This document shows positions 1-64,000 of a stretch of DNA of 64,000 nt, piece after piece; within the stretch, counting starts at the first letter, position 1; each line of letters opens with the position of its first letter. This DNA comes from Paratrimastix pyriformis. Taxonomy: Eukaryota; Preaxostyla; Paratrimastigidae. Below the pieces are notes generated by a model, which worked only from the letters and a program-made list of their open reading frames with translations, was not told the DNA's origin and made no database searches. Where the stretch lies: the NCBI GenBank assembly GCA_027972325.1, contig JAPMOS010000016.1, forward strand, positions 1-64,000, written 5' to 3'. The position numbers and the translations under genes were made by a program.

Positions 1-170
1 CCCTCCCTCCTCCTCCCTCCCTCCCTCCTCCCTCCCTCCCTCCTCCCTCCTCCTCCCTCCCTCCCTCCCTCCCTCCCTCCCTCCCTCCCTCCTCCCTCCC
101 CTCCCTCCTCCCTCCCCTCCCTCCCTCCTCCTCCTCCTCCCCCTCCCTCCTCCCTCCTCCCTCCTCCCCC
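1..170. repeat. C/T-rich (CCTCCCTCC)n low-complexity tract
   Basis: An almost pure pyrimidine run built of CCCTCC and CCTCCT units fills the first 170 bases. It lies just upstream of the first IFT88 exon seen here (3' splice site at 231-234), so it is most likely the pyrimidine-rich end of an IFT88 intron whose start lies outside the window. No coding signal is seen in it. Confidence 0.8.
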
Positions 171-234
171 GTTTGCGTTTGCGTGTGCTGAGACTCAGAT
201 TCTGCGGCCCTCCCCCTCGCCCACCCCGCGGCAG

Positions 235-3200
235 GCTGGCCCGTGCGGGCCAGTTCGAGGAGGCCCTGCGGACACAACTTCATGGTGAAGAAGAACAAGG
301 ACTACACCCAGTGCGTCCGGATCCGGGTCTCGATGGGCAACATCGCCTTCGAGCAGGGCAAGTACCCCCAGGCGGCCAAGATGTACCACATGGCCATGGA
401 CTCCATCCCCCAGAGCAGCAAGGAGATGAAGTCCGCCCACCCCGCCACCCCGCCACCCGCCACCCGCCCACCCGCCCACCCTTGGTGGCCCGCGGTGCCT
501 CACTGGGCGCCCATGGGCCGGCGGGGCGCAGGTACAAGATCCAGCGGAACATCGGGCACACCTACGTGGCCCAGCACCAGTACACCGAGGCCATCGCCGA
601 GTACGAGGGCGTCCTCGAGGAGCACCCCGACCTCGCTTCGGGTCCGCCCCCCAACACCCGCCCCCGCTCCCGCACGCTCCCCGCCCGCCCTCCGTTTTGC
701 TGCTCCAAGGGCGGCCCATCCGCGCGGCATCCTCACTGCACCCCCCGCACACCCCGCACACCCCGCACACCCCGCACACATCCATCCACGCGGGCAGCCT
801 TCAACCTGCTGCTGTGCTACCGGGCGCTGGGGGACAAGGCCGCCATGAAGGACGCCTTCACCCGCCTGCTGGCCATCGAGCAGCAGCGCCTGCAGGGCCC
901 CGCGGCTGCCCAGCCCCAACCCGGCCAGCAGGGTCCGCAGCACAGCACACAGGCACACAGCACACACAGCACACACAGCACACAGACACGCACAGCACGC
1001 AGCCAGCATGCAGCCAGCACACAGCCAGCACACAGCCAGCACAGCACACAGGCACACAGGCACACAGGCACACTGCCAGCACAGCACCGGACTCGGCTTG
1101 ACTGGGGGGCTGGTGTGGGTGCGGGCCGTGGGGCGCATGGGGGCAGACCCGTCGGAGCTTGCGGGGGCGGTGGACCCGCACCCCGGCGAGAAGCCCGACA
1201 AGCCCGGCATCGCACCCGACGAGCTCACCGTCGAGCTCCGCGCCCGGTCCGCACAGCGCCGCTCCCCCAGCCCAGCCCACCGCACCGCACCGCGCACCGC
1301 TCCCCGGGAAGAGCGGGAGTCGGCGGGTGGACACTGACCGCTGGCGGTGGGATGGCGGGGGTTTTGCGGGGCACCTTGGCTGGGCCGTGGCCGGGGGGCT
1401 GGGTGGGGGCAGGCGGACGAAGGCCGAGAAGTACATCATGGACGCCTCCAAGCTGATCGCCCCCCTGATCGAGGCCGACCCGCCCGCCGGCTTCGACTTC
1501 GTGGTGGCGACCCTGAGGTCGGTCCCCCCGCTCCCCCACCCGCACACTGGGCGGCTCGGCTCCCCCACCCGCACACTGGGGGGCTGGAGCCTCACCGGGA
1601 CACTGATGGACGGGTGGATGGGCGGGTGGATGGGCGGGTGGATGGGCGGGTGGATGGGCGGGTGGATGGGCGGGTGGATGGGCGGGTGGATGGGCGGTGG
1701 ATGGAGCGGTGGATGGGCGGGTGGATGGGCGGTCGGCAGGCACGCGGGCTACCACCAGCTGGCGGGGCAGCTGGAGCTGGGCAAGGCCGTCGAGCTGCTC
1801 AGGCGCCACGACCACGAGAAGGCCCGCCGCCCAGCCCTTCCATCCCCTTCCATCCCCTTCCATCCCCTTCCATTCGATCCCCGTCCCGCCTGCGTCTCTC
1901 TCTCCCCCCCCCCCCCCCCACCCGTTGTCGTTCGGTGGCCCGTGCCCCCACCCTGCTCCTGCCTGCCCTGCCCTGCCCTGCTGGTGGGGGGCCACTGGTT
2001 GGTGGCTGACCGTTGGCGCCTCTGCCCGCCCTGCCCTGACGGCGGCCCCCAGGCGCTGGAGACGCTGCGCAGCTTCGAGCAGCGCGACGAGGCCCTCGCC
2101 CAGAAGGCCGCCTGCAACCTGGCCTTCGTCTACTTCCTCGAGGGTCCGCCTGCATGCCCCCATGCCCCCATGCCCCCATGCCCCCATGCCCCCATGCCCC
2201 CATGCCCCCATGCCCCCATGCCCCCATGCCCCCATGCCCCCATGCCCCCATGCCCCCATGCCCCCATGGCCATATGCCCATGCCGCCCCTCCCGGCTCGT
2301 CCCGGGGCGCATCTGCCTCTGCTGCTCCGGCGGCTGGTCTGTGGACTCCATCCTGATGGGTGCGGGGTCCCTCCCGGGTGGGCTGGTGGGGCTGGTGGGG
2401 CTGGCGGGCTGGCGGGCTGGTGGGCTGGTGGGCTGGTGGGCTGGTTGGCGGGCTGGCTGGCGGGCTGGCTGGCGGGCTGGCTGGCTGGGGGCAGGGGACA
2501 TGACCAACGCCGAGAAGTACGCCCAGATGGCCGTCGACGCGGACCACTTCAACGCCCTGGCCCTCGTCAACCTCGTCCGCACCCGCTGCCCCAAAATGCC
2601 CCAAAGTGCCCCAAAGTGCCCCAAAGTGCCCCAAAGTGCCCCAAAGTGCCCCAAAGTGCCCCAAAGTGCCCCAAAGTGCCCCAAAGTTCCCGTGCCTCCC
2701 GGCAGGGGCATTGGCAATTCCCGCTGACCTCCCTGGGCGGGGCCGTGTGGTGGGGCCGTGTGGTGGGGCCGTGTGGTGGGGCCGTGTGGTGGGGCCGTGT
2801 GGTGGGGCCGTGTGGTGGGGCCGTGATGGGGCCGTGTGGTGGGGCCGTGTGGTGGGGACCGTGTGGTGGGGCCGTGTGGTGGGGCCGTGTGGTGGGGCCG
2901 TGTGGTGGGGCCGTGTGATGGGGCCGTGTGATGGGGCCGTGTGGTGGGGCCGTGTGGTGGGGCCGTGTGATGGGGCCGTGGTGGGGCCGGGGCTGTGTGG
3001 CACAGGGGAACTGTAAATACGTGCGGGGCGACTACGGGGCGGCCCAGGGCCTCTACCAGCGGGCCCTCAGCGCCGACGACGAGTGCGTCGAGGCCCGCTA
3101 CAACCTGGGGCTGGCCCTGGGCCGGCTGGGCCAGCACGAGGAGGCCTACGCCTGCTTCGAGCGCATCCACAGGCGCCTCGGCACCTCCATCGACGTCATG

Positions 3201-4857
3201 TACCAGCTCGCAAAGACGTCCGCTCACAGACACACAGACCGCCCCGCACTCCCGGGGGGGTTCTGCCGGCCATGGGCATTGCTGACCGCACGGTGGCCTG
3301 GGGCGGGCGGGCGGGCGGGCAGCTGCGAGGCGCTGGAGGACCGGCGCCGGGCGGCCAAGTGGTACTCGCTGATCACCACCCGGGTGCCCACCGACGGCCG
3401 CATCCAGCGGCGCCTGGGCGAGCTCTGCCAGGACGAGGGCCAGGCCCTGCACTTCCACCAGGAGGTCCCGCCCCGCCCCTCCGGCCGCCGCCCCACCCCG
3501 CCCCGCCTGCCTGCCGCCGCCCGGCGCCCATGAGGGCTCGGCTGACCGGTTGGTGGGGTCGGGTCGGGTCGGGTCTCGGCCCCGGGGTTGTGCAGGCCTA
3601 CCGGTACGACCCCATCTCGCTGGACGTGGTGGCCTGGCTGGGGTACTACTTCGTCAAGTGCCAGATGTACGAGAAGGCCACGCCCTTCTTCCTGCGCGCA
3701 TCCATCATCGACCCGGCCGACGTCCGCCACGCCCCCCATCCTGCCCCTCCTTGCCATCACCCTCGCGGACAGCGCTTGCTCACTCGATGACCCCCTTCCC
3801 CCCGGAGCAGCCCAAGTGGCTGCTGCTGCTGGGCAACTGCCCCCGCAAGATGGGCGCCTACGAGCAGGCCCTGAAGATCTACCAGCAGGCCCACCAGCGC
3901 TTCCCCGCAAACCAGGAGGGTCCGTCCGCCCCGCCCCCCCCCGCCCCCCCGCCCCCCCGCCCCCCGCCCCCCGCCCCCACACACACACACCCTTTGCGCC
4001 TCGTTGTGTGCTCCTCTTTAATCCCCCGTGCCCCCGTGCCCCGTGCCCCCGTGCCCCGTGCCCTCCCGTGGTGCAGCGCTGAAGTACCTGCAGCTTGTCT
4101 GCCGCGAGTTGGGCCAGCAGGAGCTCTGCGCCCAGTACGAGCAGAAGCTCGGTCCGCCCCATCCCCCGGGACGCCCAGGCGCCGCAGGCACCCGCACAAC
4201 AGGGCATATCCACACAGGGGCATATCCACACAGGGGCATATCCACATCGGGGCATATCCACATCGGGGCATATCCACGCGCACCATGGGATCCCCTCACT
4301 CGTCCTCACCCGTTGCCTGCGACGCCTCGCCCGCCGGCATGCAGCGGCCCTGGAGCAGGCCCAGAAGCAGCCCCAGCCCCCAAGGCCGCGGCCCCCGAGC
4401 CGCCCCCCGAGGACGACTGTCCGCCCCGCCCCCTCCCCTCCCCTCCCATCCCCTGCGCCCTGGCTGCCCTCGCGCCGCACCCGGGTTCCCATACCATCCC
4501 CCCTGCCCCTGCCTGGCGGGCTGCAGTTTCGCCCCCGTCGCGCTCGTCGCGCCGTTCGGGGAGCAACCCGCGCCCGGCGGCCTCAGACCCGTCGCCGCCC
4601 CCCTCAGCCGGCCCCTCGCCCCCCACGGGCGGCCTGCCGCCCATCGGCGGCTCCCTGCGGGCCTCCAGGCAGACGCCCCCATCGGCCGGGGGCGACCGGC
4701 CCCTCGAGGCCGCCGTCCCAGCACGGGCCAAGGGCGCAATGCCCCAGCCGCCTCCGCCGCTGGGCGGCCGCCCTCGCAGCCGGTGGCCCCACCGGCCCGG
4801 CCGAGCGACGCGGTCTTCGGGGACGACGACGAGGAGGAGGACCTGCTCCCTATGTGA
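235..4857 (+). CDS. IFT88: IFT88 intraflagellar transport TPR protein (5' part missing)
   Basis: This is the TPR subunit of the IFT-B complex, needed to build cilia and flagella. Successive exons give TPR blocks in the same order as animal IFT88, for example MGNIAFEQGKYPQAAKMY, EKYIMDASKLIAPLIEADPP, EARYNLGLALGRLGQHEEAY and WLGYYFVKCQMYEKATPFF. The acidic tail ends DDDEEEDLLPM, like the DDLLP ending of the family. Proposed exons: 235-430, 532-641, 798-932, 1147-1246, 1413-1517, 1740-1821, 2053-2143, 2495-2574, 3006-3217, 3323-3464, 3596-3721, 3811-3919, 4077-4151, about 4359-4418, and 4527-4857. The N-terminal third lies before the window. One base is out of frame near 268-283, between LARAGQFEEAL and HNFMVKKNK. 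The junction into the acidic tail also does not phase cleanly, so the last two exons are tentative. The 1822-2052 intron starts GC rather than GT. Confidence 0.93.
933..1146 (+). repeat. CACAG-rich simple repeat inside an IFT88 intron
   Basis: Between about 940 and 1080 the intron consists of variations on CACAGCACACAG and CAGCACACAGC. The intron starts GTCCGC and ends GGCAG. The repeat is confined to the intron. Confidence 0.75.
1612..1737 (+). repeat. 12-bp minisatellite (GGGCGGGTGGAT)n in an IFT88 intron
   Basis: About nine tandem copies of a 12-bp unit fill most of the 1518-1739 intron, ending just before the 3' splice site GTCGGCAG. Confidence 0.9.
2154..2271 (+). repeat. 8-bp tandem repeat (ATGCCCCC)n in an IFT88 intron
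   Basis: About fourteen near-perfect 8-bp units start 10 bp after the 5' splice site GTCCGCC of the 2144-2494 intron. A second repeat family (2383-2488) occupies the 3' half of the same intron. Confidence 0.9.
2383..2488 (+). repeat. GGCTGGCGGGCT-type minisatellite in an IFT88 intron
   Basis: Tandem GGCTGGTGG/GGCTGGCGG units run to the 3' splice site of the 2144-2494 intron. Confidence 0.85.
2588..2691 (+). repeat. 10-bp tandem repeat (CCCAAAGTGC)n in an IFT88 intron
   Basis: About ten copies of a 10-bp unit sit in the 5' half of the 2575-3005 intron. The 3' half carries an unrelated 13-bp repeat. Confidence 0.9.
2741..2990 (+). repeat. 13-bp minisatellite (GGGGCCGTGTGGT)n in an IFT88 intron
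   Basis: Roughly eighteen copies, some shortened or carrying GATGG in place of GGTGG, fill the 3' half of the 2575-3005 intron. Confidence 0.9.
4199..4285 (+). repeat. 16-bp tandem repeat (GGCATATCCACACAGG)n in an IFT88 intron
   Basis: Five copies of a 16-bp unit, the last ones with CACATCGG, lie in the intron after 4151. Confidence 0.85.
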
Positions 4858-5457
4858 GCCCCCCCCGGCGCGTCCCGCCATCATCCCCCAGGGACCCCCT
4901 CTCCTCGGCTGTCTCATCCCCGCTCACCCATCCCCGGTCCCCGTTATCCCTCGTTCCATCCCCCCAGATCCGACTGTTTGATTCGCATCTTTTGAGGTCT
5001 CGGTCCGGTGGGCCGGCTGGGTGGTCAGCCGGCCCGCAGACGAAGACCCCGCTCCCTCCAGCTTCTCAGCCCTCCTCCTCCTCCTCCTCCCTCCCCTCCC
5101 CCCCCCGTCCCCTCTCCTCTCCTCCCTCCCCTCCCCTCCCTCCCTCCCTCCCCCCCCCCCCCCTCCCTCCTCTCGCTCCCACCGGGCCGCTTGTGTCTCC
5201 GTCTCTCCTCGTGACGGCTTGGCCGTGCCCAAGAAGGGCTCCGCCATCTTCTTTCCTTTGCTCAGGCGGCTCTGCGCCCGGCGGGCGGAGATCGTCGTGT
5301 TGGGCCAGAGGGAGGCGCTAGGGCCAGAGGCAGCAGGGCGCTGGGCGGAGATCTGCTGTCGGCCATCGGGTGGGCGCAGACGACGGGACGGTCACGTCCA
5401 TCAATCGCCGAGCCGGTTCCGCGCAGGTGCGAACCGGCGCCGATGGGGCGGCCCCTC
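4858..5457. other. Convergent intergenic region IFT88/RCE1, pyrimidine-rich
   Basis: Both flanking genes end here. A C/T-rich simple-sequence block runs from about 5060 to 5180. I see no gene, RNA gene or clear polyadenylation signal in the remainder. Confidence 0.6.
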
Positions 5458-6578
5458 TTACCAGTGAGGCGACTCGAAGAGGGCCGGCCAGGTCATGGGG
5501 CCCGCCAGCAGGCAGAACCCGACGATGCCCGCCACGTAGAGGCCCATCAGGGTGTACCCTGAGGAGAGGGCGCGTGCAGGGTGAGCGCCGGATCGGGTCG
5601 GGCGGGTGGGGGAGGAAGAGAAGAGAGTGGGCTGGATGCGGCCGAGGACATCGAGGCGGGGGAAGCCCATCCAGTTGCAGAAGGTGTGCGCGAGGAAGGG
5701 ACCCGCCACGTAGCCTGCATGCCCCCGGCAGCCGGGCCGGTGCGCATTAAACAGCATCAGCGATCCGCGATATGGGGAGTGGGGGGGCCAGACCGGTGCG
5801 GAGGAAGAGGAATGTCGAGTAGAAGCCGAAGATCGAGGTGATGACCAGCTGTGCAACTAAAGCCGACGGCCGAGGGCGGTGGCGGTGGCGGTGGCGGTGA
5901 GCAGTCCTGCGATGGCTGGTGGAGGAGACGGACCGAGGGAGGGCAGCGTGTGGAGCTTCTCGCCCGTCGGGCTGCGTTCGATGAAGTGATGGAAGTGGGA
6001 CAGCGAGAACACGACCGCCCCAAAGGTCATGGCCACCAAGGCGTTCGCAGCGGGCGATGCGATGTGAGCCTCGTGCAAGAGCGCGCACAAACAGCCCCGA
6101 TAGACGATCTCCTCGGTCAGTGGGGCCACGATGTAGAAGCGCAGCCAATAGACGTTGGTCAGGCACTTCCACACGCGGCTCGGAATGGGGGTCGTGTCCT
6201 CGAAAAGTTCTTCCCAACTGAGCAGGTACCATTGGACAAGCGGTCCCAGGAAAAGAATGGCTGTGAGGAGGAGAGGAAGGAGGCACCCCAGGAGAAAAGA
6301 GGGCCAATCCCGAGGCAGAAGGCCTATGAAAGAAAGGTCGATCCCCTGTCCCGAGTTTGGTATGCGATGGAGCTGAATAAACAGACAAGAAGGCCATGAA
6401 CGTACGCTATGGAAACAACCGAAGCCACTCCAACAGAGATGAAGCGGCGAACGATTTGATCGGGTTCCTCCCCAAACAGGGTATTCCGAGCGCAAACAAT
6501 CCACCATACATAAAGTGATGCCACATAAAATACCGCCAGTGCCAAACTGCGGAGGAAAGCCAGGAGGAGTTCCTGCAT
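5458..6578 (-). CDS. RCE1: RCE1-like CAAX prenyl protease 2
   Basis: This is an ER-membrane type II CAAX endopeptidase that removes the -AAX tripeptide from prenylated proteins such as Ras and Rho. The catalytic motifs are present: APLTEEIVYRG (EExxxR), FSLSHFHHF and HTFCNWMGFP. Several hydrophobic segments fit a polytopic membrane protein, including GCLLPLLLTAILFLGPLVQW. Proposed exons (descending): 6578-6387, 6345-5934, 5856-5794 and 5714-5458. Introns of 41, 77 and 79 nt start GTCTGT, GTCCGT and GTCTGG. The last exon carries a family-unlike linker (about 5575-5630) that stays open and might be a further intron. The start ATG at 6576-6578 precedes a hydrophobic segment. The gene is divergent from NOMO, with 76 bp between start codons. 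Confidence 0.92.
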
Positions 6579-6654
6579 CCTGTTTCACAAGAAGAGTCTC
6601 CTTTGCACCGGTCGATCCCGCAGCGGCGAAGCGAGAACAAAACCCCTTCACCGC

Positions 6655-9600
6655 ATGGCTTCGGGAGTCACACGCGCATTTGTGATTCTTTCCGCTCTCA
6701 TTCTCTGTCTGGGCGTTTCCAATGTTTCAGGTGATGTTGGTCCGCCGCAATTTCACCACTCATTTGCCATCTTACGCACGACTGTCGCTGCCCATTTTCT
6801 CCCCAGTCGGTTGCAGCGGAACGATTAAAGCTTCTACAACCATGGAGCGTTTCTTGGCAGAGAACGACAGTGATTTGTCCCAGATCTCTGTTTCTCTTCT
6901 GACTGCTGACTCGGTGACTGTCCGCGAGAGCGTTGAGTGTGACCCGACTGGCTATTTCTTCCTCCCCGTTGATACCCCCGGAAATTACATTCTGAAAGCA
7001 AAACGTGAGGGTTGGGCATTTGAGCCGGAAGCAATCCCCGTCCAGGTTTGTCCCAACCCGCACCCTCGCAATGATTTCATCTATATCGTCCGTCTGTAGG
7101 TCACTCAGACCGAATGCAACAAGGGGAAGGATGTTGCGTTTGCCTTTGCTGGTTTTGCCATTTCTGGCAAGGTCATTCCCCGCGCCGCCCGCCCGCACCC
7201 CACCACCGCTCCGCCCGCCCCACCACCGCCCATTCCACCCCAACAGAGCTCGTACACGCCCAGCCCGCACGCAGCTCGTCCACACAGCGTCCACCAGCCG
7301 ATCTTTCCATCATCGCATCACTTTGTTCTTTCCCACAGGTTCTGGCCAGCGACGTTTCCACCGGTCTCTCGGGTGTTGACGTGACCCTTTATGACGCGAA
7401 GAAGGCCGTCGTTGCGCGCGGGCAAAGCGGCGCCGACGGCGTTTTCACCTTCGGCAAGCTTCTCCCCGGAACCTACAGCGTGGTTGCCTCGCACCCCTCC
7501 TGGGTGATGGCCGAGCCCTCTCTCCGCATTGTCGAGCTCTCTTGGGGCAGCACCTCGATCCCGACTCCTTTCCTTGTTGCGGGATTTTCTGTCGAGGGTG
7601 ACGTCAACACCCAGGGCGAGGTTTGTCCTGGTCCTTCCCGTTTTCCAGTTCACCCTCTCCTCCAGCCTTTCCAGGGCATGCGCGTTTTTTTGATCCCCAA
7701 GGAGGCCCCCCGTGCTCTCTGCGAGCCGGTTCCCTCTGATGTTGAAGCTCCTCGGGACGCTGTTTGCATGGCCACCACCGACGGGAAGGGCCACTTTGTC
7801 TTCAAGGGTGTTCCCAGTGGCTCCTACATGGTCCAGCCCCACCGTGCCGGCGGCGCCACCGTCTATGACATTAGCCCCCCCTCGGCCCCCATCACTGTCC
7901 AGCACGGTTTGTCTTCCTCTGCCCTGTTTGCTTTATGCCCACTTCCCCCGACAGCCTCTGCTCGCCTGAGCCCCTTCATGGTTCGTGGCTTTGCCGTCTC
8001 CGGCCAAGTTGTCGATCTGGCGGGGAAGGGCCTCGATGGTGCCGAGATCCTCGTTGATAAGAAGGTCATCACCACGAGCGATAAGAATGGGTCTGCGCCT
8101 TTCCCTCGCTTGGGTCCAACGCTCACGATCGTTTGCCCCATCAGCTTTTTCTCGATCGATTCTCTCAAGACGGGCGCTTACTCTTTCTCGGCCCAGCTGC
8201 CTCACTACCAGTTCGAGTCCCGTCGCGTCTCGATCTCGCCTTCTTCCTCCAAGATTGCTCCCCTTCATGCCGTCTCGGTTGAGGTTTGCGGAACCGTCCA
8301 GATCCACCCAGCCCGCGCCGGCCGCGCGATTATGCTGGAGTCCGGCCAAAAGACTGTCACCCTGAAGACCGACGAGAAGAACACTTTCTGCACCTTCCTG
8401 AGCCGCGGGACCCACACCTTCAAGCCCCAAGTGGCAGCCGAGGAAACTGCCGCTGGCGTTGTGGTCAACCCTGCTTCTCGCTCCGTTCAGGTTTCCGCGG
8501 GCCCCGTTCTTGATGTCGATTTCACCCAGGCCCTCGTCCAAGTGAAGGGGTCCATCAGCTGCCTCCGCGCTTGCCCCGCCGACCTTCACCTGCAACTGGT
8601 TTCTCGCGGGCGGACCATCAAGACCACCGCCTCTGCCTCGGGTGAGTTCGTCTTCCAGGGCGTCCCCCCTGCTGCCTACTCGCTGACCGTTGATGCCCCT
8701 CAGTTCTGCTGGGACAAGCCCCAGCAAGCCGTCCAGGTCTCCCTGACGGGCGTCGAGGGTCTCCGCGTCTCCCAGGTTGGCTACCAGCTCAACTTGGTCT
8801 CGTCCCACGCCACCCCGGCCATCCTGTCCCATGAAGGCGAGGCCGACCGCGAGATTATGCTGCCTGCTGGTCCCCACTCCGTTTGCGTGACCGCCCCTGG
8901 CCGCTACTACGTCGCCCCCAAGGGCTGCATCCAATTCGACCGCCCGAGTTACTACATCAACACTGAGTCCTCCGCTGAGCCTGCCCAACTCAAGCTCGCC
9001 CGTTACCAGGTCGAGGGAACCGTCCAGATTACCTCCAAGGATCTCCCCAAGCACCTGGCCATCCTCTCGCTTTCCCGCGGGGCCCCCTCGGACATTGTTG
9101 TGGCCACCCCGGCCGGCGAGGGCGTCTACCGCTACACCCTGACTCTGGCTCCCGGCCAGGAGGTTACCCTGACCCCCATCACCTCTTACACCCCCATCGA
9201 GAGCATCGTTCCCGAAGCCGCCGAGCAGAAGGATGTCTGTTCACTTTGTTCTGATTTGTTGCGAGTGTCCAACCCTTGGTCATTAGATGGGCCTCCTCTT
9301 CTACCCCCCTTCAGTCAGCTTCTCCCTGGTTGCCCCCGCCGCCACTGCCGACAAGCAGTCCTGCCCTGCGCCCATTCCCACGATTGCCGGTCGCACGGGT
9401 CTCTTTGTTGAGGGAACCTTGAACCCTCACGTCGCCGATGCTCGCGTTTGCCTGCACGCCGCCGATGCCGATGAGGAGGCTGCGCCCCTGCAGTGCATCC
9501 AGACTTCCGAAACTGCCGGCTACCGGTTTGGCCCCCTGATGGACGACCGGAGCTATGTTGTGGTCTGCTGTTCCTTTCATGCCAAGCCCCATCCCATCCC

Positions 9601-11091
9601 GCTTTTCGGGTGGTTGCAGCGTGTCACGAAGGAGGGCTACGTCTTCACCGCCGCCGAGGGCGAGGAGGGGAAGGCCCGCAATTTCGTCACGGCCCGCCTC
9701 GCCCAGGCCACCGTCAAGGTGACCCTCCCCAATGGCACCCCGCTGGCCGGCGTCCTCCTGACCTTCTCCTCGCAGAAGGGCTACCGTCGCAACGCCCAGA
9801 CTGACGCTAACGGTCCGTTTCGTCTCGAGCATCGTGGCCCATCATCTCATTTTCCCCGCGGCAGGTGAGTTTGTCTTCGGTGGCCTGGCTCCTGCTCGCT
9901 ACTACCTGCGCTCGTCCCTGAAGGAATATGCCTTCGAGCCCAACAACCTCTACTTCGAGCTGACTGCCGGCCAGCAGTACCCCATCGAGGTCAAGGGCAC
10001 CCGGGTGGCTTTCACCGCCTACGGCTCGCTGGCGTACCCCAACGGCGAGCCCGCCTCGGATGTGGTGATGGCTCTGTACCAGGGCTCGGTCTGTCCCGCC
10101 ATCGTCAATTTGCCTCCTCCTCATCTCTTGTTTCCAGTCTCTGCAGGACGAGGTTGCCACTGACGAGAAGGGCAACTTCCGCCTGCGTGACCTGAAGCCC
10201 AGCATGGAGTATGTCATCGCTCCCAAGGTCGGTCAGGCGAGCACCCACAGGACACTTGATCCCAGCGACACCCCGCCTCACCTCGATTTTCATGACCTTT
10301 TTCTCCTCGCCCTCCCTTTCTCAGTCTCCCATGCAGACCACCATGCCTCCTCAGCGCCGCCTGGTGATGCCCTCCAACGACGTGTCCGACCTTTCCATGG
10401 TGCTCGTTCCCACCCCCACCTATGGCGAGATTGCCGGTACTCTGACGGTCAACGCCGTCCCCGCGGCCAAGCAAGCCGCCGGCGCTGTCTCGATCGAGGT
10501 GTGCGCCCAGAAGAACCCCGCCGTCCCCCTCCAGACCTACACCATCCCCTCGGTGGCCGAGGACGTGGCTCCCTTCCTGATCGCCAAGGTTCCCCTCCCG
10601 GGCGTCTACGTCGTTCGCGCCAAGCTCGCCCAGGGCTACAAGTCTGTCGGCTTGTCACGACACCGGTTTCTTCACCTTTCGCTCTTGCTCGCAGCTTCAT
10701 CGTCTCGGACTCCGTCCAGGTGGCCATCCTCAATGGCACCCACCCCCAGGCCTTCCTCCCCCTGACTCTCTCCCTCCAGACCCGCGAGGCCCCCCACGAG
10801 GCCGCCAACACCCGCGGCCCCATCTATCTCCTTGTCGTCCTCCTTGTCGCTGCCCTGGGCTACGGCGTCTGGCTGGGCCTGACCGAGCGCGAGGACATGC
10901 CCCTCGCTTTCCTTGCCCCCGTCTTCCGGGCCCTTGTTGGGAGCGTCCGGTCGACCCTCGAGACCCGGCCCAAGCGCGACCACAAGAAGCGCGACCACAA
11001 GGAACGCTCGCCCAGCCCAGCCCCTCGGGGCTCCTCCACCACCACGGGCACCTCGGGCGACATCCGCAAGCGCGCCTCCTCCCCTCAGTGA
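6655..11091 (+). CDS. NOMO: NOMO (nodal modulator) ER membrane protein
   Basis: NOMO is a lumenal beta-sandwich-repeat protein of the ER multipass translocon (with TMEM147 and nicalin). A signal peptide (ATG 6655) is followed by VVGCSGTIKAS, which matches the mature N-terminus of animal NOMO. Repeats follow in family order, for example LASDVSTGLSGVDVTLYD, GLLFYPPS and DEKGNFRLRDLKP. The C-terminus has one TM helix (IYLLVVLLVAALGYGVWLGL) and a basic cytosolic tail. Proposed exons: 6655-6739, 6807-7045, 7100-7171, 7339-7620, 7675-7906, 7955-8090, 8145-9234, 9287-9562, 9620-9812, 9865-10088, 10138-10227, 10325-10653 and 10695-11091. The introns are mostly 41-97 nt and start GTCCG, GTTTG, GTCTG, GTCGG or GTCA. 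The gene has moderate GC throughout, unlike its neighbours. Confidence 0.95.
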
Positions 11092-11420
11092 ACACCCCCC
11101 GCATCTGTTGCCACCTCGAACCCGTGGCTCGCTTTGCAGCGGCCATGAGCCCGTTTGTTTGTTCTGCGCCCGTTTCTCTGTGCGATTCTTCTGGATCGCC
11201 AATTTAACCCGCCTGCTGTTGTCTGCCTCCCGATGTTCGGCCTTTCCGACCGAATCGACCCCTCCGAATCAGCCCAAAGAATTGCCGAGTGGATTCCCCT
11301 CTGTTGACATTGGCAGACGGTCCTCCACCACATTTCCGAGAAACCCCCCCAAAGCGAAGCTGCTGTTCTCCCCCGCCGAAATAAATCAGAAACGAACGAT
11401 CAGACAGCCCCCGCCGCCGC
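11092..11420. other. Convergent intergenic region NOMO/LYAR
   Basis: This 329-bp gap lies between two converging stop codons. An AATAAA on the plus strand near 11380 could serve the NOMO transcript. I see no gene. Confidence 0.4.
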
Positions 11421-12242
11421 TCAGTCATCGCTCTTCATGTGCACGTGGTCGCCGTCGACAGCCAGGTGTTTCATCGATTTGGCCTGCAAGAAGAGAGCGC
11501 CATCAGGACGGCGGTTGCCGAGGAGGGGTCGCGCAGACCTTCTCGCGGCACATTTCCTTGAAGGAATCGCGGATCCTCTCCACAAAGCAGTCCCGGTACT
11601 GCGTCAGGAGGGCCTCCTCAAACTCGGCCAGGGTCATGGTCCCAGCGGGCGCCTGCAGGGGGGGGGGGGGGGGGGGGGGGGGGGGGATATGCCAACGGCA
11701 GAAAGCCAGACAAACAAACCTGCTTCATAACCTTCTTCATAGCGTGCTTCCATTTGAAGTCGACGCAGTCTGGGAGGGCCACGGCCGGAGCGGGAGAGGG
11801 AGCAGGGGAAGGCTCGGGTGCGGGGGATGCCGGAGCAGGGGTGGCCGCCGGGGTGGCCGGAGTGGTCGGAGCGGGATCGGTGGCGGTAGCCGTTGGCTCA
11901 GGTGCCTTAGTCTTTGGCGGGGGAGGGCCACGCTTTTGCTTAGGCTACACGACGACGCAATCAAAACATGCGAACAACACAACAACAAAAAAAAGCAGAC
12001 CCGATAGAGCCCTTTCTGGTACTTTTCGGCCTCAGAGATGCAAGACTATGGGAGGGACACGCCGAGATCGAAGAAAAGGCGGGACGAAGACGGACATTGT
12101 GCTGCTCGAAATCAAAACCTTGGAACACCTTCCCGCAATCAATGCAAGAAACAGAGGAACCACGGCAGCAGGACTGAAGGTGTTGCTTCACCTTGCCCTT
12201 CTTCAGGGAGGCATTGCAGCAATCGCAGCAGAAGGTCACCAT
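11421..12242 (-). CDS. LYAR: LYAR-type zinc finger protein
   Basis: LYAR proteins are nucleolar zinc-finger proteins linked to ribosome biogenesis. The N-terminus (start MVTFCCDCC) has paired C2HC fingers, with cysteines and histidines spaced CxxC, HxxxC and CxxC, followed by SCIDCGKVFQGFDFEQH, the LYAR signature. The C-terminal part contains FKWKHAMKKVMKQAP and FEEALLTQY, matching the LYAR winged-helix region. Between them is an Ala/Pro-rich linker. Proposed exons (descending): 12242-12097, 12045-12001, 11944-11720, 11652-11539 and 11484-11421. The third intron contains a long poly-C run (poly-G at 11658-11686 on the plus strand) directly before CTGCAG. The start lies only 40 bp downstream of the stop of the IQ-motif gene on the same strand. 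Confidence 0.9.
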
Positions 12243-12282
12243 TTGTTGGGTCCTCAACCAAAGCTCTACTCGCTCTCACGTT

Positions 12283-14306
12283 TTATTTAGATCGGGTATT
12301 CGTTGTTAGAGGAGGTGAACAAAGGCACCAGAGTCCATCATCACCGGAGTGTCGTCGTGCGCGTTGGCGGGGGGCCGGAGGAACCGGAGCCGCGGCCCGC
12401 TTTCCCTTTCGGCGTCTCCGATCTTTGGTCGGCTCAGTCTCTCGACTGATCAGTGGGGTTGTCGCAGGAACGGGCACCATGGTTTGGGGAGGGCTGATGT
12501 GGGAAGCAGCCAGAGGAGTGACAATGGGGGCAGGGGATGCCGGCACAGATGATGCGGGGGGCGACGGCGGCGCAGGCGCATGGGGCGACGACGGCACAGA
12601 TGCAAGGGGTGCCGGCGCAGATGCAGGAGGCGACGGCACAAGTGTCGATGACACAGGGGCAAGAGGGGCCGGCACAGGGGCAAGAGGGGCCGGCACAGGG
12701 GCAAGAGGGGCCGGCACAGGGGCAAGAGGGGCCGGCAGAGGGGATGACGGCACAGGTGCAGGGGGCGATGACGGCACGTCGGAAGGGCACGTAGCAGCAA
12801 TTTCGAATCGGCGAGAGGCATCACGAGCGGTCCGTGACCGAATCGCCGCGTTGTGAATTAAGACTCGAATGCGGTGAACTCGCCACACACGAGAGATGAC
12901 GGCGGTTGCGTGATGAATCCGCTTGGAACATGTCACTGCGCCATGGAAGAACATCCGCCACCGAAAATGATGCCAGGTGCGTTGAATAACCAAGGCCGCG
13001 CGGAGCAGAGTCCGTGCCCGATGCCGACGATAAGCATGCCATTGGCGCTGAATGGCACGCGCAGCGTTATTGCGGTGACGCTGTAATTCTGTAGAACGAT
13101 GGATCAGCTGCCAAACGTGTCGCCTCCTCCAGGCTCTCTGTGGGGACGCGAAGATTGAAACAAATGCGCTGCAGAGCTCTGACCTGGATCGAGAGGGCCG
13201 CGGAGCTCTGCCGACGGTGAATAAGCACCCGAGCCCGATGGAGGTTCCATAATCTCTACGGGTTGGACCGATCGGTCGGATCTGAACAGACCCGATCGGT
13301 CGGACCTGAATGGACAGCACTGCGTGGGTCTGCCGTCGGTGGCACCGAGCTGCGAGATGGACAAGTTGGCGGGCGCGATGGGACTTCCATGCCCTCTAGA
13401 CGAGAACGATGAGTGCGTGCGGTTGCGTGCGGATGTGGTGGCATGTGCTGTGGTACATGCGGATCTGTCGTGCCTGCCTGTGCTGGTGTGCATCCCTCCA
13501 AACCTGGGTGGTGGACGCGGCGGTCGACCGACGGCGCCATGTCTCATACGCCCGAAGGACGGACAAACGGGTGCGATGGATGCGCCATTTCCTCAAAATT
13601 CGAAGTGCACACAAAACGCGGTGTGCCGCTTTTTGCTTCCTCACACGGTGCGAACGCCATGCCGCCTGATAACAGATATAAAAGAAACAACCCGTCAAGA
13701 AATGGGACCTGGATGGATCGCGCTGCCTGGACGCGCCGCCGGTGGGCTTCGGCAGCACGACGAAGAAGAAGACGACTGCGGCGTTTTCTCCAGACGTTCT
13801 TGGGAAGAGGGATAATGAAGGAAAGAAAACACCAAAACGACCTGAATCAAACGTGCTGCCTCCAACTGTCGGCGGTGAACATGAGCCAATCCACGAAGAT
13901 TCTTGCGCATACGGTGGAGGCGCCACCACTGTTCAATCACTGAGGCAGCTTTGAGGCGACCTCGAAATTGAACCGAGAGATTTGCGAGAGCGTTCAAAAT
14001 GGCACGACGAGATTGGTGGCGCTTCCAGATGTTCAAAACGAGACGCCCAAGTTCCCCCCGTTCCAATTCGGTTTGCTTGCGATGTTGCTCTAACAACGCC
14101 TCGTGCCGCATCGTCAAGGATCTAAGGAGAGCTTCAATTTGCGTCAAAACTGCTTCTCGATCAAAAAATGTCATGTGATGAAGTTTTTGAGCTTCATCCG
14201 ATCGCACGGTGCTTTCTCTTGAAAAGGCTGGTGGCCGCATAGACGCAAGCCGAGCCCTTTTTCCGGCTTTTGGGCCTAGCCCCCGGGCCAACACGGTTAT
14301 CATCAT
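12283..14306 (-). CDS. Multi-IQ-motif protein with Pro/Ala-rich tail
   Basis: No named orthologue is recognised. The protein carries many degenerate IQ (calmodulin/light-chain-binding) units, such as AARAIQRQWHAYRRHRAR, AALVIQRTWHHFRWRM and ATAVISRVWRVHRIRV. It ends in a tail of PAPLAPV-type repeats and a basic stretch. Proposed exons (descending): from about 14306 to 13842, 13665-13504, 13395-13306, and 13137-12283. All three introns fall in phase 0 directly after the Q of an IQ motif (LIQ, TTQ, SIQ), and the next exon opens with AAW or RAW. An ATG lies at 14304-14306 and another at 14301-14303; a later start, such as the Met before TFFDREAV, is possible because NUF2 begins close by on the other strand. 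The stop TAA is embedded in AAATAAAA. A cytoskeletal or centrosomal role is only a guess. Confidence 0.82.
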
Positions 14307-14343
14307 TTTTTTCAAAACTCCGAAATCGCACTGTTCACTCCAG

Positions 14344-16988
14344 CATCACAACCAGGCAAGCGTCTGAGTTTTAAGGTGTTTTCCAACGCCGAGCTCGTCC
14401 GCGAACTGAGACAGCTCGGACAAAACTATACCGAAGAGCAACTACAAAATCCCACGCCCGAGACCTTCCGCCCTCTCTTCGAATTTGTCCGGGCACTCAC
14501 ACACCACTGACTCATTTTTTTCTTCGATCCACAGTTGATCGACTTCCTGGTGGGATTTTCTCCCGATGATTTTCAGAAATCCAACCCCCGGGCTCTGCGG
14601 GTTCTTGAGTATCCGGACATTCACACGGACTCGCTTGCTGAACTTTCCTACGCACGAGTCCTGTCTGTTTGGTTGCTTGTCTCTGCTCAAGCTTTCGTCG
14701 TTGATCCCCCCAGCGTCCGGCTGATGCACACGGCGGGGGTCCCTGAATTTTCGGTGGCCAGTGCCCTGCAGGTGGATAAGGATTCCCTTCGAAGGAATCT
14801 CTCTGCCCTCCTCAACATGTCACGGTTCCGATGCAAAAAGTTGCAAATCTTCGAAGAGGCCAACGCCGAGGTGGTCTGTGTCTCCCCTCCCGTCCACTCA
14901 TTGCCCGTCCGGTTCGCAGGACACCCTGCAACAAGCGCGGGCGCAGCTGACCGAGATCAACAACAAGCTGACCGAACAGCTGGCCGAACTGGAGTCCATG
15001 CGCAAGATCCAGGTCCCCCCCGCCCTCTGCACCACCCCTCTGCACCCCTCTGCACCACCCCTCTGCACCCCTCTGCACCACCCCTCTGCACCACCTCGGT
15101 TCCACCTGCCGCCCGTATTTCTTGGCCTCCTGCCCTCAGGAGCCGCGGATGCAAGAACTCGACCACGAGGCGGAGGGCTACCAGGCCGAGTGGAACGCCC
15201 TGACCCAACAGCGCAACCTCATCACCGCCGAGAACACCCGCCTCCAGAAGGAGGTCCTCCCGCCCCTCGTCGAGAAGGCCGTCCGTAGCCCCCGCCCCGC
15301 CCCGCCCCGTTTGCTTGTTGCCTTGTGCCCCCCGCCTCTTCTCCTCCACGCCGCCATCGAGGCCCATCGGCCGGCTCGTGGCCCGGAGCTCACTTGGCTT
15401 GTTTCCGTGTGGTGGATATCCACCGGGGGCACCGCTCCGCTGTTCGGACCCATGCCCCTGGTGACGCCCCCGCCCCCAGAAAGCCCTCGACGCGCAGATG
15501 GCCTTCGAGGAGGAACAGACGGCCCTCCTCAGGAAGCAGATCGTCCCCTCGCCGGCCATCCTCAAGCAGGTTTGCAGCTCCTCGTGCCGCCACTCCCCCG
15601 GGCAGCCCGGCCGGTCCTTGGCGGGACGGCCATCCTCACGCTGAACCTGAACCGTCCCCATGCCCGGTGGGCGGGTGCGGGTTGGCCTGCAGACGCTTGC
15701 CACGCTCCGGAAGCAGGTCGAGCTGGCCACCCAGGCCAACGCCGAGGCCCAGCGGAAGGTGCACGACCTGCAGGCCCGCTGGAAGGCCATGGAGAAGACC
15801 CAGCGCCAGCTGACCAAGCTGGGGGCCCTCTGCCAGGCCGTCCACCAGGAGATGGAGGCATACAAGAGGATCCGCGCCGACGCCAAGCAGACACACCAGC
15901 AAGTCAAGGCCCGCCCCCGCTCCGCCCCTGCCCCGCCCCTGCCCGCCCCTGCCCTGCCCCTGCCCTGCCCCTGCCCTGCCCCTGCTCAACCACCTCGCGT
16001 TGGCCTTTTCCAAGGCTGCCGCCTTGTCCCTCGTCCTGATGGCCGAACTGTGTGACCCCTGGGGGCGCCGTGGGTCGTCCCTGGCTGCAGGACGCCGAGG
16101 CCGAGAACAAGCAGCTCGAGGCCAAGAAGACGTCCGCCCAGCCGCCCAGCCGCCCAGCCGCCCAGCCGCCACCGACCGGCCTCCTTGCTGCTTCGTCAGC
16201 CCCTCCAAATCCCACTCCAACTTGGGTGATCACACTACCTGCCCCCCCCCCCATCCGACCATCGCGCAGGGAGCTCGAGCAGGCCATCCGGCAGGCCCAG
16301 GAGCGGGCCGACCGCCTCGAGAAGTACATCGTCCGCGCCACATCCCCCGCCCTCGCGCCATCACACCATCACTCCCTCACACCCTCCCTCCTCTTCCTTC
16401 TTACCACTGACGAATTTGTGGGGTGCTGGGGTTGCTGGGGGCGGGCAGTCGGAGAAGGACGGCACGGCCGAGGAGACCCTGAAGAGCGCCCAGAAGCAGC
16501 GCCTGGATGCCCTCAAGGAGCGCGAGGCCCACCAGCTGGCCGCCCAGGAGACCCAGCGCAGCATCCGTCCGTCTCCCCGCCCCTGCCCGCCCTGCCCCCG
16601 GCGTGGGCCCTCTGGGAGGAGCGGCCCCACCCGGGATGTGTGGTTGGTGGCAGTCAGATCCTCCCTCCGCCCCGTGTGGGCCCGGCGGGGGGCCGATCCT
16701 CCCGGTGCTCCGCGTCTTCATCGCCCCTCCCCGCCCCATGCCGGCCCGACCCCTCGGCCCCCACCTGCAGAGGTGCAGGAGCGCAAGCTGGCCGAGATGA
16801 AGGCCGACCACGCGGCCCTCGTCCAGCGGGCCGCCCAGGCCTACGGGACCCTCTCGGAGACCGTCCGCCGGTACCACCAGTCCCTGGGGGCCGCCCTCCA
16901 CGCGCCCCTGCAGCCCCAGCCCGAGGCCCTCGAGGGCGCCGACGCCCCCGCCCGGGAGCAGCCTGGCCCGACGGGCCCCAGCGACTGA
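14344..16988 (+). CDS. NUF2: NUF2 kinetochore coiled-coil protein (first exon unresolved)
   Basis: NUF2 is a subunit of the NDC80 complex that binds microtubules at kinetochores. The calponin-homology-like head is recognisable: FSNAELVRELRQLG, NPTPETFRPLFEF, then LRRNLSALLNMSRFR, which matches the family's RFLSGIINFIHFR block. Long coiled-coil exons rich in Q, E, K and R follow. Proposed exons: about 14344-14486, 14535-14662, 14714-14872, 14920-15012, 15140-15280, 15480-15569, 15693-15908, 16091-16131, 16270-16330, 16449-16566 and 16771-16988. The 15909-16090 intron is GC-AG (AAG, then GCCCGCC). No in-frame ATG precedes the first exon shown, so a short upstream exon, probably overlapping the divergent IQ gene, is missing from this model. 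GC content rises steeply from the 5' to the 3' half. Confidence 0.88.
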
Positions 16989-17588
16989 GTTGCCGAAGGG
17001 GCGGTCGCCTCCTGGGGAGCCGGCCGTGGTCATGGCCTTGTACAGCCCAACGGGCCGCTCGCCCCGGCGGTGCCCGAGGAGACGCCACGATGGCCATGGG
17101 CGCCAGGCCAACCCGCCCCCTCATGGGGTCTTCCCAGTCTCTCATCTGTCGGCCCGCTCTCGCCTTCCCCGGGGCTGCGTCCGTGGAGAACGCAGTCCAC
17201 CAACCCGCCCCCGCGGTTCCCCTCCCTTTCCGGGGGGACGCCCGAGGCGGCGGGAGGGCGCGCTGCCGGGCGCTCGTCCTTCGTGTTTCTGCTTCTGCTT
17301 CGGCTGCTCGCCAAGAGAATCAATCGGACGGGGCCGCAACCCCGCCTGCCCCAAGATCCCAAATGAGACACGGGCGGGCAGGGACGGGGCGGGGAGGGGG
17401 CGGGGCGGGGCGGGGCGGGGCGGAGCGGGGCGGGGGTATGGCGGGGGGTATGGCGGGGAAGGAGGACATGAAGAGTAAGAAGGGGGGGGGGGGGGGGGGG
17501 GGGGGGGGAGGAGGAGGAGGAGAGGAGGAGGAGGAGGAGGAGGAGGAGGGGAGGAGGGGAGGGGTAGGGAGGGGGAGGGAGGGGCTGC
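16989..17588. other. Convergent intergenic region with G-rich simple repeats
   Basis: Between the NUF2 and TMEM181-like stop codons lie a GGGGC-rich block (17384-17440), a poly-G run (about 17477-17508) and an AGG/GGA repeat (17509-17570). Some GC-rich frames are open here but match nothing and I read them as noise. Confidence 0.6.
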
Positions 17589-20217
17589 TCAGATGGAGCT
17601 GATCAGGGTCCCGGCGGCGGCCCCGGTGGTTCCCTGGAAGGAGGTCCCCAGGCTGGGCGAGGGCGAGGGCACGGCCAGCACGTCCAGGGCCGAGCGGGCC
17701 TTCGGGGGCGACAGCAGGTAGGCCAGCGAGCCCACGTACTGCGCCCGCCCATGAAGAATGAATTATGAAGAATGAAGAAGGGGGGGACGTGACGCATGAG
17801 GCCGCGAGGGACTGGACGGTCTGGGCCTGACTGGCGCATGACACGGCCCCACGAAGGGACGACGGGGGCGCACTAGGGGCGAGGGGCAGGCCGGGCGGAC
17901 CAGGGCGAAGAGGGCCTGATAGTAGAGGAAGTCCACCGAGGTGTTGAAGAAGGCCTGTCGCCCCCAGCGTCCCACCGACAAGGCCACAGACGACAGACAG
18001 TGAGCCATGGAGGGGCATGGAGACGGACAGCATGGGGGCAATGCATGTGGGGGCATGGAGACGGACAGCATGGGGGCAATGCATGTGGGGGCATGGAGAC
18101 GGACAGCATGGGGGCAATGCATGTGGGGGCATGGAGACGGACAGCATGGGGGCAATGCATGTGGGGGCATGGAGACGGACAGCATGGGGGCAATGCATGT
18201 GGGGGCATGGAGACGGACAGCATGGGGGCAATGCATGTGGGGGCATGGAGACGGACAGCATGGGGGCAATGCATGTGGGGGCATGTGGGGGCCGGCAGAC
18301 GTCGAGGCCCGACGAGACGATGCCGCCAATGAGGAGGCCGACCACGACCAGGCTCTCGAGGCCCAGCACCCCGAAGCGGCGCACCTTCTTGGCGATGGTG
18401 CCCCGGTTGCAGAGCACCCGCACCAGCAGCACCGCCAGCCAGCCCGCGTACAGGGTCAGCAGGGCCCCCAGCAGGCAGGCAAAGACCCAGAAGGCCGTCC
18501 GGTCTGCAGCACCCCCAGACCAGCCGATCCAACCCAAACCCACCCAACCCAAACCCAACCCAACCCCAAATCCAACCCCAACCCAACCCAGAGTCGCAGC
18601 GCAGGTTTTGATGAGGCCTGCCCCTGGGCGGGCGGGGCGAGCGGACCGTGGTAGATGTTGGAGAAGGGCGGGTTGGTGCGGGCCCAGACGGCCACCGTGG
18701 TCCCGACGGCGAAGAAGACGATGGCCAGCATCAGGCGCGGCATCCAGAAGCGCTTCGTCCGCTCGGGGAAGGGCACCACAAGGTTCCCTGGGCGCCCCGG
18801 CAGGGAGAGCGGAAGGTGATGAGGTCATCGCCTCGGCATCAGCGCATGATGGAGGGGGCGGCGTGACAGGGACGTGACGGGGACGTGTCGGGGGCGTGGC
18901 GGGGGCGTGGCGGGCGGACCCATGAGGACCAGCCAGGCGAGGAAGAGGATGGTCAGGAAGTAGAGCGAGAGCATGTACGAGATGACTGTGGCCGCTCCCT
19001 GCCGATGGGCGGGGTGGGCGGGGTGGGCGGGGTGGGCGGAGGGAGTTGAGGCGCCATGTGCCGTGGGGTGCACCGTGGGGGGTGCGCTGTAGACCTGGAA
19101 GACGATGTGGAGGCCCCAGAAGGGGTTGACGTAGCAGAGCAGGGCCCAGAGGAGGAGGGCCGTCCACTTCTGCTCCTCGAACCAGATGGCGTAGGGCCGC
19201 ATGGCGTAGTAGAAGGCCACCAGCACCAGCAGCACGCAGAAGAACACCCAGTACCGCATGAAGAGCTCGAACCTGCCCCCACACCGCCGCCACCGGGCGG
19301 GGCCAGATGGGTGAGCGGGTGCCCCGCATGTCGGGCCCGGCCAACACACGGCGCTGCATGGGAAGGGAAACCACACCAACCGGCGGCCCAGACCATGTGA
19401 ACGAGGCCTTCGCCGTGACCTGCTCGAAGCTGCGGAGGGATGATGACGGTGATGAATCGGAGCGAGAGGGGCATGTCGACGTCCGATCGCTCCTGGAACC
19501 GGGACGGACCCCACAGCCCCCAGGGTGCCGACGACCCCGGGGATGGTCATGGTGAAGTGGACCCGATAGTAGGGGTAGTCGAGCGAGAGCACCGTGAACA
19601 GCCATGCCGGCCCGCACTCCATGGTGGTGGGGTCGCAGCGCAGGTCCCGCACGAAGGAGGTCTCCTGGGCCACGTGGGTCCAGGTCTCGTTGGGCATGCC
19701 GGTGGGGCTGGCGTCGAGGATGACGCTCGTGAACTGGGCCTGGAAGACCCGGCTCAGGGGCCGCAGGCTGCTCACGTTCACGAGCACGGTGAGCTGTTGG
19801 TTCACCCGGGCAAAAGGGCCAAAGACAAGGGAGGTCGTGATGGAGTCCGCCGATCCAAAGGCGCCCTGCCGACTGAGATGAAGACTCGTCTCGGGGTCAG
19901 GACCCAATATTCCTGCACGGTCCTGATAGGGTGGTGCATAGAGTGACAAACTACAGACCAAGTGCCACAAAAACTACCAGTACAAGAGGAAGAATTACAA
20001 AGAGAAGGATAATCTTCCAGTGCGCCAGTGATTCTATCCTCGGGATGGGCAAAGCAGTTTCTGGTAACAAAAGCATTTGTTCTGGGCCACCAGGAACATC
20101 TTCCTTCGAGAAATCCTTCGCGGCATCATCGCTTATTTTGCCCATCGATCCGACGACGTTTCGAGCAGAGAATAGAAGATAAATCCCCACGTTGATTACT
20201 ACAAAACAGCTTGTCAT
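17589..20217 (-). CDS. TMEM181-like (Wntless/GOST family) multi-pass membrane protein
   Basis: The first exon contains a TM helix (IILLFVILPLVLVVFVALG). A lumenal domain follows, with NETW and CxxxxxxCGPAW features, and then a seven-helix bundle. The blocks SFTWFELFMRYWVFF, EEQKWTALLLWALL and AYLLSPP correspond in order to TMEM181 blocks (FTW, EQKWMSVLLPLL, FVYSP). Relatives are trafficking receptors of the Golgi and cell surface; the function here is unknown. Proposed exons (descending): 20217-19959, 19912-19510, 19429-19394 (36 nt), 19272-19095, 18998-18920, 18787-18647, 18503-18301, 17954-17901 and 17738-17589. The first ATG (20215-20217) overlaps the DSCC1 stop. Met25 (20143-20145) gives a cytosolic N-terminus more like the family and may be the real start. 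The sixth residue block of the lumenal domain joins with phase-2 introns. Confidence 0.8.
18016..18281 (-). repeat. 38-bp minisatellite, seven copies, in a TMEM181-like intron
   Basis: Seven nearly identical 38-bp units start at 18016, 18054, 18092, 18130, 18168, 18206 and 18244, inside the 17955-18300 intron. Read in the gene's sense each unit contains GTCCGTCTCC, which looks like the 5' splice sites used in this genome. There are no unique spacers, so it is a tandem repeat and not a CRISPR array. Confidence 0.95.
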
Positions 20218-22395
20218 CTCTTGGCGGCGTAATACACCTTTCCGTCAGGGTTGCGGAAGAAGCGCGTGTAGCGACCCAAAAGAGCGTTCAAATCGTGTTC
20301 CCATGGAAGGAGATCCCTTGAGAGAACGCGTGAAGCATGGATTCCACACAAGGAGGAAAAAGCAGACTGGAGGTAAGGGTCGATTTCATCATGCGTCCAT
20401 TTTTCCCGGGTAGTAAATAACTTAGCGAATCTAATGGGGGGTCAATGAAACCGAGAAGCGCGGAGGGAAAGAAGGCTGACCGAGCCCCCGGCTCGAGGGG
20501 CAACCGGGACGCGGGCAGGTATCGGACAAACGAGGCGGCCCCGAGCCCATCGACGACAGCAATCCCCTGATTCATCCCCCAAAAAAGACCGCGTGAAAAT
20601 GAGATCGCGCAGAAACGGCGGGCAGGCGACCTTGAGGATGGTCGGAGCGGCCTCGACCCCCGGAGGCAAGCACTGGGCCCAGACGGTCATAAATTCGTCC
20701 AGCATCATCCGCTAGGCCCAGACAATTGCGTGCACAAAACGAAGTGTGACGTCCATGATGATTTCCCAGGCAGGCGGGACAGACGGAAGACTGCTGAAGA
20801 ATCTGCTCGGCGCGGAAGGCGGCAACCGAAGCCGGCGGAAGGCTGTACGTGTCACCGCATTCTTCTGCGCGGAAACAGAGGAATGTATGGTGGCTGCGCA
20901 CGGATGTGGGGTGGGGGATGCGGGGGTGCGGAACGCTACCTTTCAGATGGCCGTACTTCCGGAGAACCTGCAAGATGGCCACAGGCGCCGTTTCGGGCAA
21001 GGCCTGACAGACGGAGAACCGAGGTGGAGACGAGGGTGAGCGTGGGCGAGGCAATGGGATGGTAGAGGGCTCACACCGGAGAAGGACGGACGGCGCAGCA
21101 GCGGGCGTAAGGGACGGCATCGAGGGGCATCCCCTCGGCCACGACGACATCCAGCAGCATGTCCATCGTGTCGAACTCGAGCCCCCGGTCCAGCACCCAG
21201 TATGAGCCTGCAGCCCCAGGGACGCGAAGTGATTCATGATCGGTGGGAGTGGATCGGTGACCAGATCGGCAGGGGCGACGAGCGGACCCTCGTGCTCGAA
21301 GGCCCCGATGCGCCGGAGTTCCTGGAGCAGCTCGGCTCGGCTCGCCTGGGCCACTGGTGAAGCGAAAAGGGCAAGGAGATCAACAAGACAAAGGACACAG
21401 GGCGGCAGACCCTTCTCGAGGTCTTCCAGGGTGGGAGCGGCGGGGGGCGAGGGCCCGGTCCGGGTCGGCGGCGGTTGTGACCCCGGGCCGCCTGATCCCT
21501 CGACGATCGCCGTCGCTGCCTTCGGCATCCCACGAGCAGGGATCAGGAGCGGAGAGCGTGGTGGCGAGGGGCGCGCGGAAGGGGCGCCCGAATCGACATC
21601 GGCGGGCCCCGATGAAGACGGAGCCGCCACGTTCGGGGGTGTGGATTTTTGGACGGAGCCATGTGCCGAAGTCGATGCCATGGGGACGGTGGACATGGAG
21701 GAAAGGCTCCTAGGCCCCGACGGGGAAGGGGACGGCGGTGAAGGGATGTGCTCATTCTCGGCAGTGGGCTGCTTCATCGGGCAGATTTCGGGAGATAGTG
21801 GGGCCTGCCCCTCGGGCGAGTGCCCTTGCGTGGATGACGGCGCAGGATTCAGGGGTACCGGAGGGGTCGTGGTGGCCTTGAAGGCCGTGGCCTCCAGGAG
21901 TTGGTGCATCCGCTCGAACCGTGGGATGGTGGGCCTCATTTCGTAGAGACACGAGACATTCCCGACAGCGGGCACTCGGGTGCAAACAGACGGAGCCTGA
22001 CTGGCAAATGCAAACGTATCTGCTTCAGAAGGATCGACAGGAACTGTCTGGGACTGTGCCGTGTCGAGAAGAATGGTGAGGTTGGACGAGTCCAGACGGC
22101 GCACAGAAAATGTCTGAAAATCCCGAGTGGTGGTCAGCCTCGAGCCAATCAACAAAAAAACGCAGACCTTATTCGAAGTGCAAACAGTTGCTTCTTCACC
22201 TGAAGTCCCCTTAATCACAACCTCGTTCTTGGCGAACTCTGCGAGCAGGGCCTCAGAGACTTCAAACAATCGAAAATTCGACCCTTTCGTATAAGTGTCA
22301 CCAAAAACGATGGAATACTCGGAAGAATGGGCAAAATCCATCTGAATTTGAAACACAGAAATGCAGCCGGTTTGACACAAAGGTTTGAGGCCCAT
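20214..22395 (-). CDS. DSCC1: DSCC1/DCC1, subunit of the alternative RFC (CTF18) clamp loader
   Basis: DCC1 joins CTF18 and CTF8 in the replication factor C complex that supports sister-chromatid cohesion. The N-terminal block FRLFEVSEALLAEF...VVIKGTSGEEATVCTSNK aligns with the family's FCLLELEP...VIRG...AVLCSKDK. SYWVLDRGLEFDTM matches the YWRILEFDYEM block, and the C-terminal FTTREKWTHDEIDPYLQ matches SLREKWTEEDIAPYIQ. A low-complexity Pro/Ser insert of about 130 residues follows the N-terminal domain. Proposed exons (descending): 22395-22168, 22113-21411, 21353-21288, 21207-21092, 21003-20940, 20864-20785, 20711-20590 and 20430-20214. One intron (20865-20939) begins GTAGCG. The start codon is 23 bp from the divergent TARG1 start; the stop overlaps the TMEM181-like ATG. 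Confidence 0.9.
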
Positions 22396-22418
22396 CCACA
22401 CAGGACCACCGCGAATCG

Positions 22419-22974
22419 ATGCAATTCCGTGAGGTGCAAGGGGATCTCTTCACTGCTCCGCCCAACGAAGCGCTTGCCCACTGCGTTTCAAAGGTCTTTT
22501 CCGCTCCCACCCACGACTTATTTTCGTTGATAGGATTTGCATATGGGGAAAGGTATTGCGGTACCATTTCGGCAGAGGTTTGGCGGAGTCCCTGAGCTGA
22601 AAGACCAGGGCCCCGAAATTGGAAAGTGTCTCACACTTGTGCGCGATGGCCGACCGATCTACTACTTGATCACAAAGGTTAATGTTCGCAAGATCAAACC
22701 AACTCAAAAGCCTCTCCCAGGAACGTTACTTCCATTTCCCGACCGAAGACGCCCTTCGCACGACTCTTCTTGCGATGCGCGAGAAGATGCTGAGTGCCGG
22801 TGTTCGCGCGCTCAACATTCCACGAATTGGTTTGTTTTCGCTTTTCTGTTCATCCGCCAATCTTTTTTTGTAGGCTGCGGCCTGGATCGTCTCAACTGGG
22901 GGCGTGTCACCGCGATGATCAGAGATATTTTTAGGGACGACCCTGTTGTTATTACGGTGTATTCTCTCGAGTGA
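22419..22974 (+). CDS. OARD1: OARD1/TARG1 ADP-ribose glycohydrolase (macrodomain)
   Basis: TARG1 removes terminal ADP-ribose from glutamate and aspartate side chains and deacylates O-acyl-ADP-ribose. The whole protein is one macrodomain: VQGDLFTAPPNEALAHCVSK, then MGKGIAVPFRQRFGGVPEL, RDGRPIYYLITK and IPRIGCGLDRLNW. The catalytic Lys after YYLIT and the Asp in CGLDRL are both present. Proposed exons: 22419-22493, 22534-22677, 22721-22829 and 22874-22974; the introns are 40, 43 and 44 nt. The second intron starts GTTAAT, an outlier. The length, about 140 residues, fits the family. It shares a 23-bp divergent spacer with DSCC1. Confidence 0.95.
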
Positions 22975-23048
22975 GTGCTCTGACTACTCCTTCTTCCCCT
23001 TGGGCCAGCATGTTTTCTCCCCCTGTTGTGTTGTGTCTTTTTTTTGTC

Positions 23049-24763
23049 ATGTCACTTACCGCTGTTCTTTCTGCTCGCTCCTCGTTCAAACTGCCGCCAA
23101 AGAAAGCAGTCAAAAAGGGCAAGGGGAAGAGCGGGGAGCCTGGTTCGTAATTGTTTTATCTTTGTCCGATCTGATCCTTCGGTAGACGGACCAGATCCTT
23201 CGGAAGTCATGCGCAAATTTAAGCGCCACTATCAGGAACTTTGTGCACAAAACAACACTGTGGCCTCCAAAAGAACGTTTGCCAGTTTTGAAGACTACTG
23301 CTCCGAGGAACAATATATGACACAGGTCTGCCAATCGCGCTCTTCTCTGTCATGGGCCGACTCCTCTCCCCTTAGTTTGCGCTTTCCGAGCCTGTCGGTC
23401 TTGCTGGGGTGAGTTCACTGGCGCAGGCTCTGGCGGTGTATGGGAAATGTAAAGAACTCTCGTTGCTCCGGACCGGGATGGGTGACGACGGGATTCTGGT
23501 CTGGCCCTTCCTGGGGTCGGCCACTCACGCTCCCCGTTGGACGGCAGGTTTTGATGCAATACACACAAGTCGCAGAGGAGCTGGAGAAGCTCGATCTCAT
23601 GGATAACGACATTACCCCACGGGGATGTGGTCTGACCCCATGCCCTGGCCCGTTCCCTCCTCACTTGCCATGGGATACCCACAGGGTTGCTTGGGCGCAT
23701 GTTGGAGCGGGCCGTCCGGCCGAACTTTGCCAAGTTGGTGCTGGACCACAACCTCTTCGGCGACGAGGGCGTCCTTGCCCTGGTGGTTTGCCTGCCCCCC
23801 CCCCCCCCCCCCCCCCGCACCCTACCCCATCGAGCTCGCGGGGCATGAATCAACCACCCCTACCCGTCCCACCACCCCCCGCTTCACCATCGCAGGAAGG
23901 CCTCAAGATGAACGGGACCCTGAAGGAGTTGTCGTTGGACTATTGCCACATCGGCCCGGTCGGGGCCCAAGCTCTGGCCACCCAGATCCTCACCCCCCAG
24001 CCCACCAACAACTGCAAGCTCGAGTCCGTCGGGCCCCTGCTCTCGCCCGGCCCCTTGCAGCGCACGCCATCACCGCATCTGCCTCAACCAGAGCATCATC
24101 CCGTTGCACCGCATCGCCCAATCATCACCCCAGCATCATCCATCACTCACCATCGCCATCCTGGGCGCAGGGCGCTTTCTCTGAAGGGAAATATTGTGGG
24201 CCCCCAGGGCGCCCTGGCCTTGGCAGAGGCGATTCGCGTCAACGGCACCCTCCGGTCCATCAATCTGGCCGACAACTGCCTGGGCGATGACGACGTGGTC
24301 CGCCCGCTGCCCGTTCCCGCTGCTTCCGCACTGTGCCTTTTTCTCCCGCTGGCAGCTGCTCCGGCCCTTGGCCGCTGCCCTGATGGCCAACGGCTCGCTG
24401 ACCTCCGTCGCCCTCGATCTCAATGTCATCGGGCGACGGCCTCCCCCGCCCGCGGTCTGCTTTTCCCACCTCCTGCCCCGGGGTTGTATTGACGGTTCCC
24501 CTTTCCCCCACCAGGGTACGGAGCTGCCCCCGCACCCATTTACTGAGCTTCTGGCAACACGGACTCAGATCGTTGAGTTCAAAGTGTCTGAGCGTTTACT
24601 GCCCGCCGATTGCGATGCTATCGCGGCGCAGCTCAAGTCGAATCAGGATGAATTCGCAAAGGTCTGACACGAAGATCAGTGTGTTTATCTCATCCACCGA
24701 ATATAGGCTTCCAAAAAAAAGAAGGGCGGCAAGAAGAAGAAGGGAAAGAAGAAGAAGGGGTAA
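23049..24763 (+). CDS. Leucine-rich repeat (RNI-like) protein with Lys-rich ends
   Basis: No specific orthologue is recognised. The start MSLTAVLSARSSFKLPPKK leads into a basic segment. Ribonuclease-inhibitor-type LRRs follow, for example CKELSLLRTGMGDDG, LVLDHNLFGDEGVLAL, LKELSLDYCHIGPVGAQAL, LSLKGNIVGPQGALALAEAI and LRSINLADNCLGDDD. The protein ends in a lysine/glycine tail (ASKKKKGGKKKKGKKKKG). Proposed exons: 23049-23142, 23186-23325, 23376-23498, 23548-23629, 23685-23785, 23896-24023, 24171-24297, 24356-24424, 24515-24661 and 24707-24763. Exons mostly carry one or two LRR units. The fifth intron contains a poly-C run. Such LRR proteins are common in flagella and centrosomes, but no function is claimed here. 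Confidence 0.85.
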
Positions 24764-24874
24764 TGATTTACCATTCTGCTCGCGTGTGGCAAACAAGTGT
24801 TTTTCTTCTCCGCGTCGGTGAGGGCGGATCTCTTAGATGTTGATGGCCGACGAGCGAACCGAAACCCAACTGGT

Positions 24875-26946
24875 TCAAAGCGCTTCGATGATGATTGTTT
24901 TGAGTTCCTCGGCCGTCAGGGGGATACAATTTCCTATGATGGAGGGAAGATTCGGAGGCTGGATCAACGAGGCCAGCCACAGACCCTTCATCGAGGATGC
25001 CTTCGCGCTTCCCTGAATGATTTGTTGGAGCTGTTCCTCCTCACCCGTGACGCCCATCTTGCGCAGCGAGGGGATGCGCAGCTGGTTGCGGGCAAGCTGG
25101 GACAAAAATCAATCCGAGGGCCCAGCAGGGCACCCCGACGAAAGCAGACATCCAGGATCCACTCGACGCCGTCCTCAGGCTGGGCGTCGGGCCGGCCCGT
25201 GACGATCCTGGCCACCTCGGTGTACCTGCGCGAGCGGGCACCCACATCCATGAGCCGGGCCGGGGCGTGGGTGCGCAGGCAGCGACCTTGCGAGGTGGTC
25301 CTCGACGGCCCGCTGGGCGACCGTGCTGGGCAGGACGGTGGCCGGGTCGGAGGCCGAGGCCGAGGCGACCATCCGGCGCAGCTTGGCCACGTTGGCCCGC
25401 ATGACGAACGGAAGCAGGGTCCCGCAGATGGCCCCGTGGGGGGCCCCCGTGATCCCACCCAGGGTCTGCGGAGCGGCGGGGCAGCGGTCAGGTCAGGTCA
25501 GGTGCCGGAGCATGCCGCGGCGGCGGGGGCGGCGATGTTGGTGTCGGGCAAGGGGAGGGAGCACACAAGGGCAAGTCAGACCCCGGCGAACCCGTGGACG
25601 GCGCCCAGCTTGGCGTTGGACAGGCCCAGGCCGCCGTAGAGGCTGCCGGCGGGCGGGGGACGAAGTGGAGTGTAAAGGACAACGGGGAGAGTCGGGTCAG
25701 CGGGGTACAGCCCAGCGCAGCTGTCGGGCAGAGGGGGGGCGGAGGAGCAGCAGACCTGGCCAGGCACATGTTCTCGCGGGCCTCCAGGTCGTCGGGGTGG
25801 TCATACGCCCTGGGCACCCAATCCCACATCCAGTCCGCGACCCAGTCGAAATGCACATGATGACACCGGGTCCGTGGCCGTGAGGGTGGACGACCGGGTG
25901 GATGTGTGCGGATGGGCGGATGGGATGGATGAGCGGATGGCGACCGTGCGGACCGCTTAAGGGAATCGGCCGCGCGCCGGACGCCGTCAAGGCACAGCGT
26001 ATCCACCAGGGCAACGGGGCTGCAGGAGGTGTACGGCTCGATGCATTGGGTGAGGGCGTCCATCCCTGGTTGGGGAGAGGGGCCAGCGGAGGATGCTGAT
26101 GAGGCCGCGGACGCAACCGATGGCCGGATGGGAACAGCCTGAGGGATGAGCAGACCCGAATTCGCCGTGATGGTGGGGGGCAGCCCGGTGGTGAGCAGCG
26201 GGTCGATGATGGCCACGGACGGCACCAGCCTGGGCCCCCACCGACAAGCCCCACCCGAACCGAACAGGCCCTGTGTGGACCGGAGGAAGGGGGAGGGACC
26301 GAGCAGACAATTCCGAGCGGATGCTCACCTTGACCTTGTGCTCGGGCAGCGAAAGGACGGCGTTCTTGGTCACCTCGGTCCCTGTGGCGGTTCATCAGCG
26401 ACAGGGGAAGGGAGACGGGAGCAGTCAAGACCGGTGCCGGCCGTGGTGGGAATACAAATCAACGGGGCCCCTGGGCGAGTCAGCTTTTGGCCGCGGCCGT
26501 AGATTTCGACGTAATCCATCAGCGTCCCTTCATTGGTGAGAAGGCCCGAGACCGCCTTCCCGAGATCGAGCGAGCTCCCACCTCCGATGGCGATCACAAA
26601 GGTGGCCATAACTCGGCGAGCAATTTCAAGGGCCTCTTCGACATCATTGATCGAGGGTTCGCCCGTGACCGGATAATTGGCATAGTTTATGTGGTGATGC
26701 TGAAGAACATCAAAAATGACCGTGGCACGTGAAATAGTCTTGCCTGTGGTTGGACATTAACACAATCAGAATGGGTTGCCAAACTGACCGGTGATGACAA
26801 TGGCGCTTCCACTTGAACCATATTCCCGGCAAAGGTCCCCGATTTTGGTCAGGGATCCGCGACCGAAAATAATCCTTGTCAAAAAGGTCGATGATGGCTT
26901 GCGACAATCGTGGAACAGACCGTGGAACACGGAGATCGAATTGCAT
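24875..26946 (-). CDS. Iron-containing alcohol dehydrogenase (Fe-ADH family)
   Basis: This is an NAD(P)-dependent alcohol dehydrogenase of the group III (Fe-ADH) fold. Family motifs in order are RIIFGRGSLTKIG, IAIGGGSSLDLGKA (nucleotide binding), PTTAGTGTEVT, SIRSELLVPSVAIIDP, GMDALTQ, GAVHGFAG and GAPHGAICG; it ends MKGNCIPLTAEEL. Proposed exons (descending): 26946-26921, 26874-26789, 26743-26432, 26381-26309, 26229-26156, 26065-25954, 25809-25756, 25642-25582, 25465-25287, 25225-25150, 25096-24985 and 24933-24875. All but one intron start GTCYG or GTCNN. The usual metal ligands are Asp-His-His-His; here the Asp and the two later His are present, but the position four residues after the Asp is Gln. 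The likely role is fermentative alcohol or aldehyde turnover, suggesting low-oxygen life. The substrate cannot be read from sequence. Confidence 0.93.
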
Positions 26947-27028
26947 TTTGGCTGGGGGATCAAAAATAGTGCGTATTGCCTATTATGGTATTGTCGATTA
27001 AGTCGGCGCACTCTCCTCGTCCTTGTTG

Positions 27029-27358
27029 ATGACTACTCCAAGCGTTGCATGTAAAATTCTTCCGAAAACCGACTGGGACACCTGGTGTTCAACAGGCCGT
27101 TTCTTGGGGGCTGGAATTGATATTCAGAGCCACTTTATCCATCTCGCGGCAGAATCCCAGGCTGAAGAGATCCTTCGGCTCTTTTTTTCGGGCGCTCGGA
27201 ACCTCGTAGTTGTCACCATCGATCTCTCGCGGTTGGGTTCCACAGTTCGTTGGGAGACTGCACCTGAGATGCCTGATGTGCTGTTCCCGCACTGCTATGG
27301 AGAGATTCCGATGAGCGCTGTCATTAGCCATCGCTTCATTGCTGAGGTTCCCAAGTAA
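27029..27358 (+). CDS. DUF952 family protein
   Basis: A single uninterrupted frame of 109 residues starts at ATG 27029-27031. The DUF952 pattern is complete: a DW pair near the start, HFIHLAAESQAEEI (matching the family's GFIHxS-Q motif), NLVVVTIDLSRLGSTVRWE and FPHCYGEIPMSAV. The biochemical function of the family is not established. The gene is divergent from Fe-ADH, with 82 bp between start codons, and it is one of the few intronless genes here. Confidence 0.9.
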   Translation: MTTPSVACKILPKTDWDTWCSTGRFLGAGIDIQSHFIHLAAESQAEEILRLFFSGARNLVVVTIDLSRLGSTVRWETAPEMPDVLFPHCYGEIPMSAVISHRFIAEVPK

Positions 27359-27759
27359 AGTTCCCACCATTCGGAAGTTTTTGCAACATGAAAAGAAAAG
27401 AAAAAAAACGTCTGAGAGAAAACGCTCACGGGCCAGCAAGGGATGGGCCAAGGGGTGGGAGGGTCATCACAAGACCAATGCCCGAACAAACCAACGAACA
27501 CACCAAACCCAAGGGGCAAGGGGAGCCAACCCGCCAAGCCCGATGAGCGTCCACACGCACGCACACGCTCGAACAGCGAAACAAGATACCCGTCCAAAAA
27601 ACGAAGGGCCGCGCGGCGAGACACGGGAGGCAAGAAAGAAGATGAAGAGAGGGGCGAGGGGCGTGAGGGGCGAGGGGCAAGAGGTGAGGGGCGAGGGGCG
27701 CGGAGCGAGGAGCGAAGCAATATAGCACCGCCGCGGCCATGCACCACAGGAGCCGATGG
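27359..27759. other. Convergent gap DUF952/phosphatase
   Basis: These 401 bp lie between converging stops. A purine-rich GAGGGGCGAGGGGC-type repeat runs from about 27645 to 27720. The antisense frame stays open but is low-complexity. No gene is supported. Confidence 0.45.
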
Positions 27760-29035
27760 TCAGGCCTTCAGGGGGACGCGCGCGACCGGCGGTCTGCGGG
27801 GTGCGGCCCCCGTGGCCACGGAAGATACCGACCGCCCGGTGCGGATCGGGCCGCTCAGGGGAGGACGGCTCGCGGTCTTGGCGGCCCCCGCCGTGGCTGT
27901 GGCGGCCCGGCCCAAGAGGAACTGCCCGCCAGGCAGCGGCGGGTGTGGAGGGCCGCGTGCACTCGAAGACGCCGCCGGGGCTGGAAGGGGACCGTGCTCG
28001 GAGGCGCTCCGCCGCATGCCGCCCCTGGATACGACCTGGCCCGCGGTGGTCGTTGCGTGAGGCCGCGAGCTCGCAGGGGCGCCTCCCGGGCCTCCGACCC
28101 GGTTGTACAGGAGGTGGAGTCCCAAGGTGGGCGAGGCGATGGGATGCGGGACGGGACCCCGCGATTGCGACAGCGAGCGGGTGGGTGGGGCATGGCCACG
28201 GGAGGGCGGTGCCGGGGTCAACCCGCGGGCTGGCCGACAGCCGGCTGCGGATGCCGTCTTCATGGTGGCCGAGAGTGGGGAAGGGGCAAGCCCTTGCCGG
28301 GCAGCCAGGAAGCGGGACGCGAGGGACTGCTGCATCAGCTGCTGCTGGGCCAGGGGGTTCGGGGGCGGCGGAACGAGGGTCTTCGAGCTGATCGTCAGTG
28401 GAGGAGGCGGGACGGCCTTCAGGAAGGGCAGTAAGGATGCCGAAGCCGAAGGGGCGGAGGCCAAGCCCGGGTGGCCCTCGGTGGCGAGGAGCGACGGGGC
28501 TGCTGGTGCACCCGGGGCGGGGGGGCGGGCGGCCAACAAGTGCTGCCGCCACTTGGCCAGCTGCTGGAAGAAGGCCGAGTTGGGGTTTGCGCGCGGGTGC
28601 CGTTGCCGCAGAGACCGGAGAGCGGCCGTGGGCGTCGCATTCTAAGCGGGAAAAAACGGTCATGCCGGTGATGCCGGTGATGCCGACCTCTTTGAACATG
28701 AGGTATGCGCAAACGATGGTTGAACTGCGGGATATACCCGCAGCACAATGAACAAGAACAGTCCCTCCGGTTGTAAGTGCGCTGTCAATCCAAGCGCATG
28801 CGGCGGGAAAATGACTATAGAGATCAGATGAGAGGGTATCCTCGATGGTGATTTTTTTGTAAGCGATACCCGGAAATTGTCGTACGCCGCAGTTCAAAAC
28901 GGAAAAAATGTGCGTCACACCAAGTTTTGTCAGAAAGTCAATGTCTATCGCGGCTGGATATCCGCTGATGAAAAAATGTGGTCGAACTTCATCGCAATTG
29001 TAGTCAGCACTGAAGCGAACGTACGGCTTCTTCAT
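27760..29035 (-). CDS. Dual-specificity protein phosphatase with long disordered tail
   Basis: The catalytic domain contains the Cys-phosphatase signature VHCAAGISRSSTI, an upstream general-acid loop region (KKITIEDTLSSDL), and the post-catalytic ATPTAALRSLRQRHP/NPNSAFFQQL helix pair typical of atypical DSPs. After about residue 170 the protein becomes a Pro/Ala/Ser-rich tail of about 230 residues without recognisable domains. Proposed exons (descending): 29035-28688 and 28641-27760, separated by a 46-nt intron starting GTCGGC. The start ATG at 29033-29035 fits the family. GC jumps from moderate to very high at the intron. The target is unknown; it is divergent from the LRR/coiled-coil gene by 107 bp. 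Confidence 0.92.
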
Positions 29036-29142
29036 TCAATGCCAGGCGATCGTCCCCGGCTTTTTTGACGTCCGATCTGAGACGAGTCGAGATAACGCAA
29101 AGGCCCCTATCCACAATCCTCCCGTTTCGAATTTCATCCTTG

Positions 29143-32100
29143 ATGAAAGGGGGCCTATCAATCGAGTTTTCCAACGATCTTTTTTTGCAACGCCAAAAAG
29201 ATACCGGCGAAATCCCCACCCCTGATGAAGTCGAGGTGTTAAGAAGGCGAATCAAAACTGGCGGTTCAGGTCTCGAATTTTCGGTCCCTTAGCCGGCATC
29301 CGCTGTTCTTCCCTTTTCCCCGAAAGGCCAATTACTGTTGAGGGAATGCCGGCTTGGCGTCAATTCGGCCATGTCTATCGCGAAGAATCTGAAAGATAAT
29401 CCCACCATTACGAGCATCGATCTCTGCGGGAATCGTCCGTCCGGGATCCGACCCTTGGACTATCCTCACGTGATGTATCGCTAGTTATCGGGGATATCGG
29501 GTGCATGGCCATGATGCAGCTTGCCAAATCCAACGATCGGATTGTGGAATTTAACATGGAGGTCCGTCTGGCCTGCCCCGTCCTTGTCCCGTTCACCATG
29601 GGCGTCACCCAATAGGCGAACGATATTGGCGACGAAGGCGCGATCGCAGCGGGTGTCGAACTTGAGACGAACCGCTCGGTCTGCCTTGCCCCTCCCGTCC
29701 CGTCCCGTCCACCTTCACACCTTTGGGGGCAGCTCCGGGTGCTCCTGCTGGGGAGCAATCCCACCTTCTGGCACGACAACAACATCGGCCCCCAGGGTGG
29801 CATCCGGATCGCCGCGGTCTGCAGTGCTCCCCCAGGGCCGGGCCGGCGCCCACAGCCAGCACCATCACGGACGGCCCCATCGGGACATCCGGGACATGGC
29901 CTGCCTGCTCACAACATCCTGCCGCCCTGCCGCCATGACCACCACCGACCCCCCCCCCCCCCCCCCCCCCTCTGGCGGCGTGGATTCCCTGGTGTGCAGG
30001 CCCTCCGAGACAAGAACAGCGTCCTGACGCGGCTCTCGCTGAGCCGGAACAAGATCTTCGAGGCCGGGACCGAGGTCGGCCTCTCCCCCGCCCCGTCCCC
30101 CCTCCCCAAAGGACCCTGGCCCCCATCTCCGGACGAACCCTGGCCCCGGTGTTTGCTCACTCTTCCCGACCGGGGCGCAGGCTGCGGCCGAGTTCGAGCC
30201 ATGCTGCGCCAGAACCGGACCCTGGCCCGGCTCGACCTGGGCACCACCACCCTGGGCAACGCCGGCACGGCCATCGTCGCCCCTCCTCCCCCTCCTCCTC
30301 CTCCCCACCCCCACTCCCCACTCCCCCTCCCCACTCCCCACTCCCCACCCCACCCCCACTCCCCCACTCCCCACTCCCCTCCCCACTCCCACTCCCACTC
30401 CCCACTCCCCTCACTCCCCCACTCCCCTCCCACTCCCCCCCCACCCCCCACTCCCCACCCCCACTCCTCCGAAGTGACTCTCAGGCTGCCCGGTGTAACG
30501 TGATGATCATCTGCGTCCCCCCCGGGTCGGCATGGCATGGGGCGGGCAGGCGCTGCACGTGAACACGGCCTTGCGGGAGCTGGACATCAGCGACAACCGG
30601 ATGGGCTACACGGGGGCATACGAGGTGGCCCAGATGCTGGTCGTCAACCGGACCCTGACCTCGCTCAACCTCTCCTCCAACCCCTTCGGGGCCCGCGGCG
30701 CCGACGAGCTGGCCGCCGCCCTCAGGGTCCGCCCCGCCCTCCCCCCAGCGCCTCGCAGCCCCGCCCGTGGCGTCCCGAATAGCGCGATGACAGCCTCCCT
30801 CGACACTCCCCTCTGCCACCCGCCTGCCTGCCCTGGGCCCGAGCAGCACAACCACAGCCTGGTCTCGTTCGACCTGACCGGGTGCCACATCGAGGACTTC
30901 GGCCTCTACACCATCGCCGGCGCCCTCCGCAACACGGTCCGGCACCTGACCTCTCGCTGTCCCTCGCCCCCGTCTTCATCACCCCTGTCTTCATCACGCC
31001 CTGCTTCCATCACCCCTGTCTTCAACACCCCTGTCTTCATCACCCCCCGCTTCCATCACCCCCCGCTTCCATCGCCCCGCTCACCCTGACGCTACCGACC
31101 AGGAGGCCACCAACCTGGTGCTGACCACGCTGGCCGTGGGCGACTGCGGCATCGGGGCCATCGGGGCCCGGGCCCTGGCCAACGCCCTCGACCCGGGCCT
31201 GGACGAGACGCCCGCATGCGCCCTGACCACCCTCTACATCGACCACAACCCCCTCGGGGCCGAGGGCGCCAGGGCCCTGGGCGCCGCCCTGCACCGGTCC
31301 GCCCTGCCCTGCCACCCCTTGGAGGCCATCCTTGACGCCCCGCCCCCGTTGGGGCCGAGAAGACGAGTGGGGCCCAAGCGCCAATGGGGTGGATGGGCGG
31401 GTTTGTGGGGGGGGGGGGGGGGTGGCCACGACCCTGACGGAGCTGAACATGTCGGGCTGCAAGATCGACGACACGGGCGGCCTGGCCCTGGCCGCGGCCC
31501 TTGAGGAGAACCGCACCCTGACCAGCCTCCACCTCAAGGACAACTTCCTCTCCGAAGGTCCGGTGGGATTCCGGGGTGGGATGGACCAGAGGGATCACCG
31601 GGGTGGGATGGACCAGAGAGAGGCATCACCGGGGGAGGCATCACCGGGGTGGGATCGACCAGAGAGAGGCATCACCGGGGGAGGCATCACCGGGGGAGGC
31701 ATCACCGGGGTGGGATCGACCAGAGAGAGGCATCACCGGGGTGGGATCGACCGGGGGCGTGTCGTGCGGGCAGCCTGCGGGGACGCCTTCTCGAACTTCG
31801 TGGCCCAGAACACGGTCCTGCTGCGCCTCGACGTGCGCGGGTCGCTGCTGCCCCGCCAGGTGGTGGGCGCCCTGGAGGCAATCTGCAAGCGGAACGCCGA
31901 CGCCAAACGGGTCGGCCGCCCCTCCCGCCCCTCCGCCATCCTCATATCCCCCCGCCGGTCTCTTCGTCCCATCTTTACGACCGGGCACACGGGGGCGCGC
32001 AGGCGGAGCACCCGACCCAACTGCAGGAGCAGATCTACCTCCTCCGCCACCACGTGGTCGGTACCCCCACCCCCGTCCCTGCCCAGCCCTGCCCAGCCCT

Positions 32101-33751
32101 GCCCAGCCCTGTCCAGCCCTGCCCAGCCCTGCCCAGCCCTGCCCAGCCCTGCCCAGCGGCCCGCCCCCGCCCGCTCCTCGGCTGCTGGCTGGTTCAGGCG
32201 GATGCCTCATCGCCCTCCGTGTCGTGCCGCCCGGTGTGCGCAGGGCTACCTGCCGGGCGTCCAGCGGGACCTGCAGCGGGTCTCGCGGGCCCTGAAGGAG
32301 GCCGAGGACGAGCGGCACGAGGTGCAGGCGGCCATCCAGCGCGTCAAGGTCCCCCACCGCCACACGCACCGCCACGGACGGACGGACGGACCCACCACCG
32401 ACAGACTGGCACAGAGGCACGGGCAGACGCACAGACGCACAGACGCACAGACGCACAGACACACAGACACACAGACACACAAACACAGACACGCGCGTCC
32501 GCCCCTTGGTCCTCGGGTTGAGACTTGGGATGGTTGGTCGGCATCGCCCCGACCACCTGCCCGCACACCAACGACCAATCTCCCCTCCGTTGCCTGCAGG
32601 CCGAGGAAGCGGTCGCGGTGGCCGAGCAGGAGCAGCGGCTGGCCATCCAGAGGCAGCAGATGGAGCAGCGCAGCGCCACCCTGCAGGGCAAGGAGAAGGC
32701 CTGCCCCACCCGCCCCGCCCTGCCACCCACTCACCACCATTCTCTCGGGTGTGACGCTGCGGGTGGGGCAGGAGCTGGCCGATGAGAAGGCCCGCCTGGG
32801 ATCCATCACGGACGACCTCTCGGCACAGCTCAGGAGGGGCGACGAGGTCCGCGCCCCAGCCGGAAGCTTCCCAATGCCCTCTCGCCTCATCCCCATGAGC
32901 ACCACTCACCCTGCCTCCCGCCTGGTCCCGGTAGATGCGCCAAGCGGCCGTCGAGCGGATGCTGATGTTGGGCGAGGACCTCGCCGCCCTGCATGCGGCC
33001 ACCGAGTCCTGCTACCAGTCCGCACCCCGGCCGCTGCCCGCCCCGGTTCCCCGCTTGCACACCCACATGACGCAATCCTCCCTCCCGCCCGCCCCTCGGT
33101 TGGCAGGGACGCCCAGCACCAGGTGGCCGCCCTGACGGCCCAGGCGCAGGACTTCCGCAAGAAGGGCGAGCGGCTCAGGCCAAAATCGGCAGCCCCAAAA
33201 CCCGCCGCCGTCAAGCCGGCCCCCGCCCGGCCTGCCACGGCTGCCGTCCGACCAGGTCCGGCTCATCGTCCTCTCGCCGCCCCCTCACGGTGTCGCCGCC
33301 CCCCCTCCACCACCAGCCACGGCCAAACCGGCCGCCAAACCGGCCGCCAAGCCCGCCACCGCCAAACCCCGTGCCCCCTCCGCCAAGCCGGCTCCTCCGA
33401 GGCCCTTGCCCCGGGTGGCCGCGGCGGTTCCCCCGGTGGTGGTTCCCCCCCCGAACCCGCCACCCGCCACCCCGGCCAGCCTGTCCTTCTCGAGCCCCTC
33501 GGCCGCCGAGATCATCCCACTCTCCACCCGCGCCCTGCAGCCCGCACGCGAATCGGCCCGGGGCGATGCTCCCCCATCGTCTCGCCTCAGCGGGCGCATG
33601 GGGGGAGCACCCACCAGCACCCGCGGGCCCCTTCCGGCCACCCCAGCGGGCCGCAGTAGTAGCGGTCCGTCGTCGGGTGCGTGGAGCAACAAGAGTCACA
33701 CTGACCCGTTCCTTCGTAGGTTCTGCGGTCGGTCCTCCGGAGCTCAGGTAG
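29143..33751 (+). CDS. LRR plus coiled-coil protein (LRRC45-like arrangement)
   Basis: RNI-type LRRs occupy the first two thirds (for example ITSIDLCGNLIGDIGCMAMM, IVEFNMEANDIGDEGAIAAG, LRELDISDNRMGYTGAYEV, LTELNMSGCKIDDTGGLAL). A coiled coil follows (GVQRDLQRVSRALKEAEDER, LAIQRQQMEQRSATLQGKE), then a Lys/Pro/Ala tail. This order resembles LRRC45, a centrosome-linker protein, but orthology is not shown. Proposed exons: 29143-about 29270, about 29326-29434, 29485-29561, 29616-29678, 29733-29816, 30000-30074, 30181-30275, 30550-30726, 30847-30936, 31103-31296, about 31428-31557, 31774-31910, 32003-32056, 32244-32348, 32600-32698, 32772-32846, 32935-33017, 33107-33255, 33317-33664 and 33720-33751. 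The 32699-32771 intron is GC-AG. The exon near 31428 lacks a nearby AG, next to a poly-G run. Confidence 0.82.
30286..30472 (+). repeat. CCCCACTCC-type simple repeat in an LRR-gene intron
   Basis: Irregular CCCCACTCCC units fill the 30276-30549 intron. Confidence 0.8.
30960..31080 (+). repeat. CTTCATCACCCCTGT-type tandem repeat in an LRR-gene intron
   Basis: About seven 12-15-bp units of TTCATCACCCC and TTCCATCACCCC occupy the 30937-31102 intron. Confidence 0.8.
31565..31760 (+). repeat. GGGATCACCGGGGTGG-type minisatellite in an LRR-gene intron
   Basis: Interleaved units (GGTGGGAT, CGACCAGAGAGAGG, CATCACCGGGGGAGG) make up almost the whole 31558-31773 intron. Confidence 0.85.
32068..32156 (+). 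repeat. 10-bp repeat (CCCAGCCCTG)n in an LRR-gene intron
   Basis: About nine copies lie in the 32057-32243 intron. Confidence 0.85.
32380..32498 (+). repeat. Acag/ACAGACGC simple repeat in an LRR-gene intron
   Basis: GACGGACGGACGG, CACAGACGCACAGACG and ACACAGACACACAG units lie in the 32349-32599 intron. Confidence 0.8.
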
Positions 33752-34019
33752 CACTGGGATCCCCTTTTCTCTCTTTCCTCGATTTATTTATGTGGGCCGC
33801 TGTCAGTGCATTGTGTATGCCTCTGACGTTTCGTTTGACATTTCGCGTTTCTCGCTCGTCGGCTGTTGTATTCTTGTCGATAATCGGTTTTTCTCTCTTC
33901 ATTTTTATGAACCCCTTCCAAATTTCTCCAAAAATCTTGGGGTTTTGGCTCCCGTGGCTCTCACACCTCACACCATAGCCAATCAAATTCGTAAAAACTT
34001 TCTGTCTTGCTTTTGCAGA
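33752..34019. other. AT-richer spacer between LRR gene and four-TM gene
   Basis: A frame from ATG 33790 encodes a hydrophobic 62-residue peptide with no known match. It could be a 5' exon of the following gene, since a TTTTGCAG acceptor sits at 34011-34018, but no donor with the local consensus joins it convincingly. Confidence 0.35.
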
Positions 34020-34545
34020 ATGCCTTTCAAAAATATTCCGGTTGTTTTCACCGCAAATGTCCTCACCCTCGCGTTGTCTGACTGGATCCTCCCAATTTTC
34101 AACCGTGATCGAATGATTTTCTAGGATTGGGCAAATTCCACACTTTTTGTCCTTCCTTCTTGCCTTTATCGCATATGCTGCTGGTGGCCTTTCAGAAAAG
34201 TTGAACACATGTGTCCTCTGGATTGGGCTTGTTTCACTCCTTTCAATACTTTACGGGATCCTGTCGTCGTTCCTCTGCTCCCCCACCCACCATCTGACGG
34301 GTGAAAAGAAGTCGCACCGTCATCGGGCCAGCGAATGGTTTTCTTGGCTGGTCAGTTCGACCCTCCTGGGTCTTGGAATCGCGTCCCTCCTCTTGCTCGA
34401 GGGAACGAAGGTCTGCCGGGTTCCCAAGCGCCTGACCACCACACACAATCCTAGTACTGGGGAACAGCGGCTGTGGCTGGGATTTTCTCAGTGATCTCCT
34501 TCCCATGGCACATGTTCATCTCATTCGCAGGCAATTTTTGTTTGA
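34020..34545 (+). CDS. Small four-TM membrane protein, hypothetical
   Basis: Joining exons 34020-34075, 34125-34410, 34455-34490 and 34531-34545 gives a protein of about 130 residues with four hydrophobic helices (around IPVVFTANVLTLAL, FLSFLLAFIAYAAGGL, VLWIGLVSLLSILYGIL and WFSWLVSSTLLGLGIASLLLL). A short His/Lys/Arg loop lies between helices 3 and 4. Introns of 49, 44 and 40 nt start GTCTGA, GTCTGC and GTGATC and end TAG, TAG and CAG. The last intron is the weakest because its donor is not of the local type. The protein family is not recognised. The ATG immediately follows an acceptor-like TTTTGCAG, so the true start may lie upstream. Confidence 0.6.
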
Positions 34546-34821
34546 GTCTGCCATCAGAGAGTGGGAATGACCTCAAACACTGTGCTTCCACCCGTTTTAG
34601 ATCGTTGGGCCACTCGACGTCGAGAGTCTTTTCAAGCAGTCATCTAACGGCATCTGGACCCGTGTCTGTTTCTTTGTCTCAAAAGAGCGAATCGCCGAAG
34701 CCTTTGCGGAACACCAGACACCCCCTCAATAAATCGTCAATCAAGACCTCAGAGACCGGGTCCGGCGCCTTGGGGAAGCCAAACGAACCCGGGGTGAGGA
34801 CGACAGAAAGTGAAAGTCGAC
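34546..34821. other. Convergent spacer, no gene seen
   Basis: These 276 bp lie between the four-TM gene and the stop of the PB1-ARM gene. A plus-strand frame stays open through it but has no match and runs antisense into the next gene. Confidence 0.45.
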
Positions 34822-37800
34822 TCACTCGAGGAAGTCGAGTGCCCTCCGGGCCATGGCAGCCACGTCGCTGTCCGCCAGCCGGCCGACGACCCGTTCCAGG
34901 TGGGGTCGCACCCCGGCAGCCGTCAGGACGTCCGCCTGGGAGGGAACCAGGGCGGCGATGGTCAGCACGAGCGGGCAGGCGACCCGGTCGGGCAACTCGG
35001 AGACCCGCCGGAGGAGCTTCACCAGGGGGGCGATCACCCCGGCACGCACGAGGGCCTCCACGTGGTCAGGGCACAGGGCCAGGTTGCCGATGGCCCCCAG
35101 GATAGCCACGAGGGGATCGTCGGCCTCGGCCGAGGTGGGGGCGCGGGCCGGATTGGCGGTGGACAGGAGGGCAACCAGGGGCCCGGCCGCCCCGGCCCGC
35201 CAGAAGGCGGCCGCGTTCTCGGGATCATCGGACAGATTGACGACGGCCAACAGGAGCGGGTGGGTGGCGGTCGAGACGGCACGGATGCCCTCGAGGTTGG
35301 TGGCGAGGAGGGCCGCCAGGGGCGGAATCACACCCGCCCGCCCAAAGGCGGCGGCGTTCTCCTCCAAGCGGGCCAGGTGGGCCACGGCCAGCAGGAGCGG
35401 GCTCGCCATGGCGGGGTTGGCGGCGACGGCGGCGGAGTTGGCGACAAGCAGGGCGGCCAGCGGGGCGACCACCCCGGCCCGCCAGAAGGCCTCCGAGCAG
35501 GTGGCGTCGCGGGCCAGGTGGGCGATGGCCCACAGCAGCATGGGGGCGTGCGACGAGTGGGCCGTGGTGAGGAGGCTCACCAGGGGGCCGATCGCCCCAG
35601 CACGCAGGAACCCGTCCGGGGCCGGGAGCGCCAGGCTGGCGAGGGCCACCAGGAGCGAGCGGGCCACGGGGTGGTCGGTCCGGAAGATGGCCGGGTTGGC
35701 GACCAGGATGCCCGCCAGCGGTGCCACCGCCCCGGCGCCCGCAAAGGCCACCGACTTGGTGGGGTCCTCCTTGAGCAGGGTGGCGATGACCGCCAGGAGG
35801 GCGTCGGCCAGGGCGGGGTTGCTGGTGACGATGCCGGGCGGGACGGCCGCTAGGAAGGCCGCCAGGGGGGCCGCCACCCCGGCCCGGAGGAAGGCGGCCG
35901 CGTTGGCGGGGTCATCGGCCAGGTTGGCGGTGGCCGTGAGGAGCGCCTCGGCCGTGGCCGGGTCGGCGGTGATCAGGGTGGGGTTGGCCGCAAGCAGGGC
36001 AGCCAGCGGGGCCACGACGCCGGCCCGCCCGAAGGAGGCTGCACAGGCGGCGTCGTGGGCGATGTTGGTGATGGCCGTGAGGAGCGGCTGGGCCAGGGCG
36101 GGCTCACGGGCGAGGGCCGGCTTGGCGGCCAGGCAGGCGACCAGGGGCGGGATGGCCCCGGAGAGCCCGAGAAAGCTCGCGTTGGCGGGGTCCCGGGCCA
36201 GGTGGGCGAGGGCCGAGAGCAGCGCCTGCGTCACCTCGGGACCCGGGCCCGGGGTGGCCGTCAGGTTGGCCACCAGGGGGCAGAGCGCCCCCTTCTGCCG
36301 AAAGGCGGCCGCGTTGGCCGGGTCGCAGGCCAGCGAGGCGACGGCGCCGAAGAGCTGGCTGGCCACCGTGGGCTCGGCCAAGAGGGCGGCGGGGTCGGCG
36401 GTGAGGAGGCCCGCCAGGGGGGCGACCGCCCCGGTCATCCCAAAGGCGGCCGCGTTCTCGGGGGCCCCGGCGGCCAGGCGGGCGATGGTCCCGAGGAGCG
36501 GCCGGGCCAGGGGCGGGGTTTCCAGGAGGTAGCTGATGGGGATGGTGTTCAGGAGGTCCGACAGGGGGCCAATCACCAAGGCCCGCCCAAAGGCAACCGC
36601 GTTCTCGGGGACCGCGGCCAGGGCGGCCATGGCATCGAGGAGCGCCTCGAACACGCTGCGCCTTTCGAAGAGGGCCGTGTCGTCGATGAGCAGGGAGGCC
36701 AGGGGGGCCACTGCCCCGGCCCGCCCCATGGCGGCCGCGGTCTCCGGGCTGCGGGCCACGGAGCCGATGGTCTGCAGGAGGGTCTCGAGCAGGTCGGGGT
36801 GGCCGTTGATGGCCGGGCGGCTGGCGACGAGGAGGCCCACCAGGGTGGCCGCCACCCCGGCCCGCCCCATGGCGGCCAGGCTGTCCGGGTCGTGGGCCAT
36901 GTTGTCGATGGCCACCAGCAGCCCCTCGGCCAGGCGTGGCTGGCCCATGAGCAGGCTGGGCGTGGCGGCGCCCAGGAGGCCCATCAGGGGGCCGACCACC
37001 CCGGCCCGCCCCAAGGCCGCCGCGTGGTCGAGGGGCTGGGCCAGCTGGGCCAGGGCCCTGAGGATGGCATGGACCAGGTCGGGGCTGGCGGCCATCAGGG
37101 CCGGCTTGGTGGCGGCCATCAGGGCGGCCATGGGGGCGAGCGCCCCAGCCCGCAGAAAGGCCGCCGCGTTCTCGGGCGGGGTGGCCATGGCGGCGATGGC
37201 CAGCAGGAGGATTTGGGCCAGTGCGGGGTTGCGGAGACTGGAGTTGGCGGCGAGGATGGCCACCAGGGGCGGGACCATCCCGGCCTGCCCGAAGGCCTCC
37301 GCGCACTCGGCGTCCTGGGCCAGGTTGGCGATGGCCACCAGGATGCGCTGGCCCAGCTCGGGCTGGGCGGCGATGGCGCCGGGCGGGATGGCGGTCAGGA
37401 GGGCCGCCAGGGGCGGGGCCACCCCGGCATGGGCCAGCATGGCGGCGTTCTCGGGCTGGCAGGCCACCATGGCCAGGCTGTCGAGGATCTCCCGGACCCG
37501 GGCGGGGCGCTTCGTGGCGAGGGTTCGGTCGGAGAGCTGCGCGACAAGATCCGCCAGGACCTTGGCCCGCTCCCGGAGGGTGGCCGGGGTGACCGGGCGG
37601 AGCAGCTCATCGATGGGCTGCGGGACAGGGAGCACAGCGGTTGGCACGGGGCAGCGAGTGGGGGGGGGGGGGGGGGGGGGTGCGGCCAGTGGGTGGGTCT
37701 CGCCCCCAACAGACCCCATCGGAGATCCGCCCCAGGGCGGCAGACATGCACTTGCGAAAATCCGCGGCGGCGGCGGCGGTCTCATTGACCAGGTGGGGGG

Positions 37801-38037
37801 AAGGGGCCCGTGGGCGTTGGCGTTGGCGTTGGCGCGGGCGGCTGCCTGCGGGAGCTGGAGGAACACGAGGAACACGAGGAACACGAGGAACACGAGGAAC
37901 ACGAGAACACGAGGAACACGAGGCGCAAAACCGGAGATGGAGGAACGCCGAGGGCTGCGTCCGCCCGCCAGCCCGCCAGCCCGCCAGCCCGCCAGCCCGC
38001 CAGCCCGCCAGCCCGCCAGCCCGCCAGCCCGCCCAGA

Positions 38038-38068
<31 letters not shown>

Positions 38069-39544
38069 ACGAACGACCCCATCCCTATAGGGAAGGGTAC
38101 CCTCACCCCCCCTCCGCCCGCCCTCAGGACGAACCAGCGGTTGCAGGTGCAGGCGCAGGCGCAGCTGGAGCCGCCGCTGGAACCGAAGATGCGGGGGCCG
38201 ATGCGGGAGCCGAGGCGGGGGCAGGGGCGGCCCCCTCGGCCTGGTGGGGCAATCCCTTCTGCTTGTGCTTCTTGGGCTTCTTCTTGGGCTCGGCCTTGGG
38301 GGCGGCCAGGGGACGCAGGGGCACCCGAAGCACGACCGGCTGGGCCATGCTGGCTATCAGCAGGGCATGCAGGGCCGAGTCGCTGTCCACCAGGCCTGCA
38401 GAGGGGCGGGGACAGCGAGGGGTGAGGCGTGCGTGCGCACGAATCGGCTCGGCCATTGCGCTCGCTCCGCACCGACGCCCAGCACAATGGCGGTTGAGCT
38501 TGCTCGCAGAGGCACCCGTTTGTTCCCAGTGGATGCAGGCCTCGCGGCACCGGCGGCAGCAGACCGATGACACCCTTGCCGGAGGGGGCCTCGATGGCGG
38601 GCGGCCCGCTGAGGGCGAGCCCCCCGAACTGGTCGGCCAGCAGCCTCACGAACCCCCTCAGGGGCATCGAGACGGCCTGCTCGGGGGGGATCTCCAGCGT
38701 CCTGCGGCCATGCCCGACCGCCTCCAGGTGCATCTTGCACATGGGCAGGCCCGGCAGCGACTCGAGGGTCACCAGCCCGCTCCCGACGAGAGGCTCGCCG
38801 GGGGCGGGGGCGGGGGCGGGGGCGGGGGCGGGGGCGGGGGTGGACGGGACAGGGGGGGCGGCGGCCTTATCGAGGGGGGCAGCGACCATGCCGCGGGGGG
38901 CGTTGTCGTGGGAGGGGGCTTTGCCATTCGAGGGTTGTTCGGGGGTGGGAGTGGCCTTCGCGGCCGTTGGGACCGGGACCGGGACCGGGTGGGAGTTGGT
39001 GGGTGGAGGGGGACCAGCGGCCGCCTGTTGCGGGTCGTCATTGCTGGGGATCGGTGGGGCTATCTGGTCAGTTCGATCCGTCGCCCCAGGGGAGGAGGCG
39101 ACATTCTGGGGGACCGCCACGGTGGGCGGGGATGATTCTGATGGGGTTCCTGCCGGGACCGTTGGGGCTGTCGTGGAAGGAGCCGCCGTCGTCGTTGCCT
39201 ATCGGAGAAGAAGGAGGGCGTCACGCATCGTACCCAGCGCCGCAGACCGCCGAAGAAAGAGTGATCTTCAAGGGAGGTAGAGGGCTTTCCAACAGATAGC
39301 CCTCCAGCGAGGAGTCAGTGACAATGGCTAGAGAGGCATGAAAAACCCCACATCAAATAACCTGGTGGGACGGACCAAATGTCTCCCCTTCGCTCAGATA
39401 GGAGATTTCAAGGAGGGTCTCGGGGGAAAACTCGCGCGCGATCAAAGATTTCAGAGCCTCAAACCCGGCATTCTTGCAAAACGGGACTTTTCTTTTTCTC
39501 GTGCCCTCCGCTGCAAGGACCAGCATGACCTTCTCCGTCCCCAT
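34822..39544 (-). CDS. Large armadillo-repeat protein with two N-terminal PB1-like domains
   Basis: The first exons encode a PB1-like fold: FCKNAGFEALKSLIAREF, then ISYLSEGETFAIVTDSSLEGYL. A Pro/Thr/Ala linker follows. A second PB1-like unit then runs from MHLEAVGHGRRTLEIPPEQ to GLVDSDSALHALLIASM. After an Ala/Pro/Lys-rich segment, one exon of 2,796 nt (37617-34822) encodes about twenty tandem ARM-type repeats of 40-50 residues. Their pattern is PENAAAFGRAGAVAPLAALL then P-LA-LLLAIANLA. Proposed exons (descending): 39544-39376, 39327-39248, 39198-38565, 38395-38135, about 37787-37715, and 37617-34822; the fifth is tentative. The 37.6-38.1 kb introns hold GAACACGAG and CCCGCCAG repeats and two poly-C/G tracts. 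A scaffold or signalling role is inference from the domains; no orthologue is known to me. Confidence 0.85.
37858..38068 (-). repeat. GAACACGAG and CCCGCCAG repeats plus homopolymer in a PB1-ARM intron
   Basis: On the plus strand GAACACGAG units run 37858-37922, CCCGCCAG units run 37968-38035, and a poly-C run follows at about 38041-38068. All are inside the intron between exons 4 and 5. Confidence 0.85.
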
Positions 39545-39624
39545 CAGCCGAGATCTTCTCGCCTGCAGACGGGCAGTCCAACCGGGGATCTAGCGAGTAT
39601 CTTTGACGTTCTCTGTCTCACTTG

Positions 39625-42600
39625 AGCGAGTCCCCCGAGCCCACTGTCTCTCGAAAAAGCCTTCAGTATCCTAAACCAGACCCCGAGTCAAGAGTCAGCC
39701 CAGGTTCTCCCAAAGAAGGACCGCATCGCAGCATGCAACTACATCAAGACCCAAATTCTCTTGCCGACGGTCCGAAATTCGGAAGCGTATCCGCTCTTTC
39801 TTGCGGGAGCTGTTGCGTCTTTATTACAAGCCCAAGCGGATTATGATGCGACTGTCCGAATGGCCGCCGAAGAGTCCATTCAAGCCCTTCTCCATGGCAT
39901 CTCGCGTTTGCACCAGCTCAACCTCTGGCAGCTCTTCTTTCGTGCCGCACAAGCACATAAGCACCCTCGGTCACGGGCTGTTGCCCTGCGACATTTCACC
40001 CAGTGCATCCCCTGGGTGACCCCCTGGAAGCTGCGAGCCCTGGCGGTGCGGCTGGTGCAGATGGCCCGGGTTGCGCTCGACACGGCGGCCCTTCCCAACC
40101 AAGCCATCTCGGCCGGGCCCACGTACATGCGCAACGTGCTGCCGGATGTCTGCTCCTCCCTCCCCCAGCCGCCCTTTGCTCACCCCCCCCCCCCCCCATC
40201 TCCCCATCCCCCCTTGCGGCTGGCGCCCCTTGCGGCTGGCGCCCCTGGCGGCAGGTGATGCCGTCTTTGCTGCGGGTCATCAGCGGGTCGATGCAGGCGC
40301 ACGAGTGCTACACTTTGGTGGACTGCTGTGTGCGGTACCTGCCCATCACGGGCAACGACCCCCTGCGGCGGTGCCTGGGCGGGGTGGTGAGCAGCCTGTG
40401 TCGGCTGGGCCACTTCTCGACCATCCCCTACGCCCTGGGGGCCATCCACACCAAGGTCCGCCCAGGGTCCGCCCCGGGTTCCCTCCGCCCCTGCCCGCCT
40501 CAGTGGTTGTTGTATGCTGTGGTGCCCCGCGCACCCGGCGGTAAAGCTTTCCCGGTGCGATTGCCGGGTGCAGTCAGCCCCGCCGTAACACGGGTTTCAC
40601 ACACCCGCACCCGCAGCTGGCCCAGGTGCCGGCCTGCCTGCCCGATGTCCTCGAGTGGGACGCGGCCATCCTGGGGGCCGTGGGGGACCTGCTGCCTGCC
40701 TGGGGGAGCCCCGTCATCCGGGCCCAGGACATGTCCGACCTGACCGCCGCCTGCTGCGCGGCCCTGGCCCTGAGCCCGGCCGACGAGCACAACACCCTCA
40801 TCGCCGGGCTGGAGCTCTGCATGCGGCTGCTCTCCGACCCGCACGCCTACGGGCGGGTGGCCGCGGCCGTGGGCCCGCTGCTGCTGACGAAGGGGCTGCT
40901 GGGCTGCCCCCGGGTGGACGTCCGCTCGAACGTCTTCCGCTGCCTGGGCCTCCTGCTGGTCGGCACCCACTGGACCCAGTGGCGCCACTGGGAGGCCGCC
41001 GGCGGGGGCTGTCTTGTGGAGGCCGTCCTGGAGGCGGGCCGGCCCGGCCCCGCGGCGGACCCGCTACTGGTGGGCACGGCGGCCATGCTGGCGGGGCTGC
41101 TCTTCGCCGGCCTGGCCCCCAACCTGGTCGCCACCCCGCCGATGCGGCCGCCCTGGCCGAGGCCGCCGTCCCGGGGACCCCCATCAGGCAGGCCGCCCAG
41201 GGCGACGAGGGGGAGGAGGAGGCCCCGCCCGCGACCCCCGCCGTGGAGGACGCCGCCGGGGAGGCCCAGAGCGACGACGCCGCGGCTGCCCTGGTGGCGG
41301 CCTGCCCCGTCCAGGCGACCCCAACCCGGAGCAGCACGCCCAGCCTCTCCGAGCACGGCCTGGAGGAGGCCGACGACACGGCCTCGCTGGGGCCCTCCGA
41401 CGCTGAGCCCGAGGGGGCCCTCGAGGGGGGCCGGCCAGGGGTGATGATGAGCCCCTCGGCGGCCCTGCTGCCCCCCGCCTCGGGCGGGGCCACCCCCAGC
41501 CGGCCACCCGACCTGGTGGACGAGGGGCTGACCTCGCCCCTGGTGGTGGTGGGCCTGGGGCCGGGCTCCTCCGAGCCGGAGCCCCCGCCCGCCGAGGGCC
41601 GCGCCACGCCCCCGCCCGCTCCCTCCGGGCCCCTCGGGATCTGTCAGACCCCCGAGGCCGCCCTCCCGGTCGCCCGGGTGGCGACGCCCACCCGGACTCC
41701 GCCACCCCCGGCCAGCACCCCCGCCAGCCGGATGGGCCATGCCGCATCCCCCCCGGCCACGCCCTCGACGCCCGGCCCCGAGGCCATGCTGGCGGGGGCC
41801 GCCGGGGGCCTGTCGCTGTCCCCGGTGGGGCAGCTGGCGGCCTTGCTGCGCCTCATCCGGGCCGCCCTGGCCAACGCCTCCTCGCGGACCCTCTCCCTGG
41901 CCCTGGGCGGCGCCCAGCTGGCCATCCAGGCATGGGCGGCCTTCGGGGCGCCCTGCGGGGACGACCAGGCCCACCCCGAGCCGGTCCGCCACTCGCCTCG
42001 CCACGGGCGCCGCCCCTCGCATCGCCTGCCCGTCGCCCGGCTGCTCACACAATGAATGGGGTTGGCTCATGGGGGGCCGGCTCATGGGGGGCTGGCGGCA
42101 GAACTCGTGGCGGGTCGCCATGGCGGCCCTCTTCACGGACGAGGCCCTGGGGCTGTGCGGGGCCCTGGCGGACACGCTGCACCACGGCTATTGGCAGTCC
42201 CGCTGCGAGGCCCTCCGCGCCCTGCCCGCGGTGCCCTTCCGCCTGCTGGCCCTGCTCCCCGGGCCCCACCGCGCCCACGGTCCGCCCCACAGGGCCCTTC
42301 GTCTTTCCGCCTGGTGCCTCCCCGTCCGCGATGATGCTCACCACTGCCTGTGGCCGCCGGCCGTCCAGGGGGCTGCGTGGGCCCGCATCCGCTGCAGCAC
42401 CGGGTGCTGAGCCAGGTGCTGCGGCTGGCGCTGTGCGATCCGGACCCGCGCGTCCTCGAGTGCGCCGCCCACACGGTGCCCGTGCTGCTGGCCCAGTGCT
42501 GGTGGCTGGGCATCGCCCCGGCCGCCGTGCAGGCGACCCTGTCCGTGCAGGGCCTCCTGGCCCCCGCCCCCACACACCGCGAGGGGCCCGTGGGGCTGCC

Positions 42601-45600
42601 CGACCCGGGGGCGGGGGGTCTGGGGGCCGACCCGGGGGCCGTCCTGGGCCGCCTGATGCGCCTCGGGGCCGGCTGCTCGGGCTGCGCGGCCGGGCTGGCC
42701 AGCCACGCCCTGGCCGGCTGGGCCCTCGAGCAGGCCATGCCCACGGTGGCGCCCCTCCTCGCCACCCGCCTCCTCAGGTCAGCGGCCACCACCACCCCCG
42801 CACCCCGCACCCCCGCACCCCGCACCATCCATGTTGATCATGGGCTTTTGATCCCCTTGGCCGCCGCACCCTCCGCAGCACGGGCCTGCACACGGGCGGG
42901 ACGGGGCCGCAGCAGCCGGCCCTGATCGCCCTGCGGGGGCTGGTCAAGCAGGCCGGGCCGGCCATGGGGCCTCACCTGCTCGACCTGGGGCTGGCCCTGC
43001 TCTCGGCCGCGCGGGGGGGCACCTTCGGCCCGTCCAGCGAGGCCCACACGATGGCCCTCGACACGGTGGCCACCATCCTCGCCGTCCGCCCGCCACAGCA
43101 TCCCATCCCTCCCAACGCCCCTTCGCCACGACATCCCCCGCCCCCATCCCCGCCCCCATCCCCGCCCCCATCCCCGCCCCCATCCCCGCCCCCATCCCCG
43201 CCCCCATCCCCGCCCCCATCCCCGAGCTCATCCCCGAGCTCATCCCCGAGCTGACCCAGACTGACCCGGAGCCATCCCTGGGTGGGGAATCTTTGCGGTC
43301 TTCATGCGGGCAGCACATGCCCACGGGTGGCCTGCCCCACGGCGCGCCCAGCACCAGCATGCGGCCCACAGTGGCGGCCACGGGCAGCCCCAGCCCGGCC
43401 AGCTTCCTGGTGCAGGCGCGCGCCTACGCGGTGGAGTGCCTCTCGGTGGCCCACCTGGCCCTGCACGGGCTGGCGGGCGGCGGGCAGCCCCTGGCCGGGT
43501 CGCCCGGCGGGCTGCTTCTGGGGGTGGGGATCGAGGGCGCCGGTCTCCCGGCCGGGCTGCTGGGGGACCGCTCCCAGCCCAGCGGCAGCCTGGTCGCATC
43601 GGCCGCGGCCGCCATCGCCGGTCCGCCCACGCCGCCCTCGCCCCTTGCAGTGCCCAAGGCGGGACCCGATGTTGGCAGGCATTCCTTCCTTCCCCGACCC
43701 GACCGGTTCTTCATGCGCCATCATCATCATCATCATCATCATCATCCCGCCCGGCCCGTGGCGGCCCTCCCTCCCTCTGGCAGCGGCTGCGGGGGCCCTT
43801 GTGGACAAGTCTGCGGCCCTGATGGAGACCCTGCCGGCCTTCTTCCAGCCCCTCCTGCAGGCCATCCAGGTCCGCCCAACCCAGACGCTCACAGCACCCC
43901 CGCCGCCCTGCTGCCACGCACCCCGCGGGGCTCATCAGACCGTGGGGCCGCTGGGGTGGGCATGCAGGCTGCGGGGCACCGGGAGCGGGACCTGGTGGCG
44001 CGGAACATGTGCGACCTGGGGCTGCGCGTGCTCGAGGGCATCCTCCGCACGGCCCCCATCGACCTGCTCCTCCGCTGGGACGACAGCATCAGGTCCGCCC
44101 GGCTCGCGCCTCGTGCCCCCCCACCGCCCCATCCCGCCACCACCCGCCACTGCCCTCCGCCACTGCCATCCATCGCCCTCCGCCATCATACGCCGCCATC
44201 CGCGGCCATCCGCCCCACCGCCACCCATTGACCTCCATCATCCATCACCCTCCACCATCCATCGCCTCCCCGGTTCACTGGGCTGTGCCACCATGCCCGG
44301 CTCCGCCTCCCTGGTGGTGTCTCACCGAGCGCCTGTGCCGGGTCGTCTCCCCCCGGCCGTGCGGGTGGGGGGCGGGCCAGGATTGCCGCCGAGGCGAGCC
44401 TGCCCTACGCGCCCCTGAGCGGGCTGCTGTGCTTCGAGGGCCTCATGTCCCGCCTGCTGCCCCTCGCCCACGCGGCCGCCCTGCCGTCCGCAGGCCCCAG
44501 CAAGCCGGGCGCCGCCGGGGGGCCTGCCGGAGCGGCCGGGACCCAGCTGGATGACCTCCGGGCAGGGCCCCCGGGACGTCTGTCGCCCCAGTCGGCCCAC
44601 CAAGCGAGGGCCGGCCCAGGGTTGGCCTTCGGGGTGGCCTTGGAGGCCTCCCGGCGCGGCGAGGTGCCCGTCCAGCACCGAGCCATGGCGGGGCTGGGCG
44701 CCCGGCCCCTGGGCGAGGGTGAGGGCGAGAGCGCTGGCTGGGAGGAGCCCACGAGTGCCCTTGCCGACCTGATGCCTTGGTCTGCCCCGGGCCGGCCCGG
44801 GCTGCCTGGTCGCCCCTCGGCACTTCTCCAACCCCCATGGCCGTCACCCCAACCCGTCCTTCTCCTGCCCTGCCTCCCGTCCCTCCAGGCTGCCCCCGTG
44901 GCTCCGCGCGCTGCCCCGCCTGGCGCCCGCCATCCACAGTGCGGCTGCGGCGCCTGTCCTCGCGACGGCCCAGCAGCCGGGCGGTGGTGCCGGGACCGCG
45001 GGGCTCCGCTTCCCGCCGGCCACATCGTCGCCGCCCCTGCGGCCCGCCCAGATGCCACACTTCGTCAGCCAGCGGGCCGGCTTCGGGGGCCTCTTCTTCC
45101 TGGGCGGCCCGACCATCGTGCCGCCGGCCATCAGCCCCACCGCCCCCCAGGTCCCCGCCCCCAAGGGGCCTGAGGTGGCCACAGGGGCCGCCGCCACGGG
45201 GACCGAGGCGGTCAGCTGTCCCTACACCATGGACAAGGTCCCCTTCCCCCGTAAATCTCTGGCCGCTGGTCACCACCAGGCGCTGATGGCACGGTGATGT
45301 GTGGATTGGTGGCATCACGTGGACGCTCGGGCTCACGTCATTTTGTGGGGTGGCGGACGGCCCGGGGCCACGGGTCGGTGGGGGGCGCAGTTGCGGCAGC
45401 TTGCCGAGCGGCTGGTGGCCAACGCGGTTCGGGTCTTCGACGGGGCCCACCCGGGGCTGCACGACGACCTGCGCGCGGCCGCCCTGGGCATTTTCGCCCA
45501 CTGGCTCTGGTGGTTCGGGGCCCAGGCCCTGGCCGAGCCCGACGAGGGCCCCCAGGCCAGCCCGCCGGGCAGCGAGAAGGAGGCCAAGGGCCGCGAGCGG

Positions 45601-47297
45601 GAGCGTGAGCGAGCCGAGAAGGAGGAGCGCCACCGGGCCGAGCGCGAGCGGAAGGACCGCGAGAAGGAGGCCAAGCGGCGGGCCGAGGAGGAGGCCCGCC
45701 GCCGCAAGGAGGAGGCCCGCCGGGCCAAGGAGGCCGAGAAGGACCGCGCCAAGGCCGCCAAGGAGCGCGCAAAGGGCGGCAAGCTGCCCGAGGAGCCCGG
45801 AAAGGGTCCGTTCTCATGCCCCCCGCCCCTTGACCCTTGACCCTTGACCCTTGACCCTTGTTGACCCTTGTTGACCCTTGACCCTTGACCCTTGACCCTT
45901 GACCCTTGACCCTTGACCCTTGACCCTTGACCCTTGACCCTTGACCCTTGACCCTTGACCCTTGACCCTTGACCCTTGACCCTTGACCCTTGACCACTGC
46001 CTCGCCTACCCCCATGCCATCTCATCATGGTCATTCTCGGCACTCGCGTTTGGCTGCCTGCAGAGCTGACGTCCCCCACTGCTGCCCCTGCCCCTGCCCC
46101 TGCCGAGGCTGCCCCTGCTGCTCCGCTCGCTGTTGGCACGGCCCTCCCGGCCCCCGCGGCCGCCCCTGCCCCCGCGGCCGCCCCTGCCCGGGGGACCGTA
46201 CCGCCTTCCTCGCCAAGTTCCTCCTCCCTGCCCCCGACGGGCGGCTCAGGAGCGGCCGCCCCTGCCAACCCAGTACCCATCAGCGTGGCCGCCCCGGGAG
46301 AGGAGACCCCCTTCGGGGCGGCCTCGGTGCGGGCCCTGGCGGCCCAGCTGCTCGAGGGCCAGCGCTTCTTCCCCGCCCCGGGCAGGGCCCGCCGGGCGGC
46401 CGTGGAGGTGCTCTGCGTGGCCATCCTGGTGGTCGGCCCGGACATCATCGACACGGGCATCCTCGTCAAGCTCGCACGCGACGTCCGTGGCGTGGGTGGG
46501 CGAGGGGCAGAGCGGGGTTCCGGGCCGGGGGGGGGGGGGGGGGGGCTCGCCATCGACGGACTTCGAGGCAGTGGGTGTCGGCTTCCCCCTTTCCTGAGCC
46601 GGGCCTGATGACCTTCTGGTGGGCCATGGCTGGTGGCGGGTTGGAATGGACCAGGCGCTGAGCCCCGTGACGACCGCCTCGCCGTACCGGGCCCACGCCC
46701 TGGTGGCCCTGCAGCCGCTGGTGGCGCTGCTCTTCGGGCCGCGCTGCCCGCCGGGGCCCCGGCTGGCCATGGCCCGGGCCGAGATCGCGGCCCTGCTGGC
46801 GGCCGCCCACCCGACGCTGCCCGACATCTGGCCCCTGCTGGCCGGGGTGCTCTACCTGACCCACCCCCGCCACCGCATCGCCGCCATCGCCGCCACGGCC
46901 GTCGCCCAGAGCCGCTCCAGGGGGCGCAGCGGGTCCGCCCCGCGGCCCGAGGGCCTCGCCTCTCCCGCCCGGGCTGGGTCCCGGCCCCCGCCCACGGCCG
47001 ACGGGTCGCGCGCTGCCGCCGACATCTTCGCCCAGCTGCCCGAGGGGCTCGAGGGTGAGGCCCCGGCCCGCCCCCAGCCGCCGCCCACCCGGACGCTGAG
47101 CATGATGATGGGCTCCCTGACGGGCATCGGGGGCTTCGGCGGGCCTCGGATGCTGCCCCCAGCCACGGCGCCCCTGCCGCCCCCCCAGCGGGACTTCGCC
47201 CTGAAGACCATCCCCGCCCCACCCGCCGCGGCCCCGGCCGCGGCTTGACCTCTGGCGGCTTCCCGCTCGTCTCGCCCGCCGCGGCCGCCGTCCAGGA

Positions 47298-47328
<31 letters not shown>

Positions 47329-50300
47329 CAGCGAGGTCTGCTCCCTCCCTCCCTCACTCCTCACTCCTCACTCCCTTCCTCACTCCCTTCCTCCTCCCTC
47401 CTCCCTCCTCCCTCCCTCCCTCCCTCCCTCCCTCCCTCCCCTCCCTCCCTCCCTCCCTCCCTCCCCTCCCTCCCCTCCCTCCCCTCCCTCCCCCTCCCTC
47501 CCTCCCTCCCTCCCCTCCCTTCTGTCGTGCCGGTGGGGGCGGCGTGGGCGGGGCTGCATCAGCGGGCACGCTCTCCTTCCCGCCCGTCGCCTCGGGGCCG
47601 TCCGGCGACGCCAGCGGCTCCTCGAGCAGCGCCGGGGCCCCCGGGTCCCCCGCCGGAACTGCGGCTGGCGGCTCGACGGCCCCGCCAGGTTCAGCTGCCT
47701 CTCGCCCGTGGCGGCCCTGGCCCACGAGCGGCCCGGCACGGCCATGCACACCTACGGGCTGCTCAGCCTGCAGTACGGGCCCCGGCTGCTCTCGGTGGTG
47801 GTCCTGCCGCCCCTGGCCGTCGCCGCCCTGCCGCCCGTGCAGCCACCCCCCTCGGCCCGGCTGGCCGGCCAGAAGTCGGGGGTCAGTCCGGTGCCCCGGC
47901 CCCAGCTGGCCCACCCGCTGACCCTGCCCGACACGGCCATCATCTGCGCGCTGCTGCGCAACGTCGAGGGCAGGGAGCTGGGGCCCCGCCAGGTCATGCG
48001 GGCCCTGGTGACCCTCCTCAACCAGGTCCGCCCCGCCCGCCCCGGCCTGGCCCAGTGCCTCCCCTCTCCCGCCCCCACCGCCCCGCCTTGACCGAACTGC
48101 CCTGGCCCCTGGCTGTCATTGGTGCTGGTGCTGGGTGGTGCCGGCAGGTGGCCACCACCCCCGATGAAGCCAGCCTCCCCTCGGGCCTGCTGCCCCGTGC
48201 GGCGGCTGGGGGCCTGGGTGCCGAGCCCTGGTGGCTGGGGCCCCTGGCGATCGTGCTGAGCCTGCTGGGGCAGCACCCCGAGGGCGCATTCCTGGACGAG
48301 CTCACCGCCCAGACCGTCCTCGGCATCCCCGCCCCGCCCCGGCCCGCCCGCCCCCCGGAAGCCGCAGCCGCCCCGGCCCCGCAGCCCTTGGTTGCCTCCG
48401 CCCACACTCCCGCCACCCCCATCGCCAACGCCGCCGCTGCGCCCGCATCGCCACCCGCCGAGCCCGGGCTGCCGGCCGCCCTGGCCCGCTACTCGCCGCC
48501 CGCCCGGAAGCCCGCCCCGCCACCACGGGCACCCGTCGCGACGGCGCCCTCGGCCATGCCCACGACGACATACTCCACATGCGACGCCGACGAGCCGACC
48601 GACCCGGCACCGGCCACCGCCTCTGGGGCCGGCACCTCGGCGCCGGATGGCCACCCCCTCAGCCCCCCCGAGCCCATCGCGCCGGCGGCGCCCCCCGTCC
48701 CGCCCGGAGCGGGGCTGTGCTGCCCGGTGTGCGCCCTGCCCCTGGGGGCCGAGGGGGCCGAGTGCGTCGCCCAGAAGGTGGCCCTGAAGCTCGTCGGCCG
48801 GATCCTGGCGGCCCTCGCCCGGGCGGCGGCCCTCATCGACCGCCACGTGGCCCCCGCGGCCGGCCTCTTCCACGGGCATGAGGTCCGCCCGCCGCCACTC
48901 AGCGCCCTCCCTCGCCCTCCCTCGCCCTCCCTCGCCCTCCCTCGCCCTCCCTCGCCATCCCGGTGTTCGTGTTCGCGACGAACTCACGCCCTCTCGCCTC
49001 CCCGCCCCCCGCTTTGCTCACACACCACCTGTCCCATTGCCCACCGGCAGCACCAGCTGCTCGTGCTGGCCGTCAAGGCGCTGGCCCTCTGCTGCGCGGG
49101 CCCCGAGGCCGCCATCCCGGCCGCCGCCGCGCCGGGGGCCACCGAGTGGGCTGCCTTCGGGGCGGCCGCGGCCACGGACGGGCTGATGCAGGGGGCGGCC
49201 CCCGAGCCGCACCCCCACCTGGCCCTGGCCTTGGGCCAGCTGCTGCCGGCCATGCTCCCCGAGCTGCTCGGGCCCGTCGCCATGCACACCACCACCACAG
49301 CCACCACCACGACCGCCGACCAGGCGACGGTGAAGGCCGAGGGGGTTCGGCACCCCCACCCCCACCACCCGAGCCTGCTCGACCTGTGGGAGGACCGGCT
49401 CGCTTGCCAGGGGGCCGCCTCGGCCCGCCTCCCGAGCCGCCTCTACTTCGCCCAGACCCACGCGTGCCCCTGCACGCCCGGCGGGGCGCCCCTGGTGCAC
49501 ATGCCCGGCCTGGCGCTGGGCCTGCAGGGGGCCCCACTCACCCTGCCCGGGCTGGCCCCGCCCGGGGGCACCCTGGGCCCGCTGGGCGAGGGCCTGGCCA
49601 CGGCCGGCCAGGGCGCCGCCTCTGCGGCCACCTCGGGGGCGCGCGGCGCGGCCTCGGGGGGCGCCGGGGCCGCCGGCGGGGCGGGCGGGGCCTCGAGCGG
49701 GCCCGTGTCTTTCGTGGGCTGGTCGGCCCTGGCCACCCCGGCGGGCCTGGCCTACCCGGGGCCCCGGGCTCACTTCGGCTGCATCTGCGGGGCCAAGTGG
49801 CCCGTCCCCAACCCGTCGGCCTTTCTGCCGGCCAGCCCGCCCACCGAGTGCCTCTGCTCGCTGTTCGACGACGGCCTGGCCGCGGGCCCGTCGCCCCTGG
49901 GCGGCTCCAACGAGGGCTGCCCCCCCGTGGGCCACGAGCGGGCCCTGCTGCAGGCCGGCGGGCTGGCCGGCCGGTCGGCGCCCATGCAGCTGCCCATGCG
50001 GTACACCTACGGGCTGCACCACTACTACCCGACCCTGGCCCCGACCCTGGCCGCCTACGCGGAGGCCCTCCGCCTGCTGGTGGTCACGGCCCGCACCGAG
50101 CCGGCCCGGGCCATCTGGCGGGAGGCCCTCCTGGGGGCCGCCCAGGGCATCGCCCCCTGCAGCCCGTACGCCCTCATGCTCGGCCGCCTGGCCGCCCTGC
50201 CCGCCGACCCTCACCAGGAGGAGCCTGCCAAAGCGGCGGCGGCCCACCAGCATCAGCCAGAGCAGCAGCAGCAGCAGCCAGAGACGACCCCGCCTCCGAC

Positions 50301-53300
50301 CCCGCCCCCCTCGCGGTCCCTCGTGGACCCGGCGGGCCCGCTGTTCTGCCCGAACCCGGGCAAGGAGCAGGTGGCCCTCTTCCTGCAGCAGCGCCTGGGT
50401 GCTCCCGACTCCGCCCGGCCCGAGGCCCCGGCCCGGCCTCTGCTCTTCCCGGTGGCCGCACACACCCTCAGCGGGGCCGCCCTGGAGGGCCTCGTGGGGC
50501 GGCTCCTCGCGGCCGACCCGGCCGACCCGGCCGCCAGCCGCACGGCCCTTGCCCTGCCCCGGCTGGTCATCTCCCTGCCCCGGCTGGTCATCTCCCTGAC
50601 CAGCGCGGCCACCCAGTATCACGTGGCCACGGCCGCCCTGCAGGAGGCCGCCCGGGCCAACGCGGCGCCCTTCGGGGGGCTGCCCCCGGGGAGCCCCCTC
50701 CGCACCAGCTGGGACCGGCTCTGCGGGCTGGTCGAGCTGCTCTGCCGCCCGCTGGCCGCCTCCTGCGGGGCCATGTCGCTGGGCGCCTGGGCGGCCCTGC
50801 ACAGCAGCCTGCTGCACCTGTACGCCCAGATCCCCTACGCGCCCCACCTGGCCGCCTACCCGCAGCTCCGTCTGGGCGCCATGGCCCGCCGCTGCGCGGC
50901 CATCCTCGACGGCTGCCTGCGGGTGCTGGGCGTCCCCCCGACCTGCCACGCCGCCCCGTCGTCCGCCCCCGCCGATGAGCGCCCGGCCCCGCCCGAGGTG
51001 GCCAAGGGTCCCCGACAGGAGCTGCTGCCCGGCGGCGGGGCGGCGGAGGCGGGGGCCGATGGGGCCCCGGCGGCCGTCTCGCCCTCGTCCCTCGATGTGC
51101 CCCCGGCGGTCCCCGGCGTGGGCGGGGCGGCGCGGGATGCCGACGAGGAGGACGACCCCGACGAGGACCCGGACGAGGACCGGGCCGCCCTGCCCGCCCC
51201 GGAGGACGTCCTGCCGGCCTGCTTCCAGGCCGCTCTGCGCGACCCCCGCCCGGCGGCGGCCGGCCAGCACACGGGTGCCCACCAGGGCCTGGCCACGGTG
51301 GCCATCGTGGGGCTGCGGCTGGCCTGGGTGGTCTTCTCGCTGGTGCCCCCCGTGGCCGCCACCCGGTCGCGGGCCGCGAGCCCCGTCTTCCGGGCCTCGG
51401 TGCGGCTGCTGTGCGAGTCCCTGCTGCGGATGGACGAGGCCCTCTTCGGGCCCGTCGACGGGGCCCTGCTGCGGCGCGAGGGCGACCTGCTGCAGGCCCT
51501 CGAGGCCGCCCACTCGCCCCGCAGCCCGACGGCCGACCTGCGGGCCGACCACCTGATCCGGGTGGCCATGCGGCTCCCCTTCCGCATCGCCGAGGGGACG
51601 CTGGGCTTCCAGGGCATCGCCGACGAGCACGCCGGCCTGGCGGGCACCCTGCGGGCCCTGCAGGCCCCCCAGGCCTGCATCTGCATGGCCACGGCCGACC
51701 TGGCCGACGCGCACCTGTCGGCCCTGCGGGCGGCCCTGGTGGCGGCCCTGCCCCAGGTGGGGCCCTGCCTGTGCGCCCTGGTGGAGGAGCCCGACGAGGC
51801 CGACGCGGCCCTGGCCGACCTGGACCTGCTCTTCCGCCTGGCCACCCCGCTCGCCCCCACCGACACCGCCACCGCCCAGGCGGCCGCCACCCCCCGGGCC
51901 GCCTCGGCCGACCGGGGCCGCCGGCGGAGCGTCTCGATGGGCCGCACGTACGGGCCAGGCGCCCAGATGGTCCTCGAGTGCGCCACGGCCCTGGCCCGCC
52001 TCCAGCAGCCAGGCGCCTGGCCCCCGGGGCTGACGGCCCAGGCCTGCGCGGTGCTGCGGACCCTGGCCATGGCCGTTCCCACCTTCCCGGCGGCCGACCC
52101 GCTCCTGGTGGCCGCGGGCTGCTCGGGCGGGGGCACGCTCTTCGGGGGCCAGTTCTTCGAGGCGCTGCCCTTCGACCCGCTGCCCTTCCTGCAGGTCCTC
52201 GCGCACCCGGGCGCCTACGGGCTGGCCCTGCACGCGGCCGCCCCCCAGGTCCGGCCGGCCGCCCTGAGCGCGGTCCTGGCCCTGGTGCCGCACGTGCTGG
52301 CGCAGCCCCCCTCGGACCCGCAGGCCATCCCGAGGCTCCTCCAGGCCCTGGCCTCGGCCTCGGGCGCCCCCGTGGGCACCCCCGGCCCGATGATGACCGA
52401 GGAGAGCCCCCTCCTGGGCCCCCTGCTGACGGCCGTCTGCCAGCTGGCCGCCCACGTGGCCTCGCGCAACCCCAGCGCCCCCACCATTGCAATCCAGGTC
52501 CGCAGAGGCCCCCACCACCCCACCCCCACAGCGAGCAGTGACTGCCCTGCCCTTGCCTCGCGCCTCCGCCTCATGCAGTTCTGTGTCGCGGTGGGCGTTG
52601 TGTGTGTTGGCGTGATGGGGCGGGCCGCAGCCGGTCTTCGAGGCCACCCGGAGCGCAACCCCCTCGGTGCAGGTGGGCGCCTGGCGCGGCCTGGCGGCCC
52701 TGGCCGTGCAGGGCTGCGGGGCCCTGCTGCGCCCCGTCCTGCCACAGCTCTGCGCGGCCCTCCGCGGGACCCTGCTCACCGCGCCGCCCTTCTCCAACCC
52801 GCCCAGCCCCTCGCCGTCCGGCTCGCCGGCCCCCGGCTCCTCGTCCTCGGGGCCCGCGGCCGCAGCCGTTCCGCTGAGCCCGCTGACGCCCCCGCCGCCC
52901 GCCCTGCAGGCTGCCCTCCTCGAGTGCGCCGCCGCGCTGTGCATCGGCCTGCCCGAGGCCGTCCAGAGGGCCTCCGCCCCGGCCCCGGCCCCCGCCTTGT
53001 CGGGTCCCAACGGGGGCGCCCCCGTCCCGCCCAGTGCGACCTCCTTCGTGGAGCTGACCCTCCTCGCCACGGCGGCCCTGCTGCGCTCCCCCAGCCGGCT
53101 GGTGGCCGACCGGGCATGCTCGGCCCTGCTGGCGGCCCTGCGCATCCCGGGCGTGGACGCGGTGCCCCCGGGGGCCTTGCTGGCCGTGCTGGCCGATCTG
53201 CGGTCGGCCCGGCTGGACCCGCCCCTGGGGGCCACCTCGGTCCGCTTCGTGGCCGCCGCGACGGTGGCCGCCCTGCGGGCCTGCGTCCTGCGGCAGCGCG

Positions 53301-54667
53301 ACCTGGGCGAGCGCTTCTCGCTGCCCGAGGCGGTGCGGGCCGTGCTGATGCGGTGCCGGGACCAGTACCCCGTGGCCACCGGCTCGCGGGCCCCCGACCT
53401 GTGCGCCTTCCCGCCCCGGCCCCGCTGGCCCGCCCCGCCCGCCTACGAGCTGCCCACGGCCCTCTGGCCGCCCCCCTCGCCCTCGGCCACCGCCACCAGC
53501 CCCGCCGCCTCTTCGATGACCCCATCCGCTACACCCTCCGCCGCCACCGCCCCGGCCCACGCCCCCGATGGGGGCCTGGTGCTGCGGCCGGTGGTGACGA
53601 CCTACTCGACCGAGCTTGAGCTGTCCAGCCCCGCCAACCCGGCCGGCCCGAGCCCCCTCCTGGCCAGCCGGCAGCAGGCGGCGGGGGGGTCCGACTGGGT
53701 GGATCCCCTCTCGATGCTGATGGACGAGGCCGAGGCCGAGGAGGGCCTCCCATCGCCCGTCATCTCGCCGCCCCGGGCCCCCGCCAAGGGTCCCCTGCAA
53801 CAACAACAACAACAGGCCCCCGTGCGGGTGACCCTGCCCGAGACCCCGTCCCCGTCCCCCTCGCGGCCGGCCTCCCGGATCACCCCCTTCGCCCCCACCA
53901 TGCCCACTCCGACCGCCCCCCCGGCCGCCCCCCTGCCGGCCGTCCCCAGCCCGGCCCCCTCGCCCTCGCCCGTCGGGAGCCCGTCGCCCTTCTTCGCCCA
54001 GGCGAGCCTCTTCGCGGACCGGGTGCCCCACACCCAGTACGGCAGCCACTTCCTGGCCGGCCACGGGGCCATGGTCGAGGCCCACGTGGGCGGGGTGCAG
54101 GCCCTGGTCTTCCTGCAGCCGGGCTCGCTGTGCGACCTGCTCCGCGAGCGGATGAACTACCTGGACGCGGTGGGGCTGCTCTGCGTCTGCCTGGCCGAGG
54201 CCACCCCGGCCCCCAACCTCATCACGGCCCTGCTCTTCGCCCTGACGGGGGCCGACCCGCGGGCCCCCTCCTGCGCCACCACCCTGGCCACCCACCTGCC
54301 CCGGATCCTGAACACCCACCAGGCCACCGCCCAGCAGGGCCAGCTCTCCCTGGCCGCCCTGGCCACCCGGCTGATGCTCTGCGGGCTGCACCCGGTCCGG
54401 GACGGGGCCCTGCGGACGCTCTTCCACCAGGTCCGCCTGACGGCCGAGGCGGCCGGCCCCGGGGGCCCCGACGACGAGGAGCTCTTCTTCGCGGCCGGCC
54501 GGGCCTTCGCCCAGCGGGTGGCGGCCGTGGACAGCCCCACCGCGGCCCTGCTGCGGGACCGGCTGGTGCAGGACTTCATGGCCCGGCCGCGGCCCTTCCT
54601 CGACCTGGGCAAGGCCCTCCGCGACCTCCGGCAGGCCGCCCACGGGATCGACCTGCCACCCCTCTGA
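39625..54667 (+). CDS. HTT: Huntingtin homologue (HEAT-repeat scaffold)
   Basis: Huntingtin is a very large HEAT-repeat scaffold in vesicle transport and autophagy. The N-terminal segment KKDRIAACNYIKTQILLP with VRNSEAYPLFLAGAV and VRMAAEESIQALLHG follows the animal order (TKKDRV, SVRNSPEF, VRMVADECLNKVI). Inside, GYWQSRCEALRALPAVPFRL matches [20 protein letters not shown] and HRVLSQVLRLALCDPDPRVL matches ERVLNNVVIHLLGDEDPRV. Exons include 39625-40147, 40255-40455, 40617-41993, 42102-42280 and long exons over 48.1-54.7 kb. An 11-residue polyQ tract (47299-47331) and shorter runs (near 50265 and 53799) interrupt the helical repeats. A 70-residue E/K/R helix lies at 45580-45800. The frame slips by one base near 41,130, probably a sequence error. 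The start codon is not resolved; coding is open from 39625. Confidence 0.82.
45834..45993 (+). repeat. 7-bp tandem repeat (TTGACCC)n in a huntingtin intron
   Basis: About twenty-one copies, two with an extra TTG, lie in an intron that begins GTCCGTTCTC near 45807. The motif also resembles a branch-point-like TTGAC element. Confidence 0.9.
47341..47522 (+). repeat. (CCCTCC)n pyrimidine tract in a huntingtin intron
   Basis: This C/T-only tract follows directly after the polyQ exon's donor (GTCTGCTCCC at 47336). Confidence 0.85.
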
Positions 54668-54926
54668 GGACCCCCGCCCCCGCCCCCAGTCGGGCAGGGC
54701 GCGATCTTGTACGGCGAGAGTGCTCCCGCTCTTCTCAACCCTCCCCCAGTGGAAGTGCCTTCAATCGGGCTCATCGTTTCGTCTTGTTTGAGTTTGGGGG
54801 GTCCGGGCCTTGGCTGTCGAAACATGGGCCCGTCTCCTCATGTTTGGGTTGCCTCAAGAAGGAAAGGCTGTCCTGGTGGATTAATTAACAGGCGATTCCT
54901 CCCCACCCACCGCCAGCTAGCTTCCG
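54668..54926. other. Convergent spacer huntingtin/EEP, no gene seen
   Basis: These 259 bp of moderate GC lie between two converging stop codons, without a recognisable gene or RNA. Confidence 0.5.
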
Positions 54927-56536
54927 TTACGTACTTTGTCTCGGCGCCGGATCGGGGGCGGCCGCAGGCAGGGGCGACAGGGCCACTGCGAGGGGAGGGG
55001 CGAGGGCCGGGGAAGGGGAAGGGAAGGAGCGCGGGGCGGGCAGGGGGCCCGGGGCCGGCAGCAGGTCGTACTGGCACAGGACGGGCCGGTGGTCGGAGAG
55101 CAGCCAGCCCGCGGGCCAGGCCCCCGTGGGGAACTCGGGCGGCAGGATGGCCGCCGAACATGCCCGAAGAACCACCCGTGCCCCGGGCGGCCCGGCGGGG
55201 GTGGGGCTGATGCAGGCCGAGGCGGCAGAGTGGGGCGACGGGCTGGGCAAGGGGGGTTGGGGGATGGCGGGGGAAGGGGAGGGGGATGGGCCGGGGCAAA
55301 GTGGGCTGGGGGCCTGGCCGGGCACGGGGAGCTCGGTCAGGGTCCACTTGCGCCCGCTGCAGGCGAAGGTGGCCCCGTAGTAGCCCTGCCCACGAACACC
55401 CCAGACAAGCCCCCGGTGACACAACGTTCTGACCCACCATTCCGGCTTCGGCAGGGCAGCGGATCGCAATCAAGGCCACCCATTTCCAGCAGAAGAAGAA
55501 CCCACTCCCACCTTGGAGGAAGCCCGTGCAGCCCCAACCCAATGGGGGACACTGGGAGACCATCGTGGACCCGCCCACGCGAACGGTACTGCACTTGAGG
55601 TGACAGACTTCGTCAATGGCTCGCTCCTCGGGCGTTGGCTGGCAGGCCATCGTCAGCTGGAAGTCCACGCCCACCTGCTCGCCCTTGTGGTTGCAGTGGG
55701 TCACCCAGCCGGCCTCACCGGGGGCCGGGTGCAGCTGATCGTACACGCTCACCCAACCCTGAGCCTGCGTGGTGGAAAGGTGCGCAAAAAGGTCGTTGTT
55801 GAGATCCTCTTGGTGAGGGCGGGGATTTCTGACCTTGAGGAAGAGCAGGCACCGATCCGTTTGGTTGCCGTTGAAGTCGCCACAGAGCAGGACAGGCAGG
55901 CCGGGGGAGTGGAGACAGAGGGCCAGGGCAATCTTCTTGGTCTGCTCCAATCGGAGGGCCCGATCGAAGTCGTGGTGTGGGAAGGTGAGGTGCGTGTTGA
56001 CCAGGGTGAAGCGGGCCGTGCCTCTCCTGAGGACCGTCAGAAGGGCCACCCGGCGGCCCTGGCAGAGGAACTTGAGGGTCGACGCGCGCTCGACCACGAG
56101 CGCCTCCGGGGTTGATGTCGATGGTTTTCGGATTAAGGTGGCAACTCCGTCGGCGCCTGCTGGTCGCCACGCGAGGAAAAAAGTGTAGAAGGGGCCAAGC
56201 CTCTCGGTGAAGATGGCTTGGACATTGGGATCAAAGTCGAATTCCTGGGACCGAAATTGCCGAAGTTATTGGGAAGGAGAAATTAAGTGGTTGTCATTCT
56301 TGTGATGAAAAAATGATAGCAGCTCAGACTTGAAGACATATCACATCCAGATGTTGCTCCAACAAAAAGTCGCACTGTAAGCCAACCCGTTCTCTCCACG
56401 GCATATTTTGATGCGTTTCAAAACAGGGAGCCAGAATATTCCACGTCAGGACCCGCAATGGCGGGCATGAGTCAAATGGCTGCATTTCAGGGTGTATCCC
56501 CCAAAGGTTCTTGCCGCCTCCTTCCGGCGACGCCAT
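54927..56536 (-). CDS. Endonuclease/exonuclease/phosphatase (EEP) family hydrolase
   Basis: The EEP fold is seen in order: LRVLTWNILAPCFE, VICLQE (metal-binding Glu, formed across an intron), LVNTHLTFP, LLCGDFNGNQTD (catalytic GDFN), and a final SDHRPV. This set is shared by CCR4/nocturnin-type deadenylases, sphingomyelinase-like and plant EEP proteins, so the substrate cannot be assigned. Proposed exons (descending): 56536-56340, 56244-55585 and 55385-54927. The introns start GTCTGA and GTTCGC; the second junction (55386-55584) is less certain. The C-terminus beyond SDHRPV is a Pro/Ala/Ser-rich tail. The start ATG (56534-56536) is 10 bp from the ATG of the divergent RCC1-BTB gene. The first exons are clearly AT-richer than the last. 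Confidence 0.88.
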
Positions 56537-56546
56537 TTGATCCCCG

Positions 56547-64000
<7,454 letters not shown>

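Follow-up and report, generated by a model that had tools for sequence, protein, structure and literature searches.

Introns of the single-celled flagellate Paratrimastix pyriformis (Metamonada, Preaxostyla) start with a donor of the GTCYG type, and alignment of proteins to the DNA confirmed this pattern. We consider it very likely that an ordinary U2-type spliceosome is at work here, and that its 5' splice-site code was rewritten by a joint change of U1 snRNA and donors.

The window, i.e. the whole stretch of 64,000 nt that was analysed, contains two genes matched by GenBank proteins of P. pyriformis itself, those for IFT88 (P0001) and an alcohol dehydrogenase, ADH (P0057). In the protein-to-DNA alignments of the window, donors could be GT or GC and acceptors AG, and positions +3 to +6 were unweighted. 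Foreign homologues (P0002 for IFT88 and five ADHs) were aligned as well. The features are:

282..4156, plus strand: IFT88 gene, P0001 ("putative Intraflagellar transport protein 88") aligned over 532 of 534 residues, 12 annotated introns
431..531, plus strand: IFT88 intron, donor GTCCGC, P0001 and P0002 concur
642..797, plus strand: IFT88 intron, GTCCGC, P0001 and P0002 concur
933..1146, plus strand: IFT88 intron, GTCCGC, P0001 only; P0002 places a GC intron at 888-995, conservation being poor here
1247..1412, plus strand: IFT88 intron, GTCCGC, P0001; P0002 matches the acceptor only
1518..1739, plus strand: IFT88 intron, GTCGGT, P0001 and P0002 concur
1894..2052, plus strand: IFT88 intron, GTCTCT as annotated; start disputed, P0002 supporting 1822-2052 with the GC donor GCCCGC
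2144..2494, plus strand: IFT88 intron, GTCCGC, P0001 and P0002 concur
2575..3005, plus strand: IFT88 intron, GTCCGC, P0001 and P0002 concur
3218..3322, plus strand: IFT88 intron, GTCCGC, P0001 and P0002 concur
3465..3595, plus strand: IFT88 intron, GTCCCG, P0001 and P0002 concur
3722..3807, plus strand: IFT88 intron, GTCCGC; acceptor annotated at 3807, placed at 3810 by P0002
3920..4076, plus strand: IFT88 intron, GTCCGT, P0001 and P0002 concur
24875..26946, minus strand: iron-containing alcohol dehydrogenase gene including the stop codon, P0057 ("putative alcohol dehydrogenase") aligned over 433 of 433 residues, 11 annotated introns
26875..26920, minus strand: ADH intron, GTCTGT, P0057 only
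26744..26788, minus strand: ADH intron, GTCAGT, P0057 and 5/5 foreign ADHs
26382..26431, minus strand: ADH intron, GTCTTG, P0057 and 5/5 foreign ADHs
26230..26308, minus strand: ADH intron, GTCTGC, P0057 and 5/5 foreign ADHs
26066..26155, minus strand: ADH intron, GTCTGC, P0057 and 5/5 foreign ADHs
25810..25953, minus strand: ADH intron, GTCCGC, P0057 and 5/5 foreign ADHs
25721..25755, minus strand: ADH intron, GTCTGC, donor by P0057 and 5/5 foreign ADHs; end annotated at 25721, placed at 25643 by the foreign ADHs
25466..25581, minus strand: ADH intron, GTCTGA, P0057 and 5/5 foreign ADHs
25226..25286, minus strand: ADH intron, GTCGCT, P0057 and 5/5 foreign ADHs
25097..25149, minus strand: ADH intron, GTCTGC, P0057 and 5/5 foreign ADHs
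24934..24984, minus strand: ADH intron, GTCTGT, P0057 and 5/5 foreign ADHs
6655..11091, plus strand: NOMO-like gene, ab initio model g3 at 7768-11091, upstream exons placed by eye, NOMO domains in Pfam

The alignments with the own proteins yielded GTC donors in 12/12 IFT88 and 11/11 ADH introns, and all 23 had GT donors even with GC permitted. These genome-project gene models, which were built with RNA-seq hints (PMC10703272), concur with the GTC donors. With P0002, nine of the 12 IFT88 donors were recovered, along with six additional GC-donor introns, most of them within weakly conserved stretches. Each of the five foreign ADH alignments recovered 10 of the 11 ADH donors, the eleventh lying ahead of the matched region, and one extra weak GTC intron (25313-25369) appeared. 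In other loci, human PRPF8 gave four introns, all with GTC donors (contig G000:C456), and Thermotoga PGK gave two with GTC and two with GTT, both GTTTGT (locus L026). Together with the 23 window introns these eight form a set of 31, on which GT and AG ends were the sole requirement imposed; foreign proteins recover 27 of its donors. The introns of the NOMO-like gene are outside this set because only distant relatives and no annotated P. pyriformis protein were found for it. Its ab initio donors are of a like kind, e.g. GTTTGT at 7907 and GTCTGT at 9235.

At +3 the 31 donors have C in 29 cases and T in two, in line with the preliminary description, which called this position nearly always a pyrimidine. 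There is no purine at +3, as a GTRAGT-like donor would have, and the chance of this is about 1e-8, the base after GT being a purine in 43.5% of cases in exons and 46% within introns. The G described at +5 is also borne out (27 G, 3 C, 1 T). Position +4 is C in 14, T in 12, G in four and A in one, i.e. a pyrimidine in 26/31, and differs by gene, with C in 10/12 IFT88 and T in 8/11 ADH introns. At +6 we counted 15 C, 13 T, two G and one A, and the last exon base is G in 24/31. The statement that introns begin almost only with GTCCGC, GTCCGT, GTCTGC, GTCTGT or GTTTGT was too strong, but these five hexamers do make up 22 of the 31. The GT-AG ends, imposed in this set, are those of U2-type introns. 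When any dinucleotide was permitted, exact GT-AG ends were obtained in 5/19 introns (2/4 PRPF8, 1/11 ADH, 2/4 PGK), which is far above chance, and the others shifted by a few bases.

An unsupervised gene finder (EM), trained on the window together with 19 of the 20 loci fetched, converged on a GTCYGY donor whether it was initialised flat or with GTRAGT. Information at +3 to +6 was 1.22 bits for GT donors versus 0.16-0.61 bits for six control dinucleotides. After removal of one "intron" abutting the window edge, 103 of 108 ab initio window introns begin with GTY and 65 with GTYYG, counts which are not independent since the learned donor matrix scored them. The donor had been described as genome-wide on the basis of positions 235-34545; it extends beyond these, fills the whole window and recurs in the 19 loci on eight other contigs. 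A coding-drop test per hexamer at 2183 GT sites, with non-coding sequence following in 6/27 GTRAG, 3/4 GTGAGT and 59/255 GTYYG cases, did not separate GTRAG from GTYYG because of noise in the GC-rich sequence. No compensation of +3 by +4 was seen in a test on a small sample (5 versus 28 introns, p 0.63; 74 of 380 introns counted as clean).

A covariance search of the 56-Mb assembly revealed eight U1 genes on eight contigs of up to 1.1 Mb. They match RF00003 over its full length (positions 1-166, best E-value 3.7e-13), and the best copy reaches 60.2 bits, below the Rfam gathering cut-off of 69.5 bits, for which reason we speak of a divergent U1-like RNA that putatively works like U1. Alignment to the RF00003 consensus revealed stem-loop I with its GAUCA loop and a GCAUAAU region preceding the 3' stem-loop. 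Ahead of this stem-loop we identified by eye AAUGUUUGG, which we take to be an Sm-like site from its likeness to the Sm motif. The 5' end is AUACAGACC and not AUACUUACC in all eight genes, which differ by UU to AG at nt 5-6 and G to U at nt 11; all copies contain AUACAGACCUUG and not the 5' end AUACUUACCUG expected from RF00003. The canonical 11-mer ATACTTACCTG has no occurrence in the assembly, versus 57 for a reversed control, and a pattern search that ignored nt 5-6 and tolerated at most three mismatches found the same eight genes and nothing else. The proposal of a changed U1 5' end, made from the donors, is thereby supported. Upstream of the U1 (8/8), U2 (8/8) and U6 (4/4) loci read lies the element CCCATAA; in each of the 16 U1 and U2 loci it sits at -58 to -60 relative to the ATAC start. 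Because this element is common to them, the U1, U2 and U6 genes look functional. U1 is presumably expressed and would bind the donors.

The new end fits the donors. Mean duplex energy is -7.62 kcal/mol with the own U1 and -3.34 kcal/mol with the canonical U1, in agreement with the expectation that the latter would pair poorly, and the own end pairs better in 31/31 donors. With AG at nt 5-6, G6 should face C or U at +3 and A5 should face U at +4, and the G at -1 and +1 fits the unchanged C9 and C8. In the proposed duplex, AUACAGACC would pair with G/GUCUGU: G6 with the C of +3 (or, by wobble, a U there), A5 with the U of +4, C4 with the G of +5 and A3 with the U of +6.

The rest of the spliceosome appears to be of the usual kind. 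PRPF8 is present, as are U2, U5 and U6 snRNAs, the latter three with usual sequences where read, including the U5 loop GCCUUUUAC. The U6 box, which the preliminary description had proposed to read, is canonical (AUACAGAGA in 4/4 genes read, ACAGAGA kept). A U12-like gene exists in the assembly as well. U1-C was not identified in a zf-U1 domain search; the sole match was rejected as U1-C, since its zf-U1 domain precedes a WW-like domain (23.8 bits, below cut-off), and presumably it is a WBP4-like protein. U12-type donors read GTATCC, which GTCYG is not, so the donors were not assigned to the minor spliceosome.

Since U6 is canonical and U1 changed, AUACAGA is common to both and a single donor suits both. 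UCUGU at positions +2 to +6 is the exact complement of U6 ACAGA, and a donor passed from U1 to U6 would meet near-identical letters twice. As to the order of events, the donors may have drifted towards the U6 optimum before U1 followed. It is tempting to speculate, at a strength somewhat short of probable, that the U1 end now copies the U6 ACAGA box by a two-base change made after the donors had moved, in a natural switch of the 5' splice-site code across the genome, and that the same logic explains the GUUUGU donors of Entamoeba through an altered U1 end missed by ACUUACC searches.

One feature is not accounted for by A5 of U1, namely the C at +4, which occurs about as often as T but forms no pair with this base. 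By pair count a hypothetical GG at nt 5-6 scores 5.13 against the donors, above the 4.68 of the real AG. An addition to the joint change rather than a full rival to it would be a modification of A5 (e.g. A-to-I) that lets nt 5 read C as well as U at +4. The G-like best fit and the pyrimidines at +4 speak for this. The known U6 target of METTL16 is UACAGAGAA; U1 UACAGACCU resembles it and P. pyriformis has a METTL16-like enzyme, which makes m6A at A5 conceivable too. However, m6A would leave A unable to pair with C, and a weak constraint at +4 together with local composition, as in the opposite preferences of IFT88 and ADH, suffices. We regard such a modification as unlikely.

Less probable still is that the donors are real but that U6 and proteins do most of the reading, as has been proposed in Entamoeba, the U1 change being drift in a dispensable contact. 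The donors do fit U6 ACAGA, forming on average 3.68 of 5 pairs over +2 to +6, Entamoeba combines GUUUGU donors with no recognised U1 according to two reports (PMC6018208, PMC13292270), and domain searches did not find U1-C. A drifting end, however, is unlikely to be invariant in all eight copies and complementary at +3, and the fit of -1 and +1 to C9 and C8 also argues against it. That the U1 genes belong to another culture organism, or that a canonical U1 was lost from the assembly, which was binned and decontaminated (PMC10703272), is highly improbable given eight copies on eight contigs of up to 1.1 Mb and an upstream element common to U1, U2 and U6. Moreover, ab initio donors on five sampled U1-bearing contigs (C24, C212, C388, C441 and C482; C231, C349 and C495 left out) are 101 GTYNG, 51 other GTY and 18 GTR. 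That wrong exon joins in GC-rich coding sequence mimic the donor is hardly credible: GTC does make up 45% of GT in exons, the GT-AG ends were imposed and false introns exist among the ab initio ones, but 27/31 donors were recovered with foreign proteins, the RNA-seq-hinted models (PMC10703272) concur, control dinucleotides yield no such consensus, and U1 matches independently.

The joint change of U1 and donors can be compared with known systems. The U1 of P. pyriformis resembles canonical U1 in its covariance match, GAUCA loop, GCAUAAU region and antiparallel fit of nt 3-11 to -3 to +6, and departs from it at nt 5-6 and 11, just as its donors depart from GTRAGT by Y instead of R at +3 and mostly Y instead of A at +4. 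Entamoeba histolytica GUUUGU donors likewise have pyrimidines at +3 and +4 followed by G at +5, and share the near-complementarity to the U6 box; two PGK donors of P. pyriformis are GTTTGT. In Entamoeba, however, no U1 was recognised according to three reports (PMC6018208, PMC13292270, PMC6085484), whereas P. pyriformis has eight U1 genes, complementary to its donors, and C dominates +3. Saccharomycotina yeasts likewise moved +4 from A to a pyrimidine. In that study (PMC10581693), +4U accompanies loss of METTL16 or SNRNP27K, ACUUACC is invariant in all 227 of the 230 species that have a U1 candidate, and a change of U1 nt 5 to A is named as a possible compensation that was not found there. P. 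pyriformis differs by its changed U1. Loss of METTL16 or SNRNP27K as a cause was rejected, since P. pyriformis keeps both a METTL16-like gene and, in SNRNP27K, the core YRQYMNRKG; thus it did not take the yeast route. Noncanonical introns of diplonemids and euglenids also depart from the usual donor, but they lack GT-AG and their ends pair, and in one diplonemid an alternative U1 occurs alongside the normal RNA (PMC12621601). P. pyriformis introns keep GT-AG ends with a new consensus after GT, and the search for U1 yielded no normal copy. Engineered U1 suppressors, in which a compensatory U1 change restores an altered donor (Zhuang and Weiner 1986, as cited in PMC11732430), differ in that the change here is natural, is carried by each U1 copy found and has its counterpart in the donors of every gene tested. 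It looks specific to the P. pyriformis lineage because in Streblomastix, which is an oxymonad from the same phylum, donors have A, U and G at +3 to +5 (PMC1501061). A 172-nt intron was reported in Rpl7a of Trimastix pyriformis (PMC1201135). This donor and U1 are not described in the accessible portions of the literature searched on Paratrimastix, Trimastix and Preaxostyla introns and U1, preprints and most subscription journals being outside its scope.

The finding is important for several reasons. The U1 sequence ACUUACC is treated as practically invariant, and P. pyriformis appears to have rewritten this near-fixed code by a natural two-base change matched by donors in all four homology-tested genes. 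For annotation it is a warning, as standard donor models in gene finders will fail on such genomes. It also offers a concrete way to seek "missing" U1 RNAs in other protists. Nucleotide 6 of U1 is a pseudouridine. The same holds for nt 5, according to PMC10581693, and P. pyriformis is a natural experiment on the role of these pseudouridines. Last but not least, the species offers a natural test case for how thousands of introns that have a code in common can move it, and for whether U1 or U6 leads.

The 31 introns on which our donor analysis rests were placed by proteins, by means of a purpose-written protein-to-genome aligner which requires introns to run from GT (or GC) to AG and leaves positions +3 to +6 unscored. 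According to the accessible text of the genome paper (PMC10703272), the P. pyriformis proteins of that project come from gene models predicted with RNA-seq hints. With own-species proteins, 12 introns were placed in the window's IFT88 gene and a further 11 in its alcohol dehydrogenase (ADH) gene, all with GTC donors. Human PRPF8 revealed four introns in the P. pyriformis gene, again all GTC, and Thermotoga PGK gave GTT, GTC, GTT and GTC. When translated with our own exon joins, IFT88 and ADH matched GenBank P. pyriformis proteins at 95% and 85%, respectively, over the full query span. Each of five foreign ADHs recovered 10 of the 11 ADH donors, the eleventh lying upstream of their match. A foreign IFT88 protein (P0002) recovered 9 of 12, and the remaining 6 of its 15 introns had GC donors, mainly where conservation was poor. 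One of these six is a plausible GC-AG intron candidate (window 1822-2052, GCCCGC); in the GenBank model the intron starts at 1894, so that 72 more bases are exonic. Without a rule on intron ends, the aligner returned exact GT-AG ends in 5 of 19 introns.

Position +3 of the 31 donors is C in 29 and T in two, against a purine background of 43.5 to 46% directly after GT, and +5 is G in 27. Thus, the pyrimidine at +3 and the G at +5 claimed in the preliminary description are borne out. However, the five hexamers it listed make up 22 of the 31 donors, and "almost only" was too strong. Further, +4 is C in 14, T in 12, G in four and A in one, +6 is C in 15 and T in 13, -1 is G in 24, and 25 of the acceptors carry C at -3.

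The window and 19 loci (GC 68% in the window and 63% across the 20 fetched loci) were analysed with a hidden Markov gene finder that was given codon usage, GT and AG only. Donor learning reached the same end point from a flat and from a GTRAGT start: C 0.77, T 0.14 and A 0.01 at +3, G 0.68 to 0.69 at +5, with GTCCGC, GTCCGT, GTCTGC and GTCTGT as top hexamers. In the last round before donor learning the signal was weak but visible (+3 C 0.54, A 0.04, G 0.21; +5 G 0.40). The information at +3 to +6 was 1.22 bits with GT and 0.16 to 0.61 bits with GC, GA, TG, CT, CA or AC instead. Since ab initio sets include false introns, the claim rests on the protein-placed ones. GTR occurs in 34 of the 380 predicted donors, and this minority may represent errors or U12-type introns. 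A coding-drop test on GT sites, noisy in GC-rich sequence, did not tell GTRAG from GTYYG. By eye, short tandem arrays fill several window introns (e.g. 1612-1735, 2740-2990, 45835-45990), which suggests turnover inside the introns with the donors left in place.

The assembly (56,060,509 bases, 495 contigs, the window being contig 68; for the published assembly, the accessible text of PMC10703272 gives 633 scaffolds, 56,627,582 bp and 60.94% GC) was searched with the Rfam U1 model. Eight genes on eight contigs were found (41 of 992 candidates scored), with matches under Rfam's cut-off. The same eight came back from a pattern search that left nt 5-6 open and tolerated three mismatches. All begin with ATACAGACCTTG, which aligns in register with the Rfam consensus AUACUUACCUGG and departs from it by A for U at nt 5, G for U at nt 6 and U for G at nt 11. 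The canonical 11-mer has no occurrence in the assembly, compared to 57 for a reversed control. The predicted partner is G/GUCUGU, and wobble permits U at +3. Mean duplex energy over the 31 donors was -7.62 kcal/mol with the own U1 and -3.34 kcal/mol with the canonical one, the own being favoured by 31 of 31. The changed U1 end proposed earlier is present in all eight U1 genes found. When the 16 letter pairs at nt 5-6 were ranked on the donors, ranks 1-4 all had G at nt 6, with GG first and the real AG second, because C is common at +4. This C, which cannot pair with A5 of U1, predominates in IFT88, while T predominates in ADH; weak constraint at +4 would account for it, or else a modification of nt 5. 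The few cases available showed no compensation of +3 by +4. The sole zf-U1 match looks WBP4-like and was rejected as U1-C, which was not identified.

Among the other snRNAs, nine full-length U2 (three read), seven U5 (one read) and four U6 copies (all read) were found. The U2 branch-site and U5 loop sequences were usual in the copies read, and the U6 box, the reading of which had been proposed, is canonical ACAGAGA in all four. Each of the 20 U1, U2 and U6 loci read has CCCATAA upstream. In the 16 U1 and U2 genes, all beginning with ATAC, this element stands at -58 to -60, a fixed distance that is evidence for the U1 5' end without reliance on any U1 model. A T-run with CCCATAA is common to U1, U2, U6, the one U5 read and a U12-like gene (loci L001-L012, L038-L047), a few bases farther out in U6 (-66, -67). 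Two further features were noted:
G000:C432:103343-103517 (-) (locus L046), U12-like snRNA gene, 44.9 bits (cut-off 53), carrying TAATGAGTAAGGAAAA, with CCCATAA upstream as for U1 and U2
L038:152-215 and 219-273 (-), two sR5-like C/D snoRNA matches that neighbour a U2 gene, under cut-off
The U12-like gene suggests that P. pyriformis has probably kept a minor spliceosome.

Most likely, the changed U1 end selects GUCYG donors. In U6, to which the donor would then be handed, the ACAGA box is unchanged and complements UCUGU exactly; AUACAGA now occurs at the U6 box as well as at the U1 end. Donors would likely have slid to the U6 optimum first and U1 followed, although the reverse order is possible.

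SNRNP27K of P. pyriformis retains the stretch YRQYMNRKG, the M of which we take to be human Met141, and an apparent further GTC donor (GTCGGG) follows it. A METTL16-like gene is also present:
G000:C332:38824-39153 (locus L036), METTL16-like methyltransferase (PF05971, NPPF motif)
The accessible text of PMC10581693 reports no METTL16 in the Excavata sampled there; P. pyriformis is a metamonad. According to the same text, +4U in yeasts accompanies loss of METTL16 or SNRNP27K with U1 unchanged, whereas P. pyriformis keeps SNRNP27K and a METTL16-like gene and has a changed U1.

The nearest published donor found is GUUUGU of Entamoeba, where, as far as the accessible parts of the reports go, U1 is reported missing (PMC6018208, PMC13292270, PMC6085484), in contrast to P. 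pyriformis. The diplonemids studied in PMC12621601 are described in the available text as having U1 genes of the normal kind, one species with a single alternative U1 and another with none found. Searches of openly accessible papers on Paratrimastix, Trimastix, Preaxostyla and U1 did not turn up the GTCYG donor or the U1 end seen here. The accessible text of PMC1501061 gives A, U and G at +3 to +5 for Streblomastix, which belongs to the oxymonads within the same phylum, so the change probably belongs to the P. pyriformis lineage. Judged from genomic sequence, the changed donor and U1 would together make up a variant form of U1-based splicing.
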